Assembly: GCF_030418295.1 (NCBI RefSeq)
Contig: NZ_JAUHQA010000001.1
Coordinates: forward strand, 2,108,001-2,172,000
Length of the DNA stretch: 64,000 nucleotides
Direction of reading: 5' to 3'
From: Demequina muriae
Lineage (GTDB): Bacteria > Actinomycetota > Actinomycetes > Actinomycetales > Demequinaceae
In this document: in pieces, positions 1-64,000 of the stretch
Layout of the letters: each line of letters opens with the position of its first letter
Position numbering within the stretch: the stretch's first letter is position 1
The notes under the pieces: model-generated
Database searches by the model: none
What the model was told of the DNA's origin: nothing
Seen by the model: only the letters and a program-made list of their open reading frames with translations
Made by a program: the position numbers and the translations under genes

Positions 1-13
1 CATGGCCTTGAAA

Positions 14-30
14 GTTGACACAGCGTCAAC
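14..30. promoter_or_regulatory. palindrome upstream of ilvD
   Basis: A perfect 6-5-6 inverted repeat, GTTGAC-acagc-GTCAAC, lies about 50 nt upstream of the ilvD -10 box. It could be an operator or the tail of an upstream terminator. No U-run follows it, so an operator is slightly favoured. The left arm also reads as a TTGACA box but is too far from the -10 box at 80 to serve as its -35. Confidence 0.35.
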
Positions 31-79
31 TTCAGGCCGCGTTTTCCCTCCTGTGCCGCGGCCGACGCATCGGCCGTCC

Positions 80-85
80 TAGACT
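80..85 (+). promoter_or_regulatory. ilvD -10 box (leaderless)
   Basis: TAGACT is followed by 7 nt and then the ATG at 93. This spacing places transcription initiation at or next to the start codon. There is no Shine-Dalgarno sequence between box and ATG, so ilvD is probably read from a leaderless mRNA. Confidence 0.6.
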
Positions 86-92
86 CCGGACT

Positions 93-1790
93 ATGACGAC
101 GACGCCTGACATGAAGCCCCGCTCCCGCCAAGTCACCGACGGACTGGAGGCCACCGCGTCGCGCGGCATGCTCCGCGCCGTCGGCATGGGCGACGACGAC
201 TGGGTCAAGCCCCAGATCGGCATCGCGAGCTCGTGGAACGAGATCACGCCGTGCAACCTGTCGCTGCAGCGCCTCGCGCAGGCATCGAAGGAGGGCGTGC
301 ACGCCGGCGGCGGGTACCCGCTCGAGTTCGGCACCATCTCCGTCTCCGACGGCATCTCGATGGGCCACGAGGGCATGCACTTCTCGCTCGTGTCTCGCGA
401 CGTGATCGCGGACTCGGTCGAGGTGGTGATGAGCGCCGAGCGCCTGGACGGCTCCGTCTTGTTGGCAGGCTGCGACAAGTCCCTGCCCGGAATGCTGATG
501 GCGGCCGCGCGGCTCGATCTCGCATCGGTGTTCTTGTATGCGGGGTCGATCATGCCCGGCCACGTGAAGCTGTCGGACGGCACCGAGAAGGACGTCACCG
601 TCATCGACGCGTTCGAGGCGGTGGGCGCGTGCGCTCGCGGGCTGATGTCGGAGGAGGACAGGCTCGCGATCGAGAAGGCGATCTGCCCCGGAGAGGGCGC
701 GTGCGGCGGCATGTTCACCGCGAACACGATGGCGTCCGTGGGCGAGGCCCTTGGAATGTCGGTTCCCGGATCGGCATCGCCGCCCAGCGCCGACCGCCGC
801 CGCGACATGTACGCGCGCAAGTCCGGCGAGGCCGTGGTGCAGATGCTTCGGCAGGGGATCACCGCCCGCGACATCATGACCAAGGAGGCGTTCGAAAACG
901 CGATCGCCGTGGTCATGGCCTTCGGCGGCTCGACCAATGCGGTGCTTCACCTGCTGGCGATCGCTCACGAGGCGGACGTGGACCTGACCCTCGACGACTT
1001 CTCCCGCGTGGCCGCCAAGGTGCCGCACCTGGGCGACCTCAAGCCCTTCGGCCAGTTCGTGATGAACGACGTGGACCGCGTGGGCGGAGTGCCCGCCGTG
1101 ATGAACACGCTGCTGCAGGCGGGGCTCATGCACGGCGACGTGATGACCGTGACCGGCAAGACGCTCGCCGAGAACATGGAGGACCTCAAGCCGGAGAAGA
1201 TCGACGGCCGCGTGGTGCGCGCGCTGAACAACCCCATTCACAAGACCGGCGGCATCACGATCCTCAAGGGATCGCTGGCGCCCGAGGGCGCGGTCGTGAA
1301 GTCGGCAGGCTTCGACGACTCGGTATTCACCGGCACGGCGCGCGTGTTCGACCGTGAGCGCGCGGCTCTGGATGCGCTCGCGGATGGGACGATCACCGCT
1401 GGCGACGTGGTGGTGATTCGCTACGAGGGGCCCAAGGGCGGGCCCGGGATGCGCGAGATGCTCGCCATCACGGCCGCCATCAAGGGCGCGGGCCTGGGCA
1501 AGGACGTGCTGCTGGTCACCGATGGCCGCTTCTCGGGTGGCACCACCGGCCTGTGCGTGGGCCACATGGCGCCCGAGGCTGTGGACGGCGGTCCCATCGC
1601 GTTCGTGCGCGACGGCGACCAGATCACGCTCGACGTGGAGAACGGCCTGCTGAACCTCGACGTCTCCGAGGAGGAGCTCGCCGCCCGTCGTGAGGGCTGG
1701 GCGCCGCTGCCTCCCGTCTACACGAAGGGCGTGCTCGCCAAGTACGCGAAGCTCGTGCAGTCGGCCTCGCGCGGCGCGGTGCTCGAGTAA
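93..1790 (+). CDS. ilvD: dihydroxy-acid dehydratase
   Basis: IlvD converts 2,3-dihydroxy-isovalerate and 2,3-dihydroxy-3-methylvalerate to the 2-oxo acids, the third common step of valine and isoleucine synthesis, in the cytoplasm. The 565-aa product has the normal family length. Cysteines at about residues 54 (ITPCNLSL), 127 ([10 protein letters not shown]) and 204 ([12 protein letters not shown]) match the three conserved iron-sulfur ligands, and the GRFSGGTTG segment near residue 475 is typical of the active site. The start at 93 is chosen because a TAGACT box lies 7 nt upstream; the open frame extends back to 15, but that stretch (MTQRQLQAA...) is not family-like and contains the promoter. 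It heads the branched-chain cluster but is transcribed separately from ilvB. Confidence 0.96.
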
Positions 1791-2039
1791 GCGTTCCTCG
1801 AGGTGGGGGACCCGCACGGCCCTGACGTCCCCGCTCCTCACGCAAGTGTCGAGTCTTGGTCGTTGTGGGCGGCAGATCTGCACGGAATTCGACACGTACC
1901 GGAATGGTGCGGTGCGAGCCCGTGGGCCGGCGGGGTGGGCAGGTGCGTGGGCGCTATCAGGCGGAACACGGGCCGATGCGGGGGAGCGGCCGGAAGCCAC
2001 ACCTCGGCAGCGCCCGGGGCCGCGTGCGACGATGAGTTC

Positions 2040-2330
2040 ATGAGTCACGACATTGGGCCCATTGACCATTCCTTCACTGCGCCCATCGGCGTCGAAGTGA
2101 AGGGCGAGACGTGGGCGTGCGTCGAGATGCCCGACTCCGCCGAGTTCTTCGGTACCGGCAAGTCGGTGAAGGTCGACGCCGAGGTGGACGGCGAGGCGCT
2201 CGAGAACGTGGGTCTCATGCCGACGGGCAAAGGCGGCCACATGTTGTCGCTCAGTGCGAAGGTCCGCAAGAAGTTGGGGAAGGACCTGGGCGACGGTGTC
2301 ACCGTGCGCCTCACGCGCCGGCTGACGTAG
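2040..2330 (+). CDS. DUF1905 domain protein
   Basis: A 96-aa cytoplasmic protein of the DUF1905 type. The typical pattern is visible: a beta-rich N-terminal half, a central segment ending LMPTGKGGHMLSLSAKVRKK, and a C-terminal GDGVTVRLTRR strand. No enzymatic function is established for the family. The ATG at 2040 is preceded by GACGAT and 6 nt, the same leaderless arrangement seen at the sigma factor gene at 39801, which supports this start over the longer open frame. It sits between ilvD and the ilvB leader without obvious coupling to either and is followed by a small hairpin at 2383-2400. Confidence 0.75.
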   Translation: MSHDIGPIDHSFTAPIGVEVKGETWACVEMPDSAEFFGTGKSVKVDAEVDGEALENVGLMPTGKGGHMLSLSAKVRKKLGKDLGDGVTVRLTRRLT

Positions 2331-2382
2331 AGGCGACACTGATTGCCCACTCGGTGACGCGCAGACCTCATCTCCGACACTG

Positions 2383-2400
2383 AGCGCCCACAGGGGCGCT
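2383..2400 (+). terminator. short hairpin after DUF1905 gene
   Basis: AGCGCCC-acag-GGGCGCT forms a perfect 7-bp GC-rich stem 52 nt after the stop codon. No U-tract follows, so it may be a weak or Rho-assisted terminator. Confidence 0.4.
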
Positions 2401-2421
2401 AAGGCGGGGATGGGGCAAGGT

Positions 2422-2463
2422 CGTCTCGTTTGGTGAGACGGTGAACCACAATGTGAGATTGTT
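2422..2463. promoter_or_regulatory. two small inverted repeats upstream of ilvB leader promoter
   Basis: CGTCTC-gtttggt-GAGACG (2422-2440) is followed by CAAT-gtgag-ATTG (about 2450-2463). Both lie 35-75 nt upstream of the TACAGT box of the ilvB leader, a position suited to a transcription factor site. No specific regulator can be named. Confidence 0.3.
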
Positions 2464-2497
2464 GGCCCAAATGGCGACATGACCGCCCTCCTGGGCG

Positions 2498-2503
2498 TAC
2501 AGT
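2498..2503 (+). promoter_or_regulatory. -10 box of the ilvBNC operon (leaderless leader peptide)
   Basis: TACAGT lies 7 nt before the ATG of the leader peptide at 2511, so the transcript probably starts at that ATG. No good TTGACA-type -35 is visible. Confidence 0.6.
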
Positions 2504-2510
2504 CGATCCC

Positions 2511-2552
2511 ATGCAGACGATTCTCGTAGTTACCGGGCGCGCGGACCTCTAG
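2511..2552 (+). CDS. ivbL: ilvB operon leader peptide ([13 protein letters not shown])
   Basis: A 13-codon open reading frame whose codons 4-7 are Ile-Leu-Val-Val, the end products of the operon behind it. It begins at a leaderless ATG, 7 nt after TACAGT, and is followed by a strong hairpin (2537-2578) and an intrinsic terminator (2581-2614) before ilvB. This is the layout of a ribosome-mediated transcription attenuator: when charged Ile, Leu or Val tRNA is scarce the ribosome stalls on codons 4-7 and the downstream RNA fold changes to allow read-through. Attenuators of this kind are known upstream of ilvB in actinobacteria; the exact alternative fold here is inferred, not computed. Confidence 0.8.
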
Positions 2553-2578
2553 TCCAAGCCCAGGCATCGTCCGCGCGC
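2537..2578 (+). promoter_or_regulatory. attenuator first hairpin, ilvB leader
   Basis: A perfect 10-bp stem, GCGCGCGGAC (2537-2546) with GTCCGCGCGC (2569-2578), encloses a 22-nt loop. Its left arm overlaps the last codons and just precedes the stop of the leader peptide, so a translating ribosome would melt it. It ends 2 nt before the terminator hairpin. Confidence 0.65.
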
Positions 2579-2580
2579 AT

Positions 2581-2614
2581 CCCCCGACAGCCACCCAAGG
2601 CCGAGGGGTTTTTT
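2581..2614 (+). terminator. attenuator terminator of the ilvB leader
   Basis: CCCC pairs with GGGG and an inner GCC with GGC across a short loop. The hairpin is followed directly by six T residues at 2609-2614. It lies between the leader peptide and ilvB and is the conditional terminator of the attenuator. Confidence 0.8.
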
Positions 2615-2668
2615 CATGCGAGGCGGACGCGAGAGCCGCCTCAACATTTCGACTCAATGGGAGAGAAG

Positions 2669-4522
2669 ATGGCACAGGTCAAGGCACCCAAGCCTTCGGC
2701 GCTGATGAGCCCCGCGCCCGGGTCCGCTCGGCCGCCCTCGACGGCGACCGCATCGGTCAGCGAGGGCGAGCGGATGTCGGGAGCCCAGTCGCTCATCCGT
2801 TCGCTCGAGAGCGCAGGAGCCACCGATATCTTCGGTCTCCCCGGCGGCGCGATCCTGCCCGCGTACGACCCGCTCATGGACTCGACCCAGCTGCGCCACA
2901 TCCTGGTGCGTCACGAGCAGGGTGCAGGCCACGCCGCGCAGGGCTACGCCCACGCGACCGGCCGTCCTGGCGTGTGCATCGCCACCTCGGGCCCCGGCGC
3001 GACCAACCTGGTCACGCCCATCGCCGATGCGAACATGGACTCGATCCCGCTGGTCGCCATCACCGGTCAGGTCGCTGCGGCGTCCATCGGCACGGACGCC
3101 TTCCAGGAGGCGGACATCGTGGGCATCACGCAGCCCATCACCAAGCACAACGTGCTGGTGACGGACCCGGACGACATCCCGCGCGCGGTGGCCGAGGCGT
3201 TCTACATCGCCTCCCACGGCCGCCCCGGCCCGGTGCTGGTGGACGTCGCCAAGTCCGCCATGCAGTCACAGACCACGTTCCACTGGCCCGAGCGCATCGA
3301 GCTGCCCGGCTTCAACGCTGGCGCCCGTCCGCACGCCAAGACGGTGCAGGAGGCCGCACGCCTGCTCGCGACCGCCCGCCGCCCCGTGCTCTACGTGGGT
3401 GGCGGCGTGATCCGCTCGGGCGCATCGGCCGGACTGCGGCGCCTCACCGACCTGTCGGGAGCCGCAGCGGTCACCACGCTGATGGCCCGCGGTGCCCTGC
3501 CCGACTCGCACCCGCAGAACCTGGGCATGCCCGGCATGCACGGCACCGTGGCCGCGGTCGCCGCGCTGCAGAAGGCGGACCTCGTGGTCGCCCTGGGCGC
3601 CCGCTTCGACGACCGCGTGACCGGCAAGCTCGAGAGCTTTGCCCCGCACGCGACCATCGTGCACGCGGACATCGACCCGGCGGAGATCGGCAAGAACCGC
3701 GCCGTCGACGTGCCGATCGTGGGCGACCTCAAGGAGGTCTTCGCTGCACTGGTGCCCGCGCTCGAGGCCGAGCACGCGCGTCACGGCAAGCCCGATCTCG
3801 AGGCCTGGTGGGCGCAGCTCGACGATTGGCGCACCACGTACTCGCTCGGCTACACGCCGACGGACGATGGTCACGGCTCTCCGCAGTACGTGATCCAGCG
3901 CCTGGGCGAGATCTCGGGGCCGGACACGATCTTCACGTCCGGCGTGGGCCAGCACCAGATGTGGGCGAGCCAGTTCATCAAGTACGAGCGTCCCAACACG
4001 TGGATCAACTCCGGCGGCCTGGGCACCATGGGCTTCTCGGTGCCCGCGGCCATGGGCGCCAAGGTGGGCGAGCCCGACCGCACGGTGTGGTCCATCGACG
4101 GCGACGGCTGCTTCCAGATGACCAACCAGGAACTGGTCACCTGCGCGCTCAACGAGATCCCCATCAAGGTCGCGATCATCAACAACTCGTCGCTGGGCAT
4201 GGTGCGCCAGTGGCAGACGCTGTTCTACAACCAGCGCTACTCGAACACGGACCTGCACACCGGTCACGGCACCCGCCGCATCCCCGACTTCGTGAAGCTG
4301 TCGGAGGCGATGGGCTGCGTGGGGCTGCGCTGCGAGACCGATGCGGACGTGGACGCGACCATCAAGCGCGCCATGGAGATCGACGATCAGCCCGTGGTCG
4401 TGGACTTCACCGTCTCGCGCGACGCGATGGTGTGGCCCATGGTGGCGGCAGGCACCAGCAATGACGAGATTCAGTACGCCCGCGGCATCGCCCCCGAGTG
4501 GGACCGCGGCGAGGAGGAGTGA
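2669..4522 (+). CDS. ilvB: acetohydroxyacid synthase large subunit
   Basis: The catalytic subunit condenses pyruvate with pyruvate or 2-oxobutyrate using thiamine diphosphate, FAD and Mg2+. The 617-aa protein shows the catalytic glutamate near residue 83 ([14 protein letters not shown]), the FAD-binding middle region, and the thiamine-diphosphate motif [12 protein letters not shown]...IINN near residues 479-510. An upstream in-frame ATG exists at 2657, but GGGAGAGAAG immediately before 2669 is a good ribosome binding site, so 2669 is preferred. The roughly 35 N-terminal residues, rich in Ala, Pro and Ser, precede the usual family start. Expression is probably set by the attenuator at 2511-2614. 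The ilvN start is 4 nt downstream. Confidence 0.96.
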
Positions 4523-4526
4523 CAGC

Positions 4527-5045
4527 ATGACCAAGCACACGCTCTCGGTGCTCGTCGAGAACAAGCCGGGCGTGCTCGCACGCGTCTCCGGTCTGTTCTC
4601 CCGCCGCGCCTTCAACATCCACTCGCTGGCCGTGGGCCAGACCGAGCACCCCGGCATCTCGCGCATCACCGTCGTGGTCGACGTGGACGCGCTGCCTCTC
4701 GAGCAGGTCACCAAGCAGCTCAACAAGCTGGTGCACGTGCTCAAGATCGTCGAGCTCGACCGCGACAAGTCGGTCCAGCGCGACCTGCTGCTCATCAAGG
4801 TGCGCGCCGACGTCCGTCAGCGCGCCGACGTGCTGCAGATCGTGGACCTGTTCCGCGCTCACGTGGTCGACGTGGCACCCGATTCGCTGGTGATCGAGGC
4901 CGTGGGCTCTCCCGACAAGCTCGAGGCGCTGCTCGCAGCCCTCCAGCCGCATGACATCCGGGAGATCGTGCAGTCCGGCACCGTCGCCATCGGCCGCGGC
5001 GCGAAGTCGATCACCGAGCGCGCCTTCGAGCGCGTGAGCGCTTAA
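4527..5045 (+). CDS. ilvN: acetohydroxyacid synthase small (regulatory) subunit
   Basis: The 172-aa regulatory subunit binds IlvB, stimulates it and confers valine feedback inhibition. An ACT domain spans about residues 4-78 (HTLSVLVENKPGVLARVSGL is the first strand-helix), followed by the C-terminal small-subunit domain. The gene starts 4 nt after the ilvB stop and its ribosome binding site, GGAGGAG, lies inside the ilvB end, so the two are translationally close. A longer open frame reaches back to 4341 inside ilvB, but only the part from 4527 is family-like. Confidence 0.95.
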   Translation: MTKHTLSVLVENKPGVLARVSGLFSRRAFNIHSLAVGQTEHPGISRITVVVDVDALPLEQVTKQLNKLVHVLKIVELDRDKSVQRDLLLIKVRADVRQRADVLQIVDLFRAHVVDVAPDSLVIEAVGSPDKLEALLAALQPHDIREIVQSGTVAIGRGAKSITERAFERVSA

Positions 5046-5107
5046 GCCCCGGCGTCACCACCCCAAGCCGGCCCGCGCATCGGCCGCACGCAGTTTCCCC
5101 CACTTGA

Positions 5108-7221
<2,114 letters not shown>

Positions 7222-7239
7222 CACCATGCTCAGCGCCCC

Positions 7240-7290
7240 GGCAGTGCATGAGCGCACGTTGTCGCGAGAATCGTGCGCTCATGCACTGCC
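7240..7290. repeat. perfect 19-bp inverted repeat between leuB and ilvE
   Basis: GGCAGTGCATGAGCGCACG (7240-7258) is repeated exactly in inverted orientation at 7272-7290, with a 13-nt spacer. The structure starts 19 nt after leuB and ends 27 nt before ilvE. It has no U-tract, so it is not a standard intrinsic terminator. It could be a processing or stability hairpin, an operator, or a REP-like palindrome. A 13-nt part (GCATGAGCGCACG) recurs near 52809 but without the inverted partner. Confidence 0.85.
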
Positions 7291-7317
7291 AGCGCACACC
7301 CACGAAGGGGAACTGGG

Positions 7318-8451
7318 ATGACTGACACCACCGCATCGGCCGCGCAGTCCAGTGTGGTCGCCTCGAATGCCGCCGCCTTCGAGGTCCGCCCCAGCGCGAA
7401 CCCGCTGCCGGCGATTCAGCGGGACGCCGCCCTCGCGGACCTCAAGTTCGGCACCCAGTTCACCGATCACATGGCGCGCATGCAGTGGCGCAAGGACGAG
7501 GGCTGGGGCGACCGCCGCGTCGAGGCCTACGGCCCGCTGCAGCTCGACCCCGCCGCGGCAGTGCTGCACTATGCGCAGGAGATCTTCGAAGGTCTCAAGG
7601 CCTTCAAGTGGGCCGATGGCAGCGTGCACCTGTTCCGCCCCGAGGCCAACGCCGAGCGCTTCAACCGCTCCGCGCATCGGCTCGCGCTGCCGCAGCTGCC
7701 CGTCGAGGACTTCGTGGGCTCCCTCGAGGCGCTCATCGCCGCCGACGTGGCGTGGGTGCCCGGCGTCGAGGAGTCGAGCCTGTACCTGCGCCCCTTCATG
7801 TTCGCCTCCGAGGCGTTCCTGGGCGTGCGGCCCGCCCACGTCATCGACTACCTGCTGATCGCCTCTCCCGTGGGCCCGTACTTCCCGGGCGGCGTCAAGC
7901 CGGTGTCGATCTGGGTCGCGCAGGGCTTCCACCGCGCCGGACCCGGCGGCACGGGTGACGCCAAGTGCGGCGGCAACTACGCGGCCTCGCTGCTCCCTCA
8001 GCAGCAGGCCGCCGAGCACGGCTGCCAGCAGGTGCTGTTCCTCGACGCGAAGAACGACCGCTACCTCGAGGAGCTGGGCGGCATGAACGTGTTCGTGGTG
8101 CGCCGCGACGGCACCATCGAGACCCCGCGTCTGACCGGCACCATCCTCGAGGGCATCACGCGCTCCAGCGTGATCCAGCAGCTCGAAGATGATGGCCGCA
8201 AGGTGATCGAGAAGGACATCACGCTGGACGAGGTGCGCGCCGGCGTCGAGGACGGCGACATCGCCGAGGTCTTCGCGTGCGGCACCGCCGCGGTCGTCAC
8301 GCCCGTGGGACGGCTCGCGTCGCCCACGTTCGACGTGCAGATCAACGGTGGCGAGGCCGGCCAGGTGACCATGGGCATCCGTCAGCGCCTCACCGACATC
8401 CAGTACGGGCGCGACGAGGACACCTACGGCTGGATGCGCCGGGTCGCCTGA
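7318..8451 (+). CDS. ilvE: branched-chain amino acid aminotransferase
   Basis: This PLP enzyme transfers the amino group between glutamate and the branched-chain 2-oxo acids, the last step for Leu, Ile and Val. The 377-aa product is class IV aminotransferase-like. The Schiff-base lysine is about residue 216 (GDAKCGGNYAASLL), with the preceding substrate motif YLRPFMFASE and the PLP phosphate-binding ITRSSV. ATG 7318 has the site AAGGGG about 10 nt upstream; the longer frame from 7273 runs through the inverted repeat and is rejected. It ends the ilv-leu cluster. A close paralogue lies at 32290-33396. Confidence 0.94.
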   Translation: MTDTTASAAQSSVVASNAAAFEVRPSANPLPAIQRDAALADLKFGTQFTDHMARMQWRKDEGWGDRRVEAYGPLQLDPAAAVLHYAQEIFEGLKAFKWADGSVHLFRPEANAERFNRSAHRLALPQLPVEDFVGSLEALIAADVAWVPGVEESSLYLRPFMFASEAFLGVRPAHVIDYLLIASPVGPYFPGGVKPVSIWVAQGFHRAGPGGTGDAKCGGNYAASLLPQQQAAEHGCQQVLFLDAKNDRYLEELGGMNVFVVRRDGTIETPRLTGTILEGITRSSVIQQLEDDGRKVIEKDITLDEVRAGVEDGDIAEVFACGTAAVVTPVGRLASPTFDVQINGGEAGQVTMGIRQRLTDIQYGRDEDTYGWMRRVA

Positions 8452-8535
8452 CGGTTCCTCGGGTCGCCGGGGCAATCCGGCCGATGCGCGATCAGTCACG
8501 ATTCGCGGCCGCCTGATGGCGCGGCGGGCTCCGTA

Positions 8536-9489
8536 TCAGATGGAGCTTTCAGGGCTGAGGGTGGGGAACGCCCAACTGCCGTGGATGATCTCCGCCCGCG
8601 GTCGATAGAGCCTGACCAGGTAGTTCCAGCCGTCCGTGATGGGCAGCGCATTCGGAACCTCGTCGGGATAGTCACCGAACCGTATGGTGATCGTTCCGTC
8701 CGCGTTGCGCTCTCCGGTGACGTTGTTGACCGTGTAGGCGCCGCGCTCGTTGGGTTCGAAGAACCCGGCCGCGTTGTACACCGAGACGGACCAGAAGCCA
8801 TCGACCGGGACGTCTCCCACCGTGAGCTCGTAGTGCCCTACCGGGAGACGCGGGTCGACCCCGACGTACCTCGCCTCCGTTGACGGCAGCCCGCCCCATC
8901 CGGCCGCAGTACCAATGAGATGGCGGACAGGGTCCACCTGATCCTTCGCGCCGAACATGCCGTCGAAGCCGGTGAGGTTGCGAGCAAGGGAGAGCAGCGC
9001 TTCACGCGTCTCATCGAGTGCGGACGAGTCGTAGTCGGGCATGTCGAACGGCTTCGCTGACGCCGCGTCGACGTGGATCTGATCCTGCAGGGTCGCGACG
9101 GCCGCGAGATCCGTGGCATCGGTGGGATCCACCAAGGTTCGCACTGCCACCACGACATGGGGCGTGCCGAACTGATCAACCGACAGTCGGTGCTCGCCAG
9201 CGTCGTGGAAGATGGCGTCGATGTAGTGCTGCTCATTGACGACCATCGCCGAGAGGTACCGGTCGGAATGCTCAGGGATCGTGAGGGTCGCACCGGCGCT
9301 GATGTCGACGACCGCGAAACTGTACAGCGTGTCCCGGTTCAGACGAATGACGGTCTGCTTCTCGACCGCAGCCGGCTCGCGACTGTGAAGGAGGCGATTG
9401 ACGCCCCCTGCGTCGTCCTGCAGGTCTCGCATCATGCGGTGCGTCTCTGCGACAGCGAAGTTGTCTGCGTTGACGTGAATGGCCACCAT
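8536..9489 (-). CDS. DUF1254/DUF1214 domain protein
   Basis: A 317-aa protein with the two-part organisation of the DUF1254-DUF1214 family. The N-terminal half contains the motif TVIRLNRDTLYSFAVVDISA; the C-terminal half contains the strand-rich GFWSVSVYNAAGFF and PDEVPNALPITDGWNYLVRLYRP segments typical of DUF1214. The family has no firm biochemical function. No signal peptide is present, unlike many proteobacterial members. The open frame extends upstream to 9636, but the first 49 residues are Arg-rich and unlike the family, so ATG 9489 is chosen. It lies alone between ilvE and a divergent SDR gene; the 178-nt intergenic region contains one GGCCGATGCG copy at 9581. Confidence 0.75.
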   Translation of the reverse strand: MVAIHVNADNFAVAETHRMMRDLQDDAGGVNRLLHSREPAAVEKQTVIRLNRDTLYSFAVVDISAGATLTIPEHSDRYLSAMVVNEQHYIDAIFHDAGEHRLSVDQFGTPHVVVAVRTLVDPTDATDLAAVATLQDQIHVDAASAKPFDMPDYDSSALDETREALLSLARNLTGFDGMFGAKDQVDPVRHLIGTAAGWGGLPSTEARYVGVDPRLPVGHYELTVGDVPVDGFWSVSVYNAAGFFEPNERGAYTVNNVTGERNADGTITIRFGDYPDEVPNALPITDGWNYLVRLYRPRAEIIHGSWAFPTLSPESSI

Positions 9490-9613
9490 GTGATCATGGC
9501 ACCACTGTGGCCGCCACGCGCGATGGCGCCGACCGGGCCGGCCACGTACAGTCGTGAGCCGGCGCTGGCCTGGTGACATCGGCCGATGCGCGTGTCTGGC
9601 TTCGCAACGCACG

Positions 9614-9619
9614 TATCCT
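9614..9619 (+). promoter_or_regulatory. -10 box for SDR gene
   Basis: TATCCT lies about 50 nt upstream of the SDR start and 24 nt after a GGCCGATGCG copy. It would give a short 5' leader that includes the ribosome binding site GAGAGG at 9655-9660. Confidence 0.4.
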
Positions 9620-9667
9620 GACGCGTCACGCCCCACGCCCTACCGAGGATCCATGAGAGGACCCCGC

Positions 9668-10489
9668 ATGCCCCGCAAGACCATCATCATCACTGGCGGC
9701 AGCGACGGCATCGGCGCGGCGGCGGCACGCAGGCTGGCGGCGGACGGCCACGAGGTCGTGATCGTGGGCCGCAACCCCGAGAAGACGGCTGCGGTCGCGA
9801 AAGACGTCGGCATCGCCCATCATGTTGCGGACTTCGCGGATCTCTCCCAGGTGCGCGACCTCGCCGCCACGCTGCTCGAGTCGCACCCCGCCATCCACGT
9901 GCTCGCGAACAACGCAGGCGGCATCATGGGCCACCGCGAGGTCACCGTCGACGGTCACGAGAAGACACACCAGGTCAACCACCTCGCGCCGTTCGTCCTC
10001 ACCATGGAGCTGATGCCCGCTCTCGAGGCGGGCCGCGCGACCGTGATCCAGACCTCGAGCGCGGCGGCGCTGAGGTTCGCCGCTTTCGACATCGACGATC
10101 TCCACGGCGAGCGCGGCTATGCGCCGCAGACCGCGTACGGCAACGGCAAGCTTGCCAACATCCTGTTCACGGAGGAGCTGCAGCGCCGCTACGGCGACCG
10201 CGGCATCTCCGCAGTGTCCTTCCACCCGGGACTCGTGGCGACGGGTTTTGCAAGCGAGACCACTCACTACATGAAGTGGCTCTATCACGGGCCCCTCAAG
10301 CGGCTCTTCACCATCAGCGCCGACGAGGGCGCCGGCCAGCTCGTGTGGCTGGCCACGGGCGAGCCGGGTGTGGACTTCGAGCCCGGTCGCTACTACGAGT
10401 CGTACAAGGTCGCGACGAAGGTGGCTCCCGAGCTCGGGGACGCGGACCTGGCTCGCGACCTGTGGGAGCGCTCCGCCAGCCTCGTCTGA
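9668..10489 (+). CDS. short-chain dehydrogenase/reductase
   Basis: A 273-aa SDR oxidoreductase, probably NADP(H)-dependent. The glycine-rich cofactor motif TGGSDGIGAAAARRLA starts at about residue 8, a basic residue follows in VVGRNPEK, the NNAGG motif is near residue 80, and the catalytic Tyr and Lys occur in TAYGNGKLAN near residue 157. The overall pattern resembles retinol dehydrogenase or WW-domain-type SDRs; the substrate cannot be inferred. ATG 9668 is chosen because GAGAGG lies 7 nt upstream; an alternative ATG is at 9653. No operon partner is evident. Confidence 0.85.
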   Translation: MPRKTIIITGGSDGIGAAAARRLAADGHEVVIVGRNPEKTAAVAKDVGIAHHVADFADLSQVRDLAATLLESHPAIHVLANNAGGIMGHREVTVDGHEKTHQVNHLAPFVLTMELMPALEAGRATVIQTSSAAALRFAAFDIDDLHGERGYAPQTAYGNGKLANILFTEELQRRYGDRGISAVSFHPGLVATGFASETTHYMKWLYHGPLKRLFTISADEGAGQLVWLATGEPGVDFEPGRYYESYKVATKVAPELGDADLARDLWERSASLV

Positions 10490-10544
10490 GCGCTGGCCTC
10501 GTCTCAGCACTTGCGGAGCGAAGTCCGGCCGATGCGCGGGCCGG

Positions 10545-11084
10545 CTACCCCGTGTGCGCTCGGCTTGTCAGGGGAGCGCGGCTCGTTCGGTGATCACCAC
10601 TCAGCGCGACCGCGTCCTGGATCAGGAGTGCCGCGGTCGCGAGAGCGATCACCGCGAACGTGGCGTCGATCCCGCCGTCCGGCAGCACGGTGCCGATGAC
10701 GGCGCCGTCGGTCTCCGGCCGCATGGCGACCCAGAATGAGGCGACGAGAGCGGCGCACCACAAGATTTGGCCCGCCACCGCGACGACGCTGCACCATCGT
10801 GCCCACGCGGCTGCCCACCCACGCAGTCGTGGCGATCGGCGTCGCAGGACCCAGCCCGCGACGAGCATCAGGATCGTCACCGCGGTGACGACCGCGAGCA
10901 CCTGGTTGCCCCACACCGGCATGGTCCGCTCGGTCGGCAGCACACTCGCGTTGGGCGAATCCCACGAGGCGACATTCTCGGGCAGCCCGAGGAGCAGAAA
11001 CACGGCCGGCACCAGCAGCAGTGCGCGCCCCAGCGCCGAGCCCACCCCTGGCCGATCCGCCTGCGATCCCATGGGATGGATCAT
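10545..11084 (-). CDS. hypothetical membrane protein (about four TM segments)
   Basis: A 179-aa protein with hydrophobic segments near residues 20-40, 62-82, 98-118 and 140-160, so probably an integral membrane protein. I do not recognise a named family. It is transcribed divergently from the DUF2568 gene at 11099 with only 14 nt between start codons, so the promoters of each must lie within the other's coding sequence unless translation starts at the next Met (about 11072). The gene ends near a GGCCGATGCG copy at 10527. Confidence 0.6.
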   Translation of the reverse strand: MIHPMGSQADRPGVGSALGRALLLVPAVFLLLGLPENVASWDSPNASVLPTERTMPVWGNQVLAVVTAVTILMLVAGWVLRRRSPRLRGWAAAWARWCSVVAVAGQILWCAALVASFWVAMRPETDGAVIGTVLPDGGIDATFAVIALATAALLIQDAVALSGDHRTSRAPLTSRAHTG

Positions 11085-11098
11085 GGCACGCTGTGTTC

Positions 11099-11437
11099 AT
11101 GAGAAGGGCTGGCAGCGCGACCGTGTTCTTGGCCGAGCTCGGCATGTACGTCGGTGTGGCGTGGTGGGGACTCGCCGCGTACGAGGGCGCATGGTCGTGG
11201 ATCGTCGGCATCGGCCTGCCGCTGGCCGTCATGGGCATCTGGGCCGTGTTCCTGTCCCCGCGCGCGAGCATGCCGCTGCCGGACGGCGCGCAGGTGGCCG
11301 TCCGCATCGCGCTGCTGCTCGTGGGTGCCGCCGCGTTCTGGGCCGTGGGGATGCCGGTCCTGGCGATCGCGCAGGCGGTGCTCGCGATCGTCGGCACAGC
11401 ACTGTCGCGGCGCGGCCGCGGCGACCACCGTCCGTGA
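11099..11437 (+). CDS. DUF2568 (YrdB-like) membrane protein
   Basis: A 112-aa membrane protein with about four hydrophobic helices (residues 8-28, 33-52, 65-80 and 83-100) matching the DUF2568/YrdB pattern: an N-terminal FLAELGMYVGVAWWG helix and a mid-protein FLSPRASMPLPDGAQ loop. Function is unknown for the family. ATG 11099 has no ribosome binding site, but CACGCT lies 6 nt upstream, consistent with the leaderless pattern seen elsewhere in this window. It is followed by a GGCCGATGCG copy at 11441 and the hydrolase gene at 11478. Confidence 0.75.
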   Translation: MRRAGSATVFLAELGMYVGVAWWGLAAYEGAWSWIVGIGLPLAVMGIWAVFLSPRASMPLPDGAQVAVRIALLLVGAAAFWAVGMPVLAIAQAVLAIVGTALSRRGRGDHRP

Positions 11438-11477
11438 GGCGGCCGATGCGGCGGCTGGGTCGCGACACAATGGCACC

Positions 11478-12428
11478 ATGACCCCCGTCCGCAGCGAGCA
11501 GCGATACCGCGAAGCCGAGGCGGCCATGTGGGCGCATCACGGGATGCAGCCTTGCGAGCGGTGGGTCGAGGCGGACGCGCTCGGCATCCGCGTGCGCGCG
11601 AACGAGTACGGCGAGGGTCGGCCGGTGGTGTTCATCCACGGCACGCCCACGGCGGGCGGCGTGTTTGTGCCGCTCGTGGGCCAGCTGAGCGGCGTGCGTG
11701 CCGTCGTGGTCGACCGCCCCGGGTGCGCGCTCAGCGATCCGCTGGACTACGCGGGGATGTCGCCGGATCGCGCGCGCGACGTGATCGAGATCTGGATGTC
11801 CCGGCTCGTGGAGTCGCTCTCGGATGAGCCCGTGGACCTGGTGGCGAGCTCGGCGGGTGCGTTCGTGGCGCTCGTGCTCGCGGTGCGCAGGCCGGACCTG
11901 GTGCGCAGCGTCGCCCTGCTGGGCGCGCCCGCCGTGGAAGGGATGAACCTGCCTGTGTGGATGCGCCTCGCCACGTTCGCGCCGGTGGCCCGCGCCGTCG
12001 CCCGCCACGACGTCAACGAGGGGGACCTGCGCCGTTCCTTCCGGTCCATGGGCCACGGCGACCTGGTGGCCCAGGGCGGCGTCTCCCAGGCGGACCTCGA
12101 GTGGCGCTATGCGCTGTCCCGCGACACGGACACGTACGCGCATGACATGCAGATGATGCGCCAGGCAGCCACGTGGCGAGGGCCGCGTCCCGGGTGGGTG
12201 GCGACCACCACCGAGATCGAGTCGTTGACAGCGCCGTCCCTCTGGGTGGCGGGGGAGAACGACCCGTTCGCCACCCCCGAGCGCATCCGCGAGTGGGCGT
12301 CCCACGCTCGTGGCTCGACCGTCACGGTCATGGACGGCTCGGGGCATCAGCCGTGGATCGACCGACCCGCCGCTCACGCACGCGTGCTCGAGGACTGGTG
12401 GGCGAGCATCGGCGCCTCGGCCGCGTGA
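11478..12428 (+). CDS. alpha/beta hydrolase
   Basis: A 316-aa alpha/beta-fold hydrolase. The oxyanion HGTPTAGG loop is near residue 57, the nucleophile elbow reads ASSAGA with Ser at about 125 (an Ala-Ser-Ser-Ala-Gly variant of the usual G-x-S-x-G), an acidic residue occurs in AGENDPFATP, and the catalytic His is about 290 (DGSGHQPW). Substrate unknown. The start at 11478 is supported by CACAAT with a 6-nt spacer, again leaderless. The frame extends far upstream only because it overlaps the DUF2568 gene in another frame. Confidence 0.85.
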   Translation: MTPVRSEQRYREAEAAMWAHHGMQPCERWVEADALGIRVRANEYGEGRPVVFIHGTPTAGGVFVPLVGQLSGVRAVVVDRPGCALSDPLDYAGMSPDRARDVIEIWMSRLVESLSDEPVDLVASSAGAFVALVLAVRRPDLVRSVALLGAPAVEGMNLPVWMRLATFAPVARAVARHDVNEGDLRRSFRSMGHGDLVAQGGVSQADLEWRYALSRDTDTYAHDMQMMRQAATWRGPRPGWVATTTEIESLTAPSLWVAGENDPFATPERIREWASHARGSTVTVMDGSGHQPWIDRPAAHARVLEDWWASIGASAA

Positions 12429-12459
12429 CGAAACTTTCGCAACTGATCAGGAGCACTGC

Positions 12460-13185
12460 ATGAACGTCGCTGACGTGTGGAACACCATCTGGGACGACGC
12501 GACCACTCCGGTGGTCGCGTCCACGTGGGCCGCGCTGTGGCCCTTGGCGGTGGTGGTCGTGTGCCTTGCCGTGCCCCAGGTCTGGCACCTGGTGCGGCAC
12601 GTGGTGACCATCGCTCACGAGGCGGGTCACGCGAGCGTCGCGACGCTGCTCGGCCGGAAGGTGCGCGGCATCCGGCTGCACTCGGATACGTCGGGGCTCA
12701 CCACGCATTCGGGCTCCACCAAGCGACTGCCCCTCGCGCTCACGGCCTTCGCGGGCTACCCGGCCCCGGCGCTGCTGGGCCTGGGCGCTGCGGCGCTGCT
12801 CGGCGCGGGGTACGCCTTCGGTCTGCTGTGGGTCCTGCTGGTGGTGCTGGTGCTCGTCCTCGTGCAAATCCGCAACGTGTACGGGTTCGTGGTGATGGTG
12901 CTGGCCATCGGCGGCTTCGGGTGGCTGGCGTGGTCGGGGCCCGACCCGTGGCGTGTGGGCGTGGCCTACGGCGTGACGTGGCTGCTGCTGTTGGGCGCGG
13001 TGCGCGCTGTCGTAGAGCTGCACGGCTCGCGGCGTGGCGCCCAGGGAGGCGGTTCCGATGCCGATGCGCTGGCCCGGACCACGCGCGTGCCGGCCCTGGT
13101 CTGGGTGGCGCTGTTCTGGCTGGTGACCGTCGCGTGCGCCGCCGGCGGCGCCTGGCTGATGCTGGGCGAGGTCCTCGGCGAGTAG
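12460..13185 (+). CDS. M50-like membrane metalloprotease family protein
   Basis: A 241-aa membrane protein of the M50B-like type. An HEAGH zinc motif near residue 52 lies at the end of the first or second TM helix (VVTIAHEAGHASVATLLGRK), and further hydrophobic helices follow at about residues 95-125, 128-150, 160-180 and 215-238. The family is thought to comprise intramembrane metalloproteases, but many small actinobacterial members are uncharacterised. The start at 12460 has AGGAG 6-10 nt upstream. It lies 31 nt after the hydrolase gene and may be co-transcribed with it. Confidence 0.75.
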   Translation: MNVADVWNTIWDDATTPVVASTWAALWPLAVVVVCLAVPQVWHLVRHVVTIAHEAGHASVATLLGRKVRGIRLHSDTSGLTTHSGSTKRLPLALTAFAGYPAPALLGLGAAALLGAGYAFGLLWVLLVVLVLVLVQIRNVYGFVVMVLAIGGFGWLAWSGPDPWRVGVAYGVTWLLLLGAVRAVVELHGSRRGAQGGGSDADALARTTRVPALVWVALFWLVTVACAAGGAWLMLGEVLGE

Positions 13186-13301
13186 CGGGCGACCGCACTC
13201 CCTGAGAACCCCCTGCCCGTTCTCAGCGACCTCCCAGAATCCGCGACGAGCATGGATTCATGACGGCACCCCGACCGTGGGTGCCCGAAGGGAGAAGGCT
13301 C

Positions 13302-13571
13302 ATGCGAGGAATCGACCACAGCGTCGCACCGGTGATCTGGTCGGGGGTCTTCTGGCTGCTGGTGGTGCTCGCGATCGGCGCGGCCGTGTACCTGACCGCG
13401 CGCATGGTGACGGACAGGCGGGCCGATGCGCTCGCCGAGCAGTCCGCCGCCGCGCCCGCCGCTCGGGTGGAGCCGGCGACGACCGCGCGCGCCATCCTGG
13501 ACGAACGGCTCGCCAAGGGCGAGATCGACGTCGACGAGTACAAGCAACGCCTGGAAGCGCTGGACCAGTAG
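13302..13571 (+). CDS. SHOCT-domain membrane protein
   Basis: An 89-aa protein with one TM helix (about residues 10-32), an Ala-rich linker, and a C-terminal SHOCT motif (ILDERLAKGEIDVDEYKQRLEAL). SHOCT domains are short oligomerisation modules of unknown specific role. The start at 13302 is chosen because AGGGAGAAGG lies just upstream; an alternative ATG at 13260 would add 14 residues and could be leaderless. One GGCCGATGCG copy lies in the coding sequence at 13421 and encodes the segment RADAL. Confidence 0.75.
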   Translation: MRGIDHSVAPVIWSGVFWLLVVLAIGAAVYLTARMVTDRRADALAEQSAAAPAARVEPATTARAILDERLAKGEIDVDEYKQRLEALDQ

Positions 13572-13587
13572 CGCCCGGCCCTGGCCC

Positions 13588-13648
13588 GCATCGGCCGTTG
13601 TCGCACCGCGGACTCCTCTCCCTGCGGAGCGCGAGGACGGCCGATGCG
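13588..13648. repeat. inverted pair of the GGCCGATGCG motif
   Basis: CGCATCGGCCGT at 13588 and ACGGCCGATGCG ending at 13648 form 12-bp complementary arms separated by 37 nt. The pair lies between the SHOCT gene and fadD, where a transcription terminator would be expected. It may act as a hairpin as well as carrying two copies of the dispersed motif. Confidence 0.7.
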
Positions 13649-13686
13649 CGCTGGGCGAAAATCGGGACCTTTTCCGTTCTAAGTTA

Positions 13687-13705
13687 CGCAACCGTAGGTT
13701 ACGAT
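13687..13705 (+). promoter_or_regulatory. fadD promoter with overlapping palindrome
   Basis: The -10 box TACGAT (13700-13705) lies 6 nt before ATG 13712. An imperfect palindrome, CGcAACC-gta-GGTTaCG (13687-13703), overlaps it, and the hexamer GTTACG occurs twice in this stretch. The position is ideal for a repressor of the TetR/FadR type controlling fatty-acid activation. The regulator itself is not in the window. Confidence 0.5.
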
Positions 13706-13711
13706 CTCGAT

Positions 13712-15511
13712 ATGACCGCAGAAATGTCGACGCCGACGCTCGTCCAGCGTGACGAGATCACGCACCTCACCGCCATGCTGGCTGCGCGCGCCCATGCCGC
13801 ACCCGACGCCGCCTTCGCTGAGGTCAAGGACGCCGACGGCACGTGGCGCACGATCACGCTGGCCGAGTACCACTCGCGTGTGCGCGCCGTCGCGAAGGGC
13901 CTGATCTCCCGCGGCGTCAAGGCCGGAGACCGCGTGGGCATCATGGGCGACACGCGTTACGAGTGGTCGGTCATGGACTTCGCGATCCTGGCCGCCGGCG
14001 CAGTGAGCGTCCCGGTCTACCCGTCGTCGTCCGCGACACAGGTGGAGTGGATGGTGGCCGATGCAGGCATCACCCTGGTCGCCGTCGACACTGCGGAGCG
14101 GGCCGGGCTGGTGACTCAGGCCTCGGTGACGATGGTGATGCTGGACGACGATGGCCTGGATGCGCTCGCCGCCGCAGGGGAGTCGGTCTCCGACACCGAC
14201 CTCGACGCTCGCACCGCCGACGTGGTCGGCGACGACATCGCCACCATCATCTACACCTCGGGCACCACCGGCCGCCCCAAGGGTGCCATGCTCTCGCACG
14301 GCAACTTCGTCGAGCAGGTGCTGAACATCGAGCGCGATCCCGGCTACGGCGGGTTCGTCGCGGGCGATGACGCCCGGCTGCTGCTGTTCCTGCCGCTCGC
14401 CCACGTGTTCGGCCGCATCGCCATGATTCTTGCGCTGTCCGCCGGCACCGTCATCGGGTTCGCCCCGAGCCACAAGACGCTCGCGGATGACCTCGGCACG
14501 TTCCGCCCCACCTTCCTCGTGCTGGTGCCGCGGGTGCTCGAGACGGTCTACAACAGGGCCGATGCGGCGCAGTCGGGGCTCAAGAAGCGCATCTTCCGAT
14601 GGTCCGCCAAGGTCACGCGCCAGTATGCACTCGCTCGCGAGACCGGCACGCCCGGGCTCGGCCTGAGGGTGAAGCTCGCCGTCGCGGACCGGTTGGTGCT
14701 GTCGAAGCTGCGTGCCAAGCTGGGCGGCAACCTCAAGTACGCGCTGGCAGGCGGTGCGCGCCTGAACGAGGACGTGGGCCACTTCTTCCAGGGACTCGGC
14801 GTGACCGTGCTGCAGGGCTATGGCCTCACCGAGACCACCGCCGCCGCGATGGGCACGCCCGAGGACGCCAACGTCATGGGCACCGTGGGACGGCCCATCG
14901 CGGGCAACGAGATGAAGCTGGCCGACGACGGCGAGATTCTGCTGCGCGGCGCGAGCCTGTTCCAGGGCTACTGGAACGCTCCCGAGGCCACGGCTGAGGT
15001 CATGCGCGACGGCTGGTTCGCGTCCGGCGACATGGGCGAGATGGTCAATGGCGCGCTGAACATCGTGGGCCGCAAGAAGGAGATCCTGGTGCTGTCCTCG
15101 GGCAAGAACGTGCAGCCCGCGGTGCTGGAGAACTCCATGCGCTCGCATCCCGCGATCCAGGACTCGGTGGTGGTGGGCGAAGGCAAGCACTTCGTCTCCG
15201 CGCTGGTGGCGCTGGACGAGGCGATGCTGCCCGCGTGGCTCAAGCAGCACGAGCTTCCGGACATGACTGTCGAAGAGGCGGCGAACGACTCGCGAGTGCG
15301 CGACCTGATCTCGCGTGCGATCGCGCTCGCGAACGCCCACGTCTCACGCGCCGAGTCCATCCGGGAGTTCCGCATCCTGCCCAGCTCGTTCTCCGAGGCG
15401 CGCGAGGAGCTCACGGCTTCGCTCAAGACGCGTCGCAGCGTGATCATGGCCCACTACGCGGCCGTGGTCGACGAGATCTACTCGAAGGCGATGCCGCCCT
15501 CGCGTCCGTAA
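13712..15511 (+). CDS. long-chain acyl-CoA synthetase (AMP-forming)
   Basis: A 599-aa ANL-superfamily enzyme that activates fatty acids to acyl-CoA via an acyl-adenylate. The P-loop-like motif IIYTSGTTGRPKGAML is near residue 184, the adenine motif GYGLTETTAAA near 370, the ATP-ribose Asp within WFASGDMGEM near 435, and the hinge Arg/Lys region GRKKEILVLSSGKNVQP near 452. The length and the YPSSSATQVEWMVADAG segment match FAA1-type long-chain ligases. The start is fixed by the leaderless promoter. The open frame reaches back to 13277 only by chance. It is convergent with the next gene. Confidence 0.9.
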   Translation: MTAEMSTPTLVQRDEITHLTAMLAARAHAAPDAAFAEVKDADGTWRTITLAEYHSRVRAVAKGLISRGVKAGDRVGIMGDTRYEWSVMDFAILAAGAVSVPVYPSSSATQVEWMVADAGITLVAVDTAERAGLVTQASVTMVMLDDDGLDALAAAGESVSDTDLDARTADVVGDDIATIIYTSGTTGRPKGAMLSHGNFVEQVLNIERDPGYGGFVAGDDARLLLFLPLAHVFGRIAMILALSAGTVIGFAPSHKTLADDLGTFRPTFLVLVPRVLETVYNRADAAQSGLKKRIFRWSAKVTRQYALARETGTPGLGLRVKLAVADRLVLSKLRAKLGGNLKYALAGGARLNEDVGHFFQGLGVTVLQGYGLTETTAAAMGTPEDANVMGTVGRPIAGNEMKLADDGEILLRGASLFQGYWNAPEATAEVMRDGWFASGDMGEMVNGALNIVGRKKEILVLSSGKNVQPAVLENSMRSHPAIQDSVVVGEGKHFVSALVALDEAMLPAWLKQHELPDMTVEEAANDSRVRDLISRAIALANAHVSRAESIREFRILPSSFSEAREELTASLKTRRSVIMAHYAAVVDEIYSKAMPPSRP

Positions 15512-15548
15512 GACGCGTCTCGACTGGCAGCGTGTCCCGCTCCGAGCC

Positions 15549-16118
15549 TCACGCGAGGTCGTAGATCAGCGTGACCTGCCCGGTGGGCAGGGGAGTGGCG
15601 GAGCTCAGCGCCAGGTGCCGTGGCATGAGCGCGGCGTCCCACAGTGCCGTGCCGCGTCCCAGCACGACCGGTGCCACGCGTAGGCGCAACTGGTCGACCT
15701 TGCCGGCATCTAGGAGCGCCGATGCGAGCTGGAGGCTTCCCCACAGGATGATGTCGCGCTCGTAGCGGGCCTTGAGCCGGTCGGCAATGGCACGCGGATC
15801 GCCAGTCTCGACGGTCGCGGGCGCGTGGTGACCCCATGGCGCCTCGCTGAGCGTCGACGAGACGATGTGCTTGGGCAGCCGGTTGATGGGCTCGGCGAGA
15901 GGATCGTGCTGCGGCGTCGCGTGCGGCCAGTAGCCGATGAACAGTTGATACGTGTTTGCGCCCAGCAGGATGGCATCGGTGTGCTCCAGCTCGGCGAGCG
16001 CCTGATCGACCATGGGCCCCGGCTCCGAGACCGAGTCGTCGACCCAATCGAGTTCCCCATTGGGTCCTGCCGCGAACCCGTCGGCGGTGACGTGCTGCTC
16101 CACGATGATGCGTCCCAT
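15549..16118 (-). CDS. dihydrofolate reductase-like (RibD C-terminal) protein
   Basis: A 189-aa protein of the RibD C-terminal/DHFR-like family. The N-terminus GRIIVEQHVTADGFAAGPNGELDW and the later ILLGANTYQLFIGYWP, DIILWGSLQLASALLDAG and LRLRVAPVVLGRG segments are characteristic. These are NAD(P)H-dependent reductase-like proteins whose substrates are mostly unknown; they are not the housekeeping folate enzyme. ATG 16118 is preceded by TAACCT and 6 nt, so the mRNA is probably leaderless. It marks the left edge of the foreign-looking block. Confidence 0.85.
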   Translation of the reverse strand: MGRIIVEQHVTADGFAAGPNGELDWVDDSVSEPGPMVDQALAELEHTDAILLGANTYQLFIGYWPHATPQHDPLAEPINRLPKHIVSSTLSEAPWGHHAPATVETGDPRAIADRLKARYERDIILWGSLQLASALLDAGKVDQLRLRVAPVVLGRGTALWDAALMPRHLALSSATPLPTGQVTLIYDLA

Positions 16119-16124
16119 GGGGTC

Positions 16125-16130
16125 AGGTTA
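16125..16130 (-). promoter_or_regulatory. -10 box of the DHFR-like gene (leaderless)
   Basis: On the minus strand TAACCT is followed by 6 nt and the ATG at 16118. No ribosome binding site is present. Confidence 0.55.
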
Positions 16131-16236
16131 GATCTGTTGCGGACTAGGCGCACGAGATGTGGCCAGCGCACGGAGATAGGCCGAATGCAGTCACTCATGA
16201 GTACATCCGAAGAATGCGGGGCTGTTAGACCATTCA

Positions 16237-16265
16237 TTGGCACACCCGAGGGAAGCCGATACTCT
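16237..16265 (+). promoter_or_regulatory. promoter of the RelA/SpoT-like gene
   Basis: TTGGCA (16237-16242), a 17-nt spacer, TACTCT (16260-16265), 6 nt, then ATG 16272. Both elements and the spacing are good, making this one of the clearest promoters in the window, and it predicts a leaderless mRNA. Confidence 0.65.
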
Positions 16266-16271
16266 CAGGGC

Positions 16272-17399
16272 ATGAGCAAAGGAATCGGCCGAGGAAACTA
16301 CGGCGCGTATGCGTCCGCAACCGGGTCGCTCGAAGGCCTGGGCAAGTCGGTTTGCACCTTCCTGGAAGCCTTGCTCGCAGCCGAAGAGGTGCCGGTCCAC
16401 AGTGTCTCGCATCGTGTGAAGACTATCGAGAGCGCTGACAGCAAGATGGCACGCAAGTCGGAAACGTATGGCACTTATGCTGACCTTCTGGATCTACTTG
16501 GGATCCGCATAATCACCTACTTTCCGGACGATGTCGATGCTGTCTGCACGATTGTCGAGCGCGAGTTCGACGTCGACTCGCTGAACTCGGTCGACAAGAG
16601 GGAGGCGCTGGCGCCAAACGTGTTCGGATATCTCTCCGCGCATTACGTCGTAGCCCTTGCCGACAACCGAAGTAAGTTGCCCGAGTATCGTGTATGGGCA
16701 GACTTACGGTTCGAGGTGCAGGTAAGGAGCATCCTGCAGCACGCTTGGGCGGAAATTGAGCATGACCTGGGATACAAGTCTGAAGAGGCGCTGCCGCGCT
16801 CATTCCGGCGGCGGTTTTCTAGGCTTGCGGGGCTCCTCGAGTTGGCCGACGCAGAGTTTCAGTCAATTCGAGTCGATCTAGCCGCATACCAAGTAACGGT
16901 TGGTGAGCGTGTCGAAGCATCACCTGGAGAGGTCGGACTGAACCAAACGTCACTCCGCGCCTGGCTCGAGCGCTCGGAGGTTGCGGCGCGCGTAGACGAA
17001 GAACTTGCTGAGATTGCCGAGGTTGCGTTGCGCGTCACTGAGGACGAGCGCCTAGCACGCGACGCCCGGACTCTCGCAGAAGTAGGCGTTGATACAGCCG
17101 AGCAACTCACGGTGGCGATGGCCAAGTACGAACAGTACATTGTGAAGTTCTTCGATCTGTGGTGGAATCGCGCCCTACCCGATACGCCTGAGCGCGCAAG
17201 CGCCATGCACCGTGATCTTCCTCACGGCATCTCGTTTTTCTATCTCGCTTACGTTCTCATAGCACAGCGATCCGAATCTGAACTTCGAGACTACATCGAA
17301 GCCAAGGGCTTCCGCAGCGGAAGCAAGAAGCAGGTGATCGCTCAGGTTCGCGAGACCTGGGACGCCGTCGTTCGCGAACTCGGCGAGCCGTCTGCTTGA
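16272..17399 (+). CDS. stand-alone RelA/SpoT-domain nucleotide pyrophosphokinase
   Basis: A 375-aa protein with an N-terminal (p)ppGpp-synthetase-type domain (about residues 20-185). Visible elements are the ATP-binding RVKTIESADSKMARK, the DLLGIRI motif with the catalytic Asp/Gly/Arg pattern, GYLSAHYVVAL, and FEVQVRSILQHAWAEIEHDLGYK, so the synthetase site looks intact. No HD hydrolase domain precedes it. The roughly 190-residue C-terminal part is mostly helical; it ends in a SAP-like helix pair (SESELRDYIEAKGFRSGSKKQVI) and resembles no TGS or ACT region. Known relatives make (p)ppGpp or (p)ppApp; some act as toxins or phage sensors. Codon use is less GC-rich than that of its neighbours. 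Function is inferred. Confidence 0.85.
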   Translation: MSKGIGRGNYGAYASATGSLEGLGKSVCTFLEALLAAEEVPVHSVSHRVKTIESADSKMARKSETYGTYADLLDLLGIRIITYFPDDVDAVCTIVEREFDVDSLNSVDKREALAPNVFGYLSAHYVVALADNRSKLPEYRVWADLRFEVQVRSILQHAWAEIEHDLGYKSEEALPRSFRRRFSRLAGLLELADAEFQSIRVDLAAYQVTVGERVEASPGEVGLNQTSLRAWLERSEVAARVDEELAEIAEVALRVTEDERLARDARTLAEVGVDTAEQLTVAMAKYEQYIVKFFDLWWNRALPDTPERASAMHRDLPHGISFFYLAYVLIAQRSESELRDYIEAKGFRSGSKKQVIAQVRETWDAVVRELGEPSA

Positions 17400-17851
17400 C
17401 GTGACCTAGCAGCACAACCCGGGAAATAGCTGGGGCCACTCGAGGGCTTCGTTTCGATCCCGGAGGCCAAGGCATCGGAGCGGTGTCAGTCAACCCGTCC
17501 TCGTGCGTGAGGCGACCGGCCTTGGTGCGAAGCACCGTCCTAGGCCTATTGGCCATTCGCGGGTCGACGGGCATCGGAGAGACGCGACGCTAGAGGGATG
17601 GAACAAGGCACGCGCCGACCGTTTCTCGTCAGCCCACACCGATAGGTCTGCATGCGGTTCGCACGCCCGGCCAGCGGGCGGCGCGTGCGCTCGCTGATGG
17701 CTGGGCGCGCGGCCGCTGAGGACAGCGGGTGGACTTACTTGACACCACTAAGAGAGCACCGGTGTGCACCACGAGCCATAGCCTCCCGGGCTGTGGCGTG
17801 CCTCGCTGCCCTCACGCCGCGTACCAATAAGCTGCGCGGCAGGAGGTTCGA
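17400..17851. other. 452-nt non-coding stretch inside the accessory block
   Basis: No convincing gene lies here; the short open frames (17503-17697, 17652-17894) lack ribosome binding sites and family-like sequence. A TTGACA box occurs at 17739-17744 without a well-placed -10 box. A TACCAAT element followed by AGGAGG just before 17852 probably serves the NUDIX gene. The segment around 17445-17465 looks weakly like a tRNA T-arm, but no cloverleaf can be folded around it. Confidence 0.5.
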
Positions 17852-18262
17852 GTGGCTCAGGGCGCGAAGTACATTCAGGTTGTCGGTGCAGTGATCGTGC
17901 GCGGTGGCGAGATCCTGTGTGCTCAACGGGGCCCCGACGGGGCACTCGCCGGAATGTGGGAGTTCCCAGGTGGAAAAGTTGAGCGCGGTGAGCAAGCTCG
18001 CGACGCGCTGACTCGTGAGATCGACGAGGAACTGTTCTGCGACGTCGCCGTGGGCAACATGCTCACGACTACGGTCTTCGAGTACGACTTCGGGACGATC
18101 GAACTGACGACGTTCTGGTGCGAACTGGTATCGGGAACACCGGTACTGACGGAGCATGCCGAGGTGCGCTGGTGCCGACCGGAGGGTCTGCAAGACCTCG
18201 AGTGGGCGCCCGCGGACATCCCCGCTGTTGAGCTCATCGTCGAGAGTGCGGCTCTCGCCTAA
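17852..18262 (+). CDS. NUDIX hydrolase (MutT-like)
   Basis: A 136-aa NUDIX protein. The box GGKVERGEQARDALTREIDEEL (about residues 42-63) has every consensus position (G-x5-E-x7-R-E-x2-E-E-L), so it should hydrolyse a nucleoside-diphosphate-linked substrate. The N-terminus (VVGAVIVRGGEILCAQRG) resembles 8-oxo-dGTP/CTP pyrophosphohydrolases. GTG 17852 has AGGAGG 6 nt upstream. The stop codon overlaps the helicase ATG (TAATG), so the two proteins are translationally coupled, which suggests a joint role rather than simple nucleotide-pool cleaning. A (d)NTP or an alarmone made by the RelA-like gene upstream are possible substrates; neither is shown. Confidence 0.88.
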   Translation: MAQGAKYIQVVGAVIVRGGEILCAQRGPDGALAGMWEFPGGKVERGEQARDALTREIDEELFCDVAVGNMLTTTVFEYDFGTIELTTFWCELVSGTPVLTEHAEVRWCRPEGLQDLEWAPADIPAVELIVESAALA

Positions 18263-21200
18263 TGGGTGTCGAGGAATACCTCGCGTCCGCGCTCGAGCGC
18301 GACGTCAGGTTCGGGTACTTGGATTCCGACGCATCAGCGCCCCGCAACGGAAACCCGCTTGTGGTGCTCAACAACGACTCGGGATCGATGCTCCGAGTCC
18401 TTCGCGAGGAGCTCCGGCATTGCACGGCGTTCTCGTTCTCGGTGGCGTTCGTCTCGCCGGGCGCGATCGCGCTGCTCAAGCAGGAGTTGGTGGAATTCCA
18501 AGGCCGTGGACAGATCGTCACATCCGACTACCTTGGGTTCAATCGGCCCGAGGCATTCTGGGAGTTGCACGAGCTTCAGAAGCTCGGCATCGACACCCGG
18601 ATTCACCACCAGACTGCTTACCACCCGAAGGGGTACGTCTTTGAGCACCCGGATCGCATAGTCGGGGTGTTGGGCAGTTCCAATCTCACTAAGAACGCAC
18701 TCGTACGCAATCACGAATGGAACCTCAAGGTCACCGCGGCGAGCCGGAGTGACCTCGCTCAGCAGTTTGCGGCACTTGTTGACGACCAACACCGGGAGTC
18801 CGATCCACTGCATGCCTCGTGGATCGAGCGCTACTCGTCCCGGTACGTAGCGCAGAGAGGTTTCGCCCGTGCGTCACCCCGCAGCGTTCGCGCACCCGAA
18901 CCAAACGCCCTGACCGAGATTGCGGTGGGGCCCCAGCCCGACGGCGATGTGCCCCAGGAGTTTGGGGAGTTCGACGTGTCGCCTTTCGCGACGAACACGT
19001 CTCGTGGATCGTCCGTCCAGGTGAGCTCGGAGGAATCCGCGGGTTCCGGCGCATTCAGCGAGTCTGATGTCGACGCTACGGGCCGGATTCTCTACGAGCC
19101 CTCGCAGACGCCACACGACCAACTCACGCCCAACCGCATGCAGCAAGACGCGCTCCGGTCTATCGCAGACCTGCGCGCGCGGGGCAAGACCAAGGCCCTG
19201 GTGATCTCGGCTACGGGGACAGGCAAGACGATCCTGTCCGCACTCGACGTGCGCGCATATGCACCAGATCGCATGCTCTTTGTCGTACACCGTGAACAGG
19301 TTCTGGACCGCGCTATTGCCGAGTTCAAGCGCGTCTTGGGAGGCGAAGATCGCGACTTCGGGAAGCTCACTGGAAGCCACAAGAGCATCGACTCGAAGTA
19401 CCTCTTCGCGACGGTCCAGACGCTTTCCCAGCCTGCGGTTCTCGAGCGATTCGATCCGAGGGCCTTCGGGTATGTACTCGTCGACGAAGTGCATCGCGCA
19501 GGAGCGGATTCGTACGCTCGCGTCCTGGAGCACTTCAACCCGGGGTTCCTCCTGGGAATGACCGCGACTCCCGAGCGCACTGATGGTCGGAACATCTTCG
19601 AGCTGTTCGACTTCAATGTGCCATACGAGATTCGCTTGGGGCGTGCGCTCGAGGAAGAGATGCTGGCGCCATTTCACTACTACGGCGTCACTGACATCAC
19701 CTATGACAATGGCCAAACCACCACGAGCGAGACGGACGTTGCAAGGCTCGGGTCCAGTGTCCGTGCGGAGCACGTGGTTGCAGCGCTCGAGACATATGCG
19801 CAAGCGGGCGTGGCGCCCCGAGGGCTCATCTTCTGTGCGCGCCGGGAGGAAGCCCAGGCGCTCTCGACCCACCTGAATACGATGACGCTTCGCGGACATC
19901 GACTGCGGACCGTCGCACTGACCGGGCAGGACGCCATCGAGAAGCGTGAAGCCGCCGTCGAGAGCCTCGAGCGCGGCGACCTTGACTACGTGCTCACGGT
20001 CGACGTATTCAACGAGGGCGTGGACATCCCCTCCCTCAACCAGGTACTGATGCTCCGCCAGACACAGTCCGCGATTGTCTTCGTCCAGCAGTTGGGTCGC
20101 GGACTGAGGAAGGACCCTGGCAAGGAGTACCTCGTTGTCATCGACTTCATCGGCAACTACGCGAACAACTATTTGATCCCAGTCGCACTCTTCGGAGACG
20201 AGAGTCTGAACAAGGAATCGCTGCGCAAGGAGATGCAGAACGCCGAGGAGTCTGGTGTGACCGCAGGGCTCTCAAGCGTGCGCTTCGACCACATTGCTGA
20301 GCAGCGTGTGCTGAAGGCGATATCGAGCACGCGGCTCGACAGCATGCAGAACCTGAAGGCCGCGATGGAGACGTTGCGCAACCGCGTTGGTGGTGTCCCG
20401 AGGCTTTACGACTTCTATCGCTTCGAGTCGGTGGACCCAGTCATCCTCGCAACCAAGGCCGGCAACTATCCAACCTTGGCTGAGAAGACTCTCCGAGCCG
20501 CGCACGGGCTCAGCGAGGAGGAACTCGACTCGCTCACGTTCTTGTCACACGAAGTCCTCGATGCGAAACGGCCGCACGAGGCGCTCATACTTATGGCTCT
20601 GCACGAGCACGGAGAGTCCACCGTATCGGCGTTGCAAGGGCGTCTCCAGGCGGCAGGCGTGCCAGCTTCGCGCAGGCACGTCGAAAGCGCTGTGCGCGTG
20701 CTGACGCTTGACTTCCACACGGAGCAGGAGCTCAAGCGCTACAACCGGGGCCTCGTGCTTCGCGAGGGTGAGACGGTCCGGCTCGCCCCAGCGTTCGGCG
20801 ACGCATGGCGAGACCGCCGTGCATTCGCAACCGAAGTCGACGACCTCCTCAGAACCGCACTGGCAATCGTGAGTTCCCGGTACGCCTCGCATCGGCCGTT
20901 CACTCCGGGGCGCCAGTACTCCCGCAAGGATGCGTGCCGGCTGTTGCTGTGGCCTAAGAACATTAGTTCAACCATCTATGGGTACCGAAGTGACATCAAG
21001 TCCGAGACGTGCCCGATCTTCGTGACGTACCACAAGTCCGACGACGTATCAGCGAGCACCGCCTATGGCGATGAGTTGCTCGATCGCTCCACGATGCAGT
21101 GGTACACCCGTTCGCGCCGCAGCCTCGAGAGCAAGGAGGTTGCGGCAATCGTCAACGGTGCGGTCGTGCCGCATGTCTTCTCGAAGAAGGACGACGCGGA

Positions 21201-21369
21201 CGGAAGTGAGTTCTATTACCTAGGTGCGGCGACGCCTAGCGACGTTGAGCAGACCACCATGCCCGACGAGAAGGGCGAGGACCTCTCAGTAGTCCGTATG
21301 AAACTTGTCTTCGATCAACCGGTCGACGCAGGCGTCTACGACTACTTCCACCCGACGGTCATGGCGTAG
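18262..21369 (+). CDS. PLD nuclease-SF2 helicase-DUF3427 protein
   Basis: A 1035-aa multidomain protein. Residues about 25-190 form a PLD/HKD-type nuclease domain with a HPKGYVF motif (near 121) and GSSNLTKNAL (near 138). A variable linker follows (190-275). Then comes an SF2 helicase core: the Q-type segment QQDALRSIADLRARGKTK, Walker A SATGTGKT near 317, DEVH at about 408-411, TATPERTDG near 433, motif VDVFNEGVDIP and QLGRGLRKDPGK in domain 2. The C-terminal third is DUF3427-like. The architecture suggests ATP-driven DNA (or RNA) translocation with cleavage. It overlaps the NUDIX stop by 1 nt. Proteins of this class are often found in accessory or defence regions. One dispersed-motif copy (20888) lies within it, out of the usual reading phase. 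Confidence 0.9.
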   Translation: MGVEEYLASALERDVRFGYLDSDASAPRNGNPLVVLNNDSGSMLRVLREELRHCTAFSFSVAFVSPGAIALLKQELVEFQGRGQIVTSDYLGFNRPEAFWELHELQKLGIDTRIHHQTAYHPKGYVFEHPDRIVGVLGSSNLTKNALVRNHEWNLKVTAASRSDLAQQFAALVDDQHRESDPLHASWIERYSSRYVAQRGFARASPRSVRAPEPNALTEIAVGPQPDGDVPQEFGEFDVSPFATNTSRGSSVQVSSEESAGSGAFSESDVDATGRILYEPSQTPHDQLTPNRMQQDALRSIADLRARGKTKALVISATGTGKTILSALDVRAYAPDRMLFVVHREQVLDRAIAEFKRVLGGEDRDFGKLTGSHKSIDSKYLFATVQTLSQPAVLERFDPRAFGYVLVDEVHRAGADSYARVLEHFNPGFLLGMTATPERTDGRNIFELFDFNVPYEIRLGRALEEEMLAPFHYYGVTDITYDNGQTTTSETDVARLGSSVRAEHVVAALETYAQAGVAPRGLIFCARREEAQALSTHLNTMTLRGHRLRTVALTGQDAIEKREAAVESLERGDLDYVLTVDVFNEGVDIPSLNQVLMLRQTQSAIVFVQQLGRGLRKDPGKEYLVVIDFIGNYANNYLIPVALFGDESLNKESLRKEMQNAEESGVTAGLSSVRFDHIAEQRVLKAISSTRLDSMQNLKAAMETLRNRVGGVPRLYDFYRFESVDPVILATKAGNYPTLAEKTLRAAHGLSEEELDSLTFLSHEVLDAKRPHEALILMALHEHGESTVSALQGRLQAAGVPASRRHVESAVRVLTLDFHTEQELKRYNRGLVLREGETVRLAPAFGDAWRDRRAFATEVDDLLRTALAIVSSRYASHRPFTPGRQYSRKDACRLLLWPKNISSTIYGYRSDIKSETCPIFVTYHKSDDVSASTAYGDELLDRSTMQWYTRSRRSLESKEVAAIVNGAVVPHVFSKKDDADGSEFYYLGAATPSDVEQTTMPDEKGEDLSVVRMKLVFDQPVDAGVYDYFHPTVMA

Positions 21370-21410
21370 GGCTCAGGAATACCCACCCAAACCTGCACGT
21401 TCCTCCGACC

Positions 21411-22058
21411 ATGACCACCATCGGAATCATCGGCGCCGGGAACATCGGCTCCAACGTCGCCCGCGCTGCCATCGATCATGAGTACGAGGTGCTGATCGCG
21501 AACTCGCGCGGCCCGGAGACCCTGCAGGAGTTGGTGCGGGATCTGGGGAAGCACGCCACGGCCGTGACGGTGGAGGAGGCGATCCGCAAGGGCGACCTCG
21601 TGCTGGTCGCGATTCCTCTCAAGAGCATCGACGATCTGCCTGTCGAGCCTTTCGAGGACAAGGTGGTGATGGATGCGAACAACTACTACCCGCAGCGGGA
21701 CGGGCGCATTGAGGCGCTGGACCGCAACGAGACCACCACCTCCGAGCTGCTGCAGGCGCGACTGCCGTACAGCCACGTCGTGAAGGCGTTCAACAACATC
21801 CCAGCCAAGCAGATCCCCACGGACGGTCTGCCCAAGGGGGACCAGGACCGGCGCGCGCTGCCCATCGCGGGCAACACGCCGCACGCCAAGGCCGCGGTCG
21901 CGGGATTCCTCGACGACCTGGGGTTCGACGCCGTGGACCTCGGCCCGCTGAGCGAGAGCTGGCGCGTCGAGCGCGACACCCCCGCGTACGTGAAGCGCAC
22001 CACCGCCGACGAGCTGTGGGCACTGACTCGCGACATCGAGCGCGTCCAGCAGGTCTGA
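21411..22058 (+). CDS. NADP/F420-dependent reductase-like Rossmann protein
   Basis: A 215-aa protein with an N-terminal Rossmann fold (IGIIGAGNIGSNVARAA, residues 4-20) and the pattern of the coenzyme F420-dependent NADP reductase-like family (LVAIPLKSIDDLP, VVMDANNYYPQRDG, VVKAFNNIPAKQI). Members use NADP(H), and some use F420; which applies here cannot be decided. It starts 41 nt after the helicase and returns to the usual high-GC codon pattern, so it probably marks the right edge of the foreign-looking block. Confidence 0.8.
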   Translation: MTTIGIIGAGNIGSNVARAAIDHEYEVLIANSRGPETLQELVRDLGKHATAVTVEEAIRKGDLVLVAIPLKSIDDLPVEPFEDKVVMDANNYYPQRDGRIEALDRNETTTSELLQARLPYSHVVKAFNNIPAKQIPTDGLPKGDQDRRALPIAGNTPHAKAAVAGFLDDLGFDAVDLGPLSESWRVERDTPAYVKRTTADELWALTRDIERVQQV

Positions 22059-22122
22059 GCCCACGCATCATCCCCACCGGCCGCTTCGACCGAAGCGCGC
22101 CACCAACCACGGAGGAAACCCG

Positions 22123-22425
22123 ATGAAGGCAGTTCTGAACGACACCGTTCTGGCAGAGGCAAGCACCGAGGACCTCGTGAAGATCGAGGGCAACTGGTAC
22201 TTCCCACCGTCGAGCATCCGCGACGAGCTCACGCCCACCAGCCCCACGCAGTACCGCTGCTCGTGGAAGGGTGACGCTCAGTACTTCAACGCGGCCCTCC
22301 CCGACGGCGAGCGCGCCGACGTGGCCTGGTCCTACCCGGACCCGCTCGCCGGCGCCGCCGACCGCGTGGGCAAGGACTTCTCCGGCTACGTCGCCTTCGA
22401 CCGCTCCATCGAGATCACGGAGTAA
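22123..22425 (+). CDS. DUF427 protein
   Basis: A 100-aa DUF427 protein: KAVLNDTVLAEA at the N-terminus, the NWYFPPSSIR signature near residue 28, YRCSWKGDAQYF near 46, and VAWSYPDPLAGA near 66. The family is small, cytoplasmic and without a proven role. GGAGGAAA precedes ATG 22123. It follows the Rossmann-fold gene by 64 nt and may be in its operon. Confidence 0.85.
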   Translation: MKAVLNDTVLAEASTEDLVKIEGNWYFPPSSIRDELTPTSPTQYRCSWKGDAQYFNAALPDGERADVAWSYPDPLAGAADRVGKDFSGYVAFDRSIEITE

Positions 22426-22482
22426 GCCTTCCTCGTGCCCGCGCTCCGCGCGTCGCCCCAGTGGTGACCCGTGGAGTGCGGG

Positions 22483-22896
22483 CTACGTCGCGTCTGGGGG
22501 GACCGCGCCAGCGTGGGTGTCGTCGAAGGTCTCCCGGTGGGTGAGGATGGCCTGCTTGTGGTCATCGACCCAGGTCGCGAGGGCGAGCACGGGTGCGCTG
22601 AGCGATCGGCCCAGCTCCGTGGCCCGGTACTCCACCCGCGGCGGAATCTCCGCGTAGATGGTCCGGTGCACCAGGCCGTCACGCTCGAGTGACCGCAGGG
22701 TGCGCGTGAGCATGCGTCGGGAGATTCCTGGGATGGAGTCGAGCAGCTCCGTAAAGCGCAGCTCCCGCTCCTCGAGCAGCCCAATGGTGATGAGCGTCCA
22801 CTTGTCCGCCAGTCGGTCGAGCACCGATCGGAAGATCGCAGGATCGTCCTCTTGGCAGATCGACAGCATCTGTCCTTGGGCGTGGTCACGTTCCAT
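22483..22896 (-). CDS. HxlR-family transcriptional regulator
   Basis: A 137-aa winged-helix regulator of the HxlR type: DRLADKWTLITIGLL (recognition start), RELRFTELLDSIPGISRRMLTRTLRSLERDGLVHR, and the wing YAEIPPRVEYRATELGRSL. Such proteins often sense redox stress or electrophiles; the N-terminal ICQEDDPA segment has a single Cys, where several HxlR proteins keep a sensing Cys. The start at 22896 has GAGG upstream; the ATG at 22917 is an alternative. It is divergent from the flavin oxidoreductase gene and the shared region contains its probable operator (22922-22964). Confidence 0.88.
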   Translation of the reverse strand: MERDHAQGQMLSICQEDDPAIFRSVLDRLADKWTLITIGLLEERELRFTELLDSIPGISRRMLTRTLRSLERDGLVHRTIYAEIPPRVEYRATELGRSLSAPVLALATWVDDHKQAILTHRETFDDTHAGAVPPDAT

Positions 22897-22921
22897 GGAG
22901 GCACCCCTCGGTCTCATCGGT

Positions 22922-22964
22922 GTTACTCGGTCACGTTGAAGTGACCGGTTACCGAGTGTTACAC
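22922..22964. promoter_or_regulatory. putative HxlR operator between divergent genes
   Basis: Repeated GTTAC half-sites are visible: GTTACTCGG at 22922, GGTTACCGAG near 22948 and GTGTTACAC near 22957. TACTCGGT and ACCGAGTG are near-inverted copies, and GGTCAC/GTGACC flank a 6-nt centre. The cluster covers both start regions, as expected for an autoregulated HxlR/oxidoreductase pair. Confidence 0.5.
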
Positions 22965-22972
22965 AAGTAACT

Positions 22973-24106
22973 ATGAGTAACCAAGACTACCGGGAATCGA
23001 CCCCCGAGGGCACATCCCTTCGCCGCGAGCAGCGGGTGTCCGACCCCGCACCCGGCGCACTCCACTTCGGCATCGGAACCTTCGCCTTCCAGCCGCCCGC
23101 CGAGGGTGGCGAGCAGGTCTCGGGGCAGCAGGTGCTGCGCGATGTCGTGGAAGAGGCCGTCACCGCCGAGCGTGTGGGACTGGACTCGTTCGGCATCGCC
23201 GAGCACTACCGACCCGGAATGATGGACAGCGCGGCCCCGGTCATCCTGGGCACCATCGCCGGCCGCACGTCCACGCTCAAGCTGGGCACGGCTGTCACGG
23301 TCCTGAGCACGCAGGATCCCGTCCGCGTCTACAACGAGTTCGCCACGCTTGATGCCGTCTCGGGCGGCCGTGCCCAGATGATCGTCGGCAGGGGATCGGC
23401 GACCGAGTCGTTCCCGCTGTTCGGCTTCGATCTGCAGGACTACGAGGAGCTCTTCGAGGAGAAGCTCGACCTGCTCATGCGGCTGCTGCGTGACCAGCCG
23501 GTGACCTGGTCAGGGCGCTTCCGCCCCGCGCTCGAGCAGCAGGTGCTGGAGCCGCCCGTGGCGCCGGGTTCGTTGCCGGTCTGGGTGGGAGTGGGCGGCA
23601 GCCCGCAGTCGGCGATTCGCGCCGCGCGCTTTGGCCTTCCGCTCATGTTCGGCATCATCGGCGGGACCATTGATCGGTTTGCGCAGCTGGCCGATCTCTA
23701 CCGCAGGGCTCTCGCGAGCTTTGGGCAAGAGGAGCAGCCGGTCGGGCTTCACATTCACGGACTCGTTGCCGACAGCGATGAGGAGGCGCGTGAGAAGTTC
23801 TGGCCGGTGTGGTCGGACATGATCAACGGCGAAGGTTCTCGCCGCGGCTGGTCCATACACCGCGAACGCTTTGATGCGGAGGTCGACGCCGGCACCTTGG
23901 TGGTCGGCTCGGCGGAGACGGTCGCGCAGCGGGTCGCCGAGGTGATGAGGCGTTCAGGCGCCTCCCGGTTCGACTTTGTCGCAGCGGCGAGCCGCATGCC
24001 GCACGCGGACAAGGTCGAGGCCATCGAGCGCTTTGGGCAGGAAGTGGTGCCTCGTGTGCGGGAGCTGCTGGCGGCGCCGGACGGTCCAGGCGGCGAGAAG
24101 CGCTGA
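22973..24106 (+). CDS. LLM-class flavin-dependent oxidoreductase
   Basis: A 377-aa luciferase-like monooxygenase family protein (TIM barrel, FMN or F420). Typical features are the LHFGIGTFAFQPPAE first strand, FGIAEHYRP near residue 81, the GRTSTLKLGTAVTVLSTQDPVRVYNEFATLD stretch, GRGSATESFPLFGFD, and PVWVGVGGSPQSAIRAARFGLPLM near 200. The first 20 residues are an extension beyond the usual family start. Substrate unknown. Regulation by the divergent HxlR protein is inferred from layout. It is convergent with the hydrolase gene at 24124. Confidence 0.85.
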   Translation: MSNQDYRESTPEGTSLRREQRVSDPAPGALHFGIGTFAFQPPAEGGEQVSGQQVLRDVVEEAVTAERVGLDSFGIAEHYRPGMMDSAAPVILGTIAGRTSTLKLGTAVTVLSTQDPVRVYNEFATLDAVSGGRAQMIVGRGSATESFPLFGFDLQDYEELFEEKLDLLMRLLRDQPVTWSGRFRPALEQQVLEPPVAPGSLPVWVGVGGSPQSAIRAARFGLPLMFGIIGGTIDRFAQLADLYRRALASFGQEEQPVGLHIHGLVADSDEEAREKFWPVWSDMINGEGSRRGWSIHRERFDAEVDAGTLVVGSAETVAQRVAEVMRRSGASRFDFVAAASRMPHADKVEAIERFGQEVVPRVRELLAAPDGPGGEKR

Positions 24107-24123
24107 CGAAGGCCGGCGGCTCG

Positions 24124-24954
24124 TCAGCGCGTCTGCGCGTCGAGGCACCGGGTGAGTTCCGCGGACAGTTCGGCCATCGCATCCAGCTGAATCAGGTGCC
24201 CGGCGTCCTCGATGAGTGAAAGCGAGGCGCCGGGGATGGCGCGTTGCAGCCGCTGCGCGCGGTCCACGGGGATCCACGTGTCGTCCGTGCCCCACACGAT
24301 ATGCGTGGGGTCGTCGATGGCACCGCAGAGCGGCTCGACCTCGTCGGTGAAGCGCTCGTCGGCCTGCGCGATCTGTCGGTAGAAGGCCGCCTGCCCGTCG
24401 TCGCCCAGCCAGGGCTCCACGAGCATCGCGAGATCGTCGTCCGCGAGGCCGCGGTGGCTCGCGCCGCGGATGTAGGCCTCGACCGCGCCGCGGTGGATCG
24501 CGGGCGGCAACTGGGCGAACACGTCCGCGTGCTCCTTGACCAGGGTGAAGAATGGCGAGCCCCACGGCGACAGCGCGACCACGTCGACGAGGCACAGCGA
24601 CGCGTACCTCGCGCCATGGAGGAGGCGGGCCCGCAGCGCGACCGCTCCACCGAAGTCGTGGGCCACCACGTGAGGCCGGTCGAGTCCCCACTCGCCGAGC
24701 AGGTATGCGAAAAGCTCGCCCTGGACCCCGAGGTCGACCGCGTGGTCAGGGTCCTTCGATGATGCGCCGTAGCCGGGCATGTCCCAGAGGTGGACGGTGA
24801 AGCGCTCCGCGAGCACCTCCGCGATGGGCCGCCACAGCGCCGACGACCACGGCGTCCCGTGCAGCAGCACCACCGGTGGCCCGTCCCCCAAGAGGTCCCA
24901 TGCCACGGTGCGCCCGCGCCAGCGCAGAGTCTGAGTCAGCGGTGGAACAGTCAC
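24124..24954 (-). CDS. alpha/beta hydrolase, epoxide hydrolase/dehalogenase type
   Basis: A 276-aa alpha/beta hydrolase. The oxyanion motif HGTPWSSALW starts at residue 32, and the nucleophile elbow reads AHDFGG with Asp100 instead of Ser, as in epoxide hydrolases and haloalkane or haloacetate dehalogenases. WGTDDTWIP and the catalytic-His segment DAGHLIQLD follow near residues 218-260. The reaction therefore probably goes through an alkyl-enzyme ester; the substrate is not identifiable. The start is GTG 24954, with GAGGAT placed 6 nt upstream (leaderless type). A GGCCGATGCG copy (24980) separates it from the ArsR gene, which is read in the same direction. Confidence 0.85.
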   Translation of the reverse strand: MTVPPLTQTLRWRGRTVAWDLLGDGPPVVLLHGTPWSSALWRPIAEVLAERFTVHLWDMPGYGASSKDPDHAVDLGVQGELFAYLLGEWGLDRPHVVAHDFGGAVALRARLLHGARYASLCLVDVVALSPWGSPFFTLVKEHADVFAQLPPAIHRGAVEAYIRGASHRGLADDDLAMLVEPWLGDDGQAAFYRQIAQADERFTDEVEPLCGAIDDPTHIVWGTDDTWIPVDRAQRLQRAIPGASLSLIEDAGHLIQLDAMAELSAELTRCLDAQTR

Positions 24955-24997
24955 CCTCCGATCCTCTCAGCACGCGTGCGGCCGATGCGCGGGTTGC

Positions 24998-25315
24998 CTA
25001 CAGGTCCTCGGCAATCTGCTTGATCATCGCCAGGCGGCGGTCCCACTCGGCTCCCACGCGCGCCAGCGCATCGGCCGTCTCCGTGAGCCTGCTGCCCAGA
25101 GCGCGATAGCGGACCTCGCGGCCCACGCGCACCTGGTCGACCAGGCCCACGTCGAGCAGCACCGCGAGGTGCTTGGCAATGGCCTGCCGCGACACGGGCA
25201 GGCGATCGGCGAGGGCCGATGCGGACGCATCGCCCTCACCGAGAGCCTCCAGCACGCTCCAGCGGGTGGGGTCTCCCAGCGCGGCGAAGGTGGGGACCAG
25301 GGTGTCCGTGGTCAC
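24998..25315 (-). CDS. ArsR-family transcriptional regulator
   Basis: A 105-aa winged-helix repressor (ALGDPTRWSVLEALGEGDASASALADRLPVSRQAIAKHLAVLLDVGLVDQVRVGREVRYRAL in three consecutive parts), without the Cys metal sites of classic ArsR/SmtB. GTG 25315 overlaps the stop of the SRPBCC gene (GTGA), so the two are co-translated. ArsR-SRPBCC pairs are very common in actinobacteria. The candidate operators at 25803-25853 lie upstream of the pair. Two copies of the dispersed 10-mer are in this short gene (25077, 25214). Confidence 0.88.
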   Translation of the reverse strand: MTTDTLVPTFAALGDPTRWSVLEALGEGDASASALADRLPVSRQAIAKHLAVLLDVGLVDQVRVGREVRYRALGSRLTETADALARVGAEWDRRLAMIKQIAEDL

Positions 25316-25779
25316 GCGTCTCCCTCGAGGTAGGCGACGAGCTTGTCCAGCTGAACCGTCCACCCTTCCTGGTTGCTGTGCAGCGCCCCCTGGGGGTCCT
25401 TGAGCATCTCGAATCCCGTCTCGTGCACGTGGAGTCGCGTGCCGCCCTCAATGGCCTCGAGCGTGAAGGTGAAGACCGTGGACCGGCCGTCCACCAGCTC
25501 GGTGTCGCCGTCGCTTCCCCAGCGGTAGGTGACCGAGCGCATCGGCTCGACGGACTCGATGCGGATGGGGGCGGTGCCGTATCCCTCGAAGGTCCACTCG
25601 CCCGTGCCGCCGGGCTCGAGCGCGGTGAGGGTCGCGGCCGAGGTGTGCCAGCGCTCGATGTGCTCGGGCTCGGTGACGGCGGCCCAGACCTTCTCGGGAG
25701 GGGCCGCGATGGTGATGGTGCGCGAGACGGAGAAGACGTCGTTGTCGATTTCCGCGGGCGGGTTCTGGGTGGGGCTCAT
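25312..25779 (-). CDS. SRPBCC (AHSA1-like) protein
   Basis: A 155-aa START/Bet v1-like ligand-binding protein of the activator-of-Hsp90 (AHSA1) type: VFSVSRTITIAAPPEKVWAAVTEPEHIERWH, GTGEWTFEGYGTAPIRIESVEP, FTFTLEAIEGGTRLHVHETGF, and a C-terminal amphipathic helix NQEGWTVQLDKLVAYLEGD. It probably binds a hydrophobic ligand; no enzyme activity is implied. ATG 25779 has GAGGAG at a good distance; the longer frame from 25833 is rejected. It is the first gene of the operon with the ArsR regulator. Confidence 0.88.
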   Translation of the reverse strand: MSPTQNPPAEIDNDVFSVSRTITIAAPPEKVWAAVTEPEHIERWHTSAATLTALEPGGTGEWTFEGYGTAPIRIESVEPMRSVTYRWGSDGDTELVDGRSTVFTFTLEAIEGGTRLHVHETGFEMLKDPQGALHSNQEGWTVQLDKLVAYLEGDA

Positions 25780-25802
25780 GGGGTTCTCCTCGGTTGCGAG
25801 AT

Positions 25803-25853
25803 GTGCAACCACAGTGTTGCACCACAGGCGCAATGATGCAACCGTAAGGTTGC
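25803..25853. promoter_or_regulatory. two palindromic operators for the SRPBCC-ArsR operon
   Basis: GTGCAAC-cacagt-GTTGCAC (25803-25822) and GCAACC-gtaa-GGTTGC (25838-25853) are both perfect palindromes sharing the GCAAC half-site. They lie 25-75 nt upstream of the SRPBCC start. They are the expected type of site for the coupled ArsR repressor. Confidence 0.6.
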
Positions 25854-25926
25854 TTCACGCGTCACACGCCCCGTCACACGGACGCGATGAACCATGGCGG
25901 TGTCACCACAAGAAAGGGACACCATC

Positions 25927-26199
25927 ATGGAACTCAAGGCAATTCTCGACAGGCTTGCGGACATCATCATGGCTCGTGGCACCGGGGCCGTGCGCGACGA
26001 GCTCGGCGTGCTCGCCCGCAGCGCCGAGGCCGACCACCCCGGAGCCGCGGCGGCACTGACCGATTGGCAGGGCACGGAGATCGCGAGGGAGCGGGCGTTC
26101 GCAATCCTCCGCAGGGAGACCTCGTACGCCGACGCGGTGCAACGCCACGAACTCGCGTCGAGCCTCCTCGCGCTCCACGGAGTAGCGTTGGCGGCATGA
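25927..26199 (+). CDS. hypothetical small protein
   Basis: A 90-aa protein predicted to be almost entirely helical (ELKAILDRLADIIMARGTG at the N-terminus, HELASSLLALHGVALAA at the C-terminus), without TM segment or recognised domain. An AAAGGGA site precedes ATG 25927. It ends 36 nt before the SARP-like regulator gene on the same strand, so the two are probably co-transcribed. I cannot name its function. Confidence 0.55.
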   Translation: MELKAILDRLADIIMARGTGAVRDELGVLARSAEADHPGAAAALTDWQGTEIARERAFAILRRETSYADAVQRHELASSLLALHGVALAA

Positions 26200-26235
26200 G
26201 CCCTGCAGGGCGCAGGTGAGGGGAGGCCCCACCCC

Positions 26236-27993
26236 ATGCTGACCGTTCGGCTTCTGGGCCGCCCGCGGCTGGAGCGCGAGGGCGTGCCCATTCCAGGCCC
26301 GCGCGGCCACAAGTCCTGGGCTCTCCTCGCGCGGCTGGTGTGTACGCGATATCCGGTGACGCGCCAGACGCTCGTCGACGAACTGTTCACGCAGGCCGAC
26401 GATCCGATGGGCGCGCTGCGGTGGAGTCTCGCCGAGCTGAGGCGGCGGCTCGGCGCACCCGAGGCCTTCCACGGGAACCCGCTCACGGGCGACCTCGGCC
26501 CGGGGATCGAGGTCGATGTGACCGTGGCCGCACGCGGGAGGTTCGCGGGCCCGCCGCCGGAGGGCCGCCTGCTCGAGGGCGTGGAGGTGCGCGACAGCGC
26601 AGCATTCGACACCTGGCTGCTCATTGAGCGCGAGCGAGTTGACGCCAAGATCAGCTCGGGGATCCACGAGGCGACCATCCAAGCGCTGGCGAACGGCGAC
26701 GCGGAGAGGGCAATCGACCTGGCGCGGGCACTGATCTCGCGAGACGAACTTGACGAGGGCCCGCATGTGCTCCTGGTCTCGGCGCTCGCTGCTGCCGGGC
26801 GCTACGAGGCCGCGGCTCAGCAAGCGGAGGCCAGTGCTGCGATGCTGCTTCGCGAGCTCGGGGTGTCGCCCAGTGCGTCCTTGCGCAACGCGGCCCGCCC
26901 ACCGCCCCGTCGGCTGGCCGTGAGTATCTCTCCCCAGGCGACCATCGCGACGATGCGCGCCTCGGGCCTGGCGGCCCTCTCCGCCGGGGTGCCCGATGCG
27001 GGAATCGAGAGATTGCGCGCCGCCGCCGCAGCGGCGGACGAGGCGGGGGATCCTGCAGTGACGTCCGAGTGCCTGCTCGAATTGGGCACCGCACTGGTGC
27101 ATGGGGCTCACTGCAACGATGACGAGGGTGCCGTGGTGCTCGGGAGTGCGCTCGCGGTCGCGCTGGACGCGGGCCACGATGCTGTGGCGTCGCGCGCGCT
27201 CGCCGAGCTCGCCTACGTCGATGTCCTGGCGGGCCGGCGCGTGCCGGCGCGCACTCATCTCGAATCGGCGCGGGAGATCGCCGCGAACGATCGAGGGCTA
27301 CTGGCGACGGTCGCGTCGATCGAAGCCTCGGACCTGCACGACCAGGGACACCTGGGTGCGGCGCTCGAGAGGTTCGAGGAGTCGCTCGCTCATTCCCAGG
27401 CGACCGGCAAGGTGCGCCGAGAGGCGTGGGCGTGGGGTGTGGGTGCCCGCACGCAGTACTGGCTGGGCGACTACGCCGCCGCCGAGCGGTGGTCGCGCCA
27501 GGCCCTGGAACTTGTGGAAGTGGAACGGTGGGCCGCGTTCCGGCCGTGGGTCGAGTCCTGCGTCGCGCACGCGGAGCTCGCCCTGGGCTGCGATCCAGCC
27601 GCCGTGCGGGCTGGTCTCGAGTCGACGTTCGCTCTCGCTCGCGAGCTGAGTGACGCCTGCTACCAGGGTGCCTCTGCCAAGGCGATGGCGCTCGCCTGCG
27701 ACGCTCTCGGGGACCGCGACGGCGCGCGCGCGTGGCTCCGAACGGCGGCCGCGGCCTGCGCGCGCGAGACGGACGCCTATGTCTGGGTGAGGGCAGACGT
27801 GGCCCTCGCTACCGCCGAGCTCGCGCTCACGTGGGGCGATCGCGCTCTGGCCTTGGAGCAGGCGGAGGAGGTGCGCACGATCGCGGTCCGATGCTGCATG
27901 GACGGGATGCTCGCGCGCGCCTCGATGGTGCTCGATCGTGTCGCTCCAGGCCGTGCGCCCGCGTTCAGCGGTGCAGGTGCAGCCCGGCGATGA
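26236..27993 (+). CDS. SARP/BTAD-type transcriptional regulator with TPR region
   Basis: A 585-aa regulator. The N-terminal 90 residues form an OmpR-like winged helix (TVRLLGRPRLEREGVPIPG; KSWALLARLVCTRYPVTRQTLVDELF), a BTAD helical domain follows (about 95-215; VRDSAAFDTWLLIERERVDAKI, ALISRDELDEGPHVLLVSALAAAGRYEAA), and the rest consists of TPR-like helical repeats. SARP proteins without an NB-ARC ATPase usually activate nearby biosynthetic or transport genes; none is obvious apart from the adjacent TetR-ABC exporter. GGGGAGG precedes the ATG. The 3' end overlaps the convergent TetR gene by 29 nt. Confidence 0.8.
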   Translation: MLTVRLLGRPRLEREGVPIPGPRGHKSWALLARLVCTRYPVTRQTLVDELFTQADDPMGALRWSLAELRRRLGAPEAFHGNPLTGDLGPGIEVDVTVAARGRFAGPPPEGRLLEGVEVRDSAAFDTWLLIERERVDAKISSGIHEATIQALANGDAERAIDLARALISRDELDEGPHVLLVSALAAAGRYEAAAQQAEASAAMLLRELGVSPSASLRNAARPPPRRLAVSISPQATIATMRASGLAALSAGVPDAGIERLRAAAAAADEAGDPAVTSECLLELGTALVHGAHCNDDEGAVVLGSALAVALDAGHDAVASRALAELAYVDVLAGRRVPARTHLESAREIAANDRGLLATVASIEASDLHDQGHLGAALERFEESLAHSQATGKVRREAWAWGVGARTQYWLGDYAAAERWSRQALELVEVERWAAFRPWVESCVAHAELALGCDPAAVRAGLESTFALARELSDACYQGASAKAMALACDALGDRDGARAWLRTAAAACARETDAYVWVRADVALATAELALTWGDRALALEQAEEVRTIAVRCCMDGMLARASMVLDRVAPGRAPAFSGAGAARR

Positions 27994-28630
27994 TGCGGTC
28001 CACCACGTGGGCGCCCAGCGCGGACAGCACGTCTGCCGGCTGACGCTGGAGCGGTCCACGCGTGGCGATGTCCGCGAAGCCGTGAACCGCGGACCAGCAG
28101 GGCCACTCGGCGTGCTCGCGTTCGGAGGGGGAGAGCGCGCCCGCCTCCACCATGCCGTCCAGGGCGTCCAGCAGCAGCTGGAACGGCGGCGGCACCTGAG
28201 CATCGACGGTGACACCCGGCTCACCGCTCGCGTTCGGGTCGAACGTGAGGAGCGCGAGCTCGAACCACCCCGGCTCGGCGATCGCGAAGTGGATGTAGCC
28301 CAGGCCCACGCCGCGCAGCCGGGCGATCGCACGATCCTCAACCCGCGCATCGGCCGCTGGCTGTGCCGCGTCGACCTCAGCGAGCAACGCCGCCGTCTGC
28401 TCGCGCATAGCCGCCGCAAGGCGATCCTGCGCGACGAGCGCGGCCGCGACCGTGAGCGCTCGGAAGTCCTCGAAGTGGCGATACGCCGCGTTGGGGGCGA
28501 CTCCCACGTGTCGGGTGACGGCGCGCAGTGACAGGTGCTGGGGGCCGCCGTCCCGCGCGACCTCCAGCACGGCGTCGATAAGCGCGGGGCGCAGGTCACC
28601 GTGATGGTACGTCTCTTCCTTCGTCGCCAT
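27965..28630 (-). CDS. TetR-family transcriptional regulator
   Basis: A 221-aa TetR repressor. The HTH is at about residues 9-55 ([42 protein letters not shown]). The C-terminal domain matches TetR_C_33/WHG-like ligand domains ([22 protein letters not shown]). It is divergent from the ABC exporter genes and probably represses them. ATG 28630 lies 7 nt after TAAGGT on the minus strand, so it is likely leaderless. One dispersed-motif copy (28346) encodes PAADAR. Confidence 0.88.
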
Positions 28631-28637
28631 CTGTTGC

Positions 28638-28698
28638 ACCTTAAGGGATCGGTGTGTACCGTGTTTCAGGTCCGATGTGGACACTGTGAACATAGTAC
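28638..28698. promoter_or_regulatory. TetR/ABC intergenic control region
   Basis: The minus-strand -10 box TAAGGT (complement of 28638-28643) serves tetR. GTACCGTGTT (28656-28665) and AACATAGTAC (28689-28698) form an inverted repeat matching at 8 of 10 positions, centred near 28677, between the two divergent genes. This is a likely TetR operator controlling the exporter. Confidence 0.5.
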
Positions 28699-28747
28699 CG
28701 GTCCGACCGCTGAATGCCCGAACCGGACCCACCCCGGGGGATTCCTG

Positions 28748-29719
28748 ATGACTGACCTTGCCATCGAGACCGCTGGTCTCACCAAGACGTACGGCGACCT
28801 GCGCGCCGTCGACGGCATCGACCTCGCCATCTCGCGCGGCGGCGTCCACGGCTTCCTGGGGCCCAACGGCGCCGGCAAGACCACCGCGATCCGCATGCTC
28901 GCCACGCTCATCCGCCCCGACGCCGGCCACGCCCGCGTGCTCGGGCACGACATCGTGCACGACGCGGACGAGGTGCGCAGCCTCGTGGGCCTCACCGGCC
29001 AGTTCGCCTCCGTGGACGAGGACCTCTCCGGCATGGAGAACCTGCGCCTCATCGCACGCCTCTACGGTTACCGCGGTGCCGCCGCCGTGCGCCGCGCCAA
29101 TGAGCTGCTCGAGGCGTTCAGCCTGGCCGATGCGGCAGGCAAGCAGGTGAAGAACTACAGCGGAGGCATGCGTCGCCGCATCGACATCGCGGCCTCCATC
29201 ATCGTCAGCCCCGAACTGCTGTTCCTCGACGAGCCCACCACCGGCCTGGACCCGCGCGCGCGCAACGAGGTGTGGGACATCATCCGCGCCCTCGTCGACT
29301 ACGGCACCACCGTGATGCTCACCACGCAGTATTTGGACGAGGCGGACCAGCTCGCGGACCGCATCAGCGTGATCGACACCGGCAGGATCATCGCCGAGGG
29401 AAGCGCCACGGAGCTCAAGGCGTCCGTGGGCGCCGGGTCGCTGCACGTGCGCGTGATGCACCGGGACGACCGCGACGCGGCCCACGAGGTCCTGGTCCGC
29501 GAGCTCGGCGTCGACGTGATCCGCGAACCCGACCCCCAGGCGCTCAGCGCGTCCGTCGAGGATCGCGCCCGTGCCACCCGTGCTCTCGGCGCGCTCGAGG
29601 GCGCGGGCATCGACGTCGCCCAGTTCTCCCTGGGCCAGCCCAGTCTCGACGAGGTGTTCCTCGCGCTGACCGGCCATCCCGCAGAAGAAGCTCCATCATC
29701 ACAGGAGGAGGCGGCATGA
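28748..29719 (+). CDS. ABC transporter ATP-binding protein (DrrA-like)
   Basis: A 323-aa ATPase of the DrrA/NodI exporter class. Walker [10 protein letters not shown] is at residues 38-46, the Q-loop [13 protein letters not shown] near 85, the signature [12 protein letters not shown] near 138, and Walker B with D-loop [15 protein letters not shown] near 158-172. The roughly 90-residue C-terminal extension ending [15 protein letters not shown] is typical of the daunorubicin-resistance family. The stop overlaps the permease start (ATGA). Probably exports a drug or lipid under TetR control. Confidence 0.93.
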
Positions 29720-30567
29720 GCGCCACCGAGACCACCGCATCGGCCACGGCCACCGGCCAGCAGCCGCACGCGATCGCATCGGCCCTCGCGAGGGGCGAGC
29801 GCCCCGCGCGCCCGAACGCCCTGTCGACGTCCGTGACGTTCGGCTGGCGCGCCCTGCTCAAGATCAAGCACGTGCCCGAGCAGCTGTTCGACGTCACGCT
29901 GTTCCCGGTGATGATGACGCTGATCTTCACGTACCTGTTTGGCGGCGCCATCGCCGGCTCGACCCAGGACTACATCGCGTACCTCGCGCCCGGGATCCTG
30001 GTGCAGTCCGTGCTGTTCATCACCATGTACACCGGCGCGACGCTGCGCGAGGACATCGACAGGGGAGTGTTCGACCGCTTCCGGTCGCTGCCCATCTGGC
30101 GCCCGTCGGCGCTGGTGGGCATGCTGCTGGGCGACGCGGTGCGCTACTCGATCGCCGCGCTGGTCACGGGTGTGGTCTGCCTGATCATCGGATGGCGGCC
30201 GGGCGGTGGGCTCACCGGCGTGGTGCTGGGCGTCCTCACGCTGCTGGTGTTCGCGTTCGGCCTCACCTGGGTGTGGACGTTCCTCGCCCTGCTCATGCGC
30301 TCGCAGCGCGCCGTCATGGGCACCGCGATGATGATCCTGATGCCGCTGGTGTTCGGGTCCAACATCTTCGCGGACCCGTCCACGATGCCCGGCTGGCTGC
30401 AGGGCTGGATCAGCGTGAACCCGGTGGCGCACCTGGTCGATGCCGTCCGTGCCCTCATGGACGGGGCGTCCGCGGGCGGCGAGATGGTGTGGGTGATCGG
30501 CTGGTCCGCGGCGCTCGTGGCCGTGTTCGGGTCGCTCACGATGTGGAAGTACCGCGATCCCCGATAA
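29716..30567 (+). CDS. ABC-2 type exporter permease (DrrB-like)
   Basis: A 283-aa ABC-2 permease with a 35-residue cytoplasmic N-terminus and six hydrophobic segments (about residues 60-80, 88-110, 140-165, 170-195, 200-225 and 255-275). The motif [23 protein letters not shown] in the first cytoplasmic loop is typical of DrrB proteins. ATG 29716 overlaps the ATPase stop. It pairs with the upstream ATPase in an exporter. Two copies of the dispersed 10-mer lie in the N-terminal region (29736, 29775), encoding Ala-Ser-Ala both times. Confidence 0.92.
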
Positions 30568-30601
30568 CCCGACCCCCGTCCCGCTCGACCCACCGCCGGT
30601 C

Positions 30602-31243
30602 GTGCTGCGGTACCCGTTGGCAGGGCGGTTCCGCGCGCGGAACAGTCCAGCACGGCGCGTGCCGAGTCACGGGACTCATCTGATGGGCACCACGTTCGCG
30701 ATCGACCTGATCCCTGTGGACACTCGCGGACGGTCCGCGCCCTGGAGCTGGCGTGCGGCGCTGTCGACGGAGCCGCCACAGGGGTTCGTGGGCTTCGGGG
30801 CGACCGTCTTCGCGCCCGCGGCGGGAACGGTCGTCATCGCGCAGGACGGCGAGGCGGATCACGTGGCGCGCCGGTCACAGATCGCTCTGCTGCCGTACAT
30901 GGTCGGTCAAGCCGGCCGTGTGAGGCGCGGTCCGGGCGCTATCGCAGGCAACCACGTGGTGATAGCGCTGCACGAGAGGGGGCCGTTCGTGCTCGTGGCG
31001 CACCTTCGAGAAGGCTCGGTCCGGGTCGCCGTGGGGGATCACATCGAGGCCGGCCAACCCATCGGTCAATGCGGGAACTCCGGCAACAGCACCCAGCCGC
31101 ACGTGCACGTGCAGGTCACGGACTCGGTCGAGTGGTCTCGAGCGCGGGGGATCCCCCTCGCGTTCAGCACTCCCCGCGGTGTCGAGCTCCCGGCCGAGTC
31201 GCAGATCGTGCTGGCGGCGCGTCCGGAACCTGGTCCGGGCTGA
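30602..31243 (+). CDS. M23-family peptidase-like protein
   Basis: A 213-aa cytoplasmic-looking protein with an M23 (LytM-like) fold. The zinc ligands are present: His near residue 26 and Asp35 (SHGTHLMGTTFAID), and H167/H169 in QPHVHVQV, together with APAAGTVV and GQCGNSGNSTQPH. No signal peptide is visible, although M23 enzymes usually act on the cell wall; the N-terminus RYPLAGRFRARNSPARRVPS matches intracellular actinobacterial homologues. The start is GTG 30602, without a clear ribosome binding site, 34 nt after the permease gene. Confidence 0.75.
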   Translation: MLRYPLAGRFRARNSPARRVPSHGTHLMGTTFAIDLIPVDTRGRSAPWSWRAALSTEPPQGFVGFGATVFAPAAGTVVIAQDGEADHVARRSQIALLPYMVGQAGRVRRGPGAIAGNHVVIALHERGPFVLVAHLREGSVRVAVGDHIEAGQPIGQCGNSGNSTQPHVHVQVTDSVEWSRARGIPLAFSTPRGVELPAESQIVLAARPEPGPG

Positions 31244-31306
31244 GAGTCCCGTTCGAGAGTCGCAGATGTGTATCGACCACCCCGCTGAGTGCGGGAAAAT
31301 GAACCA

Positions 31307-31744
31307 GTGACACCCAGCACTGACCTCGAATCCCGCACCTACTTCTCCACCCTCGATGGCGCCCTCGCGGACTTCGAACTGCCCCTCGGGGCCGTCGACA
31401 AGGCCCGCGCCGCCGTGCGCGCGCTCGACTTCGAGCACGTGTTCATCCCGAGCTCCCGCGACCACGTCGCGCTCGAGCGCGCCGGGCAGACCACCCCCGT
31501 CGCGTACATCACGCGGACCTTCGTCGCGATCCACCCGCCGGACGGCGTACGCGACTGGGTGCAGATCGCCGAACCGGAGAGCGTCCCGCCGGCACCGGCC
31601 GATGCGGGGGCTCGGTCAGGCATCCGGCGCGCCTCGCCCCGGCGCAGGGCCGCAGCGGAGCCCGCGCGCGCTCAGGCGGTCGCGACGTGCCCGTCCTGCT
31701 ACACCAACTTGCCGTCGACGGGCGTGTGCGACTGGTGCGGCTGA
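31307..31744 (+). CDS. hypothetical protein with C-terminal zinc ribbon
   Basis: A 145-aa protein. Residues 1-85 form an unrecognised alpha/beta domain, then an Arg/Ala-rich linker leads to a C-terminal CPSCYTNLPSTGVCDWC zinc ribbon (two CxxC pairs). Zinc ribbons of this kind usually bind nucleic acid or protein partners. Either GTG 31307 or GTG 31289 could be the start; the shorter one is preferred because the leading MRENEP segment is unlike the rest. One GGCCGATGCG copy is in the linker (31597). Confidence 0.55.
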   Translation: MTPSTDLESRTYFSTLDGALADFELPLGAVDKARAAVRALDFEHVFIPSSRDHVALERAGQTTPVAYITRTFVAIHPPDGVRDWVQIAEPESVPPAPADAGARSGIRRASPRRRAAAEPARAQAVATCPSCYTNLPSTGVCDWCG

Positions 31745-31788
31745 GCCGCTGATCCTCTAGTCCGCTGAGCCGCTAGTCCACTGAGCAA

Positions 31789-32172
31789 CTAATCAACCAC
31801 GGCGATCGCGTCGATCTCGACCAGTGCCTCCGGGCGACCGAAGCCGGCGACGATCACCACCGTGATCGGAACCGCGTGCGACCCCCACACCTCTTGTGAG
31901 GCGGCGAACGCCTCCTGCACGTCGGTGTCGGCGTGGAGATAGATGGTCAGCTTGACCACATCGTCCTGCGACGCGCCCGCCTCGGCGAGCACGGTGAGGA
32001 CGTTGCGCAGCGCGACCTCGGTCTGGGTGACGAGGTCGCCGGTGATCACGCTGTCGGCGTCGGCGCCGTTCTGGCCGCCCACGTAGACCGTGCGGGAACC
32101 CGTGGCGACCGCGCCCTGCGAGAACGCGGGGGAGCGATGCATCGACTCGGGGTTGAGGTGCGTGACTGCCAT
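31789..32172 (-). CDS. RidA-family protein (enamine/imine deaminase)
   Basis: A 127-aa RidA/YjgF/UK114 protein. SPAFSQGAVATGSRTVYVGGQNG, the TEVALRNVLTVLAEAGASQDDVVKLTIYL helix-strand, and the C-terminal RPEALVEIDAIAVV match the trimeric enamine deaminase fold. RidA removes reactive 2-aminoacrylate that damages PLP enzymes, IlvE included, which fits its divergent position beside ilvE2. The canonical C-terminal ligand arginine is in FGRPEALVEID. GGGAGG precedes ATG 32172. Confidence 0.88.
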   Translation of the reverse strand: MAVTHLNPESMHRSPAFSQGAVATGSRTVYVGGQNGADADSVITGDLVTQTEVALRNVLTVLAEAGASQDDVVKLTIYLHADTDVQEAFAASQEVWGSHAVPITVVIVAGFGRPEALVEIDAIAVVD

Positions 32173-32277
32173 GACTGCCTCCCGTCCGCGGGCGCGGTCG
32201 GCCCGCTCCTTTGACGGTAGCGCGGGAGAGGGCCCGATGCGCGGCGAGGCGGGCGCGTCGCCTTCACCAAGCGCGGT

Positions 32278-32283
32278 TAAAGT
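32278..32283 (+). promoter_or_regulatory. -10 box of the second ilvE (leaderless)
   Basis: TAAAGT is followed by 6 nt and ATG 32290. No ribosome binding site is seen, so translation from a leaderless mRNA is likely. Confidence 0.6.
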
Positions 32284-32289
32284 GACGGC

Positions 32290-33396
32290 ATGAGCGACTC
32301 GACGACTGGCACCGCACCCACCTTCGCCGTGACGCAGAACCCCGCGCCCGCATCGGCCGCGGAGCGTGCTCACCGCATGGACTCCCAGCCTTTCGGCACG
32401 GTGTTCACCGACCACCTCGCGAAGGCGACGTGGACGGCGGAGCAGGGGTGGCACGACCACCGCATCGAGCCGTTCGGCGACCTCGTGCTGCACCCCGGCG
32501 CGACGGTACTGCACTACGGCCAGCAGGTGTTCGAGGGTCTCAAGGCGTACCGATGGGCGGACGGGTCGATCCACCTGTTCCGGCCCGAGGCCAACGCGGC
32601 GCGTCTCGCCACCTCGGCCCACCGCATGGCGCTCGCCCCGCTGCCCGAGGCCGACTTCATGGCTTCCGTCGAGGCGCTGCTCACGGTGGACGAGCAGTGG
32701 GTGCCGTCCGCGGACGAAACCAGCCTCTACCTGCGCCCCATGCTGATCGGCACTGAGCCCTGCCTGGGCGTGCGGCCGTCGCGGACTGTGGAGTACGTGC
32801 TGCTCGCGTCTCCCGTGGGCGCGTACTTCCCTAATGGCGTGAAGCCCGTGTCGATCTGGGTCGCGCAGGGGTATCACCGTGCGGGCAACGGTGGCACCGG
32901 TCAGGCCAAGACGGCCGGCAACTACGCCGCGTCGCTGCTCCCGCAGCAGCAGGCCACCGACCACGGCTGCGACCAGGTGCTGTTCCTCGACGCCGCGCGC
33001 GACACCTACGTCGAGGAGCTGGGCGGCATGAACGTGTTCGCCGTGCGCCGAGACGGCACCATCTGGACCCCGCGCGTGACCGGCACCATCCTCGAGGGCG
33101 TGACGCGCTCGTCGGTGATCGAGCTGCTGCGCGCCGAGGGCCGCGAGGTGGTCGAGCGGGACATCTCGATCACCGAGCTGCGGGACGGCATCGCCGACGG
33201 TGCGATCCAAGAGGCGTTCGCGTGCGGCACGGCCGCCGTGGTGACGCCGATTGCCCGCCTGGTGTCGCCCGACCACGACGTGGTCGTGGGGGACGGCGGC
33301 CCCGGCACCGTGACGATGGCGCTGCGCCAGCGGCTCACGGACATCCAGTACGGGCGCGCCGACGACGTGATGGGCTGGATGCGTCGCGTCGGTTGA
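32290..33396 (+). CDS. branched-chain aminotransferase, second copy
   Basis: A 368-aa class IV aminotransferase, closely similar along its whole length to IlvE at 7318-8451 (shared blocks include VLHYGQQVFEGLKAYRWADG, VKPVSIWVAQG, GNYAASLLPQQQA, VEELGGMNVF, RQRLTDIQYGRADD). The PLP lysine is about residue 207 (GQAKTAGNYAAS). It is probably a branched-chain aminotransferase with different specificity or regulation; one of the two could favour other 2-oxo acids. Unlike ilvE it is outside the attenuated operon and has its own leaderless promoter. Confidence 0.88.
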   Translation: MSDSTTGTAPTFAVTQNPAPASAAERAHRMDSQPFGTVFTDHLAKATWTAEQGWHDHRIEPFGDLVLHPGATVLHYGQQVFEGLKAYRWADGSIHLFRPEANAARLATSAHRMALAPLPEADFMASVEALLTVDEQWVPSADETSLYLRPMLIGTEPCLGVRPSRTVEYVLLASPVGAYFPNGVKPVSIWVAQGYHRAGNGGTGQAKTAGNYAASLLPQQQATDHGCDQVLFLDAARDTYVEELGGMNVFAVRRDGTIWTPRVTGTILEGVTRSSVIELLRAEGREVVERDISITELRDGIADGAIQEAFACGTAAVVTPIARLVSPDHDVVVGDGGPGTVTMALRQRLTDIQYGRADDVMGWMRRVG

Positions 33397-33409
33397 GAGA
33401 CCGGCACGG

Positions 33410-33437
33410 TTGACTTGCCTGGTCAGTCCGCTAGCAT
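33410..33437 (+). promoter_or_regulatory. promoter of the surface-protein gene
   Basis: TTGACT (33410-33415), a 16-nt spacer and TAGCAT (33432-33437) form a vegetative-type promoter. The transcript has a leader of about 40 nt that includes the ribosome binding site GAGGGG before ATG 33483, in contrast to the many leaderless genes here. Confidence 0.65.
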
Positions 33438-33482
33438 CGGGCGCGAACCGACCGGACCCGCGGTCGGAGTCTGAGGGGACAC

Positions 33483-35897
33483 ATGAGTAACGTTGCTGCC
33501 CGCCGCCGTCTCACGGCCGCACTCGCGACCATCGCACTCGCCGCCGTGGCGTTCGTCGGAGGCGCCGCGTCTCCCGTGAGCGCAGCAGAGGTGGGCTTCA
33601 GCGTCGATGACTTCGCGGGCAACGCGATGGGCACGCGGGAACTCGTGCCAGGCAACAACACCTGCTCCCCGTCGGGCAACAACCAGCTCACCGTGGGCGG
33701 CGGCACCATGACGGTCGACGTGCGAGTGCCCGATACGATCGGCTGCCAGTTCGGCTCCGCTCAGGTGCGGTGGACGGCGCCCACCGCCGTCGACATCACG
33801 CAGGGCGGCGCGGACCGGATCATCCTCAACTACCGAGACGTGCAGTCGGGATCAGGCAACGGCGTCGTCTTCGCACTCAGGGTCGAGGACGTTGACGGCA
33901 ATGTCGCGAGCGTGGGCGGCCTCCAGCGCAACGTCGGCTCGGCAGGGGACTTCCTGACCATCCGCTACGCGCCCGCCTATGACGGCGATGTCTCCTACCT
34001 GTCGAACGCGGACGGCATCGACAAGACCCGCGTCACGTCGATCACCCTGACGGTGGCCGCGACCAGCAACAACGAGAACGTGGCGGTGACCTTCGACGGC
34101 ATCGGCACCAACGTGGGCGAGCCCACGTACGAGATGCCGTCGATCCTCGCGGACGAGGCCTACGGGTTCCCGGCCTCGCAGACGACCACGCGCACGTTCG
34201 ACGTGACGGGCTTCCCCGCGCCCGACGTCAGCGTCACGAACACCCCGGCCTGGATGACGGCCACCACCAGCAAGGGCACCGACACGACCACCGTCACGCT
34301 CACGGGCAACCCGGGCACCACCTACGGTGAGGCGACCATCAACGTCCACGCGGACGTGGCGAACAGCCTGACTGCGGACCGAGACGTGCGGATCGTCACC
34401 GCGTCGCCGGTCGACGTCACCTATACGGCCACCACCACCATCGTCGACCAGCCCGGCCCCGTGGTGCTCGGCACCGCCACGGCGATTCCGGACGTGAGCG
34501 TGCTCGGCACGCCCGCCGGGCTCCCCGCCGGCACCGCGCTTGCGATGGACGGCGACGACGTGGTGCTCACGGGTACGCCCACCGAGTCAGGGACGTTCGA
34601 CATCGACGCAGAGGTGGGCAACGAGTGGGAGCAGGCCGCCTTCGCGCGCTCGCTCGAGGTTCATGCGCCTGCGGCTCTCAGTCCCGTGGACGACGTGGAT
34701 CTGCTGCGCGGGGAAGAGATCGACCCCATCGTGCTCGAGGCCGTGGGCTACCCCGCGCCCGAGTACTCCAGCACGGCCCTGCCGGACGGACTGGCGCTGT
34801 CGGCCACGGGAACCATCACCGGCACCCCCACGGCCGTCGGCACCACGTCGGTCACGGTGACCGCGGCCAACGACTCCGGCACCTCTCAGCAGACCTTCGA
34901 CGTCGCCGTGGGGGACGCTCCCGTGGTGACGCTGCCCGATGCCATCGACGCCTACGTGGGCGCGAGCTTCGACCTGACCGTCGTGGTGGACTCGTCGTCA
35001 CCGGCCACCGTGGTCGCGAGTGGGCTTCCGACCGGGCTCTCCGTCGACTCCTCGGGACCTGCCGCACGCATCGTCGGCACGCCCACGCTTGCTGACGGCA
35101 CCGACGAGGAGCAGGGGACCGCCCAGGTCACCGTGACCAACGAGTTCGGCGCCACGGTGCACCCCATCGACTGGACGGTGCTCCGGCCCCAGACGCCGGT
35201 CATCGAGGTTGCCGACGAGGCGCGCCTGACGCTCGGCGACGCCCTTGACCTCCCGGTGACCGTCACGAGCGTGCCCTCGGCCACCGTCTCGGCGACCGGC
35301 CTGCCCGCCGGAGTGGAGTGGGTGCCCGACGCCGACGGTGGTCGCCTCGTGGGCGCCCCCGAGGCCGCCGGAACTTCCACGGTGACCATCGCCGCGGACA
35401 ACGGCCTGCTCGCACCCGTCACCGCGACGGTCTCCCTGGTGGTCGACCTTCCCGAGATCATCGTGGACTCCTCTGCGGCCACGGTGACCGCCGGCGACGC
35501 GATCACGGTCTCCGCGAGCGGGTTCCAGCCCGGGGAGTCGGTCGAGGTGTGGCTGAACTCGGACCCGATCCTGCTGGCGTCCACGACCGCCGGATCCGCC
35601 GGTGCGGTGACGCTCACGGTCGCCATTCCCGCCGACGTCCCCGCAGGCGAGCACACGCTCGTGGTGCAGGGCGCATCGGGCGCTGCGGGCGAGGCGCCGC
35701 TGACCGTGCTCGCCGCCGCCGAGCCTGCCGGCCCTGACGGCGATGGCGACGGCGATGGCGACGGTGCGGGTGCGGGGGAGAGCACGGACGGCGCGCTGTC
35801 CTCCACGGGTGCCGAGCCGTTCACGCTGCTGGCCGCGGCCGTGCTCGCCCTGGCGACGGGTGGGATGATGCTCGTGGCGCGTCGCCGCATCGGCTGA
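33483..35897 (+). CDS. cell-wall-anchored protein with Ig-like repeats
   Basis: An 804-aa exported surface protein. A signal peptide occupies residues 1-36 (RRRLTAALATIALAAVAFVGG, cleavage near SAAEVG). Residues 36-215 form a beta-rich domain with Cys pairs. From about 220 to 620 there are four or five putative Ig-like (He_PIG/cadherin-like) repeats with recurring GLPAG and GTPT turns, then a 635-705 domain (GFQPGESVEVWLNSD). A GDGDGDG linker, the sorting signal LSSTGAEP, a TM helix and RRR complete the C-terminus, indicating sortase attachment. Probably adhesive or polysaccharide-binding. A GH9 gene follows 40 nt downstream. Confidence 0.85.
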   Translation: MSNVAARRRLTAALATIALAAVAFVGGAASPVSAAEVGFSVDDFAGNAMGTRELVPGNNTCSPSGNNQLTVGGGTMTVDVRVPDTIGCQFGSAQVRWTAPTAVDITQGGADRIILNYRDVQSGSGNGVVFALRVEDVDGNVASVGGLQRNVGSAGDFLTIRYAPAYDGDVSYLSNADGIDKTRVTSITLTVAATSNNENVAVTFDGIGTNVGEPTYEMPSILADEAYGFPASQTTTRTFDVTGFPAPDVSVTNTPAWMTATTSKGTDTTTVTLTGNPGTTYGEATINVHADVANSLTADRDVRIVTASPVDVTYTATTTIVDQPGPVVLGTATAIPDVSVLGTPAGLPAGTALAMDGDDVVLTGTPTESGTFDIDAEVGNEWEQAAFARSLEVHAPAALSPVDDVDLLRGEEIDPIVLEAVGYPAPEYSSTALPDGLALSATGTITGTPTAVGTTSVTVTAANDSGTSQQTFDVAVGDAPVVTLPDAIDAYVGASFDLTVVVDSSSPATVVASGLPTGLSVDSSGPAARIVGTPTLADGTDEEQGTAQVTVTNEFGATVHPIDWTVLRPQTPVIEVADEARLTLGDALDLPVTVTSVPSATVSATGLPAGVEWVPDADGGRLVGAPEAAGTSTVTIAADNGLLAPVTATVSLVVDLPEIIVDSSAATVTAGDAITVSASGFQPGESVEVWLNSDPILLASTTAGSAGAVTLTVAIPADVPAGEHTLVVQGASGAAGEAPLTVLAAAEPAGPDGDGDGDGDGAGAGESTDGALSSTGAEPFTLLAAAVLALATGGMMLVARRRIG

Positions 35898-35937
35898 CGC
35901 CTCGAACCGCACCCTGCCGACGGATTGGACCTGACCC

Positions 35938-37752
35938 GTGGACGATGACGCCCGCGCTGCCGCCCCGGCACCCTCCGCGGCGACTGGCTCGCGCGTGCGC
36001 GTCAACCAGTACGGATACGAGCCGGGCGCGCGCAAGCGGGCGACTCTGGTGTGCGACGCGGTCGCACCCGTGGCGTGGGAGGCGCGGTCGAGCATGGGAG
36101 CGGTCGTCGCCTCCGGCTCGACGACCGTGCTGGGGGCCGATGCGACCGCCGGCCTTCACGTGCACCGGGTGGACTTCTCGACCGTGGATGAGGCGGGGAT
36201 CTACGCGCTTGAGGCGGATGGGGAGCGCAGCGCATTCTTCGTGATCAGGGAGGGGCTGTACGCACCGCTGATGACCGATGCGCTGGCGTACTTCTATCTG
36301 GCGCGATCGGGCACGGAGATCGAGGCGAGCATTGTCGGCGACGACTACGCACGAGCAGCCGGTCACGTGTCCAATGCGACCGGCCGTGACACGAACAAGG
36401 GCGACCTCAACGTCGCCTGCCAGCCGGCGGAGGAGTCGGTCACGGTCTACGGGGAGCCGTGGACGGCCGACTACCGACTCGACGTGGCGGGCGGCTGGTA
36501 CGACGCCGGCGACCACGGCAAGTACGTGGTGAACGGCGGCATCGCGGTGGCGCAGCTCCTGGGTCTGTGGGAGCGGGCGCTCCGCGTGGGCGGTGCCGCT
36601 GTCGACGCCCTGGGCGATGGCTCGCTTCCTCTTCCGGAGCACGGGGATGGCGTGCCAGACGTGCTGAACGAGGCCCGGTGGGAGCTCGACTTCCTGATGT
36701 CGATGATGGTGCCCGCGGGCGAGGCGCTCGAGGGCATGGTGCACCACAAGGTGCACGACTACGGCTGGACGGGCCTGCCGATGCTGCCGGCCGACGACCC
36801 TCGTGAGCGGTACCTGCACCGGCCCTCCACGGCGGCGACGCTCAACGTGGCTGCCACGGCTGCGCAGGGCGCGCGGCTGTGGGAGCCCTATGACCGCGAG
36901 TACGCAGGGGTGCTGCTCGCGGCCGCGACGACGGCGTGGAACGCGGCGCTCGCGCACCCGGAGCTGTACGCCCCTCAGGCCGATGGCGCCAACGGGGGCG
37001 GGCCCTACGACGATGACGACGTCTCCGACGAGTTCTACTGGGCAGCAGCGGAGCTGTTCCTGACCACGGGGGAGTCCGAGTACGCCGACTTCCTGGCCTC
37101 GTCGCCGGTGCACTCCGCCGACTCGTTCCCGGTGCAGGGCTTCAGCTGGGACCAGCTCGACGGCATCGCCAAGATCCAGCTCGCGACGGTGGACAGCGCG
37201 CTGCCCGACCGTGCCGACATCGCGCATCAGGTCGTGGCCGGGGCACGGGCGATCGCCGCGATCCAGGCGCAGCAGGCCTTCGGTCAGGCGCTGCCCGCGG
37301 ACGGCTACGTGTGGGCCTCCAACGCTCAGATCCTCAACAACATCGTGGTCCTGGGCGCCGGCTACGACCTGTCCGGCGACGAGTCGCTGCTGGCCGCCGC
37401 CCGCGAGAGCATGGACTACCTGCTGGGACGCAACGCGCTGGACCTGTCGTACATCACCGGCTACGGCACCCGGTACGTGCAGAACCAGCACTCGCGGTGG
37501 TTCGCGCATCAGGCCGATGCGTCGCTGCCGCACCCGCCCGCGGGCTCCGTGGCGGGCGGGCCAAACGCGGACGTCGCGACGTGGGACGAGGCGATCACGG
37601 CCCTGTACCCGGGCAAGGACTGCGCTCCGCAGCTGGCCTATGTAGACGACATCTACTCGTGGTCCACCAACGAGATCACGATCAACTGGAACTCGGCACT
37701 GGCCGCTGCGACCGCCTTCCTGGCCTTCCCCGAGGCCCGCGTCACCCTCTAG
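35938..37752 (+). CDS. GH9-family glycoside hydrolase (endoglucanase-like)
   Basis: A 604-aa glycoside hydrolase family 9 protein. Residues about 18-105 are the CelD-type N-terminal Ig-like domain (VRVNQYGYEPGARKRATLV), followed by the (alpha/alpha)6 barrel. The catalytic Asp pair is in GGWYDAGDHGKYV (about 187-191) and the acid Glu is about 579 (STNEITINWNSAL); NQHSRW near 520 is also conserved. The activity would be beta-1,4-glucan or cellodextrin hydrolysis. The GTG start gives an Ala/Asp-rich N-terminus without any signal peptide, so the enzyme seems intracellular or exported by another route. The neighbouring wall protein suggests a shared role in glucan use. Confidence 0.88.
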   Translation: MDDDARAAAPAPSAATGSRVRVNQYGYEPGARKRATLVCDAVAPVAWEARSSMGAVVASGSTTVLGADATAGLHVHRVDFSTVDEAGIYALEADGERSAFFVIREGLYAPLMTDALAYFYLARSGTEIEASIVGDDYARAAGHVSNATGRDTNKGDLNVACQPAEESVTVYGEPWTADYRLDVAGGWYDAGDHGKYVVNGGIAVAQLLGLWERALRVGGAAVDALGDGSLPLPEHGDGVPDVLNEARWELDFLMSMMVPAGEALEGMVHHKVHDYGWTGLPMLPADDPRERYLHRPSTAATLNVAATAAQGARLWEPYDREYAGVLLAAATTAWNAALAHPELYAPQADGANGGGPYDDDDVSDEFYWAAAELFLTTGESEYADFLASSPVHSADSFPVQGFSWDQLDGIAKIQLATVDSALPDRADIAHQVVAGARAIAAIQAQQAFGQALPADGYVWASNAQILNNIVVLGAGYDLSGDESLLAAARESMDYLLGRNALDLSYITGYGTRYVQNQHSRWFAHQADASLPHPPAGSVAGGPNADVATWDEAITALYPGKDCAPQLAYVDDIYSWSTNEITINWNSALAAATAFLAFPEARVTL

Positions 37753-37922
37753 CTGCGCCTCGCGTGCCGCCCTGCGCCATCACCCCCAGCGTCACCACCG
37801 CCCTGCGCCCCAGGTAGTCGCCAGGCCCACTTTCGCCGCCGCCGTGCCTCCTGCGTAGTCCCGGTGACCATGCCGCCCATCGACCGCTGGCGAGAACCGT
37901 GCACCGGGCGCATCATCGAGCC

Positions 37923-38264
37923 ATGACGAAGTTCCTGATCACGTTCCCCAGCGTGGCGATGGCGGCGCTCACTGAAGACGAGCTCGCCGCCGCCTCCGCC
38001 GACTCCCACACGGTTATCGAGGAGGCGAAGGCGGCGGGCGTCTACGTGTTCGGCGGCGGGATCGACGAGGGCGTCGACCCCGTGCTGGTCGCCGGGGACG
38101 GCACGGTGAGCGCAGAGACCCACCCGGGCTCCCCGGTGACGGGTGGCGTCCTAGTACTGGAACTCCCGTCGCGGGACGACGCGGTCCAGTGGTCGGCGAA
38201 GATCGCCGCCGCCTGCCGCTGCCCGCAGGAGCTGCGCGCGTTCATGTACGACCCGGCGAGCTAG
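37923..38264 (+). CDS. YCII-related domain protein
   Basis: A 113-aa protein with the ferredoxin-like YCII/DGPF fold: KFLITFPSVAMAALTEDEL at the N-terminus, VYVFGGGIDEG, a TGGVLVLELPSRDDAVQWSAKI helix near residue 80, and CPQELRAF. Such proteins are small dimers of unknown enzymatic role, often found near ECF sigma factors; a sigma gene lies 1 kb away on the other strand. The start is supported by CATCAT 6 nt upstream of ATG 37923. Confidence 0.75.
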   Translation: MTKFLITFPSVAMAALTEDELAAASADSHTVIEEAKAAGVYVFGGGIDEGVDPVLVAGDGTVSAETHPGSPVTGGVLVLELPSRDDAVQWSAKIAAACRCPQELRAFMYDPAS

Positions 38265-39238
38265 CCGTTCTCCTGGGCCCACTCCTGGAGGAGCATCACG
38301 TTGTCCTGGTGGCCCTCAAAGTCTTCCGCGAACCGAGTCTCACCGGTGTCCGGGTTGATGGTGACGAAGAACAGCCACTCGCCGTCCGCGGGGTCGATCG
38401 CGGCCTCGAGCGCCTCGCGGGATGGCGTCGCGATCGGTGTCGGCGGCAGCCCGGCGTGGACATACGTGTTGTACGGGGAGTCCGCCTCTCTGTCCTCAGC
38501 GGTGGTGAACGGCGACTCGTCGCCGTCCTCCCCGAGGGCGTAGCGCACCGTCGAGTCGAGCTCGAGCCGCATCCCCGCATCGACGCGATTGCGGATCACC
38601 CGCGCCACTTGAGGCATGTCCTCGGTGCGGCTCGTCTCCTGTTCGACGAGCGACGCGATGATCAGGACCTCCTGCCACTGCTCGCGCGGCACGCCGTGCA
38701 GCGCCACTTCCGTGCCGAGCACCATCGACGATGCCTGTCCGGTGAGGGTGCCCGCTGAGGCGGAGCCGTCCTCGGTCCAGGTGGCGTGCTCGCCTGGTGC
38801 GAGCCAGCCCTCGGGGTTGCCGTCCGCCTCGGGTGGCAGTTTGAGGGCGACGGATTCGCGCGCCGTCTCGACGTCTGTGTCGTATGCCTCGGCCAGCCGC
38901 TCGATGATGGCATCGGCTCGCTCGCCGGGCTCGACCTCGATGATTCCACCCTCGGGGAGGGCGGTGCTCGGCTCGGGCGTTGGCGCCGAGTCGCCTGACA
39001 CGGACGGCGACAGCGTCCCCATGGGCGCGACCGCATCGGCCCCCCGCAGTTGCAGGGCGCCGAAGGCGCCTGCCCCCACCACCCCCACGCCAGCGAGCGT
39101 GGCGACTCCCGCCCGCACGGTGCGGTCGCGGCGCACGCGCCGGGTCACCGGGCCGTGGCTGCTGGCAAGGGCGGTGCCGGCGTACGTGGTCGCACCTCGG
39201 TGCTGGATCGCGGCGAGCTGTTCGCGAGCGGTGCTCAT
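38261..39238 (-). CDS. membrane-anchored MltG/YceG-like protein in the anti-sigma position
   Basis: A 325-aa type II membrane protein: about 42 cytoplasmic residues, one TM helix (about 43-65), an Asp/Glu/Pro-rich linker, then an extracellular YceG/MltG-like domain. The domain contains LIIASLVEQET with the catalytic-type Glu, VARVIRNRVDAGMRLELDSTVRYAL, and SPYNTYVHAGLPPTPIATPSREAL, all typical of endolytic murein transglycosylases. The gene overlaps the sigma-factor stop and GAGGAGG precedes ATG 39238. In ECF operons this position normally encodes the anti-sigma factor. The protein may combine sigma control with peptidoglycan sensing or cleavage; that is inferred. Confidence 0.8.
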   Translation of the reverse strand: MSTAREQLAAIQHRGATTYAGTALASSHGPVTRRVRRDRTVRAGVATLAGVGVVGAGAFGALQLRGADAVAPMGTLSPSVSGDSAPTPEPSTALPEGGIIEVEPGERADAIIERLAEAYDTDVETARESVALKLPPEADGNPEGWLAPGEHATWTEDGSASAGTLTGQASSMVLGTEVALHGVPREQWQEVLIIASLVEQETSRTEDMPQVARVIRNRVDAGMRLELDSTVRYALGEDGDESPFTTAEDREADSPYNTYVHAGLPPTPIATPSREALEAAIDPADGEWLFFVTINPDTGETRFAEDFEGHQDNVMLLQEWAQENG

Positions 39239-39801
39239 CATCTGCCTCCTCGGGCATGGGCGTCCACAGGGATGGACTCGGGGGTGTCGAAGTCGACGTC
39301 GGCGCAGACCTCGCGCAGCCGCGCGACCGCATCGGACAGGTAGCGCTTGACCGTCCCGACCGCGAGGCCGAGTTCGCTCGCCACGCCCGCGACGGGCAGG
39401 TCGTCGAGGTACCTCAGCACCACGCACGCGCGTTCGCGCGGCGGGAGGGTGAGGATGGCGGCGTGCAGATCCAGGTGGGCGGCCACGCGGACGGAGGGAT
39501 CGGGGCCAGCGGCCGATGCGCGGGCGAGGGAGTAGTCGCCGTCGTCGCCTCCGGCGCGTTGCGGGCGAGCGGTCGCGCGGCGGTGACGATCGATGAAGGC
39601 CGTCGAGATGGCGCGCTTCACGTACGCGTGCGCGGCGTCGATGTTCGCCACGCGGCGGCTGGAGCGGAAGGTGCGGACCAACGCCTCCTGGAGAAGGTCC
39701 TCGGCCTCGTGCGCGTCTCCCGTCAGCACGTACGCGTAGCCGAACAGCGCGGCCGCGCGCTCGCGCATCAAGGCGTCGAGAGTGCTCGACCAGGCGCTCA
39801 T
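39238..39801 (-). CDS. ECF sigma factor (SigE-like)
   Basis: A 187-aa extracytoplasmic-function sigma factor. Region 2 (about residues 10-75) includes ALFGYAYVLTGDAHEAEDLLQEALVRTF and YVKRAISTAFIDRHRR; region 4 (about 115-165) includes LTLPPRERACVVLRYLDDLPVAGVASELGLAVGTVKRYLSDAVARL. The start at 39801 is supported by GACGAT with a 6-nt spacer (leaderless). The downstream overlapping gene encodes a single-TM MltG-like protein. It is paralogous to the sigma factor at 60467. Confidence 0.92.
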   Translation of the reverse strand: MSAWSSTLDALMRERAAALFGYAYVLTGDAHEAEDLLQEALVRTFRSSRRVANIDAAHAYVKRAISTAFIDRHRRATARPQRAGGDDGDYSLARASAAGPDPSVRVAAHLDLHAAILTLPPRERACVVLRYLDDLPVAGVASELGLAVGTVKRYLSDAVARLREVCADVDFDTPESIPVDAHARGGR

Positions 39802-39920
39802 GCGGTCATCGTCCCATTGCTCATAGTGGCTAGGACGCAAGGAGGCGTCCCCAGGTTGGGTGCGCTCTCGATGTCCACCGCAGTGGCGCCGATGCGCAGC
39901 CGCGTGGCAGCGGTCGCGCA

Positions 39921-39926
39921 TACTGT
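39921..39926 (+). promoter_or_regulatory. -10 box of the metallopeptidase gene (leaderless)
   Basis: TACTGT is followed by 7 nt and ATG 39934; there is no ribosome binding site. Confidence 0.6.
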
Positions 39927-39933
39927 TCTGGTC

Positions 39934-40491
39934 ATGTCACGAGACCACGCCGAGTACCGATCCGCGGCCCCCTCGCTCGAGTACACGCTGCTGCGCAAGC
40001 GGATGCGGAGCATCCGCATGCGAGTGGTGCCGCCGGACGGCGAGATCCGTGTGAGCGCGCCGCACGCGACGCCGCTGTGGCAGATCGATCAGTTCGTGAC
40101 GTCCAGGCGCACCTGGATCGCGAACCGACGCGCGTTGCTGGTGGGCATGGAGCCGCGGCTGGAGCACGGCGCCGAGGCGGAGGCGCTGAGGGCCGAGCTT
40201 GCGGACTGGCTCGAGATCCTGCTGCCGGCATGGTGCGCGGAGTTCGACGTGGAGACGCCTCACCTCTCTCTGCGAATCATGCGCACGCAGTGGGGGAGCT
40301 GTCGACCGTCCACGCGCCGCATCACGCTCAACATCGAGCTCGCGCGGCGCGGGTTCGAGATGGCCGAGTACGTCCTCGTGCACGAGCTCTGCCACCTGTT
40401 CGCGAACGGCCACGGGCGCGACTTCTACGCGCTCATGGACCTCCACCTGCCTGACTGGCGCGACCGCCGGAAGAGGCTGGGTCCGCTCTGA
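39934..40491 (+). CDS. YgjP-like metallopeptidase (DUF45, M48-type)
   Basis: A 185-aa YgjP/DUF45 protein. The zinc motif HELCHLFANGHGRDF is near residue 150, preceded by the family signature TQWGSCRPSTRRITLNIELA near 120 and the N-terminal RMRSIRMRVVPPDGEIRVSAP. Family members are predicted zinc peptidases, often linked to restriction or phage-related genes, but their substrate is unknown. A leaderless promoter fixes ATG 39934. It is adjacent to the Doc toxin-antitoxin pair on the same strand. Confidence 0.85.
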   Translation: MSRDHAEYRSAAPSLEYTLLRKRMRSIRMRVVPPDGEIRVSAPHATPLWQIDQFVTSRRTWIANRRALLVGMEPRLEHGAEAEALRAELADWLEILLPAWCAEFDVETPHLSLRIMRTQWGSCRPSTRRITLNIELARRGFEMAEYVLVHELCHLFANGHGRDFYALMDLHLPDWRDRRKRLGPL

Positions 40492-40512
40492 ACGCCTGAC
40501 CATGGGACGACG

Positions 40513-40532
40513 TGATACCACTTTGATACCAT
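40513..40532 (+). promoter_or_regulatory. operator and -10 box of the Doc toxin-antitoxin pair
   Basis: TGATACCA is repeated at 40513-40520 and 40524-40531, an 11-bp period expected for ribbon-helix-helix dimers binding side by side. The second copy overlaps the -10 box TACCAT (40527-40532), which lies 6 nt before ATG 40539. This predicts autorepression by the antitoxin. Confidence 0.6.
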
Positions 40533-40538
40533 TGGGGG

Positions 40539-40745
40539 ATGGCGATGACAGTGCGGATGACGGCGGAGCAGGACGCGATGGTCACGGCCCTCGCCAAGCG
40601 GTGGGGCGTCTCGAAGAACGAGGCGATTCTGCGAGCGGTCGAGGAGACGGCGAGCGAACACGACCGCGCTCGCGAGGTAAGTGAGATCTCACGAGAGATG
40701 ATCGAGCGCTGGGGGCCGGTGCTGGACCGGCTCGGCTCGGTGTGA
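40539..40745 (+). CDS. ribbon-helix-helix antitoxin of a Doc module
   Basis: A 68-aa protein with an N-terminal ribbon-helix-helix DNA-binding motif (TVRMTAEQDAMVTALAKRWGVSKNEAILRAVEE, residues 4-36) and a C-terminal tail (VSEISREMIERWGPVLDRLG) that probably binds and neutralises the toxin. A second Met at residue 3 is an alternative start. The stop overlaps the toxin start (TGATG), giving strict coupling. Confidence 0.85.
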   Translation: MAMTVRMTAEQDAMVTALAKRWGVSKNEAILRAVEETASEHDRAREVSEISREMIERWGPVLDRLGSV

Positions 40746-41113
40746 TGACTCGTTTCCTCGCGCTTGAAGAGCTGCTGGACCTGTGCCGCGACCTCCACGT
40801 GGGTCCCGTGCGCGACATCGGTCTCCTCGACGCATCCGCGCAACGGCCGCAGACCACGCTGATGGGTGCGGACGCCTATCCCACCATCGAGATGAAGGCC
40901 GCCGCCCTGCTGCACTCCATCGTCGCGAATCAACCGCTCGGCGACGGGAACAAGCGGCTGGGATGGCATGCGCTCACGGTGTTCCTTGCCCTGAACGGGC
41001 GGAATGTGACACTGACTCTCGACGAGGCATTCGACCTCACGATGGCCGTCGCCAGCGGCGATCTGCGCGACGTGGAGGATATCGCGGCGCGACTGCGCAC
41101 CGAGGCGCGGTAG
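40745..41113 (+). CDS. doc: Doc-family toxin (Fic fold) with His-to-Gln change
   Basis: A 122-aa death-on-curing protein. Doc proteins phosphorylate elongation factor Tu and arrest translation. The Fic-type loop reads ANQPLGDGNKRLGW at residues 61-74; the usual Doc pattern has His where this protein has Gln63 (codon CAA at 40931). The rest of the loop (DGNKR) and the C-terminal NGRNVTLTLDEAFDLTMAVASGDL are conserved. Loss of the loop His may inactivate or alter the kinase. ATG 40745 overlaps the antitoxin stop. An alternative GTG start lies 3 nt upstream. Confidence 0.85.
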   Translation: MTRFLALEELLDLCRDLHVGPVRDIGLLDASAQRPQTTLMGADAYPTIEMKAAALLHSIVANQPLGDGNKRLGWHALTVFLALNGRNVTLTLDEAFDLTMAVASGDLRDVEDIAARLRTEAR

Positions 41114-41122
41114 CCGCGAGGG

Positions 41123-42394
41123 TCAGTCGCCCTCCACGTAGGTGCTGGCGCCCTTGACGTCCACCCACGAGGTCGAGTCGAAGCGCGTCACGCCCAGCAG
41201 CGACACCTGATTGTGGAGCACCATCATGATGTCCGCGTCGACGTCCGCGGCGAACTCGGTCATCTCGAGATCGCCGTCGTAGTGCCGCTCGTCGATGACG
41301 TACAGCTCGCGCACCCGCTCGGCGAGGTACATCGCGAACGGGTTGCCGTACGAGTCCTTGAGGAGCACCGCCGTGGTGTCCGACGGTGCATCCTCGTTCA
41401 CGATCCGCAGCAGCCCGGAGTCGCCGCCCAGGAACACGCGGTAGCGATTGGCGTACAGCGAGTCCTCTTCGAGCCGGTAGGTGTTGATGAGCGGTGAGTC
41501 GCACGCGTCGTCCAGGCACTGGCGCGCCGAGAAACCGCCTTCCGGCTCCATCCAGGAGAGGAAGTCCTTGCCCGGGGTCACGGGCGCGGTCACGCGGCGC
41601 CCGAGCGTGCCGTAGAACGCCGCATCGTCGTAGATGACGCGCTCGTACGAGCGAGCGTCGTCCGGAATGTCGACGCCGAGCTCGTCCCGCGCCAGCTCGG
41701 CGGACTCCTGCACGGCGAGCGCCGCCGCGTCGGCCGTCCAGTGGTGATCGTTGCGGAAGTACTGCACCCGGAACAGCTCCGGGTCGTCGAAGGTCTGGGT
41801 GAGGTCGAGCATCGGGTCGCCGGTGTCGAGCGCGGCCAGCACATTCGGCCGCTCTGTGACCAGGTCGTTGCCCCACGCTTCCGGGGTCACCTCGGGTCGC
41901 AGCTCCTCCTTGCGCGGGGCGTAGATCCACATGAGCGGAATCTCGGCCTCCGCGAGCTGGTCGGACAGCGCCTGCGCGTTGGCGGCCATGTTCTCCGGCA
42001 CCGAACGATCGAGGTGCCGCTCGAACAGGAACCCGTCGGGACCGTCCATGTAGACGTCGTCGACCACGGGATCCTGAAGCGCGTCCGTCTGCACCACTGC
42101 GTGGATGGACAGCCACGTGGCGCGTCCGGGGATCTGATCGCCTGCCCAGTCCTCGACACCGGCCATCCACGACTTGTCGATGACCGCCTCGATGGCCTCC
42201 ACCGGCTCGTCCGGATCGGGCGCAGGGAACTCGACGAGGTCGCGGCCGTCGAGGTTCGAGGCACGCGGCTCCGTGCGCAGGGACAGCCCCACCAGCCCCA
42301 CGATGACGATGGCGAAGAGCGCGACGCCCGGGAGGAGAGTCACGAGGAGAGTGCGGCGGCGCCGGGGGGCGGCGTGCGAAGGGGTATCAGCCAT
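41123..42394 (-). CDS. AlgJ/DHHW-like membrane-anchored acetylation partner
   Basis: A 423-aa protein with an N-terminal TM anchor (about residues 15-38) and an extracellular SGNH-like domain of the AlgJ/AlgX/DHHW type. The motif FRNDHHWTADAAALAV is near residue 220 and the Ser-containing LLKDSYGNPFAMYLAE near 345. Such proteins work with MBOAT acyltransferases to O-acetylate exported polysaccharides or wall polymers. The MBOAT gene is directly upstream with a 1-nt gap. The substrate here is probably the teichoic-acid-like polymer made by the third gene of the operon (inference). Confidence 0.82.
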   Translation of the reverse strand: MADTPSHAAPRRRRTLLVTLLPGVALFAIVIVGLVGLSLRTEPRASNLDGRDLVEFPAPDPDEPVEAIEAVIDKSWMAGVEDWAGDQIPGRATWLSIHAVVQTDALQDPVVDDVYMDGPDGFLFERHLDRSVPENMAANAQALSDQLAEAEIPLMWIYAPRKEELRPEVTPEAWGNDLVTERPNVLAALDTGDPMLDLTQTFDDPELFRVQYFRNDHHWTADAAALAVQESAELARDELGVDIPDDARSYERVIYDDAAFYGTLGRRVTAPVTPGKDFLSWMEPEGGFSARQCLDDACDSPLINTYRLEEDSLYANRYRVFLGGDSGLLRIVNEDAPSDTTAVLLKDSYGNPFAMYLAERVRELYVIDERHYDGDLEMTEFAADVDADIMMVLHNQVSLLGVTRFDSTSWVDVKGASTYVEGD

Positions 42395-42395
42395 G

Positions 42396-43850
42396 TCAGA
42401 ACCTGAAGTAGATGAACGGGGCGTACGTCAAGGAAACCATGTAGGCGGTCGCGATCAGCATGCACGCCACCACCACCACGGACCAGCCGATCGCGGCGCG
42501 TGTCGACAGCACGCGTGCTGCGCGAGTCTCGGCGAGGGACGTGAGGGACTCGTCGTCGTCCGGCAGCGCGATCTGACTGCGGACACGATCCATCAGCCAC
42601 TTCGCGGCACCCGCGGCGAGCGCGATCGACACGATCGCGAGGCCCGCACCGCGCTGGAGGGCGAGCGTGGCGTGGGCGTCCCACAGGGGAACCCCGCCCG
42701 CGCCGAACAGCGAACGGTAGTAGGCCATCGCCTGGCCCACGTCGACGGCGCGGAACAGCACCCAGCCCAGCATCGCGACCAGGACGCCGTACACGTGCTG
42801 CAGCCATCGCGGCAGGCGTTCCAGGGGCTTCCCGATCGCGAACCGCTCGATGCCGATGAGCACTCCGTAGTAGAGGCCCCAGAGGACGAACGTCCACGCC
42901 GCGCCGTGCCACAGGCCCGTGAGCGCCCAGACCACGAAGAGGTTGCGCCACACCTTGAGGGGCGAGACGCGGGAGCCGCCCAGCGGGATGTACACGTAGT
43001 CGCGGAACCATGACCCCAGCGAGATGTGCCACCGCTGCCAGAACTCGCGGGCGGAGCGTGCGAGGTACGGGTAGCGGAAGTTCTCGTGGAAGCGGACGCC
43101 CATCATGGCCGCAAGGCCGATGGCGATGTCCGAGTAAGCGGAGAAGTCCAGATAGATCTGCAGCGAGTAGAGGATGACTGCCAGCCACGCGGCCCCCACC
43201 GACGTGGGATGGCCGCTCGCGAACAGGCTGTCGACGATGGGTGCGATCGAGTCCGCCAGCACGGCCTTCTTCGCGAGACCGGTCGCCACGCGGATCGCGC
43301 CATACGTGAACAGTCCCGGATCGAACTTAGGGTTCGCGAGTTGAGGGCCGATGTGGGCCCACCGCACGATCGGCCCCGCGACCAGGTGCGGGTACATCGC
43401 CAGGAACCCGGAGAAGTCGAGCAGCCCGGGGGCGCCGTCGTCGCGGCGGCGGTAGATGTCCACGAGGTAGCTGATCGACATGAACGTGTAGAAGCTCACG
43501 CCGATGGGCAAGGGGAGGTTGACGTCGGCGGACACGCGCTCGAGGCCCAAGGAGTCGAGGACGAACTCGAGGTACTTGAACACCACCAACGGGATCGAGA
43601 TCACGACGATGCCGACGGTGAGCCACCACTTGCGGGCCACGCCCTGCGCGCGCAGCAGCACCTTGCCGAGGTAGTAGGTGACCATGCCGGTGCCGAGGAT
43701 CAGCAGCACCAGGACGGGCTCGCCCCAGGCGTAGAACACCGCGCTCGTGACGAGCAGGGGAATGGTCCTCCATCGCGCAGGGAAGACGTAGAACAGCGCC
43801 ATCGCGATGGGCAGGAACAGGAAGACAAAGACGATGCTCGTGAAGACCAT
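42396..43850 (-). CDS. MBOAT-family O-acyltransferase (AlgI/DltB-like)
   Basis: A 484-aa polytopic membrane protein of the MBOAT family. The segments VFTSIVFVFLFLPIAMALFY, PIGVSFYTFMSISYLVDIYR, FREFWQ-like ARSAREFWQRWHISLGSWFRDYVYIPLGG, and NLFVVWALTGLWHGAAWTFV (with the catalytic His) match AlgI. It would carry acyl groups across the membrane to the DHHW partner. The gene begins 3 nt after the TagF-like stop, so the three genes form one operon. DltB is an alternative family assignment, but no dltA, dltC or dltD-like gene is present. Confidence 0.9.
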   Translation of the reverse strand: MVFTSIVFVFLFLPIAMALFYVFPARWRTIPLLVTSAVFYAWGEPVLVLLILGTGMVTYYLGKVLLRAQGVARKWWLTVGIVVISIPLVVFKYLEFVLDSLGLERVSADVNLPLPIGVSFYTFMSISYLVDIYRRRDDGAPGLLDFSGFLAMYPHLVAGPIVRWAHIGPQLANPKFDPGLFTYGAIRVATGLAKKAVLADSIAPIVDSLFASGHPTSVGAAWLAVILYSLQIYLDFSAYSDIAIGLAAMMGVRFHENFRYPYLARSAREFWQRWHISLGSWFRDYVYIPLGGSRVSPLKVWRNLFVVWALTGLWHGAAWTFVLWGLYYGVLIGIERFAIGKPLERLPRWLQHVYGVLVAMLGWVLFRAVDVGQAMAYYRSLFGAGGVPLWDAHATLALQRGAGLAIVSIALAAGAAKWLMDRVRSQIALPDDDESLTSLAETRAARVLSTRAAIGWSVVVVACMLIATAYMVSLTYAPFIYFRF

Positions 43851-43853
43851 CGG

Positions 43854-46800
43854 CTAGCTCCTGTCCGTCATCAGCGTCTCGACCACGCGCGCTGAGGCCG
43901 ACCCGTCGTCCTGGGGACAATACCGAGCGGCGAAGGCGTCGATGTCGAAGCCGGGCAGCGCGCCCTCGGTCAGCGCCGTCTCGATCGCCTCATGCACCTC
44001 GTCGTCGGTGCGCGTGAGGGGGCCGGGCAGGTCCTTCTCCATGTCGAGGTAGAAGCCACGGAGCTCGTCCCGGTACCGGTCCAGATCCGGCACATGGAAG
44101 ATCATGGGCCGGCGCAGGTTCGCGAAGTCGAAGAACAGTGACGAGTAGTCCGTGATCAGCACGTCTGTCGCCGCCAGCAGGTCCTGCGTGTCCGGATAGT
44201 CGGAGACGTCGACGACGGCGCTGGACGCCTCGTCAGGAATCACCACGGTGGTGCGGTCCAGGACGTGCTTGCGCACCAGCAGCACCGCATCGGCGCCGAA
44301 GCGGCGGGCGAAGAGCACGGGATCGATGTTGCCCGCGGGCCCCTGGCCGCTCGCGCTTCCCAGCTGGTCGTCACGGAACGTCGGCGCGAAGAGCACGATG
44401 CGCCGGGTGGGCGAGAGCCGGTACGCGCGGCGCACACGCGCCTCGGCTTCGAGCCGTGCGACGCCGAAGAACACATCGTTGCGTGGGTACCCCAGCTCCA
44501 CGATGTCGCCGTCGAACTGGAAGGCCGATCGCATCACGGACGAGGAGTGGGGGTTCGGCGACAGGAGCACCGACCACTGCTGGGCCGCCGTCGTCGCTCT
44601 CTCGACGTAGCCGGAATCCCGTCCCGTGACCACGTCGAGATCGTGAAGCATGCGCTTGAGCGGAGTGCCGTGCCACGTCTGGATGTAGACGCGCCGGGCG
44701 TCGCTGTGGACGTAGTGCGGCAGGCTCTGGTTCGAGACCCAGAATCGAGCCCGGCCCAGGTGGACGAAGTAGCGCAGCGACAGGCGCTTGACCACGTCGG
44801 CCCCTCCGCCGATGTTCGCTGGCCGCCCGTTGTACGCCCACACCGTGCGAAGGTCGGGCCTGCTGCGCAGGACCTCCTCGTAGATCGCCCGCGGGCTGTC
44901 ACCGAACTGCTTGCCCACACCGGACTCGAACACCACGCGGCGATCATCCCGCGGCAGCGCCGATGCGACCCGGAGTACCAGGCGCGCGAGCGGGAAGTAC
45001 AGATCGGAGCGCCGCAGTCGCCGGTAGCCCGACGTCGCGATGCGCTCGAGAGTCCGTCGCGCATCGGCCGTGATGCGCAGTCGCCGCGTGCGATGGGCCG
45101 ATGCGATCGCGGCGTGGATCCGTGCGTTCGCCTGCTGGTCGCGCGGGGGGTAGTACGAGTCCGCGACCTGGACGTTCTCATCCGAGGGCTGGAGACCGTT
45201 GCCGATGACTCTCCCCAGCGCGCCGATCACCTGCGCCCGCGTGAAGGCGATGTCGCCGGGCAGGTCCGAATCGAGGTCGAGGTGGGATCCCTTGCGGCCC
45301 AGGAACCGGTCGCGGTCGAACTGGAAGTACAGCACCGGTCGGTGGAGCAGCGCCGCATCGAAGCCCACGGAGGAGTAGTCCGTGAGCACCACAGCGGAGT
45401 CGATCAGCAGGTCCTGCACGCTGATCTCGCCCGGCCGCATGACAGTGACGCCGGCATCCTCGAAGTCGGCGACGTAGCGGCGCATGTTGGGGTGCAGCGA
45501 GAGCACCACCTCGAGTCCCGCATCGGCACACATGGCGACGAATGTCGGGTCGGAGAGCAGACCGTGCCACTCGCGCGAGTACTCGCTGCCCGCATAGTCA
45601 TCGGGGTTGGCAAGCCAGTCGCGCCAGGTGGGAATCACCAGCAGTCGCTTGCGGGGCGTGGGATGGTGCGCCATCAACGTGTCGAAGCGCGACAGCCCGG
45701 TCACGGCGATCTGTCTGGGCCGGTAGCCGAAGTCGCGCACCAACAGGTCGCGCTCGCGCTCGGAGCTCGCAATGACGAGGTCGGGCGAGAAGCCGTCGGC
45801 GTCGCGACCGTAGAGGTCGGCCATCCACTTGGTGCCCATGATGCCGTGCTGCAGGAACACGCGCAGGCCCCTCACCCGTGCATCGAAGCGGTCGGTGCGC
45901 AGCGGGTACAGGTATCCGGGGTGGTGCGAACCGATGATGCGGGTGGCGTGCAGGACCGTGCGAGCGTGATCGATGGTCCCCGCCCTGACGACGGTGCCCA
46001 CCGCGGCCGCGCGGTCGAAGTCGGGGCTGTCGGCGTCGATCACTGCACGCGCGTCGATCTCGGGGTGATGCTCGCTCAGCCATGAGAAGAAGGCGAAGGC
46101 CGTGTCCTGGAACCGGTCGGGCCGCTCCCCGATCACCCAGATGGGCCGCTGAGAAGGGTGCCGCACCCGGGCCCACGCGCGCCGCGCCCGGATGAGTCGT
46201 GACTCGGATCGGATGAACGACATCACGTCGCGCGGCAGCCGGCTGTGGGTGAAGGAGAGGCGTTTCGCCTTGAAGGTGAAGAAGGGGCTGAAGACGTGGC
46301 CACGGTCGCCGTCGACCGCGAAGCTCGGGTCCATGCGCACCACGCCCGCGGTGCGGGGCCGGGGGACGCGCACCCGCACGGTGTCCGCGTGCTCGAACGT
46401 GATCTCCAACGAGACGTCGAGGGTGCCAGGGTCGACGAACGCGTCGAGCGTGTCGGTCCACGCCAGCGTGGCGCGGAACGCGTGCCGCTGGAGGCCTCCC
46501 ACCGCCTTCGACGCACGCCAGGTGCGGAGGGGAACCGCGACCTCGTTGTCGGTGCCGCGCTCGCGCAGCACCAGGTTCGCTGACGAGGCGCCGTGGGGCG
46601 GAACCCAGGCGCGCCCCATGATCGTCGTGCCCGACTGACGGGAGACCATCGCGTTGGTCACGACCTTGGGCGTGGGCGGGAAGGGTGGGCCGGAGACCAC
46701 CACGACGGTGCCCGCTCCTGAGATCGAGACGAGGGCGGCGGAGGAGCCCGCGCGGAAGGGACGCATCTCCCCGACGGTCACGTCTCGCGGCAGTGCGAGC

Positions 46801-47063
46801 GGCGCACGTGAGTCGCCGGTCATTGCGTGGAGCGACCAGCGTTCGCGCTCGTCGCCGGCGAAGCGGCGCAGGTCGATCTCTGCGACCGTGCGTGCGCCGT
46901 CAGTGAGCAGCCGCAACGGGATCTGGACTCCCGACGTCCGCGACACCGCGACCACGGAGTGGGGCGGGGGATCGAGGTGGGTAAGCGACACCATGACGGA
47001 ATCGCCGTGCTGGCGGAGGGCCGTCGAGACAGCACTACGACCACCTGCGTGCACGGAATCCAT
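43854..47063 (-). CDS. tandem CDP-glycerol:glycerophosphotransferase (TagF-like)
   Basis: A 1069-aa peripheral membrane protein with two TagF/TagB-type GT-B domains. An N-terminal beta-rich domain (1-310) precedes domain 1 (about 320-640; FLQHGIMGTKWMADLYG near 403, DSAVVLTDYSSVGFDAALLHRP) and domain 2 (about 690-1060; IQTWHGTPLKRMLHDLD near 793, DVLITDYSSLFFDFANLRRP). Both domains keep the HG and TDYSS motifs, so both may be active. The role would be polymerisation of a glycerol- or ribitol-phosphate wall polymer. The start at 47063 is uncertain; ATG 46994 is an alternative. It leads the operon with the MBOAT and DHHW genes. Confidence 0.85.
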   Translation of the reverse strand: MDSVHAGGRSAVSTALRQHGDSVMVSLTHLDPPPHSVVAVSRTSGVQIPLRLLTDGARTVAEIDLRRFAGDERERWSLHAMTGDSRAPLALPRDVTVGEMRPFRAGSSAALVSISGAGTVVVVSGPPFPPTPKVVTNAMVSRQSGTTIMGRAWVPPHGASSANLVLRERGTDNEVAVPLRTWRASKAVGGLQRHAFRATLAWTDTLDAFVDPGTLDVSLEITFEHADTVRVRVPRPRTAGVVRMDPSFAVDGDRGHVFSPFFTFKAKRLSFTHSRLPRDVMSFIRSESRLIRARRAWARVRHPSQRPIWVIGERPDRFQDTAFAFFSWLSEHHPEIDARAVIDADSPDFDRAAAVGTVVRAGTIDHARTVLHATRIIGSHHPGYLYPLRTDRFDARVRGLRVFLQHGIMGTKWMADLYGRDADGFSPDLVIASSERERDLLVRDFGYRPRQIAVTGLSRFDTLMAHHPTPRKRLLVIPTWRDWLANPDDYAGSEYSREWHGLLSDPTFVAMCADAGLEVVLSLHPNMRRYVADFEDAGVTVMRPGEISVQDLLIDSAVVLTDYSSVGFDAALLHRPVLYFQFDRDRFLGRKGSHLDLDSDLPGDIAFTRAQVIGALGRVIGNGLQPSDENVQVADSYYPPRDQQANARIHAAIASAHRTRRLRITADARRTLERIATSGYRRLRRSDLYFPLARLVLRVASALPRDDRRVVFESGVGKQFGDSPRAIYEEVLRSRPDLRTVWAYNGRPANIGGGADVVKRLSLRYFVHLGRARFWVSNQSLPHYVHSDARRVYIQTWHGTPLKRMLHDLDVVTGRDSGYVERATTAAQQWSVLLSPNPHSSSVMRSAFQFDGDIVELGYPRNDVFFGVARLEAEARVRRAYRLSPTRRIVLFAPTFRDDQLGSASGQGPAGNIDPVLFARRFGADAVLLVRKHVLDRTTVVIPDEASSAVVDVSDYPDTQDLLAATDVLITDYSSLFFDFANLRRPMIFHVPDLDRYRDELRGFYLDMEKDLPGPLTRTDDEVHEAIETALTEGALPGFDIDAFAARYCPQDDGSASARVVETLMTDRS

Positions 47064-47207
47064 CCTTTTTTGCGCATGCTGCGCTAGCCGGGGAGATGTG
47101 AAGAAGGTTCATTTTACCCAGCGGAGGCTCAGATGCTTCTCAGGCGCATCGCCCCATGCCCGCGCATCGGTGCGATGCCGCTGATGTGCCGCCAGCGGGC
47201 GCTATGC

Positions 47208-47213
47208 CATACT
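47208..47213 (+). promoter_or_regulatory. -10 box of the cimA leader transcript
   Basis: CATACT lies 7 nt before the leader peptide ATG at 47221 (TACTGA at 47210 with a 5-nt spacer is an alternative reading). This predicts a leaderless leader mRNA, as at the ilvB leader. Confidence 0.5.
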
Positions 47214-47220
47214 GAACCCG

Positions 47221-47247
47221 ATGTATGCCGCGATCATCATTCCGTAG
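47221..47247 (+). CDS. cimA leader peptide (MYAAIIIP)
   Basis: An eight-codon open frame with three consecutive Ile codons (ATC ATC ATT), followed by TAG. It begins 7 nt after a -10 box and is followed by two adjacent hairpins, the second an intrinsic terminator, before cimA. Citramalate synthase starts the pyruvate route to isoleucine, so an Ile-codon stall sensor is the expected logic for ribosome-mediated attenuation. The peptide is too short for ordinary gene finding; its support is codon content, position and the paired RNA elements. Confidence 0.75.
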   Translation: MYAAIIIP

Positions 47248-47275
47248 CGCGTCGGCGACCACCCTCCCGACGCGC
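47247..47275 (+). promoter_or_regulatory. attenuator first hairpin, cimA leader
   Basis: GCGCGTCGG (47247-47255) pairs perfectly with CCGACGCGC (47267-47275) around an 11-nt loop. The left arm begins at the last base of the leader stop codon, so a ribosome finishing the peptide would cover it. The layout mirrors the ilvB leader. Confidence 0.65.
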
Positions 47276-47303
47276 AGCCTCCCGTACCCTGGGGGGCTTT
47301 TTT
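47276..47303 (+). terminator. attenuator terminator upstream of cimA
   Basis: AGCCTCCC pairs with GGGGGGCT around GTACCCT and is followed by a run of six T. It begins directly after the first hairpin and 58 nt before the cimA start codon. Confidence 0.8.
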
Positions 47304-47360
47304 GTTGGGCGAACGGTGGTCGCACGTTGTCGCGGGTGAGCACGAACCGAGGAGAACACG

Positions 47361-48956
47361 ATGACGGATCTCACAGTGGAGGTCTACGACACGACTCTGC
47401 GCGATGGCGCGCAGCAGGAGGGCATGAATCTGTCCGTCGCGGACAAGATGGCGATCGCACCCCTGCTCGACGAGCTCGGCGTGGGCGTCATTGAAGGGGG
47501 ATGGCCCGGCGCGGTGCCCAAGGACACCGAGTTCTTTGCGCTCGCGGCCAAGGAGCTGACGTTCAGGAACGCTCAGCTCGCCGCCTTCGGCATGACGCGC
47601 AAGGCCGGCACCACCGCCGCCGCGGACCCGCAGGTGCGCGCGCTGCTCGACTCAGAGGCGCCCATCGTCACGCTGGTCGCAAAGTCGGACATCCGTCACG
47701 CCGAGCGCGCGCTTCGCGTCGCGCCCGACGAGAACCTGCGCATGATCGAGGAGACTGTCGCGTTCCTCGCGGGGGAGGGCCGGCGCGTGATCCTCGACGC
47801 GGAGCACTTCTTCGACGGCTACCAGTACGACGCCGAGTACGCGATCCGCGCGCTGCAGGCGGGCGTCGCGGCCGGCGCCGATGTGGTGTGCCTGTGCGAC
47901 ACCAACGGCGGCATGCTGCCCGATGACGTGAGCGAGATCGTGCGCGCCGTGGGCGAGCGCGTGGACGCAGTGCTCGGCATGCACGCACACAACGACTCCG
48001 GCTGTGCGGTGGCCAACTCGATGGCCGCCGTGGCCGCGGGCGCCACCCACGTGCAGGGCTGCGTGAATGGCTATGGCGAGCGCACGGGCAACGCAGATCT
48101 GGTCGCGGTGGTCGCGAACCTCGAGCTCAAGCGCGGCGTCAGCGCACTCAAGCACGACGGCCTCGCGGAGTCGACCCGGATCGCTCACGCCATCGCCGAG
48201 ATCACCAACATCGCGCCGTTCGCGCGCCAGCCGTACGTCGGCGCCTCGGCCTTCGCGCACAAGGCTGGCCTGCACGCATCGGCGATCCGCGTGGATCCCG
48301 ACCTCTACCAGCACCTGGACCCTTCGCTGGTGGGCAACGACATGCGCATGCTCGTGTCCGAGATGGCGGGCCGCGCCTCGATCGAGCTCAAGGGCAAGGA
48401 ACTCGGGTTCGACCTGGCGGGGCAGAACGAGCTCCTGGGCCGCGTGACGGATCGCGTCAAGCACGCGGAGGCCGCCGGCTACACCTTCGATGCGGCCGAT
48501 GCGTCCTTCGAGCTCCTGCTGCGCAGCGAGCTGGGGGAGACGCCGGCGTTCTGGGACGTCGAGACCTGGCGCGTGCGCGTCTCGTCAGTGCCGGGCGACC
48601 CGACCGATGCCGACGCCGAGGCCGTGGTGAAGGTGCGCGCGGGATCCGAGCGCATCGTCGCCCTGGGCGAGGGGAACGGACCGGTGAACGCCCTCGACCA
48701 CGCCCTGCGCGACGCGCTGTGCGGCGTCTACCCGGAGATCGAGGAGTTCGAGCTCACCGACTTCAAGGTGCGCATCATGGAGGCGTCCCACGGCACCGAT
48801 GCGGTCACCCGGGTGCTCATCACGACCGTCCACCGCGAGACCGGGACGACGTGGCGCACCGTGGGGGTGGGCCCGAACGTCATCGAGGCATCGTGGGAGG
48901 CGCTCGCCGACTCGCTCGTCTACGGGCTGCTCAAGGCGGGCGTCGAACGGCGCTAG
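47361..48956 (+). CDS. cimA: citramalate synthase
   Basis: A 531-aa enzyme that condenses pyruvate with acetyl-CoA to citramalate, the first step of threonine-independent isoleucine synthesis; LeuCD and LeuB then give 2-oxobutyrate. The TIM barrel carries VYDTTLRDGAQQEG (residues 7-20) and the metal/substrate motif GMHAHNDSGCAVANSMAA near 205, then GCVNGYGERTGNADL. The C-terminal LeuA-type regulatory domain (about 395-525) usually binds isoleucine. The length and the AQQEG variant favour CimA over LeuA. GAGGAGA precedes ATG 47361. It is controlled by the attenuator directly upstream. Confidence 0.9.
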   Translation: MTDLTVEVYDTTLRDGAQQEGMNLSVADKMAIAPLLDELGVGVIEGGWPGAVPKDTEFFALAAKELTFRNAQLAAFGMTRKAGTTAAADPQVRALLDSEAPIVTLVAKSDIRHAERALRVAPDENLRMIEETVAFLAGEGRRVILDAEHFFDGYQYDAEYAIRALQAGVAAGADVVCLCDTNGGMLPDDVSEIVRAVGERVDAVLGMHAHNDSGCAVANSMAAVAAGATHVQGCVNGYGERTGNADLVAVVANLELKRGVSALKHDGLAESTRIAHAIAEITNIAPFARQPYVGASAFAHKAGLHASAIRVDPDLYQHLDPSLVGNDMRMLVSEMAGRASIELKGKELGFDLAGQNELLGRVTDRVKHAEAAGYTFDAADASFELLLRSELGETPAFWDVETWRVRVSSVPGDPTDADAEAVVKVRAGSERIVALGEGNGPVNALDHALRDALCGVYPEIEEFELTDFKVRIMEASHGTDAVTRVLITTVHRETGTTWRTVGVGPNVIEASWEALADSLVYGLLKAGVERR

Positions 48957-48975
48957 CGGGGGCGTCGGTCAGGCA

Positions 48976-49007
48976 CGCTGCGTCGTTCAGGTGCGCTGCG
49001 TCGTTCA
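48976..49007. repeat. short tandem repeat at the convergent cimA/REC-EAL ends
   Basis: CGCTGCGTCGTTCA occurs at 48976-48989 and again at 48994-49007, an 18-nt period, overlapping the stop codon of the REC-EAL gene. It looks like a small local duplication at the 3' junction. Confidence 0.6.
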
Positions 49008-50210
49008 AGTACGCAGTGCCGGTGCCGTCCACGATGCGAGGGCCTCGGGGAACATGGGGCGTGCGATGTGGAACCCCTGCGCATGATCGCACCCGAACTC
49101 GGTCAGCAGATCGATGACCGCGGCGCACTCGACGCCTTCGGCCGTGCACTCGAGGCCGAGCGCATGGGCGAGGTCCAGCATCGAGCGGACGAAGATCTCC
49201 GCCTCCCGGGTCTCCGCGATCTCCATCACGAAGGAGCGGTCGATCTTCACCTCGCTGAACGGCAGCGCGGCCAGCTGGCGCATCGACGAATAGCCCACGC
49301 CGAAGTCGTCGATCGAGAGGCGGAAGCCTTGAAGTCGCAGCCGGGTGAGCAGCTCCAGCGAGAGCCGGGCATCCTCGAGAGGGCTGGTCTCCGTCAGCTC
49401 CAGGATCACCCGGTGGGGATCCACGCCGGCCTTCTTGCAGGCTCCGGCGAGGCGCTGGTCCAGTCCCGGCGTGCTGAACTCGCTCGCGGACAGGTTGATC
49501 GACAGGTGCTCGTCGCCGGGACCCACCACATCGGCGAACCACGCCAATGCGTCCGCGAACACGCGGTCGGTCAGCGCCGCCGCCAGGCCGGTCTTCTCTG
49601 CGCGCGTGACGAAGATCGACGGAGGAACCGGCACGCCATCGACCTCCCACCTCGACAGCACCTCGTAGCCCACGACGGCGCGGGTCCGGCAGGACACCTT
49701 GGGCTGGAGAGCGAACCTCACGTCGCCGTCGTCGAGCGCTCGCTGGAACACCTCGACGAACTGCGGGTCGTCCCAGGGGGAGAGGGGCTCGTCGCTGCCC
49801 AGCGCCGCCTGTCGGCGCGGGTTGGGGGTGGCACTCAGCACGGCCTCGACGTCAGCGGCCGTGAACGGCTTCGCCAAGGCCCCTGCGTAGGTGAGCCCGT
49901 GGGCCGCGGTGACCTCTTGGGCGGCACCGATCACCCGGGCGCCCATGCCGCTCGAGATGACGACGGCGGCCTCGGAGCCCGCCTTGGCCAACGCGTCGAG
50001 GACTGCCAGGCCGTCCATGTGATCCATCACCAGATCGACCACCACGTGGGTGGGATGCCACTGGCGTTCGATCTCGAAGAACGTGGCGGCGTCATCCGTG
50101 ACGCGCCCCTCGAAGCCGGCCGCCTCGACGTGCGCTCGCAGCATCTGACCGACGAGCGGGTCGTCGTCGATGATGAGTACGCGTCCAGCGCCGTCTGAGT
50201 CGATCATCAC
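49005..50210 (-). CDS. response regulator with EAL c-di-GMP phosphodiesterase domain
   Basis: A 401-aa REC-EAL protein. The receiver (about residues 9-130) has DDD near 16, the phospho-acceptor Asp near 58 (HVVVDLVMDHMD) and a Lys near 113 (ALAKPF). The EAL domain (about 155-395) reads YEVLSRW at the signature and keeps NLSASEF, ELTETS, DDFGVGYSS, KIDRSFV, AEGVE and QGFHIARPM, so it is probably an active c-di-GMP phosphodiesterase. The start overlaps the kinase stop by ATGA, so the kinase is the likely partner. A second Met is at residue 2. Confidence 0.88.
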   Translation of the reverse strand: MMIDSDGAGRVLIIDDDPLVGQMLRAHVEAAGFEGRVTDDAATFFEIERQWHPTHVVVDLVMDHMDGLAVLDALAKAGSEAAVVISSGMGARVIGAAQEVTAAHGLTYAGALAKPFTAADVEAVLSATPNPRRQAALGSDEPLSPWDDPQFVEVFQRALDDGDVRFALQPKVSCRTRAVVGYEVLSRWEVDGVPVPPSIFVTRAEKTGLAAALTDRVFADALAWFADVVGPGDEHLSINLSASEFSTPGLDQRLAGACKKAGVDPHRVILELTETSPLEDARLSLELLTRLRLQGFRLSIDDFGVGYSSMRQLAALPFSEVKIDRSFVMEIAETREAEIFVRSMLDLAHALGLECTAEGVECAAVIDLLTEFGCDHAQGFHIARPMFPEALASWTAPALRT

Positions 50211-52753
50211 TCCTCGCCTGCCGCCCCGGTCATCTGTTCATGAACGCGAAGGGCCAGCTCCTGGGCCGAGTACGGCTTGGTCAGCAGCGCGACGCCTTCG
50301 TCGAGTCTGCCGTCGTGCATGATCACATTCTCGGTGTAGCCCGAAGCGTACAAGACCGGGGTGCCCGGACGAGCGGCGACCACGTGTCGTGCGAGGTCAC
50401 GTCCGGTCATGCCCTCGGGCATGATGACGTCGGTGAAGAGCAGATCGATGGTCTCCATCTCCTCCAGACGCGCGACGGCCTCCGGACCGGTCGAGGTCGG
50501 CACCACGTCGTACCCGAGGGCGCGCAGGTGATCCGTGGCGAAGCTGCGCACCAGCGGGTCGTCCTCTGCGAGCAGGATGACGCCGCTTCCGCTCTCCGGC
50601 GCTGTGCGGGTGGCACGGGCGGACGTGGCCGCAGCGGACCCGGCGGGCGCCAGCGGCAGGTAGAGCCGGAAGGCGGATCCGATTCCCACCTCGGAGTAGA
50701 CCGTGATGTGGCCGCCGCTCTGACGTGCGAACCCCCACGCCATCGCGAGGCCCATGCCCGACCCTTGTCCCACCTCCTTGGTGGTGAAGAACGGCTCGAA
50801 GAGGTGGTCGAGAGCCTCCGGCGCGATGCCGGTCCCGGAGTCCGTCACCGTCACCGTCACGTAGGTGCCGGGATCCACCTCGGCGTGGGCGGTCGTGTAC
50901 CTCTCGTCCAAGTGCTGGAGCGACGTCTCCAGGGTGAGGGAGCCGCCATCGGGCATCGCGTCCCGGGCGTTGATCGCGAGGTTCAGCACCGCGTTCTCGA
51001 ACTGGCCCGGGTCCACCAAGGCCGGGGGCAGTCCCGGCTCCAGCACGGACGTGATGGTGATCCCGCTGCCCAGGGTGCGGTGCAGCAGGGGCGCGAACTC
51101 CTCGAGGAGCCGGTTGAGGTCGGTGTGCTGGGGGGAGAGAGGCTGACGCCGCGCGAAGGCGAGCAGGCGGCTCGTGAGCTGACCTCCCCGGTCGGCGGCC
51201 TGGCGGACGAGTCCGATCATCTCTCGAGACTCGGGCGAGATGCCGCCGTCACGCGCGACCGCATCTGCTCCACCGATCACCACCGTGAGGAGGTTGTTGA
51301 AATCGTGAGCGATGCCCCCGGTGAGGCGCCCCACCGCTTCGAGCCTCTGCGCCTGCTCGAGCTGTTCGCTCAGGAGCCGCGTCTGCGTGACGTCCCGGAG
51401 GAACACGGTGATCCCGAGCTCGCTCGGCGTCGCGGTGATCTCCAGCCAGCGATCCTGGGTGCGGTCGTGGAAGGACAGGAACTGCTGCTCGCGGGTGGCG
51501 ATCGCCGTGCGATAGGCGTCGTGGACCGGCGTGTTGATGATGTTCGGGTACTCCGTCCGAAGGTCATGGCCCAGCAGTGACTCCCGCGCCTGGCCCAGCA
51601 TCTCCTGGGCGTGGTCGTTCATGTAGGTGATGTTCCAGTGAGCATCGAGACCCAGGACGCCGTCGGACATGCTGTCGAGGATCACGTCGCGCTCGCGTGC
51701 AAGCTGCTGCGCCTGCTGCTTGAGCGCCCGGGTGCGGTGGATGTCGATGGAGCTTCCCCACCAGCGCGCGACCCTGCCGTCGTTCCCGACTTCGGGCTTG
51801 GCGCTCACGCGGTGCCAGCGATGCTCGCCATCGCGACTGCGCACCCGACACTCAACCTCGTACGGCTGCGCGTTCTCGATCGAGGTGGACCACCGCTCGA
51901 CCATCATCTCCTTGTCGTGGGGGTGCACGAGGCTGAGCCAGCCGTCCCCGACGAAGTCCTGCACGTCGCCGCCGGCGTAGTCTGCGAGCGCCTCGCTGAC
52001 GTAGTCGACCACACCGTCCGCGGTCGCGCTCCACACGGCGAGAGGAAGCGCGCGCGTGAGCTCGGTGAACCGGCGCCGCTGCGCCTCGGCGGAGGACTCC
52101 GCCTCCCGCCACGGGGTGAGATCCTGAATCGTCCCTCGCAGAAGCTGGGGCCGGCCCTGCTCGTCGCGCAGAGGCTCTCCGATGATGAGGATGGTGCGGC
52201 GAGCGCCGTCGGCCGCGTCGATGAGGCACTCCTCCATGAATGGATCGCCGTCCTCGGCCGAGAGTGTGATGGCGTCGCGGAGTCGATTGCGGTCACCCGC
52301 GGTGAAGTACTCGAGCGACTCCTCGGAGGTGGGACGGTAACCGGCCGGTTGCCCGTGGATCTCGGCGACCTCATCCGACCAGGTGACGTCGCCGGTGCCG
52401 TAGTCGTAGGTCCAGGTGCCGATGCGGCTCAGACGGCCCACGGTGGTGAGGGCCGGGGCCGCACTGGCCACGGCGGAGTGCTCTGCGTCCGCGGGCTCCG
52501 GATCTGCCGAGGCTGCCGGGCCTGCCGCGACTGCCGGACCTGCGGAGGCCGGGGAGGGTGGTACGACGGGGTGCCTCCAAGCCGATGCGGCGGCCACGAG
52601 GAGCGCGAGGACCATCGCCGCCGCGCCGAGGATGGCGATGATCGCCGACTGCTGCGTCGCGATCGCGAGGACGACGATCAGCCCTGCTAGCGCTGCCGTG
52701 ACGACGGCGCCGACCCGTGCCGCACGCGGTATCGCTGTCTGCATCGACGCCAT
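50207..52753 (-). CDS. hybrid histidine kinase with PAS domains and C-terminal receiver
   Basis: An 848-aa membrane-linked sensor. Two TM helices (about residues 10-55) are followed by an Ala/Pro linker, three PAS/PAC repeats (about 100-450), a dimerisation/phospho-acceptor helix with GGIAHDFNNLLTVVIGG (His near 480), and a HATPase domain (NLAINARDAMPDGG, DSGTGIAPEAL, FEPFFTTKEVGQGSGMGLAM). A receiver (about 720-845) has its Asp in LLFTDVIMPEG near 772. The start at 52753 is supported by TACAGT five nt upstream; the frame reaches 52819. It is coupled to the REC-EAL gene. Confidence 0.85.
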   Translation of the reverse strand: MASMQTAIPRAARVGAVVTAALAGLIVVLAIATQQSAIIAILGAAAMVLALLVAAASAWRHPVVPPSPASAGPAVAAGPAASADPEPADAEHSAVASAAPALTTVGRLSRIGTWTYDYGTGDVTWSDEVAEIHGQPAGYRPTSEESLEYFTAGDRNRLRDAITLSAEDGDPFMEECLIDAADGARRTILIIGEPLRDEQGRPQLLRGTIQDLTPWREAESSAEAQRRRFTELTRALPLAVWSATADGVVDYVSEALADYAGGDVQDFVGDGWLSLVHPHDKEMMVERWSTSIENAQPYEVECRVRSRDGEHRWHRVSAKPEVGNDGRVARWWGSSIDIHRTRALKQQAQQLARERDVILDSMSDGVLGLDAHWNITYMNDHAQEMLGQARESLLGHDLRTEYPNIINTPVHDAYRTAIATREQQFLSFHDRTQDRWLEITATPSELGITVFLRDVTQTRLLSEQLEQAQRLEAVGRLTGGIAHDFNNLLTVVIGGADAVARDGGISPESREMIGLVRQAADRGGQLTSRLLAFARRQPLSPQHTDLNRLLEEFAPLLHRTLGSGITITSVLEPGLPPALVDPGQFENAVLNLAINARDAMPDGGSLTLETSLQHLDERYTTAHAEVDPGTYVTVTVTDSGTGIAPEALDHLFEPFFTTKEVGQGSGMGLAMAWGFARQSGGHITVYSEVGIGSAFRLYLPLAPAGSAAATSARATRTAPESGSGVILLAEDDPLVRSFATDHLRALGYDVVPTSTGPEAVARLEEMETIDLLFTDVIMPEGMTGRDLARHVVAARPGTPVLYASGYTENVIMHDGRLDEGVALLTKPYSAQELALRVHEQMTGAAGEE

Positions 52754-52870
52754 GATGGACTGTAACAAGCCCGGGTGGGGCGGGTGAAGGGACACGTGAC
52801 CACTTCCGCATGAGCGCACGCCTCGCGGCGCGTCGGGTGGCGGCGCGGGGAGCTGATCGCCGTCCTCGCC

Positions 52871-53575
52871 TTACAGCGCCACTCCCACCAGATGGCCGAT
52901 GCCGTAGGTGATCGCCATCGCCAGCGTGCCGCCGACCACGTTCCGCACGATCGCGCGGGGGTACGGAGAGTGCGCGATCCACGCGGACGTGGTGCCGGTG
53001 AGCGCGAGCGCCACGACCACGGCGGCGAAGGTGAGCGGCACCTGCAAGGGGGGTGAGGCGAGCAGGATGGTCAGCAGCGGAATGATGCCGCCGACGGTGA
53101 AGGCGCCGAGCGACGCCACGCCCGCCTGCAGCGGGCTGACCAGCTGCTTGGGGTCGATCCCGAGGTGCATCAGTGCGTGGATCGCAAGGGCGTCGTGCTC
53201 GGTCTGCTCCTTCGCGGCCAGGTGTGCGGTCGGTTCTGACATGCCGGTGCGCATGTTGAGCCGCGTGAGCTGCTCGAGCTCCCACTCCGGCCGCTCGTCG
53301 TGCCAGCGCTCTTCGCGTGCGAGCTGTGCGTGCTCGGCGTCGCGCTGCGACGAGACCGAGACGTACTCGCCGACGCCCATCGACAGCGCGCCCGCGGCGA
53401 GTCCGGCCGCGCCCGCGGCCAGGATGGCGGCGTGGTTCTCGGGCGTCGCTGCGGCCACTCCGACCACCAGCGCCGCGATCGAGACGATGCCATCGTTCGC
53501 CCCGAGCACGCCCGCTCGCAGTTGGTTCAGGCGGCCGGTGATGCGGTTCTCATCTGGTTCTGCGCGACTGCTCAT
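52871..53575 (-). CDS. VIT1/CCC1-family iron/manganese transporter
   Basis: A 234-aa VIT/CCC1 family membrane protein. The N-terminal GRLNQLRAGVLGANDGIVSIAALVVGVA and ALSMGVGEYVSVSSQRDAEHAQLAREE segments are diagnostic, followed by the acidic cytoplasmic metal-binding domain and three further TM helices. The family moves Fe2+ or Mn2+ out of the cytoplasm. ATG 53575 lies 6 nt after TACTCT on the minus strand (leaderless); the longer frame from 53626 is rejected. Confidence 0.9.
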   Translation of the reverse strand: MSSRAEPDENRITGRLNQLRAGVLGANDGIVSIAALVVGVAAATPENHAAILAAGAAGLAAGALSMGVGEYVSVSSQRDAEHAQLAREERWHDERPEWELEQLTRLNMRTGMSEPTAHLAAKEQTEHDALAIHALMHLGIDPKQLVSPLQAGVASLGAFTVGGIIPLLTILLASPPLQVPLTFAAVVVALALTGTTSAWIAHSPYPRAIVRNVVGGTLAMAITYGIGHLVGVAL

Positions 53576-53581
53576 GCGGTC

Positions 53582-53587
53582 AGAGTA
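53582..53587 (-). promoter_or_regulatory. -10 box of the VIT gene (leaderless)
   Basis: On the minus strand TACTCT, 6 nt, then ATG 53575. The same hexamer and spacer occur at the RelA/SpoT-like gene. Confidence 0.6.
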
Positions 53588-53698
53588 GGCCTGCGCGAGC
53601 ATCGGCGCTAGCAAGGCGAGCCTCATTTGGGAGCACCGAAACCCCTGGTAACGGTACGGTTGAAAGCGGAATTCGGCGCGGCGTCGTGCGCTGCGTGG

Positions 53699-56392
53699 CT
53701 ACTGCGCGCCCACGTCGAGCATCTCGATCACGGGTGCGCCGGCCTCGTCGGACGCGTCGAGGTCGACGAGCGCCGTGAAGGCCCAGTCGTGATCGCCTGC
53801 GGGATCGTCGATGACCTGACGGACCACCCAGGCGCCCTGCGGAAGCGTCGCGTCGGGCGCGGATGCGAGCGCCGCTCGCGCACGCCCGTCCTCGTGGTCG
53901 TCGCCGGGCTCGACGAAGGTGATCAGCGCGGCCGCACGCGCATCGGGCCCGATGCCGATCGCTTCACCGCCCTGTGCCTCGAAGAGCGGGTCGAGCGCGT
54001 CGCGCCACGCCTGCGCGTTCCATCCCGAGGCTCCGTCGAGCGCGCCGAGCGCCGAGTAGTCCTCGCGCGACGCGAGTTCGATGCGCCGGAACATCGCATT
54101 GCGCACCAGGCGGCGCAGCACGCGAGGGTTGCCGGACATAGGACGCGAGGGACCGGCCACGGTGCTCGACGCGGCAGCGGCGTGGGGGTCCACGTCGTCG
54201 CCGATCGCGACCTCGGGGTTGAGCAGGCGCTCCCACTCGTCCAGCAGCGACGAGTCGGTCGAGCGCACGATCTCGCCGAGCCAGGCGGTGATGGACTCGA
54301 CCTCGTCGGTGCGGTGCTCTTCGGGAACTGTCTGGCGCAGGGCGCGGTAGGCCTCAGCCAGGTAGCGGAGCACCACCCCCTCGGTGCGCTCGAGGCCGTA
54401 CACCGACACCAGGTCGCCGAACGACATCGCCTTCTCGAGCATGTCCCGTACGACGGACTTGGGGGACAGTTCGGCGCCGAGGATCCAGGGGTTGGTGCGG
54501 CGGTAGGCGATGAACGCGGGTTCGAGGAGGTCCGCGAGGGGCTTGGGCCAGGTGACGTCCTCGAGCAGTTCCATGCGCTCGTCGTACTCGATGCCGTCCG
54601 CCTTCATCGCGGCGACGGCCACGCCCTTGGCCTCGTGCTGCTGCGCCATGAGGATCTGGCGTGGATCCGACAGCGTCGCCTCGATGACGGAGACGACGTC
54701 CATGGCGTGATCGGGTGCCTCGACATTGAGGAGGTCCATCGCCGCGAGGGCGAACGGCGACAGCGGTTGGTTGAGTGCGAAGTTCCGGGGGACGTCGACC
54801 GTGAGTCGCACGGATGGGCGTTCGCCCCGCGGGTGGGTGGGGTCGGCCACCCGGTGATGCTCGACGACGCCGGCGATCCTCAACGAACGGTAGATCCTCA
54901 GCGCCTGGCGCATGTGTGCCGAGCGTTGAGCAGGCGTGTCGTGCACGGACTCCAGGAGGGTGCGCATCGCGAGCACCGGGTCCTCAGGCTCGCGGTCCAG
55001 GAACGGGTTGGGAACGCCCCGGGACAGGATGTTGAGGACCATCGCGTGCGTCACCGCGAACCGGCTGGTGAGCGGTTCCGGAGGCGCGTCCCTGAGCCTC
55101 TCGAACGTCGCATCGGTCCAGTTCACGGAGCCCGCGGGAGCACCCTTGCGCACGATCTTCTTGAGCTTCTTCGGATCGTCGCCCGCCTTGGCGAGCGACT
55201 TCCGATTCTCGATCACGTGCTCGGGCGCCATGACGAGGACCTCGCCCTCGGTGTCGAACCCCGCACGGCCCGCGCGCCCCGCGATCTGGTGGAACTCGCG
55301 CGCCGTGAGGTGGCGCATCCGCTCGCCGTCGTACTTCACCAGGGACGTGAGCAGCACCGTGCGGATCGGCACGTTGATGCCGACGCCGAGGGTGTCCGTT
55401 CCGCAGACCACCTTGAGAAGGCCCTGCTGCGTGAGCCGCTCGACGGTGCGCCGGTACTTGGGGAGCATGCCGGCGTGGTGGACGCCGATCCCCGCCCGCA
55501 GGAACTTGCTCAGCGTCTTGCCGAAGCCCGTGGAGAAGCGCGTGTCCCCGAGCGCATCGGCGATGGCCTGGCGTTCCGTCTTGGTCGCGACCTGAGTGCT
55601 GAGCAGCGCCTGCGCGCGATCCACCGCGTCCTTCTGCGTGAAGTGGACGATGTACACCGGCGCGCGGCCGGTCTCGACGATCCGCTCGACCACCTCGGGA
55701 AGCGGTTCGGTGCTGTAGTCGAAGGTGAGCGGGACCGGGCGTTCGAGAGTGGTCACCTCGGCGACGGCGCGGTCGCTGCGGTCCTTGAGCGCGTCGACCA
55801 GCCACGCGGTGTCGCCCAGCGTCGCGGACATGAGCACGAACTGCGTGCGCGGCAGCTCGATGAGCGGCACCTGCCATGCCCAGCCGCGCTGCGGGTCCGA
55901 GTAGAAGTGGAACTCATCCATCACGACGAGCGAGGCGTCCGTCGCCGCACCGTCGCGGAGCGCGAGGTTCGCCAGGATCTCCGCGGTGCAGCAGATGATC
56001 GGGGCGTCCGGGTTGACCGCCGAATCACCCGTCATCATGCCGACGTTCTCGGTGCCGAACATCTCAATCAGGGCGAAGAACTTCTCGCTCACGAGCGCCT
56101 TGAGCGGCGCCGTGTAGTACGTGCGGCCGCCGGTGCCGGCGCGCTGGGCGGCGAGCGCGGCGAAGTGCGCTCCGGTCGCCACGAGAGTCTTGCCGGAGCC
56201 GGTGGGCGTGGCCAGAATCACGTGCGAGCCCGACACGATCTCGATGAGCGCCTCGTCCTGGTGCGGATACAGCGGAAGACCCTCGTCGGAGGCCCACGCG
56301 CTGAACGCCTCGTAGAGCGCGTCGGGGTCGGGGGCGACGCCAGGCGTCGGCTCTGGCAGGCGAGTGAGGAGTCGGGCGTCGGCGGAGGTCAT
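53699..56392 (-). CDS. DEAD/DEAH-box helicase with DUF3516 C-terminus
   Basis: An 897-aa SF2 helicase of the actinobacterial Ski2/DUF3516 type. The Q-like YPHQDEALIEI, Walker A ATPTGSGKT near residue 57, TAPLKALVSEKF, MDEFHFYS near 157 (a DEFH box), SATLGDTAW, the HHAGMLPKYRR and QIAGRAGRAGFDTEG motifs are all present; the C-terminal half is the DUF3516 region. The likely role is RNA or DNA unwinding in housekeeping metabolism. The start at 56392 is preceded by CACAAT and 7 nt, matching the leaderless pattern; upstream Met codons in frame at 56401 and 56431 are less likely. Confidence 0.9.
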   Translation of the reverse strand: MTSADARLLTRLPEPTPGVAPDPDALYEAFSAWASDEGLPLYPHQDEALIEIVSGSHVILATPTGSGKTLVATGAHFAALAAQRAGTGGRTYYTAPLKALVSEKFFALIEMFGTENVGMMTGDSAVNPDAPIICCTAEILANLALRDGAATDASLVVMDEFHFYSDPQRGWAWQVPLIELPRTQFVLMSATLGDTAWLVDALKDRSDRAVAEVTTLERPVPLTFDYSTEPLPEVVERIVETGRAPVYIVHFTQKDAVDRAQALLSTQVATKTERQAIADALGDTRFSTGFGKTLSKFLRAGIGVHHAGMLPKYRRTVERLTQQGLLKVVCGTDTLGVGINVPIRTVLLTSLVKYDGERMRHLTAREFHQIAGRAGRAGFDTEGEVLVMAPEHVIENRKSLAKAGDDPKKLKKIVRKGAPAGSVNWTDATFERLRDAPPEPLTSRFAVTHAMVLNILSRGVPNPFLDREPEDPVLAMRTLLESVHDTPAQRSAHMRQALRIYRSLRIAGVVEHHRVADPTHPRGERPSVRLTVDVPRNFALNQPLSPFALAAMDLLNVEAPDHAMDVVSVIEATLSDPRQILMAQQHEAKGVAVAAMKADGIEYDERMELLEDVTWPKPLADLLEPAFIAYRRTNPWILGAELSPKSVVRDMLEKAMSFGDLVSVYGLERTEGVVLRYLAEAYRALRQTVPEEHRTDEVESITAWLGEIVRSTDSSLLDEWERLLNPEVAIGDDVDPHAAAASSTVAGPSRPMSGNPRVLRRLVRNAMFRRIELASREDYSALGALDGASGWNAQAWRDALDPLFEAQGGEAIGIGPDARAAALITFVEPGDDHEDGRARAALASAPDATLPQGAWVVRQVIDDPAGDHDWAFTALVDLDASDEAGAPVIEMLDVGAQ

Positions 56393-56468
56393 CGTGACCA
56401 TTGTGGCGGACGGGAGTCCTCGCGTTCCCACACGAGGGAGCGGGGCCCCGAAATGAGTGCCGACGTTC

Positions 56469-57212
56469 CTACGTCGTGGGGGTGGGGCGTTGACCCATGA
56501 CCGCAGAGCCCACGCGCACCATCGTCGCGCCCTCCGCGATGGCCCACTCGAGGTCGCGGGACATGCCCATCGACAGGTGCCACGCGTCAGTCAGGGGGAG
56601 CGCGCCGCTCTCGGAGCGGATCAGGGCCGCATCGCGGATCTCGCGCAGCCGGCGGTAGCCGGCGCGCACGGCCTCCTCGTCGCGGGAGTGGAGCCCGATG
56701 GTCATGAACCCCGTGACCGTCAGCGCGGGCAGCGCCTGCACCGCCGCAGCGAGGTCCAGGGCGTCGTCGGGCTCCACCCCTGACTTGGACTCCTCGCCCG
56801 AGACGTTGACCTGGATCATCACGTCGAGCTCCCGCCCGGCCTCGACGCACAGCCGTGACAGCCGCTCCGCGAGTCGCATCGAGTCGACGGTCTGGACGCA
56901 GTCCGCGAACTCGACGGCGATGGCCGCCTTGTTGCGCTGGAGCTGGCCGATCACGTGGACCCGCGCCCCCGCAGCGCGCAGCGCCTCGCCCTTCTCGGCG
57001 AGCTCCTGCATGCGCGACTCGCCCACGATCCTGGCGCCGGCCGCGACCGCCGCCACCGCCGCATCGGCGCTCCAGGTCTTGGTCGCGACCAGCAGGCGCA
57101 CGCCCGACCCCGCCCGTCCGCACGAGGCCTCGGCGATGTGGACCCGGGCCTTCACGTCGGCCACGCGCGCGGCATAGTCCCAGTCACCGGGGGGAGCGGC
57201 GAGCGTGCTCAT
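56469..57212 (-). CDS. pyridoxal phosphate homeostasis protein (YggS/PLPBP)
   Basis: A 247-aa PLP-binding TIM-barrel protein of the YggS/ProSC family. The PLP lysine is K45 in LLVATKTWS, followed by GESRMQELAEK, VHVIGQLQRNKAAI, VQVNVSGEESKSG-type (IQVNVSGEESKSGV) and LSMGMSRDLEWAIAEGATMVRVGSAVMG, all diagnostic. It has no known catalytic activity and balances the PLP and amino acid pools. ATG 57212 overlaps the stop of the upstream YbaK-like gene (ATGA). Confidence 0.92.
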   Translation of the reverse strand: MSTLAAPPGDWDYAARVADVKARVHIAEASCGRAGSGVRLLVATKTWSADAAVAAVAAGARIVGESRMQELAEKGEALRAAGARVHVIGQLQRNKAAIAVEFADCVQTVDSMRLAERLSRLCVEAGRELDVMIQVNVSGEESKSGVEPDDALDLAAAVQALPALTVTGFMTIGLHSRDEEAVRAGYRRLREIRDAALIRSESGALPLTDAWHLSMGMSRDLEWAIAEGATMVRVGSAVMGQRPTPTT

Positions 57213-57703
57213 GCGTCCTTCGCGATGGGAGCCGTCGCCGCGTCGGTGAGCGACACCAGGTCCGCGGGCGCGAGCTCGATGTCGAGGCCGCGGCGCCCGC
57301 CCGAGACGTACACCTGGTCGTGGTCGAATGCGCTCGAGTCGATGATGGCGGGCAGCTTCTTTCGCCCGCCCAGCGGTGAGATGCCGCCCAGCACGTACCC
57401 CGTGACACGCTCGGCCTCGTCGGGCTCCGCCATGATCGCCTTCTTGACGCCGACGGCGCGCGCCACGGCTTTCAGGTCCAGCAGTCCGGCCACAGGCACG
57501 ACCGCGAGCATCAGCGCATCGTCCGCCTTGACGCACAGCGTCTTGAAGACGCGTTCCGGGGCCGCGCTCAAGGCCTGCGCGGCCTCGTGCCCGTACGAGA
57601 GCTCGGACGAGGGGTCGTGGTCGTAGTGGTGGAGGGTGTGCGCGACGTCCGCCGCGAGCAGAGCCGCGACTGCGGGCGTGCTCGCACTCTCGTGGCTGCT
57701 CAT
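57209..57703 (-). CDS. ybaK: Cys-tRNA(Pro)/Cys deacylase (YbaK/EbsC family)
   Basis: A 164-aa YbaK-type editing enzyme that hydrolyses Cys mischarged on tRNA-Pro. [20 protein letters not shown] with the conserved Lys near residue 54, [44 protein letters not shown] split across two helices and a glycine-rich loop, and [19 protein letters not shown] are characteristic. The start at 57703 is preceded by CACACT and 7 nt (leaderless). It is coupled to the yggS-like gene and divergent from RNase HI. Confidence 0.9.
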
Positions 57704-57710
57704 GGGCACC

Positions 57711-57716
57711 AGTGTG
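57711..57716 (-). promoter_or_regulatory. -10 box of the ybaK-yggS pair (leaderless)
   Basis: On the minus strand CACACT is followed by 7 nt and ATG 57703. The first base departs from TANNNT, but the A at position 2 and T at position 6 are kept. Confidence 0.45.
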
Positions 57717-57752
57717 CCGCATGTGCGACGGCGTCCAGCCGCGCGCATGGCC

Positions 57753-57758
57753 TACGCT
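57753..57758 (+). promoter_or_regulatory. -10 box of the RNase HI gene (leaderless GTG)
   Basis: TACGCT, 6 nt, then GTG 57765. This supports GTG 57765 over the in-frame ATG at 57747, which would lie upstream of the predicted transcription start. Confidence 0.6.
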
Positions 57759-57764
57759 CTCGGG

Positions 57765-58220
57765 GTGACCAGCGACACCCTGACCCCTGTGGACATGTGG
57801 ACCGACGGCGCCTGCAAGGGCAACCCCGGCGTGGGCGGATGGGGAGCGTGGATGCGCACCGGAGGCAAGGAGCGCGAGCTATTCGGCGGCGAGCTCCAGA
57901 CCACGAACAACCGCATGGAGCTCACCGCGGTGATCGAGGGCCTCAAGGCGCTCAACCGGCCGTGCGCCGTGACGCTTCATGTCGACTCCACGTACGTCAT
58001 GAACGGCGTCACCAAGTGGATTCACGGCTGGAAGCGCAACGGCTGGAAGACCGGCGACAAGAAGCCGGTCAAGAACAAGGAGCTGTGGATCGCGCTCGAC
58101 GAGCAGGTCGCGCGGCATGAGATCACCTGGGTGTGGGTCAAGGGCCACGCGGGAGATCCGGGCAACGAGCGCGCGGACCAGCTGGCGAACAAGGGCGTCG
58201 ACAAGGTCCGCGGCGCCTGA
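57765..58220 (+). CDS. rnhA: ribonuclease HI
   Basis: A 151-aa RNase HI that cleaves RNA in RNA-DNA hybrids. All catalytic elements are visible: Asp in [17 protein letters not shown] (about residue 11), Glu in [13 protein letters not shown] (about 49), Asp in [11 protein letters not shown] (about 71), and His/Asp in [18 protein letters not shown] (about 126-136). The basic handle region [20 protein letters not shown] is present, as in the E. coli enzyme. The start is fixed by the leaderless promoter. Confidence 0.95.
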
Positions 58221-58329
58221 CCCGCCGATCCGCCAACCCGCCCGCCCTCCTGCTGTAGGAAGGTTCTGTACACCGTTCGTGCTCGGAGCACGTCCTGGAG
58301 GACGATTCTGTGCGCTCGGCCCTCCGCGC

Positions 58330-58335
58330 TAGCCT
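58330..58335 (+). promoter_or_regulatory. -10 box of the yigZ-like gene (leaderless GTG)
   Basis: TAGCCT, 6 nt, then GTG 58342, with no ribosome binding site. Confidence 0.6.
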
Positions 58336-58341
58336 GCCGAG

Positions 58342-58995
58342 GTGACCTCCCGCCCGCTCCCGTCGACTGTTCGCTCGGCCGTCGAGCATCGCGTGGAGGT
58401 CAAGAAGTCGGTCTTCCTCGCTCGGCTCGAGCCCGTCGCGTCCGTTGAGGCGGCCGATGCGGTCGTCGCCCGGGTGCGCAAGGAGCACTGGGAGGCGCGG
58501 CATCACTGCACGGCGCTCGTGATCGGGCCGCACGCGGACCGGCAGCGATCCAATGACGACGGCGAGCCCGCGGGCACCGCCGGGGCGCCCATGCTCGAGG
58601 TGCTGCGCCACCGAGAGGTCACCGACCTCGTGGCCGTGGTGACCCGCTGGTTCGGCGGGACACTGCTGGGCGCCGGCGGACTCGTGAGGGCGTATGGCGG
58701 CGCGGTGACCGGCGCGCTCGATCGCGCTCGGCTCGTGGAGCGGGTGCACCTCACCCAGGTGACGGCCGATGCGCCCCAGGCGGAGGCAGGCAGGATCGTC
58801 GCGTACTTGCACCAGTGGGCGGAGGCGCACGGTGCCGTGCTGGACGATCCTGTGTACGGCAAGGCGGTGAGCCTCTCGATCCACGCGGCGCCAGAACTGG
58901 TGCCGGTGCTCGAGGCGGACATGGCCGCGCTGACGGGTGGTGCGGTGGCGATGACGGTGGGCGAGACGGCGATCGTGGACCGGCCTGCGCCCTAG
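58342..58995 (+). CDS. yigZ: YigZ/IMPACT-family protein
   Basis: A 217-aa YigZ-like protein: an N-terminal UPF0029/IMPACT domain (EVKKSVFLARLEPVASVEAADAVVARVRKEHWEARHHCTALVIG, then NDDGEPAGTAGAPMLEVL and VVTRWFGGTLLGAGGLVRAYGGAV), and a C-terminal ferredoxin-like DUF1949 domain. The function is uncertain; a role in translation regulation is suggested by IMPACT homology. Two dispersed-motif copies lie within it (58452, 58764), both encoding Ala-Asp-Ala. Confidence 0.9.
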   Translation: MTSRPLPSTVRSAVEHRVEVKKSVFLARLEPVASVEAADAVVARVRKEHWEARHHCTALVIGPHADRQRSNDDGEPAGTAGAPMLEVLRHREVTDLVAVVTRWFGGTLLGAGGLVRAYGGAVTGALDRARLVERVHLTQVTADAPQAEAGRIVAYLHQWAEAHGAVLDDPVYGKAVSLSIHAAPELVPVLEADMAALTGGAVAMTVGETAIVDRPAP

Positions 58996-59127
58996 TCTCG
59001 TGGTCCTGACGTGCCTCGTCGACGTGGACCGAGAGTGAACCGTGGACATCACTTGCCTCGGTGGCGGATCCGTACGGGCCTATCGTCCCGGATCGGGGTT
59101 CCAGAATTCGGATTACCCTGGCATGCA

Positions 59128-59520
59128 ATGCACACGCGATTCGTCTCCGCACGCCGCGACAGTTCTTCGGTCGCGGCGCGAGTGATCGCGCTCGCGGGTC
59201 TCGTGGCCGTGATGGCTGCGCTGGCATTCGGCTCGCTCCACACCACGGGAGATGCGGCGCCTATGGCCGCCGGCGTGGCGCACGCAGTCGTCGATTCCAC
59301 TCATGCCGACGCGGGTTGCGCCACCTGTGGCGAGCACGAGGGCGGCGTCATGGCGGCGTGCCTCATGGTGCTCGTGATCGTCGTGATGATGAGCTCGACG
59401 CGGGGCATGCCGCACTCATGGGAGATCAGGATTCCCGCGCGTGAACGTCGGTGGGCGCCGCGAACCCTCCACCGACCGATGACTCCCAGCCTCAACGTTC
59501 TCTGCATCTGTCGTACGTGA
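59128..59520 (+). CDS. small Cys/His-containing membrane protein (DUF6153-like)
   Basis: A 130-aa protein with TM helices at about residues 17-38 and 72-90 and a short loop between them containing HADAGCATCGEHEGG and then a further Cys (MAACLMV). Paired Cys and His in the extracytoplasmic loop suggest metal binding. It resembles the small DUF6153 proteins often found next to copper genes; cueP follows 121 nt downstream. TACCCT lies 8 nt before ATG 59128. The function is inferred only. Confidence 0.6.
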   Translation: MHTRFVSARRDSSSVAARVIALAGLVAVMAALAFGSLHTTGDAAPMAAGVAHAVVDSTHADAGCATCGEHEGGVMAACLMVLVIVVMMSSTRGMPHSWEIRIPARERRWAPRTLHRPMTPSLNVLCICRT

Positions 59521-59641
59521 GGGATCGGCGCGCATGCCCGCCCGTCTGGGCCTGGCAGTCAGTCTCGCGCCGCATCCGTCTCGACCCGCTCCCACCCGGA
59601 CCGGGCGAACCCTCACTCACCTCACGACACAAGGACTGATC

Positions 59642-60286
59642 ATGCACCGCACCCTCTCTCTCACCGCGCGACGCACCGTCGCGATCATCGCCGCCACTGC
59701 GGCCATCAGCATCGGCGTCTCGGCCTGCTCGGGCACGCCCGAGACTGAACCCGTCACCGATTCCTCGGCACCCACGGCCGCCGCTGAGGCCACCGCCACG
59801 GCCGACGCCATGCTCGAGGCGCAGGGGCTCGACGGCCTCGACACCCGCGCGCTCATCGACACGCTCGATGCGACGGCGCTGTCCGAGCGGCCCGAGGGCC
59901 TCATGGCCTCCGTGCGCCCCGACGAGCTTCTGCTCACGGACGCGACTGGCGCCGAGGCCTCCGTGCCGATGCCGGATGACGCGTTCTACGTCTCCTTCGC
60001 TCCGTATGTCGACACGACCCACGAGTGCTACTTCCACTCGCTCACCACGTGCGTCGGTGAGCTCCAGGGCGAGCAGATCGACGTTGTCGTGACTGACTCC
60101 GCGACCGGCGAGGTGCTGGTCGACGAGACGATGACGACGTTCGACAACGGATTCGTCGGCATGTGGCTCCCGCGGGACATCGAGGCGGACGTGACCGTGG
60201 AGCACGACGGGCTCAGCGCGAGCACCACCGTCTCCACGTCGAACGCTGACGACGCGACCTGCATCACGACGATGCAGCTCGCCTGA
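59642..60286 (+). CDS. cueP: CueP-family copper-binding lipoprotein
   Basis: A 214-aa exported lipoprotein: a basic N-terminus, a hydrophobic stretch and the lipobox VSAC with Cys at about residue 29. The mature part matches CueP (DTRALIDTLDAT, VRPDELLLTD, PDDAFYVSFAPYV, THECYFHSLTTCVGEL, TTFDNGFVGMWLPR, and a C-terminal Cys), including the three conserved cysteines. CueP binds copper outside the cytoplasm and helps supply or detoxify it. AAGGAC precedes ATG 59642. Confidence 0.88.
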   Translation: MHRTLSLTARRTVAIIAATAAISIGVSACSGTPETEPVTDSSAPTAAAEATATADAMLEAQGLDGLDTRALIDTLDATALSERPEGLMASVRPDELLLTDATGAEASVPMPDDAFYVSFAPYVDTTHECYFHSLTTCVGELQGEQIDVVVTDSATGEVLVDETMTTFDNGFVGMWLPRDIEADVTVEHDGLSASTTVSTSNADDATCITTMQLA

Positions 60287-60311
60287 CGCGACCGGCAGGA
60301 CACCATGAGCG

Positions 60312-60354
60312 ATGGCGGCGGGGACCCCGGAGGAACGGGGTCGCCCGCCGCCAT
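60312..60354 (+). terminator. long hairpin after cueP
   Basis: Arms 60312-60329 and 60336-60354 pair over 18 bp with one bulged C and a 6-nt loop. It begins 26 nt after the cueP stop. There is no T-run, but stability should be very high, so it probably ends or protects the cueP transcript. Confidence 0.65.
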
Positions 60355-60466
60355 GGCTCTGCCTCGAGCGTCGATGCCGGGGTGCTGAGCCCTCTCCAGG
60401 GAGCACCCCCAACCGGATCGGTCCGCGGTACGTTCTTGCTGGCATGACAGGCGGGGGGACCACGGG

Positions 60467-61030
60467 GTGAGCGGTTGGCGCGAGACGCTCGACGACCTGG
60501 TGCGGCTTCGCGGCCGGGCGCTCTTCGGCTACGCGTACATGCTCACGGGGGAGGCGACGAGCGCCGAGGACCTGCTGCAAGACGCCCTCGTGAAGGCCTT
60601 CCGCAGCGGCCGCCACGCGCGAGACCTCGATGCTGCGCACGTGTACGTGAAGCGCTCCATCGCGACGTCGTTCATCGACGCTGGCAGGCGCGCGGCGGCG
60701 CGGCCCGTCGTCGCCTCGGGCGGCGACCAGTTCGAGACCTGGGCCCGCCAGCATCCGGCGGCCGCGGATCACAGCTCCCGCGTCGACAACGCGATCGACC
60801 TGCGGGCGGCGCTCCTCACGCTGTCTCCGCGCGAGCGCGCGTGCGTGGTGCTCCGCTACGTCGAAGACATGTCCACGGCGGACGTGGCGGACACCCTCGG
60901 GATCGCAGTGGGGTCGGTCAAGCGATATGTGTCCGATGGGGTCGCACGGCTCAGAATCGCGCTTCCGGAGATGCGCTTCGAGGGGCCAGAGACGGTGGCG
61001 GTTCAGGCGCATGAAGGGGGGACGCGATGA
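60467..61030 (+). CDS. ECF sigma factor (SigE-like), second copy
   Basis: A 187-aa ECF sigma factor with region 2 (RGRALFGYAYMLTGEATSAEDLLQDALVKAF; YVKRSIATSFIDAGRR) and region 4 (LTLSPRERACVVLRYVEDMSTADVADTLGIAVGSVKRYVSDGVARL). It is the same length as, and strongly similar to, the factor at 39238-39801. The GTG start has GGGGGG about 8-13 nt upstream, so this copy has a normal 5' leader. The stop overlaps the start of the downstream membrane protein (ATGA). Confidence 0.92.
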   Translation: MSGWRETLDDLVRLRGRALFGYAYMLTGEATSAEDLLQDALVKAFRSGRHARDLDAAHVYVKRSIATSFIDAGRRAAARPVVASGGDQFETWARQHPAAADHSSRVDNAIDLRAALLTLSPRERACVVLRYVEDMSTADVADTLGIAVGSVKRYVSDGVARLRIALPEMRFEGPETVAVQAHEGGTR

Positions 61031-62109
61031 GTGACGCGCGTGAGGCGTTCCACGACCTGCACGGACTCGCAGGCGCGGGGTTCGATGACTCGACCCTTGC
61101 CGACGGACCCGATCGAGTGGGACGCCGGGTGGCGCGGTGGCGCGATGTCCGTGCGGCGCTGATGTCGGCGGCGAGCATCGTGGCGATCGCAGCAGTCGCG
61201 GTGGGCGTCAACGAAGCGCGCTGGGCCGAGCCGATGCCCGGCGAGCCGCTCGCGCCTACCGTGACCGCATCGGCGATGCCCGAGCCCGGAGTCTCGACGG
61301 GACCTGCGGACCGGGTCGGGTGTGCGGAGGCGACCGTGGTGCCCGGCAAGGCGGTGGGGAACTTTGGTGGGCTCGAGGGTTGGTTCAACGGAACGCCCGT
61401 GGCACCGTGCGCGGAGTGGGACGAGCAGATTCTCGATCATCCCGACACAGTGCTGATCCATACCGGCGACAACACCATGGTCGAGGCGTACTACCGCACG
61501 AGCATCGACGCGCTCGGTGTGTACGCCGATTTGGGACCGGACTTCGCGGTGCCGAACCCCGCGCCCGACTGGCCGGCAGACTCGTTCGTGCTGATCGACG
61601 CGCGCACCGGTGAGGTGCTCGAGACCTGGCCGGTGTCCGACTTCGCGACGGACCTGATGGAGGAGGCGCAGGAGGCAGAGCGGCTCGACGAACGTCTGGT
61701 GGCCGACGCGAACGCGCTGGCAGATCACCTCGAGTCACTCGCCGCGTCCGAGGTGGCACCCGAGGGGTATGTCTTCGAGACCTCGTCCCGCGGGGCGGGG
61801 GACGACAGCGACATCGCGTCGGTGCTGACCTACGAGCCCACCCCGAGGCCGAGCGGGCCGTTGGGGTCGCATGGCCTCGCGGTGCGGCTGCAGCCAGGCG
61901 ACAACGACGAGCTCATGCCCCCCGAGGCGACACTGGTCGAGCGCGACCTGATCGTTCCGGGGTCCGTGATGTTCGAGTACCCCGGGACGGACTCGCTGCA
62001 GCTGTCGATCCCCATCGGCTCGGACGCGCACCTCACGCTGGTGGGCAACGGCAACGCGGCCGATGGCTACCTCCTCGTGCCCTTCGCGCGCGAGATTCTC
62101 GCCGAGTAG
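61027..62109 (+). CDS. single-TM protein in the anti-sigma position
   Basis: A 360-aa protein with about 45 cytoplasmic residues (DAREAFHDLHGLAGAGFDDSTLADGPDRVGRR), one TM helix (about 46-63) and a roughly 295-residue extracellular part with no recognised domain. The extracellular part contains two Cys (GCAEATVV, APCAEWD). ATG 61027 overlaps the sigma stop. By position it should be the membrane anti-sigma or sensor for the ECF factor; the N-terminal organisation resembles the MltG-like protein of the other module, but no zinc-binding anti-sigma motif is seen. Confidence 0.7.
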   Translation: MSDAREAFHDLHGLAGAGFDDSTLADGPDRVGRRVARWRDVRAALMSAASIVAIAAVAVGVNEARWAEPMPGEPLAPTVTASAMPEPGVSTGPADRVGCAEATVVPGKAVGNFGGLEGWFNGTPVAPCAEWDEQILDHPDTVLIHTGDNTMVEAYYRTSIDALGVYADLGPDFAVPNPAPDWPADSFVLIDARTGEVLETWPVSDFATDLMEEAQEAERLDERLVADANALADHLESLAASEVAPEGYVFETSSRGAGDDSDIASVLTYEPTPRPSGPLGSHGLAVRLQPGDNDELMPPEATLVERDLIVPGSVMFEYPGTDSLQLSIPIGSDAHLTLVGNGNAADGYLLVPFAREILAE

Positions 62110-62118
62110 GAACCCGAC

Positions 62119-62146
62119 AGCGCCCCCGGACGGATCCGGGGGCGCT
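62119..62146. terminator. bidirectional hairpin between convergent genes
   Basis: AGCGCCCCCGGA-cgga-TCCGGGGGCGCT, a perfect 12-bp stem with a 4-nt loop, starts 10 nt after the sigma operon and lies 61 nt from the end of the MFS gene. It has no T-run; it probably terminates or insulates both. Confidence 0.7.
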
Positions 62147-62206
62147 GCGGTGGTGCGAGGGTCGCGGACATGTCTCCACGTGCGTTGCCCCGCGAGGGTG
62201 AGAGAG

Positions 62207-63769
62207 CTACGGGCGCCTCTCGGCAGGCGCGCCCCCTCCGGTCGTGGTGGTCGAGTGAGCCCCAGCGGCGACGGGAACGACGGCGCCCGGCACCGGCGCG
62301 CCTGCCGCCTCGGCCTCCGCCAACTCTTCCGCAGTGGGGGACCGGTGGCTGTCGGTGGGGCGGGCGTTCACCAGGATCGCTGCCACGACCGCGGCGAGCA
62401 GCACCGCACCCACGGACACCCACATGGCCGTGGTGAAGCCCTGCACCGCGGCCTCGCTGACGTCCGCAGCGGCCCCGCCGTTGTCGGCGATCCACGTGCT
62501 GGTGACGGTGGCGGCGACGGTGTTGAGCAGCGCGATGCCGATCGACCCGCCCACCTGCTGAGTGGTGTTCAGCGTTGCCGACACCACGCCGGCGTCGGTG
62601 CCACGCACCCCGCCGGTGGCGGTCGCCATCGACGGCATGAACGTCAGGCCCATGCCGAGCCCCAGGAACAGCAGACCGGGGAACACGCTGACCCAGTACG
62701 ACGACCCGACCTCGATCTGCGTGAGGTAGGTGAGCGCCGCGGCCGCGGTCAGCAGTCCTGGCACCATGAGCCGGCGCGGGCCGACCCGCGGCAGCAGGCG
62801 TGCGGAGAGCACCACCGCGCCGGTCATCATGCCCACCACCATGGGCAGGAACGCGAGGCCGGTCGCCATGGGTGAGTAGCCCTGGACGCCCTGCATGTAG
62901 TACGTGAGGAACAGGAACACGCCGAACATGCCGATCTGCGAGAGCCCCACCGCCGTGAGCGCACCGACGCGGTTCCGGTCGCGCAGCAGGTGCAGCGGCA
63001 GCAGGGCGTGCGGCGTGCGGCGCTCCACCTGGACGAATGCGGCCATCAGCAGCACTCCGACGGCGAGCGAGCCGAGGACGATCGTGGAGGTCCAGCCGTC
63101 CTGCTCCGCCTCGCTCAGTCCGAAGACGATCGCGAGCAGTCCGCCCGAGGCGAGCAGCGCGCCAGGAACGTCCAGGCGCACGCGGACGCCTCCAGTGCCG
63201 TGGTCACGCAGGAACAGCGCAGCGCCGACGACCGCCAGCATCGCGATGGGCACGTTGACCATGAGCGTCCATCGCCAATCGACGTACTGAGTGAGAGCGC
63301 CGCCAAGAATGAGGCCGATGGCGGCACCGCCGCCAGCGATCGCGCCGTAGACGCCCAGGGCGCGGGCGCGCTCGCGAGCGTCGGTGAAGGTGACATTGAG
63401 CATCGACAGCGCGGCCGGCGCGAGGAGCGCGGCGAAGACGCCCTGAAGAGCGCGGGCGGTGATCAGGATCTCGAAGTTCTGAGCGAGACCTCCGAGCGCT
63501 GAGGCGACGGCGAAGCCGCTGAGGCCGATGATGAGCGTGCGCTTGCGACCCAGGACGTCGCCCAGCCGCCCGCCGAGCAGCAGGAGGCCACCGAAGGCAA
63601 GCGTGTAGGCGGTGATGACCCATTGGCGGTCGGCGTCAGAGATGCCGAGGTCGGCTTGGGCAGTCGGCAGAGCGATGTTGACGATGGTCATGTCGAGCAC
63701 GACCATGAGCTGTGCGAGCCCGATCGCGGCGAGGCCCCACCAGCGGCGGGGATCGGGTGTGGTGTCCAT
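62207..63769 (-). CDS. MFS exporter, DHA2 (EmrB/QacA) family
   Basis: A 520-aa drug/proton antiporter with about 14 TM helices. VVLDMTIVNIALPTAQADLG (motif D1 of DHA2 proteins) is at about residues 23-42, followed by LLLLGGRLGDVLGRKRTLIIG (motif A) and GAIAGGGAAIGLILGGALTQYVDWRW (motif C). The C-terminus is a cytoplasmic Ala/Gly-rich tail. The substrate is unknown. Its upstream region carries two palindromes (63904-63970), and a divergent regulator is expected beyond the window end. Confidence 0.9.
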   Translation of the reverse strand: MDTTPDPRRWWGLAAIGLAQLMVVLDMTIVNIALPTAQADLGISDADRQWVITAYTLAFGGLLLLGGRLGDVLGRKRTLIIGLSGFAVASALGGLAQNFEILITARALQGVFAALLAPAALSMLNVTFTDARERARALGVYGAIAGGGAAIGLILGGALTQYVDWRWTLMVNVPIAMLAVVGAALFLRDHGTGGVRVRLDVPGALLASGGLLAIVFGLSEAEQDGWTSTIVLGSLAVGVLLMAAFVQVERRTPHALLPLHLLRDRNRVGALTAVGLSQIGMFGVFLFLTYYMQGVQGYSPMATGLAFLPMVVGMMTGAVVLSARLLPRVGPRRLMVPGLLTAAAALTYLTQIEVGSSYWVSVFPGLLFLGLGMGLTFMPSMATATGGVRGTDAGVVSATLNTTQQVGGSIGIALLNTVAATVTSTWIADNGGAAADVSEAAVQGFTTAMWVSVGAVLLAAVVAAILVNARPTDSHRSPTAEELAEAEAAGAPVPGAVVPVAAGAHSTTTTGGGAPAERRP

Positions 63770-64000
63770 GGGGGACCTTTCGTGACGGCGACCGCGGTGG
63801 CGACGAGTGCGTCTGCGGTCGGCGCTGGCGGGAATGCCGGTGAGGGCGTGTGCGTGACCTCGGGCGAGGTCGGCGCGTGGAACGGTGGCGGAGGTGCTTG
63901 CAGAACTTCCTAGCCGTCCGGTAAGTTACGAGAGTGACGCTAGCGGCACTACTAGCCGGCCGTCAAGTAGATTTCTCAAGAACTTTCGGAGCAGGTAGGG
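63770..64000. other. window-end intergenic region upstream of the MFS gene
   Basis: No gene is complete here. The region is less GC-rich towards the end and contains the two palindromes listed separately. The last 30 nt (TTTCGGAGCAGG) may approach the start of a rightward gene, which would fit a divergent regulator. Confidence 0.4.
63904..63970. promoter_or_regulatory. pair of palindromic operators upstream of the MFS exporter
   Basis: A site at 63904-63927 has outer arms AACTT/AAGTT. A stronger one at 63949-63970 reads CTACT.G.CGGCCG.C.AGTAG, matching its own complement at 18 of 22 positions. Both contain CTAGCCG and AAGT elements in the same order (CTAGCCGtCCG..AAGT; CTAGCCGgCCG..AAGT), so they are related sites about 43 nt apart. 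A TetR- or MarR-type repressor is likely. Confidence 0.55.

What the first reader, a model, noticed from the sequence alone, without database searches (positions are those of the whole stretch)
66..58773. Highly over-represented 10-mer GGCCGATGCG on both strands
I count about 32 exact copies in 64 kb. A rough estimate, assuming 70% GC and independent bases, predicts fewer than one. Nine are intergenic, although intergenic DNA is a small share of the window. Copies in genes are nearly all in one phase, reading GCC-GAT-GCG (Ala-Asp-Ala) or GCA-TCG-GCC (Ala-Ser-Ala); GAT and GCA are codons these genes otherwise use little, so selection seems to act on DNA rather than protein. The orientation is mixed (19 against 13), arguing against a polar KOPS or Chi-like signal. 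A DNA-uptake-like sequence, a nucleoid-protein or replication-associated site, or a methylation/restriction site are options.
Basis: partly seen in the sequence, partly recalled or inferred. Interest (0 to 1): 0.82.

Follow-up and report, generated by a model that had tools for sequence, protein, structure and literature searches.

The report
Putative DNA uptake sequence in Demequina
A bacterium of the actinobacterial genus Demequina carries about 1,200 copies of one ten-letter DNA word, with altered 'dialects' of the word in its sister species; this looks like a self-recognition tag for taking up DNA of its own kind, a system so far known only from two families of Gram-negative bacteria.

Summary
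The window has 33 exact GGCCGATGCG (1.0 expected), and the genome has 600 forward and 603 reverse copies. In 504 kb sampled the word occurs 206 times against 15.7 expected (order-4 Markov); every other top word overlaps it. The genome is a Demequina close to D. aestuarii. Across the genus the excess word changes by species around a shared core: GGCCGATGCG, GGACGATGCG (up to 1,564 copies), GGCCGATGCC, GGCCGATGCT, GGACGATGCC, GCCCGACGCT (908 copies in one species). These dialects follow the species tree, and some sites are rewritten in place in orthologous genes. Copies are unoriented, 3.6-fold denser between genes, set in protein-tolerant reading phases, and conserved at 12 of 15 sites against D. 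aestuarii (controls 28-33%). comEA-comEC, dprA and a type IV pilus cluster are present. Best explanation: a DNA uptake sequence (DUS) for natural transformation, spread by biased uptake, with dialects like those of Neisseriaceae. It is unrelated in sequence to known DUS and USS; I found no report of one in Actinobacteria or any monoderm. Uptake bias and a receptor remain to be shown experimentally. Chi/KOPS, HIP1/methylation, mobile repeats and codon bias fit poorly.

The parts
66..75 (-). motif copy, intergenic
1971..1980 (+). motif copy, intergenic
3421..3430 (-). motif copy, in gene 2657-4522
5076..5085 (-). motif copy, intergenic
7140..7149 (+). motif copy, in gene 6163-7221
7332..7341 (-). 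motif copy, in gene 7318-8451
8479..8488 (+). motif copy, intergenic
9581..9590 (+). motif copy, intergenic
10527..10536 (+). motif copy, intergenic
11441..11450 (+). motif copy, intergenic
13421..13430 (+). motif copy, in small gene call 13332-13571
13587..13596 (-). motif copy, intergenic; inverted pair with 13639
13639..13648 (+). motif copy, intergenic; inverted pair with 13587
14557..14566 (+). motif copy, coding; conserved in D. aestuarii
20888..20897 (-). motif copy, in the DUF3427 helicase gene 18262-21369
24980..24989 (+). motif copy, intergenic
25067..25076 (-). motif copy, coding
25214..25223 (+). motif copy, coding
28346..28355 (-). motif copy, coding; conserved in D. aestuarii
29125..29134 (+). 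motif copy, coding; conserved in D. aestuarii
29736..29745 (-). motif copy, coding
29775..29784 (-). motif copy, coding; not conserved in D. aestuarii
31597..31606 (+). motif copy, coding; conserved in D. aestuarii
32349..32358 (-). motif copy, coding; conserved in D. aestuarii
36135..36144 (+). motif copy, coding; conserved in D. aestuarii
37512..37521 (+). motif copy, coding; not conserved in D. aestuarii
39032..39041 (-). motif copy, coding; conserved in D. aestuarii
39511..39520 (+). motif copy, coding; conserved in D. aestuarii
45060..45069 (-). motif copy, coding; not conserved in D. aestuarii; inverted pair with 45096
45096..45105 (+). motif copy, coding; conserved in D. aestuarii
48494..48503 (+). 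motif copy, coding; conserved in D. aestuarii
58452..58461 (+). motif copy, coding; conserved in D. aestuarii
58764..58773 (+). motif copy, coding; conserved in D. aestuarii

Best explanation
GGCCGATGCG is the DNA uptake sequence of this Demequina: a short, unoriented self-tag that its competence machinery prefers when binding and importing free DNA, so that mostly DNA of its own species enters and recombines. The likely route is a type IV pilus, then ComEA, ComEC and DprA/RecA. Because DNA carrying the word is imported and recombined more often, alleles that gain the word spread by biased uptake (molecular drive), mostly where protein sequence permits: between genes and in Ala-Asp-Ala or Ala-Ser-Ala phase. 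When a lineage's receptor shifts preference, the whole genome drifts to a new dialect, which gives the species-specific words around the core CGA(T/C)GC. Shown here: the genome-wide excess, lack of polarity, intergenic enrichment, tolerated-phase placement, conservation between species, phylogenetically ordered dialects, in-place dialect switching, and presence of the machinery genes. Inferred: that the cells are naturally competent, that uptake prefers the word, and which protein reads it (a type IV minor pilin or ComEA is my guess).
For: Excess: 1,203 genomic copies; 206 observed against 15.7 expected in 504 kb. Orientation: 600/603 genome-wide; no two-arc split of 206 mapped sites is polar beyond permutation (p = 0.33). 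Placement: 1.19 per kb intergenic against 0.33 per kb coding, p = 1e-12, with 124 of 133 coding sites in one phase. Conservation: 12 of 15 aligned sites kept in D. aestuarii at 86.9% identity, against 28% for anagram words and 33% for all 10-mers. Mismatch profile: positions 4-9 (CGATGC) show little excess of one-mismatch variants, while positions 1, 2, 3 and 10 do. Dialects: GGACGATGCG at 711-1,564 copies in about a dozen genomes; GCCCGACGCT at 908 copies in G009 and 254 in G012, at most 52 elsewhere; GGCCGATGCC, GGCCGATGCT and GGACGATGCC dominant in others. Dialects follow an eight-protein tree. At alaS alignment column 2652 the site reads GGCCGATGCG, GGACGATGCG or GGACGATGCC according to each species' own dialect. 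Machinery: comEA (SLBB+HHH_3) directly before a comEC with both the Competence and metallo-beta-lactamase domains, and pilB-pilT-pilC-pilins-pilD-pilM with GFTLxE-type prepilins; ComEC in 43 of 44, DprA in 44 of 44 and a PilB-type ATPase in essentially all Demequina genomes. The BREX/Pgl-like defence island L033 has 2 sites in 20 kb where about 8 are expected.
Against: No uptake or transformation data exist for Demequina in the papers I could search. The receptor is not identified: the minor pilins are hypervariable even between two species sharing a dialect (44-54% identity beside 96-99% neighbours), so cluster type does not track dialect. Inverted pairs at terminators, common in Neisseria DUS, are not enriched (9 close pairs against 6.3 expected). 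Some Demequina with ComEC and pilus genes (for example G003) show no dominant word. Tad-type loci also appear present, so the pilus type used is open. Depletion in foreign DNA rests on one island plus a GC correlation (p = 0.009); in the window, DNA not shared with D. aestuarii was not obviously depleted.
Confidence: 0.77

Rival explanations
1. A HIP1-like or methylation-linked word: an orphan methyltransferase, with associated biased repair, drives accumulation of its site.
For: HIP1 is likewise highly repeated and tracks methyltransferases (PMC4390886). The core GATGC resembles a methyltransferase-type site (own knowledge).
Against: The word is not palindromic. Dialect changes fall at positions 3 and 10, outside GATGC, and one dialect changes the core T to C. 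G000 has no PF00145 or PF01555 methyltransferase, and carriers of the motif do not share one (6 of 12 and 3 of 12). Other methyltransferase families were not tested.
Confidence: 0.07
2. Binding sites for a nucleoid-organising, replication-associated or recombination-control protein, read without orientation.
For: High copy number, near-Poisson spacing, genome-wide spread, balanced orientation.
Against: No such 1,200-copy 10-mer site with fast-changing species dialects is known to me. In-place dialect switching between species and scarcity in an acquired defence island fit a self-tag better. Chi and KOPS are polar; this is not.
Confidence: 0.08
3. By-product of codon usage, GC content or protein repeats (Ala-Asp-Ala).
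For: Most copies lie in coding DNA and spell common Ala-rich peptides.
Against: It is 3.6 times denser between genes; it uses rare GAT and GCA codons; it is 13 times over Markov expectation; the two orientations spell different peptides.
Confidence: 0.01
4. A dispersed mobile short repeat (REP- or MITE-like) carrying the word.
For: Many dispersed copies.
Against: Flanks show no extended conservation: information stays below 0.32 bits per position on both sides. In-place substitution dialects are not expected of copies that move.
Confidence: 0.02

Closest known systems
DNA uptake sequence (DUS) of Neisseriaceae and its dialects (PMC3630211)
   Same: Ten-base, non-palindromic, hundreds to thousands of copies, permissive and intergenic placement, several dialects around a shared core that follow the phylogeny, type IV pilus plus ComEA/ComEC machinery.
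   Different: Unrelated sequence (GCCGTCTGAA there; GGCCGATGCG here). No ComP equivalent identified. No enrichment of inverted terminator pairs. Host is a high-GC monoderm actinobacterium, not a diderm proteobacterium. Uptake bias not tested.
Uptake signal sequence (USS) of Pasteurellaceae, Hin and Apl types (PMC1626085, PMC2346458)
   Same: Repeated short uptake word with variant types in related species, biased reading-frame placement.
   Different: Unrelated sequence; no bias towards gene ends here (KS p = 0.81); different phylum.
Natural transformation of Micrococcus luteus (Flp/Tad pili, ComEA/ComEC; PMC6370729, PMC12849477)
   Same: Actinobacterial competence with comEA-comEC; Demequina also has T2SSE hits consistent with Tad loci.
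   Different: The passages read mention no uptake word in M. luteus; it lacks type IV pili, which Demequina has.
HIP1 of cyanobacteria (PMC4390886)
   Same: Highly iterated word, genome-wide.
   Different: HIP1 is palindromic and tied to methyltransferases; this word is not palindromic, and no shared methyltransferase was found in the two families tested.

Membership tests
DNA uptake sequence (functional class DUS/USS) | One short non-palindromic word present hundreds to thousands of times above Markov expectation | tested here: met
   1,203 copies; 206 observed against 15.7 expected in 504 kb
DNA uptake sequence (functional class DUS/USS) | No replication polarity | tested here: met
   600/603 genome-wide; best-split permutation p = 0.33
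DNA uptake sequence (functional class DUS/USS) | Related species carry the same word or dialects that follow the phylogeny | tested here: met
DNA uptake sequence (functional class DUS/USS) | Host encodes a natural transformation apparatus | tested here: met
   comEA, comEC, dprA, type IV pilus with pilT
DNA uptake sequence (functional class DUS/USS) | Competent cells bind or import DNA bearing the word in preference | not testable with these tools
   needs an uptake or transformation assay
DNA uptake sequence (functional class DUS/USS) | Associated, not defining: inverted pairs at terminators | tested here: not met
   9 pairs within 80 bp against 6.3 expected, mixed orientation
Neisseriaceae DUS (GCCGTCTGAA family with ComP) | DUS sequence with core CTG | tested here: not met
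   GGCCGATGCG contains no CTG on either strand and bears no evident relation to GCCGTCTGAA
Neisseriaceae DUS (GCCGTCTGAA family with ComP) | ComP minor pilin receptor | not tested
   no ComP search was run; minor pilins are present but the receptor is unassigned
HIP1-type iterated palindrome | Palindromic word | tested here: not met
   GGCCGATGCG differs from its reverse complement CGCATCGGCC
HIP1-type iterated palindrome | Cognate orphan methyltransferase in all carriers | tested here: inconclusive
   PF00145 in 6 of 12 and PF01555 in 3 of 12 carriers, none in G000; other methyltransferase families not searched
Chi or KOPS polar signal | Orientation bias along the replichore | tested here: not met

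The most novel reading that the evidence does not exclude
A third, independently evolved DNA uptake sequence system, the first in Actinobacteria and in any monoderm. It has at least six species dialects in Demequina and related words in a neighbouring unnamed family of the same order, and so implies an unknown sequence-specific DNA receptor on a Gram-positive type IV pilus or on ComEA.
Probability: 0.72. Interest if true: 0.92.

Novelty: new variant of a known kind. Interest (0 to 1): 0.87.

Why it matters
Sequence-specific DNA uptake is described as an outlier, confined to Neisseria and Haemophilus relatives, with nearly every other competent species taking up DNA regardless of sequence (PMC12040237). 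A third origin in a distant, monoderm phylum would show that self-tagging by uptake bias evolves repeatedly and without an outer membrane. It offers a replicate clade of about 44 genomes for testing molecular drive, dialect switching and receptor co-evolution. It also predicts that Demequina, a genus for which I found no competence literature, can be transformed if the donor DNA carries the right 10-mer. In-place dialect rewriting in genes such as alaS gives a direct record of the process.

Tried and rejected
Codon/GC artefact: rejected by Markov counts and intergenic density. Chi/KOPS: rejected by lack of polarity. Mobile repeat: rejected by lack of flank conservation. Terminator hairpins: close inverted pairs not enriched. 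C5 or N6/N4 methyltransferase link: none in G000. Minor pilins as dialect readers: two T4P cluster types exist, but cluster type does not track dialect, so no receptor assigned. Outlier G365 (another family of the order; 1,929 copies of GGMCGATGC): in 180 kb sampled the excess of GGCCGATGC was only 2.6-fold and no single word dominated, so unresolved. The reversed-word control of the genome tool is biased low (contains TAG), so ratios of 2-4 in other families were not taken as signal.
Full report
OBSERVATION. The window holds 33 exact GGCCGATGCG, 20 forward and 13 reverse, where dinucleotide shuffles give 1.0. The whole genome of 2.80 Mb holds 600 forward and 603 reverse copies. The genome tool's control, the word read backwards, contains TAG and is therefore depleted in coding DNA, so I based the excess on Markov models: 189 observed against 14.5 expected (order 4) in 464 kb, and 206 against 15.7 in 504 kb. 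All other top-scoring words are overlaps or shifts of this one. Flanks carry little information beyond a preferred C just before the word and a G four bases after it.

IDENTITY OF THE HOST. A YggS-type gene from the window finds almost only Demequina at high identity, with D. aestuarii first at 83%. In the pilus region G000 and D. aestuarii (G014) share 96-99% protein identity at most flanking genes. This is therefore a Demequina species close to D. aestuarii.

PLACEMENT. Coding sites fall almost wholly in one phase per orientation: Ala-Asp-Ala (75 same-strand) or Ala-Ser-Ala (49 opposite). Spacing is near Poisson, and inverted pairs are not enriched. The word recruits rare codons: GAT is 17% of Asp codons and GCA 9% of Ala codons with the motif masked, yet 131 of 305 Ala-Asp-Ala tripeptides are spelled GCC-GAT-GCG where 3% is expected. 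Sites are uniform along genes (KS p = 0.81) and no choice of two arcs gives polarity beyond chance (p = 0.33). The single-mismatch spectrum shows a rigid core at positions 4-9 (CGATGC) and looser ends.

CONSERVATION. In DNA aligned to D. aestuarii at 86.9% identity, 12 of 15 sites are intact (80%), against 28% for anagram words and 33% for all 10-mers.

DIALECTS. Counts of GGCCGATGCG in 36 other Demequina genomes run from 16 to 1,056. The low counts are mostly explained by altered words. GGACGATGCG reaches 1,564 copies in Demequina sp. SYSU T00192, 1,480 in D. maris, 1,475 in D. soli, 1,403 in D. salsinemoris, 1,369 in D. silvatica, and is also dominant in D. iriomotensis, D. phytophila, D. 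rhizosphaerae and G004, against 121 in G000. GGCCGATGCC dominates in D. globuliformis, NBRC 110057, G064 and G024; GGCCGATGCT in D. aurantiaca, G010 and G021; GGACGATGCC in G027. GCCCGACGCT, often followed by GTGG, has 908 copies in G009 and 254 in G012, at most 52 elsewhere. G003 shows no dominant word, and in G001, G018 and G028 any signal is weak. On a tree of eight concatenated proteins the dialects largely form clades. In orthologous genes the same site is found rewritten in the local dialect, for example alaS column 2652: GGCCGATGCG in G000, G014 and G034, GGACGATGCG in G026, G022 and G017, GGACGATGCC in G027. Neither descent of a fixed repeat nor chance explains that; a genome-wide reader with changing preference does.

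RANGE. Among 396 genomes of the order, GGMCGATGC is strongly raised in Demequina. Outside it, an unnamed family (f20) shows 8-10 times the (biased) control in several genomes and carries GGACGATGCCG and GCCCGATGCCG, a second genus of the same family (G202) is mildly raised, and one genome of family f11 (G365) is an unresolved outlier.

MACHINERY. In G000, comEA (SLBB plus helix-hairpin-helix) lies directly before comEC (Competence plus metallo-beta-lactamase domains) between degV and holA. A type IV pilus cluster (pilB with MshEN domain, pilT, pilC, prepilins with GFTLxE or similar leaders, pilD, pilM) lies after alaS-ruvX-mltG-aroE. ComEC is found in 43 of 44 Demequina genomes, DprA in 44 of 44, and a PilB-type ATPase in essentially all. 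Two further T2SSE ATPases in G000 are consistent with Tad loci (assignment inferred).

FOREIGN DNA. The 20-kb stretch L033 has atypical composition, encodes a PglX-like methylase with DUF7008, a NERD/kinase protein and a DUF6079 protein (a BREX/Pgl-like defence island; my reading), and holds 2 sites where about 8 are expected. Site density rises with GC across 5-kb bins (rho 0.26, p = 0.009), while the correlation with coding typicality is not significant. This is suggestive only.

MECHANISM. Best reading: a DNA uptake sequence. Steps shown are the genomic signature and the presence of the machinery. Steps inferred are competence itself, preference for the word, and the receptor. Accumulation by biased uptake and recombination is the established model for DUS/USS (own knowledge; see also PMC1939737). 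Compared with Neisseriaceae (PMC3630211) the architecture matches point by point except that inverted terminator pairs are not enriched; the sequence is unrelated. Recent review and primary work describe sequence-specific uptake as the exception, found in Neisseria and Haemophilus relatives (PMC12040237; PMC12236230), and searches of the held library found no report of an uptake sequence in Actinobacteria or of competence in Demequina. Only open-licence PubMed Central papers were searched, so prior work elsewhere cannot be excluded.

LIMITS. Fine-scale statistics rest on 444-504 kb of 2.8 Mb and on a home-made gene caller. Dialects other than GGCCGATGCG, GGACGATGCG and GCCCGACGCT rest on samples of about 20-80 kb per species. 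Relatives are partly unnamed. No experiment could be done.

Noticed in passing
L167 14665-18069 and equivalents in L168-L186: Type IV pilins and minor pilins are hypervariable: G000 and D. aestuarii share 96-99% protein identity at most flanking genes but only 44-54% in the four pilin genes; two quite different minor-pilin cassettes alternate across the genus.
   Followed up: partly
L033 (G000:C1:430001-450000): BREX/Pgl-like defence island (DUF7008 Eco57I-type methylase, NERD-kinase, DUF6079) with atypical composition and few motif copies; next to a Schlafen-type helicase and an MTES_1575 endonuclease-helicase.
   Followed up: partly
window 16130-21373: Stretch with no alignable counterpart in the D. 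aestuarii slices compared, carrying a PLD-ResIII-DUF3427 helicase gene (18262-21369), possibly a defence gene.
   Followed up: no
L094 (D. activiva), L100 (D. salsinemoris), G012 and G061 samples: HIP1-like palindrome GGCGATCGCC or CGCGATCGCG raised (12 copies per 21 kb, about 1-2 expected) in some Demequina.
   Followed up: no
G365 (family f11 of the order), L187-L189 and L205-L210: Genome outside Demequina with 1,929 GGMCGATGC against 197 reversed control, but only 2.6-fold over Markov in 180 kb and no single dominant word.
   Followed up: partly
L190 (G237): Five to six copies of an AT-rich repeat around ATAAATTGAAACACTCG and GTGAGCAGGAT, resembling a CRISPR array.
   Followed up: no
G009:C1:2039413-2040200, G027:C1:423579-424363, G060:C1:296957-297743: The comEC Competence domain is split between frames in three Demequina assemblies; sequencing indels or real inactivation.
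   Followed up: no

Follow-up and report, generated by a model that had tools for sequence, protein, structure and literature searches.

A putative isoleucine-sensing transcription attenuator upstream of the citramalate synthase gene cimA in Actinomycetes

Codon runs and terminators in the ilvB leaders of actinobacteria have been on record since 2005 (Seliverstov et al. 2005, PMC1262725). In the ilvBNC leader of C. glutamicum, mutational work has led to the argument that the hairpin adjoining the terminator serves as the antiterminator and takes shape upon ribosome stalling (PMC11857589). Regulatory codons in a leader do not by themselves prove attenuation, as changing them in the S. coelicolor ilvB leader had no effect, according to the account given in PMC1262725. 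In S. lividans, the eight leader peptides listed from transcriptome data include ilvL and no cimA leader (PMC8079986), and neither this study nor PMC1262725 reports a leader at cimA.

The DNA analysed here, hereafter the window, is a stretch of 64 kb from a genome of the genus Demequina (class Actinomycetes, order Micrococcales), whose nearest named relative is D. aestuarii (98% identity of CimA). Judging from the sequence, its cimA gene is very probably preceded by an Ile-sensing, ribosome-gated transcription attenuator. Such an attenuator at cimA appears to be undescribed: we found no report of it in a literature search in which most subscription journals fell outside the scope.

The cimA leader, its gene and its host genome

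The features on which the analysis is based are the following.

47208-47213, plus strand: -10-like box CATACT, read directly in the sequence, 7 nt 5' of the uORF ATG
47221-47247, plus strand: leader frame MYAAIIIP with a UAG stop, read as ATG TAT GCC GCG ATC ATC ATT CCG TAG
47233-47241, plus strand: putative sensing Ile codons ATC ATC ATT (codons -4, -3 and -2)
47247-47275, plus strand: hairpin H1, GCGCGTCGG/CCGACGCGC (arms 47247-47255 and 47267-47275), from sequence and RNA folding
47276-47303, plus strand: hairpin H2, AGCCTCCC/GGGGGGCT, with T6 (arms 47276-47283 and 47291-47298), a predicted intrinsic terminator, from sequence and folding
47298-47303, plus strand: T-run of the H2 terminator
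47304-47307, plus strand: GTTG directly 3' of the T-run, strongly conserved in the leader alignment
47361-48956, plus strand: cimA, citramalate synthase, 531 aa (TIGR00977, PF00682, PF08502)
2511-2614: ilvB leader of the window, with frame 2511-2552, H1 2537-2578 (GCGCGCGGAC/GTCCGCGCGC), a 2-nt gap and a T6 terminator

A preliminary description of this DNA had placed a short frame with three Ile codons in a row, two hairpins and a T-run just before cimA. Direct reading found all of these exactly where they had been placed, and the arrangement recurs in the 80 leaders described below. In the window leader, the G of the UAG stop forms the first base pair of H1, at a distance of 5 nt from the last Ile codon; H1 and H2 are spaced by 0 nt, and 57 nt separate the terminator end from the cimA ATG. 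RNA folding of the leader returned both hairpins (-36.4 kcal/mol, z -2.3), and the GTTG that follows them probably ends an imperfect U-tract. When both strands of the 64 kb were scanned for terminator-like hairpins under a strict definition (at least 7 pairs with T5), the cimA leader site was the sole match, indicating that U-tract terminators are rare here and that the one before cimA is not background. Across the remainder of the ~79 relative loci, the same scan picked up a single additional site.

The downstream gene had been named citramalate synthase, and this assignment was confirmed by profile search: window CimA scores 600 bits against TIGR00977, for a cut-off of 450. It also matches Pfam PF00682 and PF08502, so that the LeuA_dimer allosteric/regulatory domain is present. 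No biosynthetic threonine deaminase was found over the ilvA family cut-off in the window's genome (best 168 vs 379 bits), and CimA may thus be its main isoleucine entry. The best match below the cut-off, at 168 bits, lies at G000:C1:2077543-2078370. Among relatives, 33 of 59 have a full-length threonine deaminase over the family cut-off.

Conservation in relatives and distribution across the class

From a single scan of named genomes we obtained 80 cimA loci, of which L093, at a contig end, was dropped; the resulting set of 80 leaders comprises the window and 79 relatives, and is dominated by Micrococcales. The whole arrangement (uORF, H1 and H2) was found in 80/80 leaders. The uORF stop is UAG in every one of them, with its G as first pair of H1, and the uORFs of the relatives span 8-16 codons with the same end point. 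Ile is found at codon -2 in 77/80 leaders, the other 3 having Leu, and at codon -3 in 72/80. Codon -4 is Leu in 40 leaders and Ile in 34, while Ile at codon -1 occurs in 0/80; some leaders (L098, L110, L142) have a lone Ile codon. In codons -2 and -3, both C and T occur freely in third position (ATT/ATC), the first and second bases being nearly constant: it is the amino acid that is kept, and not the RNA. One may suppose that the element is an unregulated terminator or a small RNA, whose terminated product of ~80 nt would be abundant, and that the Ile run is incidental. This is extremely improbable, given that Ile codons with synonymous variation are found throughout the 80 leaders and class-wide, nearly always before cimA or ilvB.

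The frame had been described as leaderless. Among the 69 leaders with an anchored -10 box, 65 have this box 6-7 nt 5' of the ATG or GTG, a spacing that is the signature of a leaderless transcript (or one with a 1-nt leader at the window). The predicted start is thus supported in silico.

Covariation was measured on 69 distinct leaders, with shuffles and slid helices as controls. Overall, 95.1% of cells in H1 and H2 are paired, and ten pairs show changes on both sides: 6/10 in H1, where the 4 others are invariant, and 4/10 in H2. Two-sided changes were counted in 113 cells, compared to 45 +/- 8 in shuffled alignments (0/500 shuffles reach 113) and to at most 35 for slid helices. Kinship inflates these counts, but not to 113, given the low values of the slid controls. 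The H1-H2 gap was 0-1 nt in 78/79 relative leaders scored. The alignment of relatives, proposed in the preliminary description as its own check, therefore came out in its favour for both the Ile codons and the stems.

A covariance model built from the leader was then applied to an even sample of the class comprising 395 genomes (E <= 0.01, E-values being rough). It matches 241/395 genomes, belonging to 98/138 genera, and CimA is present in 311 of the 395. In the window's own genome the cimA leader scores 86 bits, and the model detected no further strong copies there: the other matches are weak, the ilvB leader among them (19 bits). No Rfam family (T-box, ilvB-OMG and others) matched the window at gathering score, the best sub-threshold match having 20.5 vs 50 bits. 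In the 66 class-wide loci analysed in detail, which are the best-scoring ones and whose geometry counts therefore lean to good matches, the gene 3' of the element is CimA in 61 cases, IlvB in 4 and another gene in 1.

Some lineages have CimA and no leader. At the loci L151-L154 and L260-L263, where the element is absent, cimA lies directly 3' of another gene, as would be seen if the element were lost where cimA sits in another transcription unit. At L256-L259, the leader is absent and the upstream region has a different appearance. In the Cellulomonadaceae leaders L065, L068, L086 and L092, the interval from the terminator to cimA contains extra hairpins, CACCACCCCC being an example of their loops. 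Finally, in a genome with three covariance-model matches (G236), locus L246 (G236:C37:283429-283514, minus strand) has a frame MFALVIIM* followed by H1 and H2 before a protein of ~107 aa. This protein matches the ACT domain weakly (E 0.0014, short of the Pfam cut-off), and its gene is possibly a further one under the same control.

The ilvB leader of the window was said to parallel that of cimA, and it does so: at 2511-2614 we find a common design, with a GCGC hairpin and with the last Val codon 5 nt 5' of H1 as at cimA. In the ilvB leaders, whether from Demequina or from other families, BCAA codons are followed by a GCGC hairpin and then by a terminator. The mode of the codon-to-H1 distance is again 5 nt (20/43), and the hairpin-terminator gap is 0 in 29/43. 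It had further been suggested that the two loci could respond together. This is plausible, though in part only: the ilvB leader of the window carries Ile, Leu and Val codons whereas the cimA leader carries only Ile, and Ile should thus be the sole amino acid to which cimA responds in this genome. The genes ilvB, ilvD, leuB and ilvE are all located within the 64-kb window.

Putative stall site, hairpins and possible switch

In 40/61 class-wide loci scored, 5 nt separate the last Ile codon from the first pair of H1. In the others the distance ranges from 3 to 12 nt, several of the 3-, 4- and 6-nt distances stemming from the scan having extended H1 by 1-2 pairs, or from H1 starting one base later. 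The position of the stop is more variable across the class: many loci have UAG at the base of H1, and elsewhere the stop is inside H1, at +7, +10 or +13 (VIIIGKRV*). Loci with the stop inside H1 and an unchanged Ile-to-H1 distance come from several families (L187, L191, L200, L202, L207-L209, L215, L229 and others). As the 5-nt distance holds despite the shifting stop, it is the position of the stalled ribosome relative to H1, and not the stop, that seems to be held constant. The two hairpins are adjacent class-wide, with a gap of 0 nt in 47/66 loci and 1 nt in 17/66.

We modelled how a ribosome on the uORF would affect the hairpins, by folding 79 leaders in which all nucleotides as far as the ribosome leading edge (+16) were masked, for four ribosome positions and for ribosome-free RNA. 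With the A-site at Ile codon -4, H1 was intact; about 2/3 of its pairs were left at -3, about 1/3 at -2, and none at the stop. With this toeprint-like footprint, a ribosome on Ile -2, the best-conserved codon, already opens the lower 5-6 pairs of H1, so that the model favours stalls at -4 or -3, or else a tighter mRNA-entry edge (~+12). The probability of H2 averaged 0.93-0.95 at every modelled position, and constrained folding of the 79 leaders found no base-paired antiterminator that would exclude the terminator. The preliminary description had proposed an Ile attenuator giving feedback at the mRNA level. The codons, the stems and the gene all speak for this; the standard antiterminator was not found, and H2 stayed folded at every modelled position.

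These folding results weigh against a classical, Yanofsky-type mechanism, according to which a base-paired antiterminator is present but was missed, being non-canonical, pseudoknotted or protein-dependent. All the remaining features of the leader fit such a mechanism, and in some species pairing is conceivable between the C-rich loop of H1 and the G-rich 3' arm of H2, along the lines suggested for the ilvB-II motif (PMC10272879). However, as judged by eye on the alignment, the C-rich loop is not conserved, and we regard this possibility as unlikely. Another pairing considered as a switch was that of the H1 loop with the tail that follows the terminator. The H1 loop strand GCGACCACC (47255-47263) is complementary to GGTGGTCGC (47315-47323), just 3' of the terminator. 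This complementarity follows species in Demequina (own -13.96 vs permuted -12.58, 0/200 permutations), and pairing of the H1 loop and 3' strand with the post-terminator tail gave no signal in other families (189/200 permutations). We rejected this switch, since it is confined to Demequina and can form solely in read-through RNA.

In the same class, the adjoining hairpins of a BCAA gene (C. glutamicum ilvBNC) have been explained by a base-sharing 'fast attenuator', a model backed by mutations (PMC11857589), and the same could be imagined here: the base of H1 would extend and take the boundary nucleotides of H2. The contiguous outward extension of H1 is nevertheless 0 bp in 76/80 cimA leaders, the other 4 having 2 bp, which makes base sharing quite unlikely at cimA.

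We favour an attenuator in which H1 itself acts as the antiterminating element, an assignment that seems somewhat more probable than its opposite. Translation of the uORF, termination at H2 and the direction of control are here what we infer from the sequence. A leaderless transcript would have its 5' end on or beside the uORF AUG, and a ribosome closely trailing RNA polymerase would translate the uORF. With ample charged Ile-tRNA, it would clear the Ile codons and enter H1, up to the UAG at its base (or to the inner stop elsewhere). This fed ribosome would melt H1, H2 would close and transcription would end before cimA (OFF). With scarce Ile-tRNA, the ribosome would wait at the Ile codons, leaving H1 mostly folded (ON); with the A site occupied by the last Ile codon, ~12 nt would separate the first P-site nucleotide from the base of H1. 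Since the fed ribosome removes H1, higher cimA expression under scarcity would require the folded hairpin to be the ON state.

How folded H1 would prevent termination is more speculative. For the polymerase to be released, a terminator hairpin must close to ~8 nt from the RNA 3' end, inside the exit channel. As the flush junction is the only link between H1 and H2, we tentatively propose steric exclusion as the switching step. H1 and H2 have no nucleotides in common but lie flush, and folded H1 would find no room in the RNA exit channel next to an H2 that had closed fully; H2 closure would then fail, and the polymerase would read on into cimA. The invariant GCGC at the H1 base may serve as a clamp against peeling open.

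A simpler role for H1 would be that of a mere RNA polymerase pause hairpin, or of an insulator of H2, attenuation being kinetic and an untranslated leader leading to termination. The H2 loop, which is mostly CG[C/T]ACC, lies 10-12 nt 3' of H1, the usual distance for hairpin-stabilised pauses, and such roles are familiar from classical leaders. Pausing offers no route from starvation to read-through, however, and leaves unexplained both the flush junction and the fixed Ile-to-H1 spacing; it is therefore not a likely account of the leader. The cimA leaders may possibly, though this is less than an even bet, represent a class-wide family of attenuators whose antiterminator hairpin has no bases in common with the terminator, flush contact alone blocking its closure. 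The ribosome would then be a remover of the hairpin, and absence of translation would turn the gene on, opposite to what happens in classical attenuators.

Comparison with known attenuators

An element of this kind would provide RNA-level control of the threonine-independent isoleucine pathway in at least 98 of the 138 sampled genera, and it sharpens the question of how actinobacterial leaders attenuate with no apparent antiterminator. For metabolic engineering, it would be a short and removable brake on citramalate and isoleucine production.

As expected for a leader-peptide attenuator, codons for the end product are found in a short predicted frame, and a predicted intrinsic terminator precedes the pathway gene. 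The likeness to the enterobacterial ilv, trp and his attenuators lies in codon-specific stalling, which would choose between termination and read-through. These attenuators however use exclusive base pairing (2:3 vs 3:4), which folding did not find at the cimA leaders. The element would thus work like a ribosome-mediated attenuator, yet without the base-paired antiterminator that defines the classical type. Isoleucine supply is also sensed at the RNA level by the Ile-specific T-box leaders, such as those of actinobacterial ileS, but T-boxes directly bind uncharged tRNA, and the window has no Rfam match at gathering score.

Closer parallels are found within the actinobacteria. The ilvB leaders, and IlvL of S. 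lividans, likewise combine a short leaderless BCAA frame with a terminator, the antiterminator being missing or unclear. The C. glutamicum ilvBNC leader and the ilvB-II motif (PMC10272879, PMC11857589) share with cimA a leaderless uORF with BCAA codons, and a hairpin adjoining the intrinsic terminator. This hairpin, placed between control codons and terminator as in the ilvBNC type, is separated from the terminator by 0-1 nt in 64/66 cimA-type loci. C. glutamicum differs in the gene, ilvB, in its uORF of 15-17 codons and in its hairpins, which share a GCC trinucleotide, whereas the cimA leaders have no shared boundary nucleotides (76/80) and, in the window, would sense Ile only. The steric proposal nonetheless agrees with ilvBNC, since there too the hairpin adjoining the terminator is held to be the antiterminator upon ribosome stalling.
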